The position numbers were made by a program, and so were the translations under genes. The notes below the pieces were generated by a model that saw only the letters and a program-made list of their open reading frames with translations, ran no database searches and was not told the DNA's origin. From NCBI RefSeq assembly GCF_019649055.1, contig NW_026570239.1, positions 1,240,001-1,304,000 on the forward strand: 64,000 nucleotides of DNA, given 5' to 3'. The DNA comes from Paramacrobiotus metropolitanus (lineage: Eukaryota; Tardigrada; Eutardigrada; Parachela; Macrobiotidae). Below, in pieces: positions 1-64,000 of this stretch; the first letter of the stretch is position 1; each line of letters starts with the position of its first letter.

Positions 1-3000
1 CCTTTTTCATATCCAGGTTTAAATCGTTTTCCATCACTTTCCGTTTGCGAGGGAATCGCTGATAATTTCTAGAATCATTAACAAAAGTTAACAACGATAT
101 CAAAGAAATCAAACGCTTCTTTAGAAAATGACGGCATTTTTTAAAGTCACATAAATTTCTAGTTTCGCATGGTTTTTCATTGACTATTGTGAGCAAAAGC
201 AACGCTGTGAGCTTCCGAGACCATTCAACTGAAGGCAACAACGTTGAAAAACACAACCCGGACTTTTGAAAAAAAGGACGGAATTTTTTCCTAGCAAGTG
301 AATTTCGAAATTCAAATGGTTTATCAATAAAGTTTGAGGCAAGATCAGTCCAGCGAGCTTTCGAGATCATACAACTTTAGGAAGCATAGTTAAAAATCAC
401 ATGCTGGAGTTCTCAAAACATTGACGGCATTTTTTTCTACGACCTGACATTTTCAAACAATAGCTAGTAGACGATAGTTCTTCAACTAATTTTTTCATAT
501 CCAGGTATGAATCATTTTCCATCACTTTCCGTTTGCGAGGGAACCGCTGATAATTTCTAAAATCAATAACAAAAGCAAACAACGTTATCGAAGATATCAC
601 ATGCTTCTTTAAAAAATGACGGTATGTTTTTGTATCACATACAGTTCTAGTTTCGCTGGTGTTTTTCAAATTTTAAATGGTGTTTCATTGACGTTTGACA
701 GCAAAATCAGTCCAGCAAGCTTCCGAGTTCATACAACTATAGGAAACATAGGTAAAAATCACATGCTGGATTTCGCAGAAAAAATGACAGCATTTTTTTC
801 TAGCCAGTGATTTTCCGGATTCAAATGGTGTTTCATTGACGTTTGACAGCAAAATCAGTTCCGCAAGCTTTCGAGATCATGCAACTATAGGAAACATAGG
901 CAAAAATCACATGCTGGATTTCGCAAAAAAATGACGGAATTTTTTTCTAGCAAGTGAATTTCAAAATTCAAGTGTTGGTTCAATGACTTTTGACAGCAAA
1001 ATCAGTCCAGCAAGCTTCTGAGATCACACAACAATATGAAACATAGTTATAACTCACATGCTGAAGTTTTCAAAAAAACGACAGCATTTTTTTCTACGAC
1101 CTGACATTTTAAGACTATGGCTAGTAGACGATAGTTGTTCAATTCCTTTTTTCATATCCAGGTATGAATCGTTTTCCATCACTTTCCGTTTGCGAGGGAA
1201 CCGCTGATAATTTCTAAAATCAATAACAAAAGCAAACAACGTTATCAAGGATATCACATGCTTCTTTAAAAAATGACGGCATTTTTTGGTGTCACATAAA
1301 TTTCTAGTTTCGCATGGTTTTTTGTTGGCGATTGTGTGCAAAAGCAACCCTGTGAGCTTCCGAGACCATTCAACTGCAGGTAACAACGTTGACAAACACA
1401 ATCGGACTTTTAAAAAAAATGACGGCATTTTTTCTAGCCAGTGATTTTCAAGATTCAAATGGTGATTCATTGACGTTTGACAGCAAAATCAGTCCAGCAA
1501 GCTTTCGAGATCATACAACAATAGAAAACATAGTTGGAAATCACATGCTGGAGTTCTCAAAAAAATGACGGCATTTTTTTCTCCGACCTGACATTTTAAG
1601 ACTATGGCTAGTAGACGTTAGTTATTTTAATTCCTTTTTTCATCTCCAGGGATGGATCGTTCTCCATCACTTTTCGTTTGCGAGGGAACCGCTAATATTT
1701 TCTAAAATCATCAACAAAAGCAAACAACGTTATCGAAGTTATCACATGCTTCTTTAAAAAATGACGGCATTTTTCGGTGTCACATAAATTTCTAGTTTCG
1801 CATGGTTTTTTGTTGGCGATTGTGTGCAAAAGCAACCCTGTGAGCTTCCGAGACCATTCAACTGCAGGTAACAACGTTGACAAACACAACCCGGACTTTT
1901 GAAAAAAATGACGGCATTTTTTTCTAGCCAGTGATTTTCAAGATTCAATTGGTGCTTCATTGACGTTTGACAGCAAAATCAGTTCAGCAAGCTTTCGAGA
2001 TCATACAACTATAGGAAACATAGGTAAAAATCACATGCTGGATTTCGCAAAAAAAATGACGGCATTTTTTTCTAGCAAGTGAATATCAAAATTCAAGTGT
2101 TGTTTCACTAACTTTCGACAGCAAAATCAGTCCAGCAAGCTTCCGAGATCATACAACAATAGGAAAAATAGTTAAAAATCACGTGCTGGAGTTCTCAAAA
2201 AAATGACAGCATTTTTTTCTCCGACCTGACATTTTAAGACTATGGCTAGTAGACGATAGTTGTTCAATTCCTTTTTTCATATCCAGGTATGAATCGTTTT
2301 CCATCACTTTTCGTTTGCGAGGGACCGCTGATAATTTCTAAAATCAATTACAAAAGCAAATAACATTGTCGAAGATATCACATGCTTCTTTAAAAAATGA
2401 CGGCATTATTGTATCACATAAATTTCTAGTTTCGCATGGTTTTTTGTTGACGATTGTGTCCAAAAGCAACCCTGTGAGCTTCCGAGACCATTCAACTGCA
2501 GGTAACAACGTTGAAAAACACAACCCGGACTTTTGAAAAAAATGACGGCATTTTTTTCTAGCCAGTGATTTTCAAGATTCAAATGGTGATTCATTGACGT
2601 TTGACAGCAAAATCAGTCCAGCAAGCTTTCGAGATCATACAACAATAGAAAACATAGTTGGAAATCACATGCTGGAGTTCTCAAAAAAATGACGGCATTT
2701 TTTTCTCCGACCTGACATTTTAAGACTATGGCTAGTAGACGTTAGTTATTTTAATTCCTTTTTTCATCTCCAGGGATGGATCGTTCTCCATCACTTTTCG
2801 TTTGCGAGGGAACCGCTAATATTTTCTAAAATCATCAACAAAAGCAAACAACGTTATCGAAGTTATCACATGCTTCTTTAAAAAATGACGGCATTTTTTG
2901 GTGTCACATAAATTTCTAGTTTCGCATGGTTTTTTGTTGGCGATTGTGTGCAAAAGCAACCCTGTGAGCTTCCGAGACCATTCAACTGCAGGTAACAACG

Positions 3001-4272
3001 TTGAAAAACACAACCCGGACTTTTGAAAAAAATGACGGCATTTTTTTCTAGCCAGTGATTTTCAAGATTTAAGTGGTGTTTCATTGACGTTTGACTGCAA
3101 AATCAGTTCCGCAAGCTTTCGAGATCATACAACTATAGGAAACATAGGTAAAAATCACATGCTGGATTTCGCAAAAAAAATGACGGCATTTTTTTCTAGC
3201 AAGTGAATATCAAAATTCAAGTGTTGTTTCACTAACTTTCGACAGCAAAATCAGTCCAGCAAGCTTCCGAGATCATACAACAATAGGAAAAATAGTTAAA
3301 AATCACGTGCTGGAGTTCTCAAAAAATGACAGCATTTTTTCTCCGACCTGACATTTTAAGACTATGGCTAGTAGACGATAGTTGTTCAATTCCTTTTTTC
3401 ATATCCAGGTATGAATCGTTTTCCATCACTTTCCGTTTGCGAGGAACCGCTGATAATTTCTAAAATCAATTACAAAAGCAAATAACATTGTCGAAGATAT
3501 CACATGCTTCTTTAAAAAATGACGGCATTATTGTATCACATAAATTTCTAGTTTCGCATGGTTTTTTGTTGACGATTGTGTCCAAAAGCAACCCTGTGAG
3601 CTTCCGAGACCATTCAACTGCAGGTAACAACGTTGACAAACACAATTCGGTCTTTTGAAAAAAATGACGGCATTTTTTCTAGCCAGTGATTTTCAAGATT
3701 CAAATGGTGTTTCATTGACGTTTGACAGCAAAATCAGCTCAGCAAGCTTTCGAGATCATACAACAATAAAAAACATTGTTAAAAATCACATGCTGGAGTT
3801 CTCAAAAAAATGACGGCATTTTTTTCTCCGACCTGACATTTTAAGACTATGGCTAGTAGACGATAGTTGTTCAATTCCTTTTTTCATATCCAGGTATGAA
3901 TCGTTTTCCATCATTTTCCGTTTGCAAGGGAACCGCTGATAATTTCTAAAATCAGTTACAAAAGCAAATAACATTGTCGAAGATATCACATGCTTCTTTA
4001 AAAAATGACGGCATTATTGTATCACATAAATTTCTAGTTCCGCATGGTTTTTTGTTGACGATTGTGTGCAAATGGAAACCCTGTGGTCTTCCGAGACCAT
4101 TCAACTGCAGGTAAAACCGTTGACAAACACAATTCGGACTTTTGAAAAAAATGACGGCATTTTTTCTAGCCAGTGATTTTCAAGATTCAAGTGTTGTTTC
4201 ATTAACTTTCGATAGCAAAATCAGTCCAGCGAGCTTCCGAGATCATACAACAATAGGAAACATAGTTAAAAA

Positions 4273-7200
4273 TCACATGCTGGAGTTCTCAAAAAAATGA
4301 CGGAATTTTTTTCTCCGACCTGACATTTTAAGACTATGGCTAGTAGACGATAGTTGTTCAATTCCTTTTTTCATATCCAGGTATGAATCGTTTTCCATCA
4401 CTTTCCGTTTGCGAGGGAACCGCTGATAATTTCTAAAATCAATTACAAAAGCAAATAACATTGTCGAAGATATCACATGCTTCTTTAAAAAATGACGGCA
4501 TTATTGTATCACATAAATTTCTAGTTTCGCATGGTTTTTTGTTGACGATTGTGTGCAAAAGCAACCCTGTGAGCTTCCGAGACCATTCAACTGCAGGTAA
4601 CAACGTTGACAAACACAATTCGGACTTTTGAAAAAAATGACGGCATTTTTTCTAGCCAGTGATTTTCAAGATTCAAATGGTGTTTCATTGACGTTTGACA
4701 GCAAAATCAGTTCAGCAAGCTTTCGAGATCATACAACAATAGAAAACATAGTTAGAAATCACATGCTGGAGTTCTCAAAAAAATGACGGCATTTTTTTCT
4801 CCGACCTGACATTTTAAGACTATGGCTAGTAGACGATAATTGTTCAATTCCTTTTTTCATATCCAGAAATGAATCGTTTTCCATCACTTTCTGGTTGCGA
4901 GGGAACCGCGGATAATTTCTAAAATCAATAACAAAAGCAAACAACGTTATCGAAGATATCACATGCTTCTTTAAAAAATGACGGAATTTTTTGTATCACA
5001 TAACTTTCTAGTTCCGCATGGTTTTTTGTTGACGATTGTGAGCAAATGGAAACCCTGTGAGCTTCCGAGACCATTCAACTGCAGGTAAACCGTTGACAAA
5101 CACAATTCGGACTTTTGAAAAAAATGACGGCATTTTTTCTAGCCAGTGATTTTCAAGATTCAATTGGTGCTTCATTGACGTTTGACAGCAAAATCAGTTC
5201 AGCAAGCTTTCGAGATCATACAACTATAGGAAACATAGGTAAAAATCACATGCTGGATTTCGCAAAAAAATCACGGCATTTTTTTCTAGCAAGTGAATTT
5301 CAAAATTCAAGTGTTGTTTCATTAACTTTCGACAGCAAAATCAGTCCAGCGAGCTTCCGAGATCATACAACAATAGGAAACATAGTTAAAAATCACATGC
5401 TGGAGTTCTCAAAAAAATGACGGAATTTTTTTCTCCGACCTGACATTTTAAGACTATGGCTAGTAGACGATAGTTGTTCAATTCCTTTTTTCATATCCAG
5501 GTATGAATCGTTTTCCATCACTTTCCGTTTGCAAGGGAACCGCTGATAATTTCTAAAATCAATAACAGCAAACAACGTTATCGAAGATATCACATGCTTC
5601 TTTAAAAAATGACGGCATTTTTTGTATCACATAACTTTCTAGTTCCGCATGGTTTTTTGTTGACGATTGTGAGCAAATGGAAACCCTGTGAGCTTCCGAG
5701 ACCATTCAACTGCAGGTAACAACGTTGACAAACACAATTCGGACTTTTGAAAAAAATGACGGCATTTTTTCTAGCCAGTGATTTTCAAGATTCAAATGGT
5801 GTTTCATTGACGTTTGACAGCAAAATCAGTTCAGCAAACTTTCGAGATCATACAACAATAGAAAACATAGTTAGAAATCACATGCTGGAGTTCTCAAAAA
5901 AATGACGGCACTTTTTTCTCCGACCTGACATTTTAAGACTATGGCTAGTAGACGATAATTGTTCAATTCCTTTTTTCATATCCAGGAATGAATCGTTTTC
6001 CATCACTTTCTGGTTGCGAGGGAACCGCGGATAATTTCTAAAATCAATAACAAAAGCAAACAACGTTATCGAAGATATCACATGCTTCTTTAAAAAATGA
6101 CGGCATTTTTTGTATCACATAACTTTCTAGTTCCGCATGGTTTTTTGTTGACGATTGTGAGCAAATGGAAACCCTGTGAGCTTCCGAGACCATTCAACTG
6201 CAGGTAAACCGTTGACAAACACAATTCGGACTTTTGAAAAAAATGACGGCATTTTTTCTAGCCAGTGATTTTCAAGATTCAATTGGTGCTTCATTGACGT
6301 TTGACAGCAAAATCAGTTCAGCAAGCTTTCGAGATCATACAACTATAGGAAACATAGGTAAAAATCACATGCTGGATTTCGCAAAAAAATCACGGCATTT
6401 TTTTCTAGCAAGTGAATTTCAAAATTCAAGTGTTGTTTCATTAACTTTCGACAGCAAAATCAGTCCAGCGGGCTTCCGAGATCATACAACAATAGGAAAC
6501 ATAGTTAAAAATCACATGCTGGAGTTCTCAAAAAAATGACGGAATTTTTTTCTCCGACCTGACATTTTAAGACTATGGCTAATAGACGATAGTTGTTCAA
6601 TTCCTTTTTTCATATCCAGGTATGAATCGTTTTCCATCACTTTCCGTTTGCAAGGGAACCGCTGATAATTTCTAAAATCAATAACAAAAGCAAACAACGT
6701 TATCGAAGATATCACATGCTTCTTTAAAAAATGACGGCATTTTTTGTATCACATAACTTTCTAGTTCCGCATGGTTTTTTGTTGACGATTGTGAGCAAAT
6801 GGAAACCCTGTGAGCTTCCGAGACCATTCAACTGCAGGTAACAACGTTGACAAACACAATTCGGACTTTTGAAAAAATGACGGCATTTTTTTCTAGCCAG
6901 TGATTTTCAAGATTCAAATGGTGTTTCATTGACGTTTGACAGCAAAATCAGTTCAGCAAACTTTCGAGATCATACAACAATAGAAAACATAGTTAGAAAT
7001 CACATGCTGGAGTTCTCAAAAAAATGACGGCACTTTTTTCTCCGACCTGACATTTTAAGACTATGGCTAGTAGACGATAATTGTTCAATTCCTTTTTTCA
7101 TATCCAGGAATGAATCGTTTTCCATCACTTTCTGGTTGCGAGGGAACCGCGGATAATTTCTAAAATCAATAACAAAAGCAAACAACGTTATCGAAGATAT

Positions 7201-8300
7201 CACATGCTTCTTTAAAAAATGACGGCATTTTTTGTATCACATAACTTTCTAGTTCCGCATGGTTTTTTGTTGACGATTGTGAGCAAATGGAAACCCTGTG
7301 AGCTTCCGAGACCATTCAACTGCAGGTAACAACGTTGACAAACACAATTCGGACTTTTGAAAAAAATGACGGCATTTTCTTCTAGCCAGTGATTTTCAAG
7401 ATTCAATTGGTGTTTCATTAACGTTTGACAGCAAAATCAGTTCAGCAGGCTTTCGAGATCATACAACTATAGAAAACATAGCTAAAAATCACATGCTGGA
7501 TTTCGCAAAAAAATCACGGCATTTTTTTCTAGCAAGTGAATTTCAAAATTCAAGTGTTGTTTCATTAACTTTCGACAGCAAAATCAGTCCAGCAAGCTTC
7601 CGAGATCATACAACAATAGGAAACATAGTTAAAAATCACATGCTGGAGTTCTCAAAAAAATGACGGAATTTTTTTCTCCGACCTGACATTTTAAGACTAT
7701 GGCTAATAGACGATAGTTGTTCAATTCCTTTTTTCATATCCAGGTATGAATCGTTTTCCATCACTTTCCGTTTGCAAGGGAACCGCTGATAATTTCTAAA
7801 ATCAATAACAAAAGCAAACAACGTTATCGAAGATATCACATGCTTCTTTAAAAAATGACGGCATTTTTTTGTATCACATAACTTTCTAGTTCACCATGGT
7901 TTTTTGTTGACGATTGTGTGCAAATGGAAACCCTGTGAGCCTCCGAGACCATTCAACTGCAGGTAACAACGTTGACAAACACAATTCGGACTTTTGAAAA
8001 AAATGACGGCATTTTCTTCTAGCCAGTGATTTTCAAGATTCAATTGGTGTTTCATTAACGTTTGACAGCAAAATCAGTTCAGCAGGCTTTCGAGATCATA
8101 CAACTATAGGAAACATAGCTAAAAATCACATGCTGGATTTCGCAAAAAAATCACGGCATTTTTTTCTAGCAAGTAAATTTCAAAATTCAAGTGTTGTTTC
8201 ATTAACTTTCGACAGCAAAATCAGTCCAGCAAGCTTCCGAGATCATACAACAATAGGAAACATAGTTAAAAAGCACATGCTGGAGTTCTCAAAAAAATGA
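4273..8300 (+). repeat. Higher-order repeat of about 1.12 kb
   Basis: Here an A-B-C unit (about 487 bp) alternates with an A-B-C-C' unit (about 635 bp). Equivalent A modules recur at offsets of 1,119 to 1,124 bp (for example near 4,759, 5,878 and 7,000, and near 5,393, 6,512 and 7,636). Each subset shares private variants: the A copies near 4,759, 5,878 and 7,000 share CTGGTTGCGAGGG and CCGCGGATAA, while those near 5,393, 6,512 and 7,636 share CCGTTTGCAAGGG. This is the signature of amplification of a multi-module unit rather than of single monomers. Confidence 0.9.
4783..5417 (+). repeat. Representative A-B-C-C' unit of the array
   Basis: This copy shows the module boundaries clearly, measured from one ATGACGG-type linker to the next: A from 4,783 to 4,978 (195 bp), B from 4,978 to 5,124 (146 bp), C from 5,124 to 5,270 (146 bp), C' from 5,270 to 5,417 (147 bp). 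The C to C' linker carries the variant ATCACGGCATT instead of ATGACGGCATT. B and C are related to each other: both have CTAG near the start, TTGACG followed by an AGCAAA block, then AGCTTCCGAGA followed by CAT or CCATTCAAC, and an AT-rich end. A shares with C only the end region (ATCACATGCT, then TTCT and the A-tract). Confidence 0.9.
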
Positions 8301-9179
8301 CGGCATTTTTTTCTCCGACCTGACAGTTTAAGACTATGGCTAGTAGACGATAGTTGTTCAATTCCTTTTTTCATATCCAGGAATGAATCGTTTTCCATCA
8401 CTTTCCGGTTGCGAGGGAACCGCTGATAATTTCTAAAATCAATAACAAAAGCAAACAACGTTATCGAAGATATCACATGCTTCTTTAAAAAATGACGGCA
8501 TTTTTTGTATCACATAATTTTCTAGTTCTGCATGGTTTTTTGTTGACGATTGTGTGCAAATGGAAACCCTGTGAGCTTCGGAGACCATTCAACTGCAGGT
8601 AAAACCGTTGACAAACACAATTCGGACTTTTGAAAAAAATGACGGCATTTTTTCTAGCCAGTGATTTTCAAGATTCAAATGGTGTTTCATTGACGTTTGA
8701 CAGCAAAATCAGTTCAGCAAGCTTTCGAGATCATACAACAATAGAAAACATAGTTAGAAATCACATGCTGGAGTTCTCAAAAAAATGACGGCATTTTTTT
8801 CTCCGACCTGACAGTTTAAGACTATGGCTAGTAGACGATAGTTGTTCAATTCCTTTTTTCATATCCAGGAATGAATCGTTTTCCATCACTCTCCGGTTGC
8901 GAGGGAACCGCTGATAATTTCTAAAATCAATAACAAAAGCAAGCAACGTTATCAAAGATATCACATGCTTCTTTAAAAAATGACGGCATTTTTTTGTATC
9001 ACATAACTTTCTAGTTCACCCTGATTTTTTGTTGACGATTGTGTGCAAATGGAAACCCTGTGAGCCTCCGAGACCATTCAACTGCAGGTAAAACCGTTGA
9101 CAAACACAATTCGGACTTTTAAAAAAAATGACGGCATTTTCTTCTAGCCAGTGATTTTCAAGATTCAATTGGTGTTTAA

Positions 9180-11230
9180 TTGACGTTTGATAGCAAAATC
9201 AGTTCAGCAAGCTTTCGAGATCATACAACTATAGGAAACATAGGTAAAAATCACATGCTGGATTTCGCAAAAAAATCAAGGCATTTTTTTCTAGCAATTG
9301 AATTTCAAAATTCAAGTGTTGTTTCATTAACTTTCGACAGCAAAATCAGTTCAGCAAGCTTTCGAGATAATACAACAATAGAAAACATAGTTAGAAATCA
9401 CATGCTGGAGTTCTCAAAAAATGACGGCATTTTTTTCTCCGACCTGACAGTTTAAGACTATGGCTAGTAGACGATAGTTGTTCAATTCCTTTTTCATATC
9501 CAGGAATGAATCGTTTTCCATCACTCTCCGGTTGCGAGGAACCGCTGATAATTTCTAAAATCAATAACAAAAGCAAGCAACGTTATCGAAGATATCACAT
9601 GCTTCTTTAAAAAATGACGGCATTTTTTGTATCACATAACTTTCTAGTTCACCATGGTTTTTGTTGACGATTGTGTGCAAATGGAAACCCTGTGAGCCTC
9701 CGAGACCATTCAACTGCAGGTAACAACGTTGACAAACACAATTCGGACTTTTGAAAAAATGACGGCATTTTTCTTCTAGCCAGTGATTTTCAAGATTCAA
9801 TTGGTGTTTCATTGACGTTTGACAGCAAAATCAGTTCAGCAGGCTTTCGAGATCATACAACAATAGGAAACATAGCTAAAAATCACATGCTGGATTTCGC
9901 AAAAAATCACGGCATTTTTTTCTAGCAAGTGAATTTCAAAATTCAAGGGTTGTTTCATTAACTTTCGACAGCAAAATCAGTCCAGCAAGCTTCCGAGATC
10001 ATACAACAATAGGAAACATAGTTAAAAATCACATGCTGGAGTTCTCAAAAAAATGACGGCATTTTTTTCTCCGACCTGACAGTTTAAGACTATGGCTAGT
10101 AGACGATAGTTGTTCAATTCCTTTTTTCATATCCAGGAATGAATCGTTTTCCATCACTTTCCGGTTGCGAGGAACCGCTGATAATTTCTAAAATCAATAA
10201 CAAAAGCAAACAACGTTATCGAAGATATCACATGCTTCTTTAAAAAATGACGGCATTTTTTGTATCACATAATTTTCTAGTTCTGCATGGTTTTTTGTTG
10301 ACGATTGTGTGCAAATGGAAACCCTGTGAGCTTCGGAGACCATTCAACTGCAGGTAAAACCGTTGACAAACACAATTCGGACTTTTAAAAAAAATGACGG
10401 CATTTTCTTCTAGCCAGTGATTTTCAAGATTCAATTGGTGTTTAATTGACGTTTGATAGCAAAATCAGTTCAGCAAGCTTTCGAGATCATACAACTATAG
10501 GAAACATAGCTAAAAATCACATGCTGGATTTCGCAAAAAAATCACGGCATTTTTTTCTAGCAAGTGAATTTCAAAATTCAAGTGTTGTTTCATTAACTTT
10601 CGACAGCAAAATCAGTCCAGCAAGCTTCTGAGATCATACAACAATAGGAAACATAGCTAAAAATCACATGCTGGATTTCGCAAAAAAATCACGGCATTTT
10701 TCTCTAGCAAGTGAATTTCCAAATTCAAGTGTTGTTTCATTAACTTTCGACAGCAAAATCAGCCCAGCAAGCTTCTGAGATCATACAACAATAGGAAACA
10801 TAGCTAAAAATCACATGTTGGAGTTCCCAAAAAAATGACGGCATTTTTTTCTCCGACCTGACAGTTTAAGACTATGGCTAGTAGACGATAGTTGTTCAAT
10901 TCCTTTTTTCATATCCAGGAATGAATCGTTTTCCATCACTTTCCGGTTGCGAGAAACCGCTGATAATTTCTAAAATCAATAACAAAAGCAAACAACGTTA
11001 TCGAAGATATCACATGCTTCTTTAAAAAATGACGGCATTTTTTGTATCACATAACTTTCTAGTTCTGCATGGTTTTTTGTTGACGATTGTGTGCAAACGG
11101 AAACCCTGTGAGCTTCGGAGACCATTCAACTGCAGGTAGAACCGTTGACAAACACGATTCGGACTTTTGAAAAAAATGACGGCATTTTCTTCTAGCCAGT
11201 GATTTTCAAGATTCAATTGGTGTTTCATTG
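9180..11230 (+). repeat. Array segment duplicated 7.7 kb away (copy 1)
   Basis: The segment matches about 16,893-18,950 at a constant offset of 7,713 to 7,719 bp, with the same order of variant modules. Shared rare variants include AATTGACGTTTGATAGC near 9,180 and 16,893, TCTCTAGCAAG near 10,700 and 18,420, CATGTTGGAGTTCCC near 10,815 and 18,535, and a gapped A module GTTGCGAGAAACC near 10,945 and 18,665. A few differences exist, for example CAAGGGTTG against CAAGTGTTG. Ends are approximate. Confidence 0.75.
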
Positions 11231-11272
11231 ACGTTTGATAGCAAAATCAGTTCAGTAAGCTTTCGAGATCAT

Positions 11273-11566
11273 ACAACTATAGGAAACATAGGTAAAAATC
11301 ACGTGCTGGATTTCGCAAAAAAATCACGGCATTTTTTTCTAGCAAGTGAATTTCAAAGTTAAAGTGTTGTTTCATTAACTTTCGACAGCAAAATCAGTCC
11401 AGCAAGCTTCTGAGATCATACAACTATAGGAAACATAGGTAAAAATCACGTGCTGGATTTCGCAAAAAAATCACGGCATTTTTTTCTAGCAAGTGAATTT
11501 CAAAGTTAAAGTGTTGTTTCATTAACTTTCGACAGCAAAATCAGTCCAGCAAGCTTCTGAGATCAT
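11273..11566 (+). repeat. Tandem doublet of one C' monomer
   Basis: A C' monomer of about 147 bp, marked by ATCACGTGCTGG and by CAAAGTTAAAG, occurs twice in a row with no visible difference. The same doublet is seen again at about 14,741-15,030. It lengthens the distance between the flanking A modules to roughly 0.92 kb. It is direct evidence of very recent single-monomer duplication inside the array, followed by spread of the doublet to a second site. Confidence 0.85.
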
Positions 11567-14500
11567 ACAACAATAGGAAACATAGCTAAAAATCACATGC
11601 TGGATTTCGCAAAAAAATCACGGCATTTTTCTCTAGCAAGTGAATTTCCAAATTCAAGTGTTGTTTCATTAACTTTCGACAGCAAAATCAGCCCAGCAAG
11701 CTTCTGAGATCATACAACAATAGGAAACATAGCTAAAAATCACATGCTGGAGTTCTCAAAAAAATGACGGCATTTTTTTCTCCGACCTGACAGTTTAAGA
11801 CTATGGCTAGTAGACGATAGTTGTTCAATTCCTTTTTTCATATCCAGGAATGAATCGTTTTCCATCACTTTCCGGTTGCGAGGGAACCGCTGATAATTTC
11901 TAAAATCAATAACAAAAGCAAGCAACGTTATCGAAGATATCACATGCTTCTTTAAAAAATGACGGCATTTTTTTGTATCACATAACTTTCTAGTTCACCA
12001 TGATTTTTTGTTGACGATTGTGTGCAAATGGAAACCCTGTGAGCTTCGGAGACCATTCAACTGCAGGTAAAACCGTTGACAAACACAATTCGGACTTTTG
12101 AAAAAAATGACGGCATTTTCTTCTAGCCAGTGATTTTCAAGATTCAATTGGTGTTTCATTGACGTTTGACAGCAAAATCAGTTCAGCAAGCTTTCGAGAT
12201 CATACAACTATAGGAAACATAGGTAAAAATCACATGCTGGATTTCGCAAAAAAATCACGGCATTTTTTTCTAGCAAGTGAATTTCAAAATTCAAGTGTTG
12301 TTTCATTAACTTTCGACAGCAAAATCAGTTCAGCAAGCTTTCGAGATCATACAACAATAGAAACATAGTTAGAAATCACATGCTGGAGTTCTCAAAAAAT
12401 GACGGCATTTTTTCTCCGACCTGACAGTTTAAGACTATGGCTAGTAGACGATAGTTGTTCAATTCCTTTTTCATATCCAGGAATGAATCGTTTTCCATCA
12501 CTCTCCGGTTGCGAGGGAACCGCTGATAATTTCTAAAATCAATAACAAAAGCAAGCAACGTTATCGAAGATATCACATGCTTCTTTAAAAATGACGGCAT
12601 TTTTTGTATCACATAACTTTCTAGTTCACCATGGTTTTTTGTTGACGATTGTGTGCAAATGGAAACCCTGTGAGCCTCCGAGACCATTCAACTGCAGGTA
12701 ACAACGTTGACAAACACAATTCGGACTTTTGAAAAAATGACGGCATTTTCTTCTAGCCAGTGATTTTCAAGATTCAATTGGTGTTTCATTGACGTTTGAC
12801 AGCAAAATCAGTTCAGCAGGCTTTCGAGATCATACAACAATAGGAAACATAGCTAAAATCACATGCTGGATTTCGCAAAAAAATCACGGCATTTTTTTCT
12901 AGCAAGTGAATTTCAAAATTCAAGGGTTGTTTCATTAACTTTCGACAGCAAAATCAGTCCAGCAAGCTTCCGAGATCATACAACAATAGGAAACATAGTT
13001 AAAAATCACATGCTGGAGTTCTCAAAAAATGACGGCATTTTTTCTCCGACCTGACAGTTTAAGACTATGGCTAGTAGACGATAGTTGTTCAATTCCTTTT
13101 TTCATATCCAGGAATGAATCGTTTTCCATCACTTTCCGGTTGCGAGGGAACCGCTGATAATTTCTAAAATCAATAACAAAAGCAAACAACGTTATCGAAG
13201 ATATCACATGCTTCTTTAAAAAATGACGGCATTTTTTGTATCACATAACGTTCTAGTTCTGCATGGTTTTTTGTTGACGATTGTGTGCAAATGGAAACCC
13301 TGTGAGCTTCGGAGACCATTCAACTGCAGGTAAAACCGTTGACAAACACAATTCGGACTTTTGAAAAAAATGACGGCATTTTCTTCTAGCCAGTGATTTT
13401 CAAGATTCAATTGGTGTTTCATTGACGTTTGACAGCAAAATCAGTTCAGCAAGCTTTCGAGATCATACAACTATAGGAAACATAGGTAAAAATCACATGC
13501 TGGATTTCGCAAAAAAAATCACGGCATTTTTTTCTAGCAATTGAATTTCAAAATTCAAGTGTTGTTTCATTAACTTTCGACAGCAAAATCAGTTCAGCAA
13601 GCTTTCGAGATAATACAACAATAGAAAACATAGTTAGAAATCACATGCTGGAGTTCTCAAAAAATGACGGCATTTTTTTCTCCGACCTGACAGTTTAAGA
13701 CTATGGCTAGTAGACGATAGTTGTTCAATTCCTTTTTTCATATCCAGGAATGAATCGTTTTCCATCACTCTCCGGTTGCGAGGGAACCGCTGATAATTTC
13801 TAAAATCAATAACAAAAGCAAGCAACGTTATCGAAGTAACACATGCTTCTTTAAAAAATGACGGCATTTTTTTGTATCACATAACTTTCTAGTTCACCAT
13901 GATTTTTTGTTGACGATTGTGTGCAAATGGAAACCCTGTGAGCCTCCGAGACCATTCAACTGCAGGTAACAACGTTGACAAACACAATTCGGACTTTTGA
14001 AAAAAATGACGGCATTTTCTTCTAGCCAGTGATTTTCAAGATTCAATTGGTGTTTCATTAACGTTTGACAGCAAAATCAGTTCAGCAGGCTTTCGAGATC
14101 ATACAACAATAGGAAACATAGCTAAAAATCACATGCTGGATTTCGCAAAAAAATCACGGCATTTTTTTCTAGCAAGTGAATTTCAAAATTCAAGTGTTGT
14201 TTCATTAACTTTCGACAGCAAAATCAGTCCAGCAAGCTTCCGAGATCATACAACAATAGGAAACATAGTTAAAAATCACATGCTGGAGTTCTCAAAAAAT
14301 GACGGCATTTTTTCTCCGACCTGACAGTTTAAGACTATGGCTAGTAGACGATAGTTGTTCAATTCCTTTTTTCATATCCAGGAATGAATCGTTTTCCATC
14401 ACTTTCCGGTTGCGAGGGAACCGCTGATAATTTCTAAAATCAATAACAAAAGCAAACAACGTTATCGAAGATATCACATGCTTCTTTAAAAAATGACGGC

Positions 14501-16892
14501 ATTTTTTGTATCACATAACTTTCTAGTTCTGCATGGTTTTTTGTTGACGATTGTGTGCAAACGGAAACCCTGTGAGCTTCGGAGACCATTCAACTGCAGG
14601 TAAAACCGTTGACAAACACAATTCGGACTTTTAAAAAAAATGACGGCATTTTCTTCTAGCCAGTGATTTTCAAGATTCAATTGGTGTTTCATTGACGTTT
14701 GATAGCAAAATCAGTTCAGTAAGCTTTCGAGATCATACAACTATAGGAAACATAGGTAAAAATCACGTGCTGGATTTCGCAAAAAATCACGGCATTTTTT
14801 CTAGCAAGTGAATTTCAAAGTTAAAGTGTTGTTTCATTAACTTTCGACAGCAAAATCAGTCCAGCAAGCTTCTGAGATCATACAACTATAGGAAACATAG
14901 GTAAAAATCACGTGCTGGATTTCGCAAAAAAATCACGGCATTTTTTTCTAGCAAGTGAATTTCAAAGTTAAAGTGTTGTTTCATTAACTTTCGACAGCAA
15001 AATCAGTCCAGCAAGCTTCTGAGATCATACAACAATAGGAAACATAGCTAAAAATCACATGCTGGATTTCGCAAAAAAATCACGGCATTTTTCTCTAGCA
15101 AGTGAATTTCCAAATTCAAGTGTTGTTTCATTAACTTTCGACAGCAAAATCAGCCCAGCAAGCTTCTGAGATCATACAACAATAGGAAACATAGCTAAAA
15201 ATCACATGTTGGAGTTCCCAAAAAAATGACGGCATTTTTTTCTCCGACCTGACAGTTTAAGACTATGGCTAGTAGACGATAGTTGTTCAATTCCTTTTTT
15301 CATATCCAGGAATGAATCGTTTTCCATCACTCTCCGGTTGCGAGGGAACCGCTGATAATTTCTAAAATCAATAACAAAAGCAAGCAACGTTATCGAAGAT
15401 ATCACATGCTTCTTTAAAAAATGACGGCATTTTTTTGTATCACATAACTTTCTAGTTCACCATGATTTTTTGTTGACGATTGTGTGCAAACGGAAACCCT
15501 GTGAGCTTCGGAGACCATTCAACTGCAGGTAGAACCGTTGACAAACACGATTCGGACTTTTAAAAAAAATGACGGCATTTTCTTCTAGCCAGTGATTCTC
15601 AAGATTCAATTGGTGTTTAATTGACGTTTGATAGCAAAATCAGTTCAGCAAGCTTTCGAGATCATACAACTATAGGAAACATAGGTAAAAATCACATGCT
15701 GGATTTCGCAAAAAAATCACGGCATTTTTTTCTAGCAAGTGAATTTCAAAATTCAAGTGTTGTTTCATTAACTTTCGACAGCAAAATCAGTTCAGCAAGC
15801 TTTCGAGATAATACAACAATAGAAAACATAGTTAGAAATCACATGCTGGAGTTCTCAAAAAAATGACGGCATTTTTTTCTCCGACCTGACAGTTTAAGAC
15901 TATGGCTAGTAGACGATAGTTGTTCAATTCCTTTTTTCATATCCAGGAATGAATCGTTTTCCATCACTCTCCGGTTGCGAGGGAACCGCTGATAATTTCT
16001 AAAATCAATAACAAAAGCAAGCAACGTTATCGAAGATATCACATGCTTCTTTAAAAAATGACGGCATTTTTTTGTATCACATAACTTTCTAGTTCACCAT
16101 GGTTTTTGTTGACGATTGTGTGCAAATGGAAACCCTGTGAGCCTCCGAGACCATTCAACTGCAGGTAACAACGTTGACAAACACAATTCGGACTTTTGAA
16201 AAAAATGACGGCATTTTCTTCTAGCCAGTGATTTTCAAGATTCAATTGGTGTTTCATTAACGTTTGACAGCAAAATCAGTTCAGCAGGCTTTCGAGATCA
16301 TACAACAATAGGAAACATAGCTAAAAATCACATGCTGGATTTCGCAAAAAAATCACGGCATTTTTTTCTAGCAAGTGAATTTCAAAATTCAAGTGTTGTT
16401 TCATTAACTTTCGACAGCAAAATCAGTCCAGCAAGCTTCCGAGATCATACAACAATAGGAAACATAGTTAAAAATCACATGCTGGAGTTCTCAAAAAAAT
16501 GACGGCATTTTTTTCTCCGACCTGACAGTTTAAGACTATGGCTAGTAGACGATAGTTGTTCAATTCCTTTTTTCATATCCAGGAATGAATCGTTTTCCAT
16601 CACTTTCCGGTTGCGAGGGAACCGCTGATAATTTCTAAAATCAATAACAAAAGCAAACAACGTTATCGAAGATATCACATGCTTCTTTAAAAAATGACGG
16701 CATTTTTTGTATCACATAATTTTCTAGTTCTGCATGGTTTTTTGTTGACGATTGTGTGCAAATGGAAACCCTGTGAGCTTCGGAGACCATTCAACTGCAG
16801 GTAAAACCGTTGACAAACACAATTCGGACTTTTAAAAAAAATGACGGCATTTTCTTCTAGCCAGTGATTTTCAAGATTCAATTGGTGTTTAA

Positions 16893-18950
16893 TTGACGTT
16901 TGATAGCAAAATCAGTTCAGCAAGCTTTCGAGATCAAACAACTATAGGAAACATAGGTAAAAATCACATGCTGGATTTCGCAAAAAAATCACGGCATTTT
17001 TTTCTAGCAATTGAATTTCAAAATTCAAGTGTTGTTTCATTAACTTTCGACAGCAAAATCAGTTCAGCAAGCTTTCGAGATAATACAACAATAGAAAACA
17101 TAGTTAGAAATCACATGCTGGAGTTCTCAAAAAATGACGGCATTTTTTTCTCCGACCTGACAGTTTAAGACTATGGCTAGTAGACGATAGTTGTTCAATT
17201 CCTTTTTTCATATCCAGGAATGAATCGTTTTCCATCACTCTCCGGTTGCGAGGGAACCGCTGATAATTTCTAAAATCAATAACAAAAGCAAGCAACGTTA
17301 TCGAAGATATCACATGCTTCTTTAAAAAATGACGGCATTTTTTTGTATCACATAACTTTCTAGTTCACCATGATTTTTTGTTGACGATTGTGTGCAAATG
17401 GAAACCCTGTGAGCCTCCGAGACCATTCAACTGCAGGTAACAACGTTGACAAACACAATTCGGACTTTTGAAAAAAATGACGGCATTTTCTTCTAGCCAG
17501 TGATTTTCAAGATTCAATTGGTGTTTCATTAACGTTTGACAGCAAAATCAGTTCAGCAGGCTTTCGAGATCATACAACAATAGGAAACATAGCTAAAAAT
17601 CACATGCTGGATTTCGCAAAAAAATCACGGCATTTTTTTCTAGCAAGTGAATTTCAAAATTCAAGTGTTGTTTCATTAACTTTCGACAGCAAAATCAGTC
17701 CAGCAAGCTTCCGAGATCATACAACAATAGGAAACATAGTTAAAAATCACATGCTGGAGTTCTCAAAAAAATGACGGCATTTTTTTCTCCGACCTGACAG
17801 TTTAAGACTATGGCTAGTAGACGATAGTTGTTCAATTCCTTTTTTCATATCCAGGAATGAATCGTTTTCCATCACTTTCCGGTTGCGAGGGAACCGCTGA
17901 TAATTTCTAAAATCAATAACAAAAGCAAACAACGTTATCGAAGATATCACATGCTTCTTTAAAAAATGACGGCATTTTTTGTATCACATAACATTCTAGT
18001 TCACCATGGTTTTTTGTTGACGATTGTGTGCAAATGGAAACCCTGTGAGCTTCGGAGACCATTCAACTGCAGGTAAAACCGTTGACAAACACAATTCGGA
18101 CTTTTAAAAAAAATGACGGCATTTTCTTCTAGCCAGTGATTTTCAAGATTCAATTGGTGTTTAATTGACGTTTGATAGCAAAATCAGTTCAGCAAGCTTT
18201 CGAGATCATACAACTATAGGAAACATAGCTAAAAATCACATGCTGGATTTCGCAAAAAAATCACGGCATTTTTTTCTAGCAAGTGAATTTCAAAATTCAA
18301 GTGTTGTTTCATTAACTTTCGACAGCAAAATCAGTCCAGCAAGCTTCTGAGATCATACAACAATAGGAAACATAGCTAAAAATCACATGCTGGATTTCGC
18401 AAAAAAATCACGGCATTTTTCTCTAGCAAGTGAATTTCCAAATTCAAGTGTTGTTTCATTAACTTTCGACAGCAAAATCAGCCCAGCAAGCTTCTGAGAT
18501 CATACAACAATAGGAAACATAGCTAAAAATCACATGTTGGAGTTCCCAAAAAATGACGGCATTTTTTTCTCCGACCTGACAGTTTAAGACTATGGCTAGT
18601 AGACGATAGTTGTTCAATTCCTTTTTTCATATCCAGGAATGAATCGTTTTCCATCACTTTCCGGTTGCGAGAAACCGCTGATAATTTCTAAAATCAATAA
18701 CAAAAGCAAACAACGTTATCGAAGATATCACATGCTTCTTTAAAAAATGACGGCATTTTTTGTATCACATAACTTTCTAGTTCTGCATGGTTTTTTGTTG
18801 ACGATTGTGTGCAAACGGAAACCCTGTGAGCTTCGGAGACCATTCAACTGCAGGTAGAACCGTTGACAAACACGATTCGGACTTTTGAAAAAAATGACGG
18901 CATTTTCTTCTAGCCAGTGATTTTCAAGATTCAATTGGTGTTTCATTGAC
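16893..18950 (+). repeat. Array segment duplicated 7.7 kb away (copy 2)
   Basis: Counterpart of about 9,180-11,230 with the same series of variant modules. A further related block starts near 19,728, which repeats the 18,165 module series at an offset of 1,563 bp. These nested offsets suggest repeated unequal exchange or amplification of multi-kilobase units. Confidence 0.75.
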
Positions 18951-21900
18951 GTTTGATAGCAAAATCAGTTCAGTAAGCTTTCGAGATCATACAACTATAG
19001 GAAACATAGGTAAAAATCACATGCTGGATTTCGCAAAAAAATCACGGCATTTTTTTCTAGCAAGTGAATTTCAAAGTTAAAGTGTTGTTTCATTAACTTT
19101 CGACAGCAAAATCAGTCCAGCAAGCTTCTGAGATCATACAACAATAGGAAACATAGCTTAAAATCACATGCTGGATTTCGCAAAAAAATCACGGCATTTT
19201 TTTCTAGCAAGTGAATTTCAAAATTCAAGTGTTGTTTCATTAACTTTCGACAGCAAAATCAGTCCAGCAAGCTTCTGAGATCATACAACAATAAGAAACA
19301 TAGCTAAAAATCACATGCTGGAGTTCTCAAAAAAATGACGGAATTTTTTTCTCCGACCTGACAGTTTAAGACTATGGCTAGTAGACGATAGTTGTTCAAT
19401 TCCTTTTTTCATATCCAGGAATGAATCGTTTTCCATCACTTTCCGGTTGCGAGAAACCGCTGATAATTTCTAAAATCAATAACAAAAGCAAACAACGTTA
19501 TCGAAGATATCACATGCTTCTTTAAAAAATGACGGCATTTTTTGTATCACATAACTTTCTAGTTCTGCATGGTTTTTTGTTGACGATTGTGTGCAAACGG
19601 AAACCCTGTGAGCTTCGGAGACCATTCAACTGCAGGTAGAACCGTTGACAAACACGATTCGGACTTTTGAAAAAAATGACGGCATTTTCTTCTAGCCAGT
19701 GATTTTCAAGATTCAATTGGTGTTTAATTGACGTTTGATAGCAAAATCAGTTCAGCAAGCTTTCGAGATCATACAACTATAGGAAACATAGCTAAAAATC
19801 ACATGCTGGATTTCGCAAAAAAATCACGGCATTTTTTTCTAGCAAGTGAATTTCAAAATTCAAGTGTTGTTTCATTAACTTTCGACAGCAAAATCAGTCC
19901 AGCAAGCTTCTGAGATCATACAACAATAGGAAACATAGCTAAAAATCACATGCTGGATTTCGCAAAAAAATCACGGCATTTTTCTCTAGCAAGTGAATTT
20001 CCAAATTCAAGTGTTGTTTCATTAACTTTCGACAGCAAAATCAGCCCAGCAAGCTTCTGAGATCATACAACAATAGGAAACATAGCTAAAAATCACATGT
20101 TGGAGTTCCCAAAAAATGACGGCATTTTTTCTCCGACCTGACAGTTTAAGACTATGGCTAGTAGACGATAGTTGTTCAATTCCTTTTTCATATCCAGGAA
20201 TGAATCGTTTTCCATCACTTTCCGGTTGCGAGAAACCGCTGATAATTTCTAAAATCAATAACAAAAGCAAACAACGTTATCGAAGATATCACATGCTTCT
20301 TTAAAAAATGACGGCATTTTTTTGTATCACATAACTTTCTAGTTCTTTATGGTTTTTTGTTGACGATTGTGTGCAAATGGAAACCCTGTGAGCTTCGGAG
20401 ACCATTCAACTGCAGGTAAAACCGTTGACAAACACAATTCGGACTTTTGAAAAAAATGACGACATTTTCTTCTAGCCAGTGATTTTCAAGATTCAATTGG
20501 TGTTTCATTGACGTTTGACAGCAAAATCAGTTCAGCAAGCTTTCGAGATCATACAACAATAGAAAACATAGTTAGAAATCACATGCTGGAGTTCTCAAAA
20601 AATGACGGCATTTTTTTCTCCGACCTGACATTTTAAGACTATGGCTAGTAGACGATAGTTGTTCAATTCCTTTTTTCATATCCAGGAATGAATCGTTTTC
20701 CATCACTTTCCGGTTGCGAGGAACCGCTTATAATTTTAAAATCAATAACAAAAGCAAGCAACGTTATCGAAGATATCACATGCTTCTTTAAAAAATGACG
20801 GCATTTTTTTGTATCACATAACTTTCTAGTTCTTTATGGTTTTTTGTTGACGATTGTGTGCAAATGGAAACCCTGTGAGCTTCGGAGACCATTCAACTGC
20901 AGGTAAAACCGTTGACAAACACAATTCGGACTTTTGAAAAAAATGACGACATTTTCTTCTAGCCAGTGATTTTCAAAATTCAAGTGTTGTTTCACTAACT
21001 TTCGACAGCAAAATCAGTCCAGCAAGCTTCCGAGATCATACAACAATAGGAAAAATAGTTAAAAATCACGTGCTGGAGTTCTCAAAAAAATGACGGAATT
21101 TTTTTCTCCGACCTGACAGTTTAAGACTATGGCTAATAGACGATAGTTGTTCAATTCCTTTTTTCATATCCAGGAATGAATCGTTTTCCATCACTTTCCG
21201 GTTGCGAGGGAACCGCTGATAATTTCTAAAATCAATAACAAAAGCAAGCAACGTTATCGAAGATATCACATGCTTCTTTAAAAAATGACGGCATTTTTTT
21301 GTATCACATAACTTTCTAGTTCTTTATGGTTTTTTGTTGACGATTGTGTGCAAATGGAAACCCTGTGAGCTTCGGAGACCATTCAACTGCAGGTAAAACC
21401 GTTGACAAACACAATTCGGACTTTTGAAAAAAATGACGACATTTTCTTCTAGCCAGTGATTTTCAAGATTCAATTGGTGTTTCATTGACGTTTGACAGCA
21501 AAATCAGTTCAGCAAGCTTTCGAGATCATACAACAATAGAAACATAGTTAGAAATCACATGCTGGAGTTCTCAAAAAATGACGGCATTTTTTCTCCGACC
21601 TGACATTTTAAGACTATGGCTAGTAGACGATAGTTGTTCAATTCCTTTTTCATATCCAGGAATGAATCGTTTTCCATCACTTTCCGGTTGCGAGGGAACC
21701 GCTTATAATTTTAAAATCAATAACAAAAGCAAACAACGTTATCGAAGATATCACATGCTTCTTTAAAAATGACGGCATTTTTTTGTATCACATAACTTTC
21801 TAGTTCACCATGGTTTTTTGTTGACGATTGTGTGCAAATGGAAACCCTGTGAGCCTCCGAGACCATTCAACTGCAGGTAACAACGTTGACAAACACAATT

Positions 21901-24059
21901 CGGACTTTTGAAAAAATGACGGCATTTTCTTCTAGCCAGTGATTTTCAAGATTCAATTGGTGTTTCATTAACGTTTGACAGCAAAATCAGTTCAGCAAGC
22001 TTTCGAGATCATACAACTATAGGAAACATAGCTAAAAATCACATGCTGGAGTTTCGCAAAAATCACGGCATTTTTTTCTAGCAAGTGAATTTCAAAATTC
22101 AAGTGTTGTTTCATTAACTTTCGACAGCAAAATCAGTCCAGCAAGCTTCCGAGATCATACAACAATAGGAAACATAGTTAAAAATCACATGCTGGAGTTC
22201 TCAAAAAAATGACGGCATTTTTTTCTCCGACCTGACATTTTAAGACTATGGCTAGTAGACGATAGTTGTTCAATTCCTTTTTCATATCCAGGAATGAATC
22301 GTTTTCCATCACTTTCCGGTTGCGAAGGAACCGCTGATAATTTCTAAAATCAATAACAAAAGCAAACAACGTTATCGAAGATATCACATCCTTCTTTAAA
22401 AAATGACGGCATTTTTTGTATCACATAACTTTCTAGTTCTGCATGGTTTTTTGTTGACGATTGTGTGCAAATGGAAACCCTGTGAGCTTCGGAGACCATT
22501 CAACTGCAGGTAAAACCGTTGACAAACACAATTCGGACTTTTGAAAAAAATGACGGCATTTTCTTCTAGCCAGTGATTTTCAAGATTCAATTGGTGTTTC
22601 ATTGACGTTTGACAGCAAAATCAGTTCAGCAAGCTTTCGAGATCATACAACAATAGAAAACATAGTTAGAAATCACATGCTGGAGTTCTCAAAAAAATGA
22701 CGGCATTTTTTTCTCCGACCTGACATTTTAAGACTATGGCTAGTAGACGATAGTTGTTCAATTCCTTTTTTCATATCCAGGAATGAATCGTTTTCCATCA
22801 CTTTCCGGTTGCGAGGGAACCGCTTATAATTTTTAAAATCAATAACAAAAGCAAGCAACGTTATCGAAGATATCACATGCTTCTTTAAAAAATGACGGCA
22901 TTTTTTTGTATCACATAACTTTCTAGTTCACCATGGTTTTTTGTTGACGATTGTGTGCAAATGGAAACCCTGTGAGCCTCGAGACCATTCAACTGCAGGT
23001 AACAACGTTGACAAACACAATTCGGACTTTTGAAAAAAATGACGGCATTTTCTTCTAGCCAGTGATTTTCAAGATTCAATTGGTGTTTCATTAACGTTTG
23101 ACAGCAAAATCAGTTCAGCAGGCTTTCGAGATCATACAACTATAGGAAACATAGCTAAAAATCACATGCTGGATTTCGCAAAAAAATCACGGCATTTTTT
23201 TCTAGCAAGTGAATTTCAAAATTCAAGTGTTGTTTCATTAACTTTCGACAGCAAAATCAGTCCAGCAAGCTTCCGAGATCATACAACAATAGGAAACATA
23301 GTTAAAAATCACATGCTGGAGTTCTCAAAAAATGACGGCATTTTTTCTCCGACCTGACAGTTTAAGACTATGGCTAGTAGACGATAGTTGTTCAATTCCT
23401 TTTTTCATATCCAGGAATGAATCGTTTTCCATCACTTTCCGGTTGCGAAGGAACCGCTGATAATTTCTAAAATCAATAACAAAAGCAAACAACGTTATCG
23501 AAGATATCACATCCTTCTTTAAAAAATGACGGCATTTTTTGTATCACATAACTTTCTAGTTCTGCATGGTTTTTTGTTGACGATTGTGTGCAAATGGAAA
23601 CCCTGTGAGCTTCGGAGACCATTCAACTGCAGGTAAAACCGTTGACAAACACAATTCGGACTTTTGAAAAAAATGACGGCATTTTCTTCTAGTCAGTGAT
23701 TTTCAAGATTCAATTGGTGTTTCATTGACGTTTGACAGCAAAATCAGTTCAGCAAGCTTTCGAGATCATACAACAACAGGCAACATAGTTAAAACTCACA
23801 TGCTGGAGTTCTCAAAACAATGACGGCATTTTTTTCTAGCAAGTGAATTTCAAAATTCAAGTGTTGTTTCATTAATTTTCGACAGCAAAAACAGTCCAGC
23901 AAGCTTCTGAGATCATACAACAATAGGAAACATAGCTAAAAATCACATGCTGGAGTTCTCAAAAAAATGACGGCATTTTTTTCTCCGACCTGACAGTTTA
24001 AGACTATGGCTAGTAGACGATAGTTGTTCAATTCCTTTTTTCATATCCAGGAATGAATC

Positions 24060-24960
24060 GTTTTCCATCACTTTCCGGTTGCGAGGGAACCGCTGATAAT
24101 TTCTAAAATCAATAACAAAAGCAAACAACGTTATCGAAGATATCACATGCTTCTTTGAAAAATGACGGCATTTTTTGTATCACATAACTTTCTAGTTCCG
24201 CATGGTTTTTTGTTGACGATTGTGTGCAAATGGAAACCCTGTGAGCTTCCGAGACCATTCAACTGCAGGTAACAACGTTGACAAACACAATTCGGACTTT
24301 TGAAAAAAATAACGGCATTTTCGTCTAGCCAGTGATTTTCAAGATTGAATTGGTGTTTCATTGACGTTTGACAGCAAAATCAGTTTAGCAAGCTTTCGAG
24401 ATCATACAACAACAGGCAACATAGTTAAAACTCACATGCTGGAGTTCTCAAAACAATGACGGCATTTTTTTCTAGCAAGTGAATATCAAAATTCAAGTGT
24501 TGTTTCACTAACTTTCGACAGCAAAATCAGTCCAGCAAGCTTCCAAGATCATACAACAATAGGAAACATAGTTAAAAATCACATGCTGGAGTTCTCAAAA
24601 AAATGACGGCATTTTATTCTCCGACCTGACATTTTAAGACTATGGCTAGTAGACGATAGTTGTTCAATTCCTTTTTTCATATCCAAGTATAAATCGTTCT
24701 CCATCACTTTCCGTTTGCGAGGGAACCGCTGATAATTTCTAAAATCAATAACAAAAGCAAACAACGTTATCGAAGATATCACATGCTTATTTAAAAAATG
24801 ACGGCATTTTTTGTATCACATAACTTTCTAGTTCCGCATGGGTTTTGTTGACGATTGTGTGCAAAAGCAACCCTGTGAGCTTCCGAGACCATTCAACTGC
24901 AGGTAACAACGTTGACAAACACAATTCGGACTTTTGAATAAAAACACGGCATTTTTTCTA
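24060..24960 (+). repeat. Array segment duplicated 6.35 kb away (copy 1; copy 2 at about 30,410-31,310)
   Basis: The two segments share, at an offset of 6,352 bp, a run of rare variants: TTCTTTGAAAAATGA, AATAACGGCATTTTCGTC, ACAACAACAGGCAACATAG, GACGGCATTTTATTCTCC, CCAAGTATAAATCGTTCTCC, CTTATTTAAAAAATG and CGCATGGGTTTTGTTGAC. Each of these is absent or rare elsewhere in the array, so the shared set shows common descent of the block rather than chance. Confidence 0.8.
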
Positions 24961-27900
24961 GCCAGTGATTTTCAAGATTCAAATGGTGTTTCATTGACGT
25001 TTGACAGCAAAATCAGTTTAGCAAGCTTTCGAGATCATACAACAATAGAAAACATAGTTAGAAATCACATGCTGGAGTTTTCAAAAAAATGACGGCATTT
25101 TTTTCTCCGACCTGACAGTTTAAGACTATGGCAAGTAGATGATAGTTGTTCAATTCCTTTTTTCATATCCAGGTATGAATCGTTTTCCATCACTTTCCGT
25201 TTGCGAGGGAACCGCTGATAATTTCTAAAATCAATAACAAAAGCAAGCAACGTTATCGAAGATATGACATGCTTCTTTAAAAAATGACGGCATTTTTTTG
25301 TATTACATAACTTTCTAGTTCTTTATGGTTTTTTGTTGACGATTGTGTGCGAATGGAAACCCTACGAGCTTCGGAGACCATTCAACTGCAGGTAAAACCG
25401 TTGACAAACACAATTCGGACTTTTGAAAAAAATGACGGCATTTTCTTCTAGCCAGTGATTTTCAAGATTCAATTGGTGTTTCATTGACGTTTGATAGCAA
25501 AATCAGTTCAGTAAGCTTTCGAGATCATACAACTATAGGAAACATAGGTAAAAATCACATGCTGGATTTCGCAAAAAAATCACGGCATTTTTTTCTAGCA
25601 AGTGAATTTCAAAATTAAAGTGTTGTTTCATTAACTTTCGACAGCAAAATCAGTCCAGCAAGCTTCTGAGATCATACAACAATAGGAAACATAGCTAAAA
25701 ATCACATGCTGGATTTCGCAAAAAAATCACGGCATTTTTTTCTAGCAAGTGAATTTCAAAATTCAAGTGTTGTTTCATTAATTTTCGACAGCAAAAACAG
25801 TCCAGCAAGCTTCTGAGATCATACAACAATAGGAAACATAGCTAAAAATCACATGCTGGAGTTCTCAAAAAAATGACGGAATTTTTTTCTCCGACCTGAC
25901 AGTTTAAGACTATGGCTAGTAGACGATAGTTGTTCAATTCCTTTTTTCATATCCAATAATGAATCGTTTTCCATCACTTTCCGGTTGCGAGGGAACCGCT
26001 GATAATTTCTAAAATCAATAACAAAAGCAAACAACGTTATCGAAGATATCACATGCTTCTTTAAAAAATGACGGCATTTTTTGTATCACATAACTTTCTA
26101 GTTCCGCATGGTTTTTTGTTGACGATTGTGTGCAAATGGAAACCCTGTGAGCTTCGGAGACCATTCAACTGCAGGTAAAACCGTTGACAAACACAATTCG
26201 GACTTTTGAAAAAAATGACGACATTTTCTTCTAGCCAGTGATTTTCAAGATTCAATTGGTGTTTCATTGACGTTTGACAGCAAAATCAGTTCAGCAAGCT
26301 TTCGAGATCATACAACAATAGAAAACATAGTTAGAAATCACATGCTGGAGTTCTCAAAAAAATGACGGCATTTTTTTCTCCGACCTGACATTTTAAGACT
26401 ATGGCTAGTAGACGATAGTTGTTCAATTCCTTTTTTCATATCCAGGAATGAATCGTTTTCCATCACTTTCCGGTTGCGAGGGAACCGCTTATAATTTTTA
26501 AAATCAATAACAAAAGCAAACAACGTTATCGAAGATATCACATGCTTCTTTGAAAAATGACGGCATTTTTTGTATCACATAACTTTCTAGTTCACCATGG
26601 TTTTTTGTTGACGATTGTGTGCAAATGGAAACCCTGTGAGCCTCCGAGACCATTCAACTGCAGGTAACAACGTTGACAAACACAATTCGAACTTTTGAAA
26701 AAAATGACGGCATTTTCTTCTAGCCAGTGATTTTCAAGATTCAATTGGTGTTTCATTAACGTTTGACAGCAAAATCAGTTCAGCAGGCTTTCGAGATCAT
26801 ACAACTATAGGAAACATAGCTAAAAATCACATGCTGGATTTCGCAAAAAAATCACGGCATTTTTTTCTAGCAAGTGAATTTCAAAATTCAAGTGTTGTTT
26901 CATTAACTTTCGACAGCAAAATCAGTCCAGCAAGCTTCCGAGATCATACAACAATAGGAAACATAGTTAAAAATCACATGCTGGAGTTCTCAAAAAAATG
27001 ACGGCATTTTTTTCTCCGACCTGACAGTTTATGACTATGGCTAGTAGACGATAGTTGTTCAATTCCTTTTTTCATATCCAGGAATGAATCGTTTTCCATC
27101 ACTTTCCGGTTGCGAAGGAACCGCTGATAATTTCTAAAATCAATAACAAAAGCAAACAACGTTATCGAAGATATCACATGCTTCTTTAAAAAATGACGGC
27201 ATTTTTTGTATCACATAATTTTCTAGTTCTGCATGGTTTTTTGTTGACGATTGTGTGCAAATGGAAACCCTGTGAGCTTCGGAGACCATTCAACTGCAGG
27301 TAAAACCGTTGACAAACACAATTCGGACTTTTGAAAAAAATGACAGCATTTTCTTCTAGCCAGTGATTTTCAAGATTCAATTGGTGTTTCATTGACGTTT
27401 GATAGCAAAATCAGTTCAGCAAGCTTTCGAGATCATACAACTATAGGAAACATAGGTAAAAATCACATGCTGGATTTCGCAAAAAAATCACGGCATTTTT
27501 TTCTAGCAAGTGAATTTCAAAATTAAAGTGTTGTTTCATTAACTTTCGACAGCAAAATCAGTCCAGCAAGCTTCTGAGATCATACAACAATAGGAAACAT
27601 AGCTAAAAATCACATGCTGGATTTCGCAAAAAAATCACGGCATTTTTTTCTAGCAAGTGAATTTCAAAATTCAAGTGTTGTTTCATTAACTTTCGACAGC
27701 AAAATCAGTCCAGCAAGCTTCCGAGATCATACAACAATAGGAAACATAGTTAAAAATCACATGCTGGAGTTCTCAAAAAAATGACGGCATTTTTTTCTCC
27801 GACCTGACAGTTTAAGACTATGGCTAGTAGACGATAGTTGTTCAATTCCTTTTTTCATATCCAGGAATGAATCGTTTTCCATCACTTTCCGGTTGCGAGG

Positions 27901-28919
27901 GAACCGCTGATAATTTCTAAAATCAATAACAAATGCAAACAGCGTTATCGAAGATATCACATGCTTCTTTAAAAAATGACGGAATTTTTTGTATCACATA
28001 ATTTTCTAGTTCTGCATGGTTTTTTGTTGACGATTGTGTGCAAATGGAAACCCTGTGAGCTTCGGAGACCATTCAACTGCAGGTAAAACCGTTGACAAAC
28101 ACAATTCGGACTTTTGAAAAAAATGACAGCATTTTCTTCTAGCCAGTGATTTCAAGATTGAATTGGTGTTTCATTGACGTTTGATAGCAAAATCAGTTCA
28201 GCAAGCTTTCGAGATCATACAACTATAGGAAACATAGGTAAAAATCACATGCTGGATTTCGCAAAAAAATCACGGCATTTTTTTCTAGCAAGTGAATTTA
28301 AAAATTAAGTGTTGTTTCATTAACTTTCGACAGCAAAATCAGTCCAGCAAGCTTCTGAGATCATACAACAATAGGAAACATAGCTAAAAAATCACATGCT
28401 GGATTTCGCAAAAAATCACGGCATTTTTTCTAGCAAGTGAATTTCAAAATTCAAGTGTTGTTTCATTAACTTTCGACAGCAAAATCAGTCCAGCAAGCTT
28501 CTGAGATCATACAACAATAGGAAACATAGCTAAAAATCACATGCTGGAGTTCTCAAAAAAATGACGGAATTTTTTTCTCCGACCTGACATTTTAAGACTA
28601 TGGCTAGTAGACGATAGTTGGTCAATTCCTTTTTTCATATCCAGGTATGAATCGTTTTCCATCACTTTCCGTTTGCGAGGGAACCGCTGATAATTTCTAA
28701 AATCAATTACAAAAGCAAATAACATTGTCGAAGATATCACATGCTTCTTTAAAAAATGACGGCATTTTTTGTATCACATAACTTTCTAGTTCTGCATGGT
28801 TTTTTGTTGACGATTGTGTGCAAATGGAAACCCTGTGAGCTTCGGAGACCATTCAACTGCAGGTAAAACCGTTGACAAACACAATTCGGACTTTTGAAAA
28901 AAATGACGGCATTTTCTTC

Positions 28920-30520
28920 TAGTCAGTGATTTTCAAGATTCAATTGGAGTTTCATTGACGTTTGACAGCAAAATCAGTTCAGCAAGCTTTCGAGATCATA
29001 CAACAACAGGCAACATAGTTAAAACTCACATGCTGGACTTCTCAAAACAATGACGGCATTTTTTTCTAGCAAGTGAATTTCAAAATTCAAGTGTTGTGTC
29101 ATTAACTTTCGACAGCAAAATCAGTTCAGCAAGCTTTCGAGATCATACAACTATAGGAAACATAGTTAGAAATCACATGCTGGAGTTCTCAAAAAAATGA
29201 CGGCATTTTTTTCTCCGACCTGACAGTTTAAGACTATGGCTAGTAGACGATAGTTGTTCAATTCCTTTTTTCATATCCAGGAATGAATCGTTTACCATCA
29301 CTTTCCGGTTGCGAGGGAACCGCTGATAATTTCTAAAATCAATAACAAAAGCAAACAGCGTTATCGCAGATATCACATGCTTCTTTGAAAAATGATGGCA
29401 TTTTTTGTATCACATAAATTTCTAGTTTCGCATGGTTTTTTGTTGACGATTGTGTGCAAAAGCAACCCTGTGAGCTTCCGAGACCATTCAACTGCAGGTA
29501 ACAACGTTGACAAACACAATTCGGACTTTTGAAAAAAATGACGGCATTTTTTCTAGCCAGTGATTTTCAAGATTCAAATGGTGTTTCATTGACGTTTGAC
29601 AGCAAAATCAGTTCAGCAAGCTTTCGAGATCATACAACTATAGGAAACATAGTTAGAAATCACATGCTGGAGTTCTCAAAAAAATGACGGCATTTTTTTC
29701 TCCGACCTGACAGTTTAAGACTATGGCTAGTAGACGATAGTTGTTCAATTCCTTTTTCATATCCAGGAATGAATCGTTTTCCATCACTTTCCGGTTGCGA
29801 AGGAACCGCTGATAATTTCTAAAATCAATAACAAAAGCAAACAACGTTATCGAAGATATCACATCCTTCTTTAAAAAATGACGGCATTTTTTGTATCACA
29901 TAACTTTCTAGTTCTGCATGGTTTGTTGTTGACGATTGTGTGCAAATGGAAACCCTGTGAGCTTCGGAGACCATTCAACTGCAGGTAAAACCGTTGACAA
30001 ACACAATTCGGACTTTTGAAAAAAATGACGGCATTTTCTTCTAGTCAGTGATTTTCAAGATTCAATTGGAGTTTCATTGACGTTTGACAGCAAAATCAGT
30101 TCAGCAAGCTTTCGAGATCATACAACAACAGGCAACATACTTAAAACTCACATGCTGGACTTCTCAAAACAATGACGGCATTTTTTTCTAGCAAGTGAAT
30201 GTCAAAATTCAAGTGTTGTTTCACTAACTTTCGACAGCAAAATCAGTCCATCAAGCTTCCGAGATCATACAACAATAGGAAACATAGTTAAAAATCACAT
30301 GCTGGAGTTCTCAAAAAAATGACGGCATTTTTTTCTCCGACCTGACAGTTTAAGACTATGGCTAGTAGACGATAGTTGTTCAATTCCTTTTTTCATATCC
30401 AGGAATGAATCGTTTACCATCACTTTCCGGTTGCGAGGGAACCGCTGATAATTTCTAAAATCAATAACAAAAGCAAACAACGTTATCGCAGATATCACAT
30501 GCTTCTTTGAAAAATGATGG
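28920..30520 (+). repeat. Direct duplication of a variant block, period about 1,122 bp
   Basis: The blocks at about 28,920-29,400 and 30,040-30,520 share the rare forms TCTAGTCAGTGATTTTC, CAATTGGAGTTTC, CATGCTGGACTTCTC, CGTTTACCATCAC, GTTATCGCAGATATC and AATGATGGCATTTT. The period equals the 1.12-kb higher-order unit seen at 4.3-8.3 kb, so the same unit length is used in two distant parts of the array. Confidence 0.8.
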
Positions 30521-32051
30521 CATTTTTTGTATCACATAACTTTCAAGTTCCGCATGGTTTTTTATTGACGATTGTGTGCAAATGGAAACCCTGTGAACTT
30601 CCGAGACCATTCAACTGCAGGAAACAACGTTGACAAACACAATTCGGACTTTTGAAAAAAATAACGGCATTTTCGTCTAGCCAGTGATTTTCAAGATTCA
30701 ATTGGTGTTCCATTGACGTTTGACAGCAAAATCAGTTTAGCAAGCTTTCGAGATCATACAACAACAGGCAACATAGTTAAAACTCACATGCTGGAGTTCT
30801 CAAAACAATGACGGCATTTTTTTCTAGCAAGTGAATATCAAAATTCAAGTGTTGTTTCACTAACTTTCGAATGCAAAATCAGTCCAGCAAGCTTCCGAGA
30901 TCATACAACAATAGGAAACATAGTTAAAAATCACATGCTGGAGTTCTCAAAAAAATGACGGCATTTTATTCTCCGACCTGACATTTTAAGACTATGGCTA
31001 GTAGACGATAGTTGTTCAATTCCTTTTTTCATATCCAAGTATAAATCGTTCTCCATCACTTTCCGTTTGCGAGGGAACCGCTGATAATTTCTAAAATCAA
31101 TAACAAAAGCAAACAACGTTATCGAAGATATCACATGCTTATTTAAAAAATGACGGCATTTTTTGTATCACATAACTTTCTAGTTCCGCATGGGTTTTGT
31201 TGACGATTGTGTGCAAAAGCAACCCTGTGAGCTTCCGAGACCATTCAACTGCAGGTAAAACCGTTGACAAACACAATTCGGACTTTTGAAAAAAATGACG
31301 GCATTTACTTCTAGCCAGTGATTTTCAAGATTCAATTGGTGTTTCATTGACGTTTGACAGCAAAATCAGTTCAGCAAGCTTTCGAGATCATACAACAATA
31401 GGTAACATAGTTAAAAATCACATGCTGGAGTTCTCAAAAAAATGACGGCATTTTTTTCTAGCAAGTGAATATCAAAATTCAAGTGTTGTTTCACTAACTT
31501 TCGACAGCAAAATCAGTTCAGCAAGCTTCCGAGATCATACAACAATAGGAAACATAGTTAAAAATCACATGCTGGAGATCTCAAAAAAATGACGGCATTT
31601 TTTTCTCCGACCTGACATTTTAAGACTATGGCTAGTAGATGATAGTTGTTCAATTCCTTTTTTCATATCCAGGTATGAATCGTTTTCCATCACTTTCCGT
31701 TTGCGAGGGAACCGCTGATAATTTCTAAAATCAATAACACAAGCAAGCAACGTTATCGAAGATATGACATGCTTCTTTAAAAAATGACGGCATTTTTTTG
31801 TATTACATAACTTTCTAGTTCTTTATGGTTTTTTGTTGACGATTGTGTGCAAATGGAAACCCTGTGAGCTTCGGAGACCATTCAACTGCAGGTAAAACCG
31901 TTGACAAACACAATTCGGACTTTTGAAAAAAATGACGGCATTTACTTCTAGCCAGTGATTTTCAAGATTCAAATGGTGTTTCATTGACGTTTGACAGCAA
32001 AATCAGTTCAGCAAGCTTCCGAGATCATACAACAATAGGAAAAATCACATG

Positions 32052-33160
32052 TTGGATAACGTTGTTTGCTTTTGTTACTGACTTTAGAATTTCTCAGCGG
32101 TTCCCTCGCAAACGGAAAGTGATGGAAAACGATTCATCCTGGATATGAAAAAAGGAATTAAAATAACTAACGTCTACTAGCCATAGTTTGAAAATGTCAA
32201 GTCGTAGAAAAAAATGCCACAACTTCCAGCATGTGATTTTTAATTATGTTTCCTATAGTTGTATGATCTCGGACGCTTGCTGGACTGATTTTGCTGTCAA
32301 ACGTCAATGAAACACCATTTGAATTTTGAAATTTATTTGCTAGAAAAAAAGACGTCATTTTTTTGATTAAGCGAAACTAGAACTGTATGTGATACAAAAA
32401 AATGCCGTGATTTATTAAAGAAGCATGAGATATCTTCGATAACGTTGTTTGCATTTGTTACAGATTTTAGAAATTATCAGCGGTTCCCTCGCAAACGGAA
32501 AGTGAAGGAAAACGACCCATCCTGGATTTGAAAAAAGGAATTAAAATAACTAACGTCTACTAGCCATAGTTTGAAAATGTCAAGTCGTAGAAAAAAACGC
32601 CATGACCTTTTTGGGATTTCCTGCATGTGATTTTTAATTATGTTTCCTATGGTTGTATGATCTCGGAAGCTTGCTAGACTGATTTTGCTGTCAAACTTCA
32701 ATGAAACGCCGTTTGAATTTTGAAATTCATTGGCTAGAAAAAATGCATTCATTTTTTCAAAAGACCGAATTGTGTTTGTCAACGTTGTCACCTGCAGTTG
32801 AATGGTCTCGGAAGCTCACAGGGTTGCTTTTGCACACATTCGTCAACAAAGAACCATGCGAAACTGGGAATTTATGTGATACAATAATGCCGTCATTTTT
32901 TAAAGATGCATGTGATATCTTCGACAATGTTATTTGCTTTTGTAATTGATTTTAGAAATTATCAGCGGTTCCCTCGCAAACGGAAAGTGATGGAAAACGA
33001 TTCATACCTGGATATGAAAAAAGGAATTGAAAAACTATCGTCTACTAGCCATATTCTTAAAATGTCAGGTCGGAGAAAAAAAAATGCCGTCATTTTTTTG
33101 ATTTAGCGAAACTAATTTTGCATGTGATACAAAAAATGCCGTCATTTATTAAAGAAGCAT
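32052..33160 (-). repeat. Inverted block of satellite modules 1
   Basis: At about 32,052 the array flips: after a truncated C module (ATAGGAAAAATCACATGTTGG) the sequence continues as the reverse complement of an A module (GTTCCCTCGCAAACGGAAAG). Reverse-oriented modules follow, including three A copies near 32,060, 32,440 and 32,905, and linkers read AAAATGCCGTCATTTT. At about 33,160 the array returns to the forward orientation inside an A module (GAAGCATTCGTTTGCG followed by GATAATTTCTAAAATC). Internal copies are more diverged than those to the left. Confidence 0.88.
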
Positions 33161-33999
33161 TCGTTTGCGAAAAAACAGATGATAATTTCTAAAATCATTA
33201 ACAAAAGCAAACAACGTTACCGAAGATATCAAATGCTTCTTTAAAAAATGACGGCATTTTTTGTACCACAATAATTTCTAGTTTCGCATGGTTTTTCGTT
33301 GACGATTGGGTGCAAAACCAGCCCTGTGAGCTTCCGAGACCATTCAACTGCATGTTACAACGTTGACAAACACAATTCGGACTTTTGAAAAAAATGACGG
33401 CATTTTTTTCTAGCCAGAGATTTTCAAGATTCAAATGTTGTTTCATTGACGTTTGACAGCAAAATCAGTTCCGAAAGCTTCCGAGATCACACAACAATGG
33501 GAAACATAGTTATAACTCACATGCTGGAGTTCTCAAAAAAACGACGGCAATTTTTTCTACGACCTGAAATTTTAAGACTATGGCTAGTAGACGATAGTTG
33601 TTCAATTCCTTTTTTCATATCCAGGAATGAATCGTTTTCCATCACTTTCCGGTTGCGAGGGAACCGCTGATAATTTCTAAAATCAATAACAAAAGCAAGC
33701 AACGTTATCGAAGATATCACATGCTTCTTTAAAAAATGACGGCATTTTTTTGTATCACATAACTTTCTAGTTCCGCATGGTTTTTTGTTGACGATTGTGT
33801 GCAAATGGAAACCCTGTGAGCTTCCGAGACCATTCAACTGCAGGTAACAACGTTGACAAACACAATTCGGACATTGAAAAAAATAACGGCATTTTTTCTA
33901 GCCAGTGATTTTCAAGATTCAAATGGTGTTTCATTGACGTTTGACAGCAAAATCAGTTCAGCAAGCTTCCGAGATCATACAACAATAGGAAAAATCACA

Positions 34000-34610
34000 T
34001 GTTGGATAACTTTGTTTGCTTTTGTTACTGACTTTAGAATTTCTCAGCGGTTCCCTCGCAAACGGAAAGTGATGGAAAACGATTCATCCTGGATATGAAA
34101 AAAATTAAAACATAATAACGTCTACTAGCCATGGTCGAAAATGTCAAGTCGTGAAAAAAAATACACAACTTCCAGCATGTGATTTTTAATTATGTTTCCC
34201 TATGGTTGTATGATCTCGGAAGCTTGCTAGACTGATTTTGCTGTCAAACTTCAACAAAACATATTTGAATTTTGAAATTCATTGGCTAGAAAAATGCATC
34301 CATTTTCAAAAGACCGAATTATGTTGTCAACGATTTTCTGCAAACTCTGAGACACTTGCACACATTCGTCAACAAACCATGCGAAAACTGGGAATTTATG
34401 ATACAATAATAAAGCCATTTTTTAAAGAAGCATGTGATATCTTCGACAATGTTATTGCTTTTTTGTAATTGATTTAGAAATTATCAGCGGTTCCTGGAAA
34501 CGGAAAGTGATGGAAAACGATTCATACCTGGATATGAAAATTGAACAACTATCGTCTACTAACATATTCTTAAAATGTCAGGTGGAGAAAAAAATGCCGT
34601 CATTTTTTTT
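34000..34610 (-). repeat. Inverted block of satellite modules 2, degraded
   Basis: The block starts with the same junction as the block at 32,052: a truncated C module ending ATAGGAAAAATCACATGTTGG, joined to reverse A sequence with the shared variant TTAGAATTTCTCAGCGG. It is shorter and carries many small deletions. It ends at about 34,610, where GTCATTTTTTTTATGGC leads back to forward A sequence. The shared left breakpoint indicates one original inversion junction that was later copied, not two independent inversions. Confidence 0.85.
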
Positions 34611-34969
34611 ATGGCTAGTAGACGAACTAATTTTTTATATCCAGGAATGAATCGTTTTCCATCACTTTCCGGTTGCGAGGGAACCGCTGATAATTTCTAA
34701 AATCAATAACAAAAGCAAACAACGTTACCGAAGATATCACATGCTTCTTTAAAAAATGACGGCATTTTTTGTACCACAATAATTTCTAGTTTCGCATGGA
34801 TTTTCGTTGACAATTGTGTGCAAAAGCAACCCTGTGAGCTTCCGATACCATTCAACTGCAGGAAGCAACGTTGACAAACACAACCCGGACTTTTGCAAAA
34901 AATGACGGCATTTTTTTCTAGCCAGTGAATTTCAAAATTCAAACGGTGTTTCATTGAAGTTTGAGAGTG

Positions 34970-37560
34970 AAATCAGTCCAGCGAGCTTTCGAGATTATAT
35001 TACAATAGGAAACATAGTTAAAAATCACATGCCGGAAATCTCGAAAAAGTTATGGCATTTTTTTCTACGATTTGACATTTTAAAACTATAGCTAGTAGAC
35101 GATAGTCGTTCAATTCCTTTTGTAATATCCAGGTATGAATCGATTTCCAACACCTTTCGTTTGCGAGGGAACCGCTGATAATTTCTAAAATAGATAACAA
35201 AAGCAAACAACGTTATATAATATATCACAAGCTTCTTTAAAAACTGACGGCCTTTTTTTGTATCACATACAGTCCTAGTTTCGCTTAATCAAAAAAATGC
35301 CGGCATTTTTTCCGCGACTTGACATTTTAAGACTATGTCTGCCATACGATAGGTGTTTGATTCCCCTTCTCATATCCAAGTTTGATTTTTTTTCCATCAC
35401 TTTCCGTTTGCGAGGGCACCGCTGATAATTGGACGACTTGACATATTAAGACTATGGCTAGTAGACGTTAGTTGTTCAGTTCCTTTCTTCATATCCAAGT
35501 TTGAATCGTTTTCCAACACATTCCGTTTGCGAGGGCAACGCTGATTATTTCTAAAATCATTAACAAAAGTAACTAACGTTATCGAAGGTATCACACGCTT
35601 CTAAAAAACGACGGCACTTTTTTCATTAACATGAATATCTAAATTCGAATGGTGTTTCATTGACGTTTGAGAGCAAAATCAGTCCAGCAAACTTCCGAGA
35701 TCATATTACTATAGGAAACATAGTTAAAAATCACATGCTGGAGTTCTCAAAAAAATGACGGCATTTTTTTCTTCGACCTGACATTTTCAAACTATGGCTA
35801 GCAGACGCTAGTTGTTTTAATTCCTATTTTCATATCCAGGGATGAATCGTTTTCCATCACTTTCCGTTTGCGAGGGAACCGCTGATAATTTCTAAAATCG
35901 TTAACAAAAGCAAACAACGTTAGCGAAGATATCACATGCTTCTTTTAAAAAAGACGACATTTTTTGTATCACATAAATTTCTAGTTTCGCATGGTCTTTC
36001 ATTGACGGTTGTGTGCAAATGCAATCCTGTAAGCTTCCGAGATCATTCAACTGAAGGTAACATCGTTGACAAACACAACCCGGACTTTTGGAAAAAATGA
36101 CAGCATTTTTTTCTAGCAAGTAAATTTCAAAATTCAAATGCATTTTTATTGACGTCTGAGAGCAACATTTGTCCAGTAAGCTTCCAAAATCATACAACTA
36201 TAAGAAACATAGTTAAAAATCACATGCTGGTGTTCTCAAAAAAATGACGGCATTTTTTCCGCGACTTGAAATTTTAAGACTATGTCTGCCATACGATAGG
36301 TGTTTGATTCCTCTTCTCATATCCAAGTTTGATTTTTTTTCCATCACTTTTCGTTTGCGAGGGCAAGGCTGATAATTGGACGTCTTGACATATTAAGACT
36401 ATGGCTAGTAGACGTTAGTTGTTCAGTTTCTTTCTTCATATCCAAGTTTGAATCGTTTTCCAAAACAATCCGTTTGCGAGGGCAACGCTGATAATTTCTA
36501 AAATCATTAACAAAAGTAACTAACGCTATCGAAGGTATCGCACGCTTCTAAAAAACGACGGCACTTTTTTCATTAACATGAATATCTAAATTCGAATGGT
36601 GTTTCATTGACGTTTGAGAGCAAAATCAGTCCAGCAAGCTTCCGAGATCATACAACTATAGGAAACATAGTTAAAAATCCACATGCTGGAGTTCTTAAAA
36701 ACATAACGGCATTTTTTTCTTCGACCTGACATTTTAAGACTATGGCTAGTAGACGATAGTTGTTCAATTCCTTTTTTCATATCCAGGTATGAATCGAGTT
36801 CCATCACTTTTCGTTTGCGAGGGAACCGCTGATAATTTCTAAAATAGATAACAAAAGCAAACAACGTTATCGAAGATATCGCATGCTTCTTTAAAAAATG
36901 ACGGCACTTTTCTGTATCACTTACAGTTCTAGTTTCGCTTAATCAAAAAAATCACGGCATTTTTTTTAGCAGATGAATTTCAATATTCAAGTGTTGTTTC
37001 ATTGACGTTTGACAGCAAATCAGTCCAGCAAGCTTCCGAAATCATACAACAATAGGAAACATAGTTAAAAATCACATGCTGGAGTTCTCAAAAAAATGAC
37101 CGCATTTTTTTCTACGACTTGACATTTTCAAACTATGGCTAGTAGACGCTAGTTGTTTTAATTCCTTTTTTCATATCCAGGGATGAATCGTTTTCCATCA
37201 CTTTCCGTTTGCGAGGGCACCGCTGATAATTTCTAAAATCATTAACAAAGGGAAATAACGTTATCGAAGGTTTCACACGCTTCTCTAAAAAATGACGGCA
37301 TTTTTTTCTTTAACGTGAGTATCTAAATTGGAATGGTTTTTCGTTTACGGTTAAGAGCAAAATCAGTCCAGGGAGCTTTCGAGTCAAACAACAAAAGGAA
37401 ACATAGTTAACAAGCGCATTCTGCACTTCTTTAACAGATGACGGCATTTGTTTCTACAACTTGACACTTTAAGACTATGCCTGCCAGAGCTATGTTTTCA
37501 GTTCCTTTTTTATTATATAAGCTTGAATCGTTTCTCATAAATTTTTGTTTGCGATGGCAC
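34970..37560 (+). repeat. Diverged right edge of the satellite array
   Basis: Modules here are recognisable (GAATCGTTTTCCATCAC, TCCGTTTGCGAGGG, GCAAAATCAGTCCAGC) but carry many substitutions, deletions and partial modules. Within it a block of about 480 bp at 35,310-35,800 recurs at 36,256-36,740 (offset about 945 bp); both copies share CCATACGATAGGTGTTTGATTCC in parts and a deletion joining GATAATTGGACG to a second A fragment. The last recognisable module is an A copy that stops near 37,560 (TTTGCGATGGCACCA). Beyond that no satellite sequence is seen. Confidence 0.85.
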
Positions 37561-38545
37561 CACTAAATCGCTAGGTTTTTCCGCCTTCTTGGCATCGGCG
37601 TACTCAGTTGTGTCTTTGGTTTCTGGCAATCACCAAATCGCGAAAGTAGCGCTCCTTGATCCGGTGATAGACCAGTGGCCAAGGGCCCAAGATGAACTAA
37701 GTTCGAGCCTTCACGCGAAGAAAATAGGTAGCTTCAGTGGCCTTGGGATAAATTCTGTCGTGTCTTCGCTGAAGTCGGGCGCAACGAGTAAAACTAAAGA
37801 GGCAGTTTTACTGGCTGCTTTTCATCATGTCTCCAGCGCATGGTAAAGCACTCTTCCAGCACTAAACCTGCGTACATTTCTCCGCGATGAGGAGGTCAGA
37901 ATCGGCGTCGCTCTTCGATTTGGCCTTCCCGTAATGGAGGAGCACGAGTGAGTGAATTGCGGAAGCCGAGTGGAAATAGAAGGTCATCACGTTTGTCCAG
38001 CGTAAGCACCAAGGGGAAGCGTTCGCGACATGTACAGATCTAAACAGTGAAGTAAAGCGGTGCTTCGAGATTACGGGCTATTCCTGCCAAGCCGAACTGT
38101 CAGGTCTTTCAGACAAGGTCAGTAAACGCCCGGATGGTATGACCTTGATTCCCGTGCGGGACGGCGGAGCAGTTGTGTGGGACGCAACGTGGTGGGACAC
38201 GGTTGGCGTGTCGCACGAGCGCGGTAGCTCGATGAAAGGTGGAAGAGTAACACAATCGGCCGAAGACAATAAACGCCGTAGTATCCGTACGCTTTCTTCG
38301 GAAGTTTGGGTTATCTTTTCTACCCCTTGGTGGTAGAAACGCTGGGGACTTTTGTAACGGCTTTTGGTGGTCTGATTTGGCCAGAAGATCCGAGAAGTTT
38401 CTGGGGAGTCTCGGTCTTCAACCTTTTTGAGACAAAGTTTAAGTTTAGCGACAGTCAAAGACTCAGAGGAACAGCAGCGGCTGTTTTAGGCACACTGAAC
38501 GCACGTTCGAATACTACAAAAAGATTCGGTTGTTTTTTTAAAGTT
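37561..38545 (+). pseudogene. Relic of a retroelement C-terminal region (zinc-knuckle remains and restriction-like nuclease type domain)
   Basis: Three reading frames together give one recognisable protein tail. The first part reads ALLDPVIDQWPRAQDELSSS, then AVLLAAFHHVSSAW, a stop at 37,844-37,846, and LRTFLRDEEVRIGVALRFGL. A cysteine/histidine segment with an in-frame stop at 37,949-37,951 follows. After a frameshift near 38,010 comes KRPDGMTLIPVRDGGAVVWD, and after another near 38,330 comes PLVVETLGTF, ending near RLRGTAAAVLGTL. From memory, this order (LRLDDEAVRIGVALRLG, CxCG..C, RPDG..L-P, WD.T..DT, ETLG) is the conserved tail of uncharacterised reverse-transcriptase-containing elements common in invertebrates. 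The RPDG...WD.T pattern looks like a PD-(D/E)XK nuclease. No reverse transcriptase domain is left, so the copy is 5'-truncated and dead. It abuts the satellite edge directly. The exact element family is not identified. Confidence 0.72.
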
Positions 38546-40183
38546 TAAAATTTCATCATTTTAATGTTTGTAAGTCTGCGCTGGCGTACTGATACGTGTG
38601 ATGGCTGATGTCGAATACAAACACCAGTGCACTAGAATCGATCGACAGAAGTACTGTACAAATAATTTTTGGCTATTTTAAAAGCTGTTGCATATAATCA
38701 TCAATTTGAAATTGTTTATTATTTTATCACTTTAAAAATGGATTTTTATTGGGTTACACAAATGAACAATGGTTAAACGCTACATCACGCAGTACATTAT
38801 TTCAGCATATATACTGTATTTAAAAAATTAGCTTTATTGTTGAATTACAGTATTTAGACTGATTTTTACGAGGACGAATAATCGATTATCATCATGTTGA
38901 CATTGCAACAAATTATATTGCTTACTGTAGTACTTTTTATAAAAATGTTTCACGATCGAGCGCTGCGCAATCTTTGCAACAATTCTCTGCTTTAACGCAA
39001 AATGTGCTTTAGCGTACGTTATCGCCTATTGAAAATTATTTCTGGTACCTTTAAGTGAAAATTATTTCTAGTGCCTGTTTTATTTTTATGCCTCCGTGCT
39101 GTATTGCCATTATAATGTCGGAGTTGTATATCATTAGAATGCATGCCAAATTACAGTTTGCAATATTTGTATACTGTATGCCCGGCATACAGTTAGTGTA
39201 TGGATACCTGCATGCAGTGAGTCACCAAGCTCTTGTTTTGAAATAATTATTCGCCATAATTAAGATACACTGTGCACACGGACCGGTACGACTGTGTACT
39301 TGACTAGTTGTATCAGTATGCGAGAATAGTTAAATACACAACTAAAGTAATCAGATATCGGCGGTAGAAAACACTTGCCATGTTTCACATGTTTCCTTTC
39401 CCTCGTTTGTACGTATTGTACATGTGTTATGCACTTGCTGAAAAACACAGACGGTATAATAATATTATTATTATATAAATAATAGCAATACGTACGAGTG
39501 AACGATCGAGTTGATAAAGCACAGCACAAAATAATATAAGTATATACAGTAATAAAACCATGAAATTTATTGTATGCGCTAATGCGCCTGACGAAGAAAT
39601 TTTTCAAAGAGATGTCTAGAAAGATTGTCGATCGTTCTGGAGAATTATCTTCTGCTCCAGAGAATGACTATTGAGATGCAACGGGGGAATGTGGTTTTCG
39701 TTTTTGGAACATTTCGTAATTTGGTCGAGAACGAAGATGTGAATCATGCTTTTAAACAAGCTGGACGGGAATATTGATATGTATCTGTTTTTCTTGTAGC
39801 TACCTTCAGCAATGTACTTACTGTAAGTGTGACCACCGTAGGCAGTTCATATCTGTTTTTTTTTGTTGTAGATACGTAATTGAACCCAAGAACAGGAATC
39901 GTATCTACATACAGTAAATGAAAGAACAGGACAGGAAGTTGCTATGAATAGCAGGAACTGAAAAACAGGAGAAACACAAAGGCAATATTATTGTATCGTA
40001 CACCGTGTTGTGCGTACAATTACATACGTACGAACGTACGTTACAAAATAGTAAATTAGACAACAAAACACTAATAATTTTATAGTCATTAACTGCTTAA
40101 CATAACCAGTTTGTTTTTGCTAAACGTACGTATTACTTCATCTAAAAACCTACGTTTATTTTGTTAATTGAGCAATCAGTCAG
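38546..40183. other. Intergenic spacer with copy 1 of a dispersed repeat
   Basis: AT-rich, no credible exon seen. About 38,860-39,592 is related to 49,780-50,880 in the same orientation. Shared stretches include GCTTTAGCGTACGTTAT, ATAATGTCGGAGTTGTATAT, AGCAATACGTACGAGT and TTATGCAC followed by GCTGAAAAACAC. A 9-bp inverted repeat with a one-base centre, CTGTATGCC C GGCATACAG, lies near 39,174-39,192. A CGTACGAACGTACG palindrome-like stretch lies near 40,028. Open frames here are short and low in complexity. Confidence 0.6.
40155..40160 (-). terminator. Likely polyadenylation signal of the serpin gene
   Basis: Read on the minus strand the hexamer is AATAAA, 24 bases after the serpin stop codon. 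Position and sequence suit a cleavage signal; a very short 3' UTR would result. Confidence 0.5.
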
Positions 40184-41518
40184 TCAGTCATTCGACACTG
40201 TCGGACTGGGATTAGTAATTCTTGCGATGAACAAAGGAAAGTCAGCGTTATTGTCCCAGATGATCAGCATAAAGGGCCGATTTGCTTCAAACTCGGGTGA
40301 GAAGTTGGATGTATACATTGGTCGCATCATTGTGACAGTTGATGCCGTAATTCCGTGTTCGTCGACATCTACGATGTTAAATTTCGTATAAGTTACGGAC
40401 ATTATGGTATCCGTAAGTCATAAGCTAAATATTTTTTTGCAAAAACTACAGCACGCACCAAGCATAGTGTTTTGCGCAAAATCAGCAACCTTTGTTCGCG
40501 CTCTGTTTCCGAACATTTTCGACATACTGCTCGAGGGTTGGTACATTTCCGTTAGACCCAAAGCTTTCGTACACGGTATTAAATCAGTATTGGTGGAAAT
40601 CCGAAATTTCGGCAATGCCACCTTAATTTCGGAAATGAGGCTTCTCTTCCGCCACTCTACCAGCACACTGGCAGTGGCCGCTAAGCGCCTTTCCAGCTGT
40701 CCAAGACTGCCGGGAGTGTCTTCCGGCAATAAGAACATGACACTGTATTTTTTCCCGCGAATGTCCAGTATCAACACTTTGGGATCGTGTGGAGATAACT
40801 CGTTCTTCTCGGCATCCACATTGTACGAGCGGAATTCATCAAGCTCCTCTGAATTAAGAAAAGGGATGAACAGTTCGGTGCCATCCGCACAATGAAACAC
40901 CCTGTTGAATGTGGAGAGCGGCTGAAACGGAAGGTCCCACGCTCCAGAAAAGTTGATCGTCGATAGCACAATTAAAGCGCTTTCCTGAACTTCGTCTGAA
41001 TGTAAATGCGGCAAAACATCATGAACAGTCCATGGCGAATGACGATGCAAAAAGCTGTTGACAGCATCGATGGCTTGTTGCGGACCTGTTGCGAAAGCTA
41101 CGCTGACAAAGTGAATATCCTGGCAGCTCTTCAATGCATCGCGGTATGCTTCCGTCAATGCTGCATTCTGGTCGTAGAACACTGCGTTCGCTTGGGCAAA
41201 ACCGTTAGCTTTTTTGGATAACAGCGTCTCACATAATTTCTTTACTGATCGGCCATTCGGGCATAATAGTCGCAGCAGGTTCGCATGAATTTCGCCCTCC
41301 GTGCCAGGTAAGAAGCATGCCAAAACGCTTTCGACGGAATACGGGCAAATGATCAAATTGGAAGTCGATGGTAACGTATCAGCAGTGGCTTTGTACAGCG
41401 CAACAGCGAACGCCAATTCACAATTCAAACTACATTTCTTATTCATTTCTAATGGCAGGTAAGACGCAGTGCGAGTCGATTTTAAAACTGCGTTACCAAA
41501 AAATAACTTCGAAGACAA
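40184..41518 (-). CDS. Serpin (serine protease inhibitor superfamily), two exons
   Basis: The protein is a full serpin fold, predicted 414 residues, the usual length. Exon 1 is 41518..40459 and exon 2 is 40368..40184; the 90-bp intron (40369-40458) starts GTGCGT and ends TCGTAG, phase 1. The join reads TMLDVDEHGITASTV, which aligns with the serpin breach and hinge region (consensus roughly V.VNEEGTEA). Other landmarks are SNLIICPYSVESVLACFLPG (helix B region), VLSTINFSGAWDLPFQPLST (residues about 182-201, the IYFKG.W..PF region), VALPKFRISTNTDL, and the C-terminal FEANRPFMLIIWDN...ARITNP. The reactive loop runs from about residue 360 to 382 (TVTMMRPMYTSNFSPEF). The P14 position is Ile rather than the usual Thr or Ser, which may weaken inhibition. 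By counting, P1 lies at Thr or Ser near MYTSN. No signal peptide is evident, so an intracellular serpin is likely unless an upstream exon was missed. A second Met (MNKKCSLNCE) at residue 25 is an alternative start. It is transcribed toward the satellite side. Confidence 0.92.
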
Positions 41519-42996
41519 ATAATACAGGGTAAGTGCGTCGGTGAAGGATGCGGAATTAGCCCTTTACAATATTGTACAGATAGAAATATGCATTTTATTC
41601 GGCAATGGCCACCTCTTGGATTAAAAAGCTAGCGCTGGTACACACTAATTAAAATTATAGAAATCAGTATTATTCATTCATGATATTCATTCATGATAGA
41701 AATATTATTCATTAATTTTATTGCTGACTGAAAAGCGAAAAGCGCAGACCCGCATCGTATGCTGTCTATCGCCTGAAGGTCTCAGTGCGTAGCTGCGTGC
41801 TGAGTGTGTACAGTAGATTCGATCGATATAAATAATTTTGGACTTGCAGTACGTAAAGCGGCAGACGTGTTTACCAGACCGAAGCAAAGCATGCCATGCT
41901 GCAAGTGCAGACTGCAGCAGCATTCAGTTGATGCAGCTTCTATGACACTGCGTTTCGTATATTAAATTATTAATAAGCCCTTTGCGTTGCTACATGTATG
42001 TATACAAATGGCTGAAAGATACAGAGTACAAGCAGGCTGAAGCAGCTGCTCCGCTTACTCGTGCGGTCGTTCAAAGTACTGTATGATATGCGTGATGGTC
42101 GTTCAAAGTGGCCATCATTATTTTTCATCTATAAAAAGTGGCCACCACCGTGGCCATTCATTTAAATTCCACAAACCAGTTTCCTTCCTGTTCTTTTCTT
42201 TATCCAATTCAACACAGTGTACCCTATGCCTGAAATACAATACCTGCAATTTTTACAAAATCTTGAACCGATTTCTTGCAGGTGCGTTTCGGAAAAAAAC
42301 GGTGACGAAACACTTTAGCTACGACATCCGAGCCACTGCACCAAGGGCACTACAGTTAACACCACGCAAATACGTAAATTATGAAAACGTAAATTATAAA
42401 ATTCAACCTTTTATCAGAACGAAAAATGTACCTTAGCGGTATCGGAGGTTTAGCCGTTAAGAAATGACCTCGCGAAAACAATTGTATTAAGTTGTATAAT
42501 AATATGCATGTAGGGAAGTGGTTACGAAATGCTTATATCCACGTATAAAAGAATCTGGGAATGCACTTTTGACACCGGCGTCACACACTCCCACAGTACC
42601 AACGCACTTCCCGAAAGTTCCCGTAAGAGTGTATTCCGGTAACAGGCATGTCGCGTGTGTGCGATGGCGTACGCCTTGTACGAGTACTATTATTATTATT
42701 ATTTTAATGTTTACCATCGTACGGTATGTACGGCTCATACAGATTCGGTATACATAATATGGCTCGATAGCACTCTATAATAATAACGGCTGCGAATGCA
42801 TGGATACAAGGTATGCCGCAAACAGGTCCGGACCGGTTTGCGGCATATCTTATTGCTGTAAGTATTCGTCCACCACTGCAGTATATCTATGGAAAAGTTC
42901 CTCTAGTGGGAAAATTTATTAACTGGAGAAAGTTGAATTCTTTCAAAGAATCAAGCAACAACTGAGATGCAGTGTAAGTATTATCAATAATCTTAC
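41519..42996. other. Intergenic spacer with a 36-bp near-perfect palindrome
   Basis: No exon was recognised. At 42,812-42,847 lies a near-perfect palindrome with arms TATGCCGCAAAC and GTTTGCGGCATA around AGGTCCGGACCG, one mismatched pair. Open frames in this spacer (for example 42,083-42,436) have no family resemblance and no splice-linked partner. The serpin promoter should lie in the part next to 41,519, but no TATA box or initiator could be assigned. Confidence 0.55.
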
Positions 42997-43800
42997 GCGG
43001 CTGTTTATCTCAAAACATTTTAATTTATTGGGAAGTCATCTGTTCTGAACATGAAGCGCGCTGCGTCAGCGTCAATCCGGATCCTATTCAAGTGCTCCGG
43101 ACGTTTTGGCCTATGAATTTAACGCGTAACGCGTTCGGCCTATGTAGATTTAATTCATATATAGTTAAGAAAATTTAATAACATTGCTTCCATGTTCATT
43201 TCCAACTATCCAACTACATTTTTAATGGTTTTCGATTGTGTTGACTATCGAATCTGCCTTCCGTACTTCCATAATTTAAATTGCTTTCCGCACTTCCATA
43301 ATTTAAACTTGCCTTCCATCACTTAATTTTGTCTAATATTTAATGATGGCAGATCTTATTTTCACTAATATGTTCCGGTGCAGGGTCGCGAAGTGCCCAT
43401 GGCCAGATAAGGTTACCACTTACCAGACAGTTCCTCGAGTTTCAGGAGTTTGTTACGTTATAAGTACTAGATAATCGTTTTATAATTATGTTAGAAGTAG
43501 CAGATTAATATAAACTTGTTACGAAATGTGATTAGGCCGAATCCCCCGTGCTACACCATAGGCCGAATCCCCCATGTTCCATTGCAGGCCAAAACGTCCG
43601 GTGGAACAATAGGTTATTGTACGACAAATACAATGGTAGGCCGAAACCCCCTCTGAACCGGTAGGCCGAATCCCCCATGATACCTTTTCGCACGTTATCA
43701 GCAATTTCAAATAAATCTGGCACCAAATATGATTAACGCAGACATGTTCAGAACAGATGATCTTTCCAATAAATTAAAATGTTATGAGATAAACAGTCGC
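42997..43800. mobile_element. Non-autonomous DNA transposon-like element (MITE), 804 bp with 58-bp terminal inverted repeats
   Basis: The left end (42,997-43,053) and the reverse complement of the right end (43,743-43,800) share about 58 bases with three substitutions and one indel: GCGGCTGTTTATCTCAAAAC against GCGACTGTTTATCTCATAAC, then TTTTAATTTATTGG and TCATCTGTTCTGAACATG. Inside are subterminal motifs in opposite orientation: GTTTTGGCCTATG and TTCGGCCTATG on the left, and a cluster of TAGGCCGAATCCCCC copies (43,533-43,680) plus AGGCCAAAACGTCCGG on the right. There is no transposase frame. The flanks (..TCTTAC and ACTAC..) do not show an unambiguous target duplication. The superfamily cannot be named from this. 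Confidence 0.8.
43533..43680 (+). repeat. Short irregular tandem motif TAGGCCGAATCCCCC
   Basis: Four to five copies of an AGGCCGAAxCCCCC motif (one degenerate form is AGGCCAAAACGTCCGG) are spaced about 26 to 60 bases apart inside the right half of the MITE-like element. They are candidate transposase or host protein binding sites, by analogy with subterminal repeats of other DNA transposons. Confidence 0.7.
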
Positions 43801-44868
43801 ACTACAACTAAATTAATCTAAAACAACAAGATACTGGAAATAAACAAATATGTGCGAGTACTCGTACTCGCACTGGTACTCGCACTGGATGCTGTGCGTT
43901 TTAAACCTGGATTTAATTTTAAAATTTCGACCGTGATGCCAGTAGCGTTGCGAGCTGCAGAGCAGTCGGGTGTTCATCGCACCCTAATCGTGAAGGGTAT
44001 GTTCACAGCACCCAAATGTCCTCGTATACTATAAAGAGATTCATTTTTGTTGACTTATCGCAAGTCAGACTTACCAAAAGCCATGTGGCAGTGAGTAACA
44101 ACAAATGACGCGTAAAAAACTACCCAATAATGCGATAACATACCAACTGTTACTGCCGCGATAAGTGAATGACCGAACTTACACTAAGTCAGCCTGTTGA
44201 TAAACAACCGAGTACATGCACTTTATGCATCTTTACATCGCACATGCAAAAAAAGAGCGCGCAAATGTTACTCTTAATGTCCAATTATTTTCAATACATC
44301 GCAACATCGGTAAAGCTAATTACTGCCGTCTTGAATGACTATCTAGTTAGCCTTAATATTGCTTAATTAATAATTATTGCCCGAAATTACCACTGATTAG
44401 TAATGAATGCCATCTCGAAGTCATTAAATTAATTGTAGCATATGCTTCTCTCTGCGTTCGTAATTATGTTAAATCTATAACTTGTTAATACCAAATTTGT
44501 TAATAACAGAATTATTAGCGTCGATAACACAGTATTAACAGCATTAACGTGCAATGCAGTGCAGTTGCACTGCAGACTGCACTCACCGTGTACTGTACAC
44601 CGGTAACGTGTACCACGCACAGTGCATGGATAAGTCAACGATGCCCAACGCAAAATCTAGTCGAGACTAGATTTTCCGTTTGGCAATGTTGCCTTAAAGT
44701 GGGCATGTGTTGACTGTTGCAACAAACCAATGCACAACGCTTGCGTTATCTCTGAATGAGACATAGCAGCATGACGCACTGTCCGTTGGGCAGCATTATC
44801 ATAAGTCAGTCACTGCTGAAGGTACCTTATGTCAGGCCCACAAGCCTGTACTTGTCTCGTATCTATAA
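43801..44868. other. Intergenic spacer with two small palindromes
   Basis: No gene was recognised. Near 43,852-43,873 is GTGCGAGTACTCGTACTCGCAC, followed by a repeat of ACTCGCACTGG. At 44,652-44,675 is a hairpin with 11-bp arms, AAAATCTAGTC GA GACTAGATTTT. The remainder is AT-rich without visible structure. Confidence 0.5.
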
Positions 44869-45062
44869 GAGGGCAAAGTAAACGTGCTCCGCTGTTCCCC
44901 TGTACTGCTGCCGTCACCCGCCTGGAGTGTGACGTTATGGCTGAACATGGCGCTTACGTACTGCGCCAGATTTAACCATATGTATTGCCGTAACGTCACA
45001 CTCCAGCCGGGTGACGGAAGCATTACACGGGAACGGTGGAACACGTCTACTTTTTCCCCCTA
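44869..45062. mobile_element. Fold-back element, arms of about 72-75 bp
   Basis: The left arm (44,869-44,940) and the right arm (44,988-45,062) are inverted copies, about 80-85 percent identical. The inner part is best kept: CCGTCACCCGCCTGGAGTGT and GACGTTATGG on the left match the reverse complement of CCGTAACGTCACACTCCAGC and CGGGTGACGG on the right. The 47-base centre holds a further small inverted repeat, TGGCGC...GCGCCA. It would fold into one long hairpin and looks like a small MITE or fold-back relic. An open frame over it is an artefact of the structure. Confidence 0.75.
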
Positions 45063-47183
45063 CATACAGTACTCCGTAGACAGCTTGCAAAAACCCAAAG
45101 AGAATACCAAAGCCGATCAAAAGCGACAAAGCAAGATGTAATCAATGGCACTTCGGCAATCACCTAAAACTGACACTTTCGCTTATTTTTACTAGCTGTG
45201 CACATCCATTCATGATGGAGATATTACGCTACATATTGATCACTAAAAATTAATCTTGTTGATGCTATAAATTGCAATAATTTTCTAGCTTTGGCACACT
45301 GGTACAGAGAGCGAGCCCCGTACCCAGCTAGGTTGTTACACTTTAGCCGAAAATAATTTTTTTGTTTTTCGGCTGCACTTAGCAGAATCTCCCTGATGCA
45401 GTTTTGTAACTCATCTGTGCCCCGTGTTATTTTACGCCATTCTTTGAGTGCGGCAGCTGCGCTCCCCACTTTCCCGAAAAAAAAACCTTTTATAAAAAAT
45501 TTTCCCAAAGAAAATTCCGCCGACGTTTTGACCGCAAGAATTCAGTCGGCGCTTTGACCATACTCCGCCAGCAGAAAAATCCGCCGGCGTTTTAACACAA
45601 AAAATTCTGTCTACGTTCTGACATGGCGTTTTTCTGCCGGCCGATTTTTTCTGTGGCCAAATGGCGGCAGAATTTCCTGCTCGTAAATTTTTTTACGAAA
45701 ACGCAAAAATACCCGTACTCAGAATTGGTCCTTTCTAACGGGTATTCAAGCCGAGCGCATTTGCATATAAGCTTTTGTGCTATTTTGCTTAATATCTTTA
45801 TGATATACATAATTTTGTAGATATAGTACATAACATTTTTAGTTTTGGAGCACTTAAGTAAATCATACAGTACAGTATAATTATGACATAAATACATAGT
45901 TCGATCCGTCGACCATATATCCTTGTCATACAACTGCGCGTATCGAATAAGCTTTAAAACGTTAACAGTGCTTTATTTTGCCGTTTGGAGCATAGTTAGA
46001 CTTTTTATACGTGCATTTCCACGTCTGCGAGACTGGCCACTGGATCAAACTATACGGTGCCGTGTTCGTAGATGAAAACAACTGAAAAAAATAGATGAAA
46101 ACTAACATGTAATATGTTATGACGATATGTATTTCGGCCGAACGCGGCTTGTGGAAATCATGAGCTACCGCTTTCTCGCGAAGAGTATAAGCACAGATAG
46201 TTGAAGTTCTATACTCATATCATGTATGTAATCAATTTCGTATGGGGTGTTTTCGTTCTTTTGAAAACTAGGGTACATATTTCCTTATTAGCTCTCCTGG
46301 GCCCCCGGCAACAGATAAGCCTCAGATCTTGAATAAACGGTCACCAATCACCATGATATCGAACAAACCTGCAACAATGTCTGCGATAGTAAAAAGGCTA
46401 GAAATACAGTAATTGTATACAGTTAATATTACAGTTCGTGGTATAGAGCTGCGGGCCGATGAAGATACTTACGGAAGTGTAGAATGTCCACTCTATATAA
46501 TACATAGCGTGGCAGGTATAGGTACCTTGAGGCAGGCAATATTCTTTTATTATTTTTTATTACGATTTTATTTAAAATTTAAATCAGTTAAACAATCTTG
46601 CTGGCATTTAGACTACCGGAAATTCTACCGGCGTTTTGACCACACGAAAATTTGGTCGGCAGAAAATCCTGCCGGCGTTTTGACTTTGGTCATTTGGCCA
46701 AAACACGTCAGTTGCACTGACTGAACATAACAACCTGACCAAATTCCCAAGAATTTCATAACAATGTCATATGCAAAGCATAAATCTAGCGTAGTACTAG
46801 CAACTACATACTGAATCAACGCTTTTTCATGGGTTCTGTCCCCTTTCTTTCTTATTTATGCCGATTATCAGTTAGGTAATGCTCTTTTTTATTCAATAGG
46901 ACAAAAAGCAGCGCTGTCATGAATGAAATGGCATAGGAAACGCTTCGCACCACAAAGCAAATCCAGAAGCGTTACTCAATAAACATGTTACATGCCGATC
47001 AGTAGTTACATCATATTTTATTTTCTAACGTTGCGTAAGCCCTCTGCCCAGCCTAAATATCAAACAACTACCATTGTAGCTAACAACATATTAAAAGTTA
47101 CTTTGCAGGACTTAGATTTCGCTTTTACCATATTCGTACTTCGTAATACCTTATTACCATAGTGCGAGTTATTTCCTTTTGTA
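45063..47183. repeat. Spacer with two clusters of a GCCGGCGTTTTGAC motif
   Basis: The clusters at 45,515-45,660 and 46,605-46,690 are in the same orientation. Both contain GCAGAAAATCC or GCAGAAAAATCC followed by GCCGGCGTTTT, and several CGGCGxTTTGACC copies spaced by roughly 35-50 bases. They are probably two fragments of one dispersed repeat family or the two ends of one element of about 1.2 kb. Between and around them the sequence is AT-rich. No exon was recognised, apart from the protease promoter that should lie just before 47,184. Confidence 0.55.
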
Positions 47184-47871
47184 TTGTTGGGAACAATCAT
47201 GGACGTTATTGCAACCAGTTTTTCCATGGCATTTTTAGTTACTTTCGTCCATCCCATTACTGTATTACCGGATCATCCAAACTCTCTGCAGATTCGGAAC
47301 GGTCATGAAGCGACACCTCATCACTATACGTGGATGGTCACCATCCAGGCAGAGTACTCGCCTAATGATTTTGAGCACGTGTCCGGTGGCACTTTGGTAA
47401 GCTAGTACGAGTAATATGTCAAACAAATTACCTAGAGTAGACTTTTTGCGTAATTGATCCACTAATTTGTAAATCTTTGACTCGGTTTAGAATTACACAG
47501 TCATAATAATTGTAAACTTACGTACAATCAATTAGTAATTTTTCGTAACAACGTGCTTTTTTGCGGTTTCTAAATTTTCGTCGCCTAACCTGACCTTCAG
47601 CATTGCTCTAGCTTAACGCACACCAGGTGCTTACTGCGGCACACGTGTGCCGGAAATTCAAATTCCTGAAAACGAAATCCAGGAGAATGCGGTGTGTGTT
47701 TGGTAAACACGACGTTTCGCAGCAGGAGGTTGGTCAAGTGGCCATTAGAGTCAAAGATGTTTCCTGTTTTCCACAAGTGCACTACAAAAAACACCTTCAT
47801 GACATATGTATAATGGAGCTGGAGTCCGTACGTACTAAAATAATAATTAATTAATTAATTAATTAATTAAT

Positions 47872-47942
<71 letters not shown>

Positions 47943-48798
47943 TTTGTTTATTTATGTATTTATATTTATTTAATTATTATCTTTGTTCATTCATTTTAAT
48001 ACATTATTATAAAAAAATGATCTCTCTCCAGGGTGTGCCCTTTACGATGCAGATAACTCCGGCCATTCTGGCGGCACCAGGATCGTCTATGGCAGGCCCC
48101 TGTTTGCTGATTGGCTGGGGATCCGATGGCTACTTGAGGGTGAAACCGAGACTCCAGCAGATGACCGTAACGCCGCAAGAAATATCCCTGTGCCAGGAAC
48201 TGGAGCCCAAGTTCTCGTTGAAGAATATTTGCAGCCAGGATGCCGCCAGTCCAGACCATGGAGACAGTGGCGGCCCCGTGATGTGTGATGTTAATGGCGA
48301 GTTGCGGGTATTTGGTGTACACTCTTATAAGTAAGTACCAGTAGGCGGGAAACAGCTAAGCCGCTTACAGATTGGGGTGAAAAGATAAATAGTTTTGCAA
48401 CAGTCAGGTGTCATGTTGTAAGAGCAGATACCAGTAGAGCTGGTGATATAATTATGATGTTTATGTCTGGACGCTTTGAGCTACATACGGTGACTACAGA
48501 AAATGTAAAAGTTGGGCAGGTACCGGCACGAGCAACCGCCCTGACCAGTGTACAGTATATTGTGCTAGTGTTGGAATGTTTAATGCGTTTTATTATTTCT
48601 TTAATGTGATCAATATAAACGTTTGTAAAACATATGCCAATATTAATTTTTAGTGTTGGATTAAGGAACAACCAGGTGGTAGCTGCGCATGTCGACGTTA
48701 GAGAGTACGCTGAATTTATTGCTGATCCACTGAGAAATCCAAACTCTTGCTCAATCACCATGTGCACCGGATTCAACTGCCTTTATAACAGCTTTTAA
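47184..48798 (+). CDS. Secreted chymotrypsin-fold (S1A) serine protease, four exons, atypical
   Basis: Predicted exons are 47184..47396, 47612..47827, 48032..48330 and 48654..48798 (290 residues); all introns are GT..AG. A hydrophobic N-terminus (about residues 6-29) suggests a signal peptide. The mature domain begins IRNGHEATPHHYTWMV. The second exon is read from an acceptor CTCTAG at 47,611, which restores the usual loop between GGTL and VLTAAHV. Catalytic residues are His82 (TAAH), Asp135 (LHDICIMEL) and Ser222 (GDSGGP), so it should be active. The GWG motif, the C167-C228 pair (chymotrypsin C136-C201) and C197-C210 (C168-C182) are kept. Oddities: the residue before the mature Ile is Gln, not Arg or Lys. 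Both halves of C42-C58 and of C191-C220 are lost (SGGTL, AAHV, SPDHGDSGG). Position 189 is Ser, suggesting chymotrypsin- or elastase-like rather than trypsin-like specificity. A Cys-rich tail (SCSITMCTGFNC) ends the protein. The start could be the Met at 47,184 or the one at 47,199. Confidence 0.9.
47844..47975. repeat. Microsatellite (TTAA)n and (TTTA)n in protease intron 2
   Basis: A run of TTAA units passes into about 25 TTTA units with a few interruptions at the right end. It fills most of the 204-bp intron between the exons carrying His/Asp and Ser. It is a likely site of length variation and assembly error. Confidence 0.97.
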
Positions 48799-48842
48799 GC
48801 AACCTTCCTGTTGCTGCAAAACTTACAGATTTTGAACCAAAT

Positions 48843-48848
48843 ATTAAA
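48843..48848 (+). terminator. Possible polyadenylation signal of the protease gene
   Basis: ATTAAA, the common variant signal, lies about 45 bases after the stop codon. No AATAAA was seen closer. Confidence 0.35.
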
Positions 48849-49779
48849 GCAACGCAATCACTTATTTTCTTATTTTCGTATTATAAAGTTCATGTAGTTT
48901 TGCACGCACTCATTCGTAGCTTTACTATGCAATATTGAAATTTGCCGTTTCAGCTATCAGAATACGTAATTTTATCTGTTGTCTGCGTGCGCTGCGAAAA
49001 AAGCTTAAAGAACGAATGCAACTCTGTACGTCGAAGAGTTCGTTACTGTACTGTACGTAAAGCAAACTGAAATGGCATAAACTCTGGAATATGATTGAGC
49101 GCTTAATTGCGTTGGTTGTTCCTCCTCGCGTTGTTAGCATTCGGATTCCTTCGGTGCTTTTCAGTATGTAGTATGTACTTTTAACTGGGTACGCTACAGG
49201 TGCCATTGCGCAACACTATCATGTATAAATTCGCTTCGTTTACTCCCTTGCAAATTATTCCACCATTGACTCTGTGCGCTACGTTTTTCCTGTTTTCTTC
49301 AAAACCGGAAAAAATTTCCAGGAGCTTTTTGCAGTACATATAACTCTGCAAACAAAACGGCTGAATAATATTATTGTCAACATACCCTAGTTTTTCGAGT
49401 CTATATCCGCGGAAATTAATAATTTCGAAGGCAATCTATAATTGCGTTATGCGGACTATAGAAGTGAAAGCACTAATAATTAAAATTATTTGCAGAAATT
49501 TAGATAGGAGTTTTAACCAAGTCGGTGTGGCTTAACGAGTCGCCGTAATCGAAGTTATAATACTTAGTAAAAAAGCATACTCGACTACGGCTAGCTGGAG
49601 CAGCAATGTAGCGATAGGAACGAAAAGTAGTGCCGGGAAAAGTCGTGCACAGGACGTATGGTAGTGCCAAAATGTAACGCACTGAATGCTGCTTATACCG
49701 TTTATGGCCTTATACAGTAATTGTCAATCTGAATTAATAATTTTTTACCCCTTTAGAAATTAGCTTTTATCGGTAAGCA
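48849..49779. other. Intergenic spacer, nothing recognised
   Basis: AT-rich sequence between the protease gene and the second dispersed repeat. Short minus-strand open frames (for example 48,925-49,206) show no family resemblance, no splice partners and no codon bias. Confidence 0.5.
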
Positions 49780-50880
49780 ATTAAGATTGAATTTTACGAG
49801 CACATTCATCAAATTATCATTATTTTAATTTTGCGACAACTTATTGATTCCTGTAGTACTTTGTGTTTAAAATTGTTTTCATAATCGAGCGATGTGCAAT
49901 CCTTGCAACACATAAACATTTATTATATGACATACTCTCTAATTTACGTCTCTAATTTACACGGCCGGGACGTATATAACGTATACACAATCGACGTGTG
50001 CAATATATACGAGTGCTGGTAAATAGGTGACCACCTACACTTTCTTAATGAAGAACGTGCACGTACTACGTACCCTACGGTAGCGAAAGGGACGATCGAA
50101 GGCCGTCTTCCACGACATGATCGGCAACAGTCACGTGGCGGCCGAGAGCTACCGACAGGCGGCCGACGCCTGCCAACGCGTAGCGCCCTCTTTCCAGGAC
50201 ATCTTCGTCAACTAGCACAAGACCCCCATCCCCGTCCAGCCGCCCACCCAGCCCAGACCCGCCTGGGAAGCCCACTAGTCGACCATATGCAGCCAATCAA
50301 TACCGTCGTGCTTCCTTTTTTGCTTAATAAAATATGTACTAGATGTCTGCTTTAGCGTACGTTATAGCCTATTGGAAATTATTTCCACTACCTTTAAGGT
50401 CACGGTATTTTATCAAGCTTTCCGTTCAGTACCGCCATCATAATGTCGGAGTTGTATATCACGCAGAAGGTGCCGCATTAAAATTTAGAATGCATGCCAC
50501 ATTACAATGTAAACGGATACGTGCACGCAGTTAATGAATCTTGTTATCCACTAATTGTTCCCGGCCCATATTAATGATACAGTATTATGATACTGTACAC
50601 TCACGACCGTGTAATTGTATTTTAATACGTGAAAGGGTTAACATTCACAAATCACTTAATTAGAATGGCGGTACAAAACATTCACAAAGTTTTCTTTTTC
50701 TCGGCCGGTTGTACATGTATTATGCACGCGCTGAAAAACACGAACGGTTTATGAGCACTAGCAATACGTACGAGTATACGATCGAATTGCAATTGATCTT
50801 TATCATGATAAAGCAGCAAATATCGTAATTATGTAATAAAGCCAGGAAATTTAATTGTTGCAGGCGCTATAATGCGCGTT
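49780..50880. repeat. Dispersed repeat copy 2, interrupted by an insertion
   Basis: This copy is related to 38,860-39,592. The left part (ATCGAGCGATGTGCAATC, CTTGCAACA) and the right part (GCTTTAGCGTACGTTAT, ATAATGTCGGAGTTGTATAT, GCAATACGTACGAGT, GGCGCTATAATGCGC) match copy 1 in order. Between them, about 49,925-50,342, is some 420 bp that has no counterpart in copy 1. The insertion contains the coding-like relic at 50,084-50,278 and an AATAAA. Confidence 0.75.
50084..50278 (+). pseudogene. GC-rich coding-like relic, possibly a processed pseudogene fragment
   Basis: A GC-rich island in AT-rich surroundings reads KAVFHDMIGNSHVAAESYRQ, then AADACQRVAPSFQDIFVN, a stop at 50,213-50,215, then HKTPIPVQPPTQPRPAWEAH and a second stop at 50,276-50,278 in the same frame. 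Codons are G/C-ending like those of the genuine exons nearby. No start codon or splice partner was identified. An AATAAA at 50,326-50,331 follows, and the island sits in an insertion absent from the paralogous copy at 39 kb. The protein family was not recognised. Confidence 0.5.
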
Positions 50881-52532
50881 AGGCATATTTAATAACGTTG
50901 AAAGCTGTTTTGAATATAAAACATCATACTTTATAAAAAATCGTAACATATTTTAATTTGTTTACTACTTAAGACATTCTTAACGATATGGTACGTACCT
51001 AACATCTAATCGTATATTTGTAAGACTGTATGTACGTATCTGAAGCAATGACCTTTGCCCGCGGTCAAGTATTTCTACGTAACTTCTAAATACGGACGAT
51101 AACTGCGAGTTTACTCTCAAATGCTTCCATACAAATTTTAGGCACAAAACGATAAGATAATTCAAACTGCACTTCCAAAATAAATAGCTAAGTTTTTGGG
51201 GAAACCGTAGTAAGCACTAAGCACTCCATGGCTTATCTTCGAACGAACAACAATAGCGTTATTACTGCATTTATTTCACTGCAGCTGATCACTGCATCGC
51301 ATGATAATAAATCCCAAATTCATAACCACAGACGGAAAAGCGTCAGCATACTCCAGCAATTCGTCATGCAGCAATAATTACCAAGTAGCATCCGCAGCAA
51401 AAATAAGTAAATCATCATCCCGCTCCTGTTTTTCCACGGAGGATTAAAAGCGGAGGAAATGCGCAGATGCCGGTACGCAGTAAAATAAAAAGACCAGCAT
51501 CGCGGATCCGCAAGACGCTGAGTAATCCGCTCCCGCCCATCTCTGACGCATCCGTTAATTATGCATCCGCCGCTGTAGTACTTTAATACTTGTGTATTTA
51601 CCCATGCAGCGCGCGTCACGCTCCACTTGCTACAGTGAAAACCAGAGCACAAGCCCATTAAGCCCCTATTTATAGCCGATATCCTGCAAACACTCCAGTC
51701 TCCTCCACGACTCTCGACAAGCCGATTTATTTGGACACAATCCAAAGTACCTGACTCCGCAAAAACACAATAATCTCGCCTCGCTCAGCAACCGCAAAAC
51801 CGGGGCGGTGTTTCACAGCGCAAGTGTACAACTTCCCTGTAGCTGCTCGTCCATCACATGCTGTGCAATTGCCCGTTTTCGACGCGTCAGTTATTGATCA
51901 ATTTTTGGCGCTTGTCGCGTCTTAGAAATCCCTTCATCGTTTTTTTCCACCCTGTTTTTTTCTGTTGATCTGTTTCTGGAATTTTCTCCAGTGTTGGGTT
52001 GATATTTTCACCTGAGCGGTTGATACGCGACAGGTTCGGTGTGTTGTGGTTTTGGCGTTTTAGTGGCGTTGATCATAATGCGGAATTATTCCCGCCGCGG
52101 GCGATATTTACTACAGGCGTTTAATCGTCGCGGTTAACGTCGGTTTCTCTTCACGCTTGAGGAGAACAAAATGTTTCTGTGTAGTATGACGCGATAATGA
52201 CCGTTTCTGTCAAGAAAACCTCGGTGACCAGGCGCTGGCCGCGCGGGGTGCATTGTCCCCCCTGACAAGACACCCCTCTCTGGGGGCGACGCTGTACGCG
52301 CCGGTGCAACACTTATCCCGGATTATTTTTCTGAATCTTATTCATCCTTCATCACTCTAATTTTCTGGATAAAAACTCTCCCATTGATCGTCAACACCGG
52401 TGCAAAAATCCTCGCCCCAAATTGGGGGACTGAATTTTCCTTTGATTTTTGTTGGAATTTTGCTGATTTATTTTCCATTTTATTCCCCACCGAATTTCTC
52501 GGGGTTTATTTTTTGTTATAATTTTTTTTCCG
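50881..52532. promoter_or_regulatory. 5' flank and probable 5' UTR/promoter region of the TBC1D24 gene
   Basis: No protein domain was seen. From about 51,780 the sequence becomes richer in GC and CpG (for example GCCGCGGGCGATATTTAC near 52,092 and GCGCTGGCCGCGCGGGGTGC near 52,231) and then passes into a T-rich stretch before the start codon at 52,533. A CpG-rich promoter or 5' UTR fits, but no core promoter motif could be placed. A 141-codon minus-strand open frame at 51,320-51,745 is not supported by any resemblance. Confidence 0.35.
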
Positions 52533-55500
52533 ATGCCGGAATCACCGTTGGACGGGGCGGCGGCCCGCGCGCTCTTCAGTAACGGGGAGGTGCCGAATAA
52601 ATCGACGTTATCGCTGGGGTACGGGACGGTGGAGAAGGATTACCAGCGGAAATTCCTGCAGGGTAATGGCGCGGTCGCCGGGGGCGGGGGCGGCGGCGAC
52701 ACGGACAAGGGGCAGTTGGAGCGCCTGCTGAAGAACAGCAACGTCAATCCGGCCAAGAAGTTCATTCGCGACGCTAATTGGGGCCCGAATCATATTATCC
52801 GCGCGCATCTGTGGATGCAGTTGGCTAAGCGGCTGACGTCGGACAGTGACTGGCAGCATTCGGTGCAGTTTTATCGGGATAATCTCCCCGATGCCTACCG
52901 TAAACAGGAAGGTGAGTCAGAGTGGAAATTTATTTTAAAATTTTCCTGTAAATTTTTTTGTGGATCTATCCACCTTTTTCCCATATTTAAAGTCGTAAGG
53001 TTTATTAAAAAAAAATGTATTTTAAAATTGTCATGTTTTAAAATGATTTGTCCAGTAATTTTGTGAAAATTGTAGCTATGACTGCTGTTTTCTTACGTAG
53101 AATGTTTAAATTTTTATTTATTTTTTTTCCACTTTTTTTAAAATTCTTTTTCGACTTTTCGAATTTTTTAAAGTTAATTTTTTTTTAAAAGTCGTGAAAT
53201 AATTCGGAATTGTATCGTCGAATTTTGGATATGCTTTCGGTTTTTTAGAAATTGGTTTCCGACCATTTTAGAAGGATTTGTTTTTAAAGGGTATTTCTGA
53301 ATTAATTTTCGAGGAATTGTTATTTTTATTTTTTTCTCGAATGTTTGAGGTATTTTTCGAATTTATTTTTTTAAAGAGACAGTGAGATTATTTAGAATTG
53401 TGTCGTCAGAATTTTTTGACCGTCTAGACGGTTCGGAAAATTGACATACGGCAACGAAGCGTGTAAAAAATTATTTAACTTAGAGTTTGCGGCGGCATCT
53501 CGGTGTTTGCACTGAAATTTCCGGTTTTCCGACTCACGCTAACACACTGACCAGTCGATTGAATTTCCGCTGTTGGGCGCGCGCAACCGCAGGTGAAAGT
53601 GTTGTTGGCGCGCGGAATTACGGTGTCAGTGTCATCATCGCCGATTTCATCCTACTTCGATAACACACATAAAGAGCCTTTTTACAGTGTCAGCGCGATA
53701 ACGCGCGATGTGTGTCCACATCAATAAAAACAATCAGCGACCATCGTATTTACCGTTGACTGTCGAGTGTGTATGTGTGTAAATGTAAAATGTGCCACCT
53801 TGAACGCATCCGTGCAATCATGACACACTGTTACAAGGACAATTAAATTTTTATTTCCCCGCTGATACACTTGCCGATGGTTTATTTAGCGGGGTATGAT
53901 CAATATTTACGCGCGTTAAAAACGGATTTTTCACGATTCATCGATCGTGAAATTTTTATGATTTTCTTTTCGAGTTTCCAATAGAAATTTGGGGGAATAA
54001 AAATATAAATATGCAGAACAAATTGAGGACAATAAAATTAAAAACGCCGTTTTCAGAAGAAATTTTTTTAAAATAAACAAATTAATTAAACCGTAACAAT
54101 TCTGAATTCATGAATTTTTAAATGTCAATAAAGGCACGTCGAGATGTGCTTGCCTAGTTGCCAGTAGATTTTATGATTTTTGCAAGAATTAAAGATTGAA
54201 CTGCGAAGTAAAATTGTAAAAAAAATAATATGTAAACATTTAAAATAAATCGACAAATCAAACAGTAAAAACTGATCGTAAAAAGTAACTGAATTTTTTT
54301 GCTATAATTTGTGTTCGAATAATTCTGTCGATCGACACTTATAAAAAATTTATTTTTACAAATTAGATTAAAGACTTACATTTTTTAAATTAAAAAAAAA
54401 ATATGGATATAATTGGAAGACTGTTGCATTATTTCATTTAGTGCACTGAATTATTATTAAAATAGAAATTTATTTTTAATTTTTGTTTATTGAATAGATA
54501 ATTGTAATAAAATGTGTGAGTGGTTGTGCAGGTAGTGGACAGCGCACCATTCCGCTGCCGGTGTTCTGCGACGCGGCCATGACCAACACGTACCACCTGA
54601 ACGACGAAGGACGCTACCGCTGCCAGAAAGTGCTGACAATGATCGAGGTAAGTGCTCCCGCTGAATGCCAGCGGAGTCTGACCGCGTCGGCATTTTTTGC
54701 CGCTGACGCTGCGCCGTGGCGCACTTGACAATTCATTTACATTGCTAATCGTACCTAAACATTTGCCATTCACACCTCATTCACCGACTCCGCCATAAAT
54801 CCACTGCTTTTTCTTGGAATTCCGTAAATAGTTCTTAAGTTTTTACTCTCAATATTTTTTGAAATCAAATTGCAGAAAATAGCTGGAATTAATAAATTTG
54901 TATTAGCGAATAAAAGTGCTGAAATATTTTGCTGTTAATTTTTAAAATAGCTAAAACTATTTAGAAATTTAATGCCAGTTTAAATAGGTTCATCAAATAT
55001 TTTTCAGTCAATAAAAATAAAATACCGTCTTGCTGCAATTTATTTTTCAATAATCGAAAAAAAATATGCCTTAAACAATTATTATACAGAAATTATTTGG
55101 ACAATAATCAATTAAAATGCTGGCTAGCGGGATTTATTTTCTTTAATGGGACACTTTTATTTGAACCAGAACAATTTATGTCATTTAATTTAATAATTGT
55201 TAAATATTCTTGTTGGAAATGACCTACATATTAAATACGGTAGAACGAGCAGCGAATTTTCTCTTGCATTCACCCGTAATGCACGCGTAATTGTTTGTGA
55301 ATCTGCCAAACCGGATGAAAATGATGAACCGTTAAAATCCGCTCTTTTAATTCTCCTTTTTGCGCCTATTATTAATTTTCGTGCGGCTGGAAAAACGGCA
55401 CAGAAAAATGATAGCCGGCAGAAAAAAGCCGCCAAAAATACACCTTTAATTGCTGGCCGTCCCATATTTTTCCCGTCAACAGGATGACAGAGCATTTCTC

Positions 55501-58500
55501 CTTTTCTAACCATTGTTGAGGGATAAGGTTTATGTCCTGGCCTTATTTGGCGTTTAAGACAGCCGGCGTTGAGTGCGTCAGGAGAGCGGTTTGGTTGAAT
55601 TTCTTCACTTTGACATTCAGAGCACTGGTTAATCCGACTGCGAGCGGCCGGAAACGATGCTGGCGCCCGAAAAACACTGCGTTTATTTTGGGCGCCTATT
55701 GATTTACGCGTGCGCGCTCGTTGAATACATTGGGGTCGGTAACGATTGCTCTCCAGTGGCGCCCGGGCGCTCCGGGGGGAGACGTTGCAGATGTGTGGCT
55801 GACAAGTGTAAATAATCCCCGAGAAAAATGTGGGTGCGGAGAAGAGAGTGCGCGATTGAATGGGACGGGATGAAAACGGAATAATGCTTCCTTCGCGTGT
55901 TGCTCCGATTCCGCGGGATGTGTGCAAATAATAGCGTAGAAGGACAAAAGGCGCACCGGTTGAGGAATAACGGTTTCGGGAAGAAAAGTGGGTTATCTTG
56001 AGCTGTTCCACGCCACCTGAACGATTTTAGAAAATGCTTTTTGTAAATCGAAAAAATAAAATCGCGGGACGTCTGATAATTCCTTTGAATAGGTGGAAAT
56101 GTTTTTAAATGGTGAATAAAAAAGAAATCGAATAATACAAATGTAAATTAATTTCAAATAAAAAGTAAATAAAAATATTAAATATATAGTGTGGGGAATG
56201 TGTGAGTTATATGTAATACATTGCTGTAATTAATAATTTAAGGATAAGGTCATTTAAAACCTAAAAAAAAATGCGGGGAAAAATTCGAATACATTAGAGC
56301 GATCGAAGATGACCGAATAATGCTTCTTCTGCGTGTTGCTCCGATTTCGCCGGTAATGTAAATAATATCGTAAAGGACAAAAATAGCACCGTTGGGGAAT
56401 ATCAGTTTCTGGGAAGAAAACGGGTTATTTTCACTTGTCCACGTCACCTGAACGATTTTGAAAACACGTCACCTGAACGATTTTGAAAAATATCCTTTTA
56501 AACATCGAAAATAAATCAACGAATTGTCAGCGCAAAAAAAGAAAACCGATTATCTTAAAATTCAAAATAAATTTCTGTGAATTTTTAATTTGTTTTTTAA
56601 CTGGTCATTTTAATTTATGAAGCCAGCGATTTCTTGATTTCTTTTGCTTTTTTATTTACTGCTATCAAGATTTTATTGTTTTTTCCTTGCCACATTTGTT
56701 AGGTTTCTTCGGTTTCTAAGAAACCTGAGAATAATAACCTTCTAAATATTTCGAGATTCCTGAGCAAACGTAGTGCGATGGCGCAGTGCGGTGACAGATA
56801 TCATTAGTATTTCTAAGCGGCGACTACTAAATGAGCGTAACAAATATTCATTAATCTATCCGTTTTTATTAATAATCATCGCATAGTTATGGTAATAAAG
56901 AAAGGAACACGCTATATTAATCACAACAGCAAAACTTCATTTAAACTATCCACTCCGTTAAACAAATATTTGATTTCCTCGAGACATGGTTTTTTATACG
57001 TTAAAGGTATTGTTGAACAGAATTTTGTATAGAATTATTAATTAATAGAATTATTAATGTGTTCTTATTAATATGTTGCTTAATAGAATTAATATTTAAT
57101 TTGACAGGCTAACCAGCCGGCGATCACGTTCGCCCCGGTGCTGTACCCGGTGACGGCGCTTCTCCTGCACTTTATCGAGGACGAGGCGCAGGTGTTCGCC
57201 TGCGTGGACGCCCTGCTGCGGCCGCGCACTGTCCCGCGCCGCTTCACCGGCGAATCATTACACGCCAGCCGCTCCGCCTCCCACACCGTCGCCGAGCTGG
57301 TGCGCCGTCGCATGGTGAGTTTTCAGTAACCCGGGCGGTTGCCCTTCACGCAGCCACTCCAGAGTTGACCTTGCGCTTTTAATCTTTTGTAAACGGCTGT
57401 TGGTTTAACACTCTGGCTGGCTTTGGAGTAAAATGGAATTGGCACAATGTTAGTATTTTTTTGAATTGGTAATTTCAGGGTTTAACCTAAATTTTTTTGT
57501 GGTTACGAATTCGCTTAAAATTGAGATAAAATATAAAATGATTCAGATTGGATTTATTTACAAATTAGAATAAATATTTATGGAAGATCGTGACATTTTG
57601 TATTGGGAATTTTGCTGTAACAAGCAGTATCTATAACGTTAATTTATTTTTTATGCATTTATGGGGGAAATATTTTCATCAGTTTAATAAAAATTATTCC
57701 CGTTGGAAATTAATTTCCGTCATCAGTTTTGTCGACTTTTAACGATTAAAGTTAAAAAACTTTTTTTAATAAAATATTTTATTTGCGTATCAGATTAAAT
57801 AGAATATTCTAAATTCTAAACATTTGTACCGGAAATGCGTGCCTGTTATTAAATCAGCGGTGGTTGTTTTTAATTTTTATTTTAATATTTTAATTAATTA
57901 ATATGCTAACAATTTCGGTGATTGTTTTGATCACAACGATCACAGACAACTTGCTATGTTTTGTGACCGTAGAGGACGGTCACATTGAACGGGGATGTAA
58001 TTAACGGAAATTTTATCGGCAGCATAAATCAACGATAAATCTATAAAAATATGGGTGTGTGCTTTGCAGAAAAAAGTGTACAATTTCATCCTGCATTCCA
58101 TCGGATCCACACCCATCGATGATTTCTTCGATAACTGGCTCAGATGGATATTCGTCGATCTCCCCTTCGAAGTCGTGGTAAGCCGGTCTCTTGCAGCATT
58201 TTTTGAGCGAAATAAATTATTGTCTTTTTTAATTTTCTGTTTCTTTTTGATTTTATATTCTCTGAAAGTCTTTTCTTTAATGTAAATTATTTAATTCCTT
58301 TATTTCAGTAATATTTGCCTTTATTTTTAATTTTAAGTTCCTATTTATCTGTATTTATTTGTGCAATTAATTGGATTTATTTTGATTTTTGGAATTTTTC
58401 TGTAGATTTCGGTGATTGTTTACACAGCTAAATTTCTGCGTGCCTGTTCGATTTTCTGTTCGTTGATTTGTGTTGTGCTTCGTTGAGGAATGCGGCAGCC

Positions 58501-61500
58501 TTTAAGTGAAGCTGATTATTAATTCATGACGTGAGTACTTGACTGGCTAATGAGCACCGGCATCGTGGCATCACTGGCATGTAAAATGCGGTTAGAGATT
58601 CCGGCTGCCAAGATGTCAGTCACGTCGTTCGGCTTTAAGCTCTTGTCATGTTCCACATCACGCGCGTTTTTCCCTTTTTAATTAATCATTATCAGCAGAC
58701 AAACCGCCATTTTTTTCCCCTTTAAATGATCTTGGCATTACTACAAAATCGTGCCGGAATTTCCACATTGAAAATCTTCTGGAAGTCGTGATAAATTAAC
58801 TGATTGCTTTTTTTCTGGCAGATATTTTTGCTTGATTTATCTTGACAAATTTTTATTGAAATAAAATTTGTTACTTAATCAATATTACTAATCTAATAAA
58901 CAATAAGCATTTATGTAATGCATTAATAATATTTTTGCTATACATAAATGATTTTTTCCTGAGATGATAATATTTTCTAAAATTAAATTAATTTTATTTA
59001 TTAGTTTTGTTCATTTCTTTATATATAAACTGCATCGGCATCTCCTAAAATAATATTTTAATGCTTTTATTCCTGATAAAATATCTTTTGTAATTAATAT
59101 TATAAAATTCTTCGGCTTCGTTTATAATGGCTTTTTTTTACAAGTTAGAAAAGCTTCAATAAAATCTGCAAAATAAAATTGAGTGCTATATAATAATTTT
59201 CGGAAAGATTTTACAGTTTTCGGAAATTTTCACTCTCGGTTGGGGAAATTCAGTTGACATTTATGCATCAGCGTTCGTTGTGTTGTTGATTCGTGGGAAA
59301 ATTTGAAAACGCGATTTATCGGCAAATATTATACGAAATTCCATTGACGCCGCAGTACTATGCTATCGATGACGGATTTGTCACATGTCGGCGCGATATT
59401 CAGCGCTTTGCATTATAATAAAACGCTGGCGTCAGTAGAAAAACAGATACTTTTGCTTGGATTAAATCCATTATTTGGCCGAAATACAAAATGTAAATTG
59501 AGCGCAAATGTTTGGCTTATGTTTGCCAAAGCGGATGTGATGCTGTTCTCCATTGCACAAATGTTGCCATAAATTAAAGCGGACTGGTGCGGCAACATTG
59601 TGTTCCCGCGTGCCGCTTGGTTTAACGGCGTGTGTAATGTATTGATCCTAAACGCTTAATTGATCACGTTTTTTTATGTTTAATTAATTCAGCACGTCAA
59701 GTCTTCCTCGCGTTCAGTGACACAGCAGTGTCGAATTTTTTTTCAATAAGCATTCGCTTCAATATTGTGGCTGCCAAATTTAACAGAAAATGAAGAAAAA
59801 AATTCTTGTGAAAATTTGTATCAATAAAAGCATAGAAAATCTTTGGTAGCCAAAATGGCAAAATTAACAGAAAATTATCGGCAGATTATGTAAAAATGTT
59901 TAGAAAATAATCGCACGGAAGACAATTAAAATTTAGAAGGATGGAATAATGAGAAGAGTTTTTGAAAAAATATTACTCGAATCGCTAGCATTGCTGGTGG
60001 AACAGTATGCACAAACAGGAGTTGAATTATTTTTGTGACCAGATGCGTGTGTTTTCACAAGCCAGAATGTAGTTCAAGGGCTTTAAAGATTCGACTTCTG
60101 ATGGGTTTGTCTGCTCTGGTCTTAAAAACTTTCGTGTCTAATAATAATTCGTTGCAATACTATTTTCTGGCCGCATCGTTTTTTTTCACTCTTACTTGAT
60201 CTTGTTTTAATTTTATACATTTATTTATCGGTGATTTTTGTAAATTTTATTTTTGTAAATTTATTTATACATATGTGTGGCATAAATTATTAAAGAATTT
60301 ATCTTCTGTAGATTCGGATCGTGGACTGTTACCTATACGAAGGCATGAAAGTGCTCTTCCGCAGCGCCTTGGCAATACTGAAAATATTCCACCGAAACTC
60401 GGGTAAATAATTGTCGGTTTTAATTTCATCCGGATTTTTTCTAACAGCTTGGAAATTTTTTTAGGCCAACCGGCATCGCTGCCGAATCTGTCGGCGTCTA
60501 TCTCCCGTTACTGCCGCGAATGGCCGTCGCACAGCAGCAGCACGGAGCTGTTGAAAGTCGGCTTCGCCTTCTCGCGGCTGTCGCAGGAACAGATCCTGCT
60601 GATGATCCGCGACTACGAGCAGGTTATTAAATCTGCACCGGCCGCCGATCTCCTCAACCAGAACAGCGCCACCGACCTCCGTCCGCGGGGGCTGGAGCAC
60701 CACCGGCGCAGTCTCAGCGTCCCGCTGCCTTTCGTCCCCGCCGAATTATTACAGCGCAGCCGTATCCTCAATCAAGACCAGGTAACGCGCTAAAAAATGT
60801 TGTTTTTCACTTTTTGAATAATAATTATATTGTATAAAGTTTTCCGGATTTTCTATCAGTTTTTAAAATACATTTTGCGGGAAATAGAAATTGGGATAGA
60901 TTTTTTTGTATGTAAAATAAATTCGGTTAATCATTTTTAAATTAGGTGAGCTCAAGAACAGTTGATATTGTTGGTTTGATCTAATAAAATTGATAAAATA
61001 ATATATGTCTCTAAGGACAATTTTTTGTGGTCATTTTTTAATATGATTTTGTCAGTAATTTTCTGAATAATACTGGTAAAAAGAACACGTTTATAATAAT
61101 AATTTTCTGAATTCATATTTTGCGTCTTATTATGTTTGTCATAGATTATTATGTACTCAGAACTGTTCTTATTTAAGTTTTATGTCTTTGTAGCCACTGT
61201 ACTGCGATTTACTGTGTAGAATACCGATAATAAGTTTTCTTCATGAAGTTGTTTTTTGATTATTTTTCACAATGATTTGCAAAGATGCACGCATGCTGGA
61301 TAACAAATAAACCGGGAAATTCTTCGATTATTATTACTGCCTGTTTTGCAGTTATTTTTGAATTTTTTCTTCACATACTCGCTAAAGTTTGCGGTGAGTT
61401 TTAGCGGGTATTCTGAACGGTAAAAAATTGTAAAATGTATTAAGGTATTGAATGCGGGTATTGACATGCGGCATGCCTATGATTTGCAGCTGTACTGTCT

Positions 61501-62327
61501 GTGGCAGTGGTTGCCGTTGCGGCACCGCATCTGCCAGCCGACACTGCTGTACACGTCGGAGGAACACGGCGTCAGTCTGGTGACCTTTTTCCAGCAATGC
61601 GGGAATAACGAGCCGACCCTCCTCATCGTTAAGACCAAAACCGGCGACGTCTTCGGGGCCTTCTGCAGTCACAGCTGGGAGAACCGCCACCTGGGGGTCA
61701 GTCTGCTATCTGCAGCAGCAGTTTGTTTCCTTCCGAAAATTTATAATTAAAAATTATGGATAGATATAATCAGCAAACGAGCATAATAAATATTATAATT
61801 ATGTTACTTGTAAAATTCATAATTATGCGCACATGAAGCTTGTTGATTGCAGTTGGTAATTGCAGTGTAAAATGGTTAAATATAAATGACACAGACTAGA
61901 ACACACACTGCAATATCGTAGTGCATTGGCTAAAATCTTGCGGGTGTCATTTCGTTTTGATATCGTTTAATAAGATAAGAATTTTCATGCTTTGAGTGAA
62001 AACCGTGTATTTTTTCAGGGTAAAAATCTGAGTTATTTTGGAACGGGTGAATCATTTTTATTCGCGCTATTCCCCGAGCAGAAGATTTACCAGTGGGTGG
62101 GGCTCGGAAAGGAGGTGACGCCCAGTCCGAGTAGCTGCCTGTTCATGGCGGCCGATTCGAATTGTCTGATTATCGGCGGCGGCGGCGGATTCGGCATCCG
62201 CTTCGACTCCACGTTGGCCATGGGCCGCACCGAGACCTGCACCACCTTCGCCAGTCCGCCGCTGTCCGATGCGCCGTCGGGCGATTTCCAGTGCACCGTC
62301 GTCGAGGTCTTCGGATTCGCCAATTAA
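52533..62327 (+). CDS. TBC1D24: TBC1D24 / Skywalker orthologue (TBC plus TLDc domains), eight exons
   Basis: Exons 52533..52911, 54532..54647, 57108..57314, 58070..58177, 60312..60402, 60465..60781, 61490..61696 and 62019..62327 join to 577 residues (human TBC1D24 is about 559). All introns are GT..AG and keep frame. The TBC domain covers about residues 80-290: WGPNHIIRAHLWMQLAKRL, IPLPVFCDAAMTNTYHLNDE, ITFAPVLYPVTALLLHFIED, then DNWLRWIFVDLPFEVV and YEGMKVLFRSALAILK. The TLDc domain is about 388-576: CQPTLLYTSEEHGVSL, EPTLLIVKTKTGDVFGAF, YFGTGESFLFALFP, and a glycine run before FGIRFDSTLAMGRTETC. The usual TBC catalytic Arg (I..D..R) is Met here (VFCDAAM) and the usual YxQ Gln is absent, as in this subfamily generally. 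Family knowledge: fly Skywalker acts on Rab35 in synaptic vesicle traffic, and vertebrate TBC1D24 binds ARF6 and is linked to oxidation resistance through TLDc. A Gly-rich stretch at residues 50-56 is lineage-specific. The chosen Met is the first in the open frame. Confidence 0.95.
52912..54531 (+). other. Intron 1 of TBC1D24, 1,620 bp
   Basis: Starts GTGAGT after a phase 1 codon and ends TTGTGCAG. Apart from a moderately GC-rich part near 53,450-53,730 it is T- and A-rich with long T-runs. No embedded gene or element was recognised. Confidence 0.85.
55870..56520 (+). repeat. Diverged tandem duplication in intron 2 of TBC1D24, period about 425 bp
   Basis: About 55,870-56,065 and 56,295-56,520 share GAATAATGCTTC, GCGTGTTGCTCCGATT, AAATAAT followed by CGTA and AGGACAAAA, GGGAAGAAAA and CACCTGAACGATTTT. 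The second copy has a further 24-base duplication of the CGTCACCTGAACGATTTTGA part at about 56,446-56,490. Intron 2 (54,648-57,107, 2,460 bp) also holds a GC-rich island at about 55,450-55,990. A 273-codon minus-strand open frame across it shows no known domain. Confidence 0.75.
58178..60311 (+). other. Intron 4 of TBC1D24, 2,134 bp
   Basis: Starts GTAAGC and ends TTCTGTAG, phase 0. It is AT-rich, with no gene, tandem repeat or element that I could support. A 70-codon frame at 59,360-59,572 has no family resemblance. Confidence 0.8.
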
Positions 62328-64000
62328 TTCCCCGAATTTATCCTGAATTTAATCCGAAAAATCACAGAAGTTATCCAAGTAATTTCTGAATTTATCAGGA
62401 TTTATTCGGAAAATTGGCCAATAATTGGCGAATTTATCAGGAATTGTCTGGCAAATATCGGAAGAAATTGTTCAGTAACTTTGGGATTGATCGGGCTCGC
62501 GGGAAAATTTACAGAAATCATCCAAATAATTTCGGATTTTGTTTTTCAAAAAAAAAATCCGGAATAATCCAGCATATATTCTGCATCAGAATTACGACTG
62601 CGGAGAAACTGAAAGAAATTTCGAAGCTTTGAAATTGTTCTTTATTTTGAATGTCTGGAGATCTCTCTTCATTTGTGGCAGACAGCTTTCCCGGAATTTA
62701 TGATTATTTTTGGGTGGAAAAATCGCTACGAAATGTTGGAAAAATTCCGGGAAAACATATGATTACTATTTTTCTCTTGGATTTGGGAGAAATTGGAGAA
62801 GTCGACATGTGATTCGTCTGTGCAGATTTTTGATTAATCTACCGTTGAAACCAAAGCCGTTTCCCTCATTTATGCACACACAATTCAAGACAGTTCCTAT
62901 TTCACAAAAATGCGATTGATGAATTTGACGCTGCGCTTTCGTGTTGCCGTTGGTGGATTGTCGTTGGCCCGATTTTGCTTCTTGTGTGCGTTCACTAACA
63001 TTCCACGGTGGTTGTTGAATTTTGTTTTGTACATAAACCATAGTCAAAGTGTGTCGCCACAATAACGGTTGAAATGTGATGATTTAATTACTTTGTCTAT
63101 TCGTGCGCTCCGCATTGGCCGCTTACAGGATCCCGCCGGTTCCTGTTGTACCGTTTCTCTTCGTTTGTGCCAATGTTTTCCTAATGGTTTCTAGTCATTT
63201 TGTGCGATACGTTATGGTGCCCATGTAATAAGCGGACTGCGATGTGGAATAAACAACTCTCTTATGAAGAATACATTTTTTTAAAATGTGCAATAAATTA
63301 TGCCGATACTTCAAAAGATATAAGATGTACGAACAGCTCTTATTGAAACGATATAATGATAATAATAACGGAAAATAAAAATGTCGATCACGCTTACCAA
63401 TAAAGACTAAGTAAAACTTCCAGCGGGTTGTTGCCGTTAAACTATAAAAAACCTTTGTCACGAACCATCAAACGAATACGTACTGTACACATTCTCCGCT
63501 GTGTATTTCATCGGCACACAAGTGAAGAAACGCTTGCATGCGCCTTTCAGCTGTTTGCTATTAAGTACATTTTGCCAAAATCTATCATCCGGATTGACCG
63601 GGTCCATCACAATACGCTTTCATAATGATATTATAACATTGTACATGTATTGTACATCAGCGGCGTCAATAGCAAACACAGGCACCGATGCGGCTGTACC
63701 ATGCACGATATCAGACACTATAATACGAGTAAAAATGAGGTTACCGGTAAGCGCAGAAGGACTGAGGTTTGGCTCAGTTGTTGTAGTGTTCTGTCGTAAT
63801 TTCGTTGATTGTCGTTAGATTTACTCCGTTAAACTCCTGGGCGTTCCACGTGTTGCCCATACGATTAGGGACATATTCAGATTCGTACCGCGATACGTTC
63901 GACAACCGAGTGGGAATTGGCCATGTCCCAGCTTTAGACACCTTTGCGGTCATTCCATCGGTACACGCTGATACGGTACGTGCCGGGCAGTTGCTTCTTG
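62328..64000. other. 3' flank of TBC1D24 and intergenic sequence
   Basis: After the stop codon comes AT-rich sequence with scattered repeats of GAATTTATC and GAAAATT (62,335-62,480). The first clear AATAAA after the stop seen on the plus strand is at 63,248-63,253, which would give a 3' UTR of about 0.9 kb; further AATAAA copies lie near 63,291 and 63,404. The last 400 bases contain short open frames on both strands without resemblance to known families. No gene could be assigned there, but an exon of a gene lying outside the window cannot be excluded. Confidence 0.45.

What the first reader, a model, noticed from the sequence alone, without database searches (positions are those of the whole stretch)
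1..32040. Quantised satellite architecture: anchor A plus a variable count of nucleosome-length monomers
Distances between successive A modules fall on about 487, 634, 781 and 927 bp, that is 195 + 146 n with n = 2 to 5. B and C are 146-147 bp, the length of nucleosomal core DNA. The array therefore looks like a chain of nucleosome-sized monomers punctuated by a longer, unrelated A module. The module lengths and spacing are seen; the link to nucleosome phasing is inference.
Basis: partly seen in the sequence, partly recalled or inferred. Interest (0 to 1): 0.72.

Follow-up and report, generated by a model that had tools for sequence, protein, structure and literature searches.

The report
Modular tardigrade satellite with shared box
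A 38-kilobase run of repeated DNA in what is very probably a tardigrade genome is built from blocks that all meet at the same short near-palindromic sequence, which also occurs in a second, different-looking repeat family; the stepwise spacing comes from gaining or losing whole blocks, and nothing in the sequence ties it to nucleosomes.

Summary
The stepwise spacing is real. Cutting 1-32,060 at the linker gives 200 modules: 51 A (191-196 bp) and 149 others, 145-148 bp except one of 168. Of 50 A-to-A distances, 49 lie within 8 bp of 195 + 146.8n, n = 2-5. The others form an ordered series B, c, d (rarely e): a higher-order repeat A-B-c-d. Copy number varies almost only in c/d/e, which are 86-95% alike, as unequal exchange predicts. 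Two points fail: A is not unrelated (its tail resembles B, c and d in register), and no 10-bp nucleosome signal exceeds shuffles. The genome is very probably Paramacrobiotus metropolitanus. The array spans 37.75 kb; every A, B and C probe hit lies there. Unexpected is the linker, a near-palindromic 20-bp box: 252 in the genome, 190 in the window, 60 in a second, 58-60-bp satellite family, 2 unplaced. Closest precedent: box-sharing satellites of Meloidogyne (PMC3694981). Within module classes the box is not consistently more conserved than the rest, so a present function is unproven.

The parts
1..32048 (+). main block of the satellite, head to tail, mostly A-B-c-d with c/d copy-number variants
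   Evidence: 200 modules from 125 on; left edge lies 190 bp outside the window
4294..4488 (+). example of module A (195 bp)
   Evidence: reference copy used
4489..4633 (+). example of module B (145 bp)
   Evidence: reference copy used
4634..4779 (+). example of module c (146 bp)
   Evidence: reference copy used
5267..5413 (+). example of module d (147 bp)
   Evidence: reference copy used
10685..10831 (+). example of module e (147 bp), one of 5 copies
   Evidence: reference copy used
1268..1287 (+). one exact copy of the box AAAAAATGACGGCATTTTTT at a module boundary
   Evidence: the 22-mer with seven A and seven T equals its reverse complement at 20 of 22 positions
32049..33096 (-). inverted block of the same modules
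   Evidence: blastn of module consensus sequences
33162..33995 (+). direct block, starting in a truncated A
33999..34606 (-). second inverted block; its best match to the first inverted block has many gaps
34631..37564 (+). diverged right edge with truncated A (consensus positions 1-138) and truncated B (1-43) modules

Best explanation
This is a single-locus, higher-order satellite array (37.75 kb) in a genome that is very probably that of the tardigrade Paramacrobiotus metropolitanus. Shown: its repeat unit is four modules, A-B-c-d; unit lengths step by whole modules because c/d/e modules are gained or lost; A carries a tail that resembles the other modules in register. Inferred: the array grows and is homogenised by unequal exchange and segmental duplication, and c and d change in number because they are alike enough (90%) to pair out of register, whereas A and B are not. 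Shown: module boundaries carry a near-palindromic box of about 20 bp that also recurs in a second, 58-60-bp satellite family elsewhere in the genome. Inferred: the box was an old joining or seeding point at which unlike pieces were spliced into a common repeat. Whether a protein binds it today is open. Nucleosome phasing is not needed for any of this.
For: Module order and transitions: A to B 50, B to c 47, c to d 35, d to A 33, c to A 13, d to d 6, d to e 5, e to A 5, B to d 3, A to c 1, c to c 1; never A-A or B-B. Consensus identities c-d 0.90, d-e 0.95, c-e 0.86, B-c 0.68, A-B 0.53. Near-identical A copies at shared lags (about 1,120, 1,270, 6,352 and 7,718 bp) suggest block duplications. 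Single locus: 52 of 52 A hits, 97 of 97 C hits and 55 of 55 B hits at C19 (up to 3 mismatches). Tail resemblance: A-B 22 of 41 columns, 0 of 2,000 shuffles. Truncated A and B modules at the right edge. Box: 252 copies with up to 1 mismatch, 0 of the reversed control; 250 placed: window 190, C318 53, C24 4, C88 3. Organism: assembly size close to that of Paramacrobiotus sp. TYO and both published TPS-TPP-2 primer gene parts within 3.7 kb on C84, forward exact and reverse sought with up to 1 mismatch.
Against: If exchange needs long homology, the few odd units (Accd once, ABd twice) need another route. The array (37.75 kb) is longer than the ONT read N50 of about 17 kb given in PMC11191345 (passage), so its long-range order may be partly an assembly product. 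Within a module class the box core is not consistently less variable than the body: A 0.0431 against 0.0249, d 0.0455 against 0.0323, B 0.0157 against 0.0423, c 0.0208 against 0.0383, so nothing shows present constraint. A-B bodies do not align above shuffles without the in-register constraint (271 of 500). Homology of the two satellite families beyond the box was not demonstrated, so how they came to share it is inference.
Confidence: 0.8

Rival explanations
1. The box is a present-day protein-binding site, CENP-B-box style, kept by selection in several satellite families, and the arrays serve chromatin or centromere function.
For: Two families with dissimilar bodies share the box; it is near-palindromic, 20 of 22 positions; across classes A, B, c it is the one block identical right after the cut, with nothing beyond; nematode precedent with boxes at monomer junctions (PMC3694981, abstract and section 13).
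Against: Within classes A and d the box core varies more than the body. It does not resemble the human CENP-B box: 7 of 17, and 452 of 500 shuffles do as well or better; the best match anywhere in the unit is 11 of 17, which 220 of 500 shuffles reach. 250 of 252 box copies lie at four loci, and the window array sits 2.9 kb from a serpin reading frame.
Confidence: 0.12
2. Nucleosome-phased satellite: each 147-bp module holds one nucleosome and the box marks the gap.
For: Module lengths 145-148 bp; most satellite repeat units are said to be of nucleosomal length or 5-10 bp (PMC8122249, abstract passage); A and T runs at the box could disfavour nucleosomes (recalled).
Against: No 10-bp signal above shuffles in the A-B-c-d consensus (441 of 500) or in A (396), B (289), c (106) or d (461 of 500) alone; 147-bp spacing leaves no linker; the other family carrying the box has 58-60-bp monomers.
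Confidence: 0.06
3. Transposon-derived array: internal tandem repeats of a Helitron-like or other mobile element, expanded at one locus.
For: The 60-bp family is dispersed as small arrays and remnants; C24 and C318 share a flank of about 94 bp with one mismatch next to their arrays; Helitron-borne tandem repeats are known (PMC10048060, passages).
Against: In the flanks compared (about 84 kb from six loci), those of the window array match those of the other box loci only in five stretches of 37-155 bp (66-86% identical), all between its left flank and C318, more than 5 kb from the array. No transposon domain in 10 flank ORFs (of 45 listed; C19 left flank, C318, C88 only) or 7 window ORFs (of 37 listed) given to Pfam.
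Confidence: 0.15
4. Long-range order, inversions and some unit variants are nanopore assembly artefacts (can hold together with the best explanation).
For: Array 37.75 kb against read N50 of about 17 kb; the best match of 33,999-34,600 to the first inverted block has 65 gaps in 663 columns.
Against: Unit structure holds over 51 units with flanking sequence on both sides in the contig, and the module order is regular; many A copies are 99-100% alike at repeated lags.
Confidence: 0.2

Closest known systems
Meloidogyne chitwoodi / M. fallax satellites with Box 1 and Box 2 (PMC3694981)
   Same: Several divergent satellite monomers in one genome share a short conserved box, junctions between unlike monomers fall at it, and higher-order arrays are built from them.
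   Different: Box sequence is not CENP-B-like; here one array is a single locus with strictly ordered modules, and within classes the box is not the least variable part.
Alpha-satellite higher-order repeats of primates (organisation as in PMC8122249 passages)
   Same: Diverged monomers in fixed order form a longer unit whose copies are close to identical.
   Different: 37.75 kb at one locus, one module of a different length (195 bp), no centromere evidence.
Meloidogyne holocentromere repeats sharing a 19-bp box (Despot-Slade et al. 2021; title seen in a reference list only; paper not held)
   Same: Different tandem repeats unified by a short box.
   Different: Association with a centromere histone is stated in that title; here it is untested.

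Membership tests
Higher-order-repeat satellite DNA | Tandem, head-to-tail repetition | tested here: met
   200 modules in 1-32,060
Higher-order-repeat satellite DNA | Monomers within a unit diverged, units close to each other | tested here: met
   consensus A-B 0.53, B-c 0.68, c-d 0.90 against mean identity among copies A 0.956, B 0.937, c 0.942, d 0.943
Higher-order-repeat satellite DNA | Unit variants differ by whole monomers | tested here: met
   49 of 50 A-to-A distances on the lattice
Box-sharing satellites (Meloidogyne type) | Short motif shared by otherwise dissimilar satellites in one genome | tested here: met
   box in C19 and in the 58-60-bp family; linker-masked comparisons: 11 of 12 reached by 8 or more of 100 shuffles, B against C88 by 1 of 100; only 2 kb of the C318 array was used
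Box-sharing satellites (Meloidogyne type) | Motif sits at junctions between unlike monomers | tested here: met
   A/B, B/c, c/d, d/A and c/A consensus junctions all contain it, with one changed base before d
Box-sharing satellites (Meloidogyne type) | Motif is a domain of low variability across the different monomers | tested here: met
   A, B and c consensus identical over AAAATGACGGCATTTT and at 1 of the last 40 columns of the 60 compared. Within single classes the box is not consistently less variable
Box-sharing satellites (Meloidogyne type) | Motif resembles the CENP-B box (Box 1) | tested here: not met
   7 of 17, no better than shuffles
Nucleosome-phased satellite | About 10-bp dinucleotide periodicity above background | tested here: not met
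   441 of 500 shuffles score as high or higher
Nucleosome-phased satellite | Phased nucleosomes in MNase maps | not testable with these tools
   no such data held
Centromeric satellite | CENP-A or kinetochore protein enrichment | not testable with these tools
   no ChIP data held
Helitron-type element with internal tandem repeats | Rep/helicase or other transposon gene, or shared element ends, at the array | tested here: inconclusive
   no transposon domain in 10 of 45 listed flank ORFs and 7 of 37 window ORFs; C24 and C318 share a short flank

The most novel reading that the evidence does not exclude
The near-palindromic box is the target of a tardigrade DNA-binding protein, perhaps domesticated from a transposase, that marks a set of otherwise unrelated satellites for centromere or heterochromatin assembly. 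The box arrays would then be sequence-defined chromatin domains of a tardigrade, evolved independently of the CENP-B box. The within-class variability argues against this but does not exclude it.
Probability: 0.06. Interest if true: 0.75.

Novelty: new member of a known kind. Interest (0 to 1): 0.38.

Why it matters
Three literature searches listed no paper on a tardigrade satellite as far as titles and abstract starts show, and term searches in the two Paramacrobiotus genome papers found 'satellite' 0 times. So this may be an early described case, and both edges of the array are assembled. A box shared by two different-looking satellites, outside nematodes, gives a second place to ask whether such boxes are protein-binding sites or scars of how satellites are put together; the within-class test here leans towards scars. 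If a binding protein were found, it would open the DNA of tardigrade centromeres to direct test.

Tried and rejected
Nucleosome positioning by 10-bp WW/SS periodicity: nothing above shuffles. Box as CENP-B box: rejected. Box from a virus: 0 exact matches in viral contigs. Structured RNA or tRNA genes in the window: none at Rfam gathering scores, none by ARAGORN. Telomere words TTAGGC x6 and GATGGGTTTT x3 (recalled motifs): 0 in the assembly, so no help in naming the organism. Homology of the 58-60-bp family to the modules outside the box: 11 of 12 linker-masked comparisons unremarkable, one (B against C88) at 1 of 100 shuffles; anchored alignment upstream of the box gave 44 (A), 46 (B), 135 (c) and 23 (d) of 1,000 shuffles, inconclusive. 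Whole-unit DNA search of the genome was not scored because of too many candidates, so single-locus status rests on pattern probes. The place lists were capped. The first classifier merged B with c/d and was replaced. The 168-bp module was left out of the class c alignment (48 of 49 used); the 5 e copies were left out of the periodicity, conservation and tail tests. The four-way column count shuffles c and d as if independent although they are 90% alike, so I lean on the pairwise counts.
Full report
WHAT THE WINDOW IS. The window is bases 1,240,001-1,304,000 of contig C19 of an unnamed 169,799,020-bp assembly in 533 contigs. Paramacrobiotus sp. TYO was published as 170,483,395 bp in 684 scaffolds (PMC8277472, passages); the same paper prints primers for its TPS-TPP-2 gene (passage). 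The gene part of the forward primer occurs exactly once in the assembly, at C84:81,675. The reverse-primer part, sought with up to one mismatch, lies about 3.65 kb downstream. I take the organism to be that tardigrade (P. metropolitanus) or a very close relative; an 18S search did not complete.

THE OBSERVATION. Cutting 1-32,060 at the linker (up to 3 mismatches) gives 200 modules. Scored against five reference copies they fall into A (51; 191-196 bp, 31 of exactly 195), B (51), c (49), d (44) and e (5); the 149 non-A modules are 145-148 bp except one of 168 bp. Of 50 A-to-A distances, 15, 26, 7 and 2 correspond to n = 2, 3, 4 and 5, and 49 of 50 lie within 8 bp of 195 + 146.8n; continuous distances would give 11.6%.

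HOW IT IS ORGANISED. The modules are ordered. The units are ABcd 25, ABc 13, ABcdd 4, ABcde 3, ABd 2, ABcdde 2, Accd 1 and one cut unit, AB (51 in all). A-A and B-B never occur. The classes that change in number, c, d and e, are the ones that resemble each other (consensus identity 0.86-0.95), while A-B is 0.53 and B-c 0.68. This is what unequal exchange between similar neighbours would do; a 20-bp linker alone seems not to suffice, since A and B hold their number (inference). Copies of A average 95.6% identity, and many have a 98-100% partner, often at shared lags near 1,120, 1,270, 6,352 and 7,718 bp, as block duplication would leave.

A IS NOT UNRELATED. In the 41 columns before the box, counted in register, A matches B at 22 (11.7 in shuffles, 0 of 2,000), c at 22 (1 of 2,000) and d at 24 (0 of 2,000); 16 columns are the same in all four (1.4 in shuffles, 0 of 2,000, a count that treats the related c and d as independent). 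In the next 20 columns B matches c and d but A matches none above shuffles. The stretch after the box shows 1 four-way column in 41; columns 60-100 show 5 against 0.7 expected, not pursued. A free local alignment of linker-trimmed bodies found A-d (0 of 500), A-e (2) and A-c (8 of 500) but not A-B (271 of 500). In the diverged right edge, A copies cut at position 138 and B copies cut at 43 recur. I read A as a composite of a private front part and a shared tail.

EXTENT. Module similarity begins at C19:1,239,811, 190 bp before the window, and ends at window 37,564, 37.75 kb in all. From 32,049 on the modules are more diverged and partly inverted. The second inverted block (33,999-34,606) matches the first with many gaps: 33,999-34,600 to 32,432-33,090 at 83.1% with 65 gaps in 663 columns, and 33,991-34,294 to 32,041-32,348 at 91.9%. 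Probes for A, B and C with up to 3 mismatches hit only this locus: 52 of 52, 55 of 55 and 97 of 97.

THE BOX. Module boundaries carry A6-7 TGACGGCA T5-7, with one changed base in most d copies. The 22-mer form equals its own reverse complement at 20 of 22 positions. The 20-mer with up to one mismatch occurs 252 times in the genome, the reversed control never. Of these, 190 are in the window, 53 on C318:1-30,000, 4 on C24 and 3 on C88, leaving 2 unplaced. C318, C24 and C88 hold a different satellite of 58-60-bp monomers, with remnants on C25 and C458 and one weak hit on C171 (capped list). With linkers masked, 11 of 12 comparisons of module bodies with stretches of this family (1.2 kb of C24, 2 kb of C318, 3.3 kb of C88) were unremarkable and one (B against C88) reached 1 of 100 shuffles; extended similarity upstream of the box is inconclusive.

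IS THE BOX UNDER CONSTRAINT? Not shown. Mean minor frequency in the ten core columns against the body: A 0.0431 and 0.0249, d 0.0455 and 0.0323, B 0.0157 and 0.0423, c 0.0208 and 0.0383. In d a changed base has become the majority. So the box is conserved between classes and families but not consistently within classes. I favour an old joining point over a site in present use. It is not like the CENP-B box (7 of 17) and has no exact match in viral contigs.

NUCLEOSOMES. WW/SS periodicity of 9.8-10.8 bp in the A-B-c-d consensus is below the shuffle mean (441 of 500 as high or higher), and none of A, B, c, d stands out, c being highest with 106 of 500. Modules of 147 bp end to end leave no linker DNA, and the other family with the same box has 58-60-bp monomers. 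The match to 147 bp fits the general statement that satellite repeats are often of nucleosomal length (PMC8122249, abstract passage); it is no evidence of phasing.

PRECEDENT. In Meloidogyne, divergent satellites share a 17-bp Box 1 and a 20-bp Box 2, and transitions between unlike monomers fall at those boxes (PMC3694981, abstract and section 13 read). Works like: yes. Member: in part. Sharing, junction position and low variability across monomers were met; CENP-B likeness was tested and not met. The searches 'tardigrade + satellite DNA' (12 papers), the same with tandem repeats and telomer (2 papers) and the box letters (0 papers) showed no report of this satellite in the titles and abstract starts listed; I searched inside PMC11071193 and, for the word satellite, PMC11191345 and PMC8277472, and saw only listings of the rest.

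LIMITS. The array is longer than the read N50 of about 17 kb (PMC11191345, passage), so long-range order may contain assembly error. Pattern probes find close relatives only. No chromatin data were available.

Noticed in passing
L026-L028 (C318:1 to about 26,430): About 26 kb of a 58-60-bp satellite with the same box, running off the contig start; a perfect palindrome AAACATCGATGTTT recurs in this family (seen by eye).
   Followed up: partly
L030:5735-10000 (C24): A different satellite of about 346-bp period lies directly beside the 60-bp box array and runs to the end of the fetched stretch.
   Followed up: no
L030:4343-4436 and L028 near 6486: C24 and C318 share a flank of about 94 bp with one mismatch next to their 60-bp arrays, suggesting dispersal as a unit.
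   Followed up: partly
window 33,999-34,606: Second inverted block; best match to the first inverted block has 65 gaps in 663 columns, which could be decay or unpolished nanopore sequence.
   Followed up: partly
window 40,418-41,563 (-): Serpin open in one frame over 381 aa, 2.9 kb from the array edge (Pfam PF00079, 5.4e-44).
   Followed up: no
window 47,867-48,334 (+) and 61,424-62,327 (+): Trypsin-like frame beginning in an ATTT microsatellite (47,846-47,978), and two frames with parts of a TLDc domain.
   Followed up: no
L023:1376-5047 (+): Stop-free frame of 1,223 aa about 15 kb upstream of the array with no Pfam match at 0.001.
   Followed up: no
L024:7074-7760 (+) and L029:5170-6618 (-): F-box match (5.1e-05) left of the array and a leucine-rich-repeat match below its cut-off on C318.
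   Followed up: no
whole assembly G000: No TTAGGC x6 and no GATGGGTTTT x3 tracts; telomere sequence not identified.
   Followed up: no
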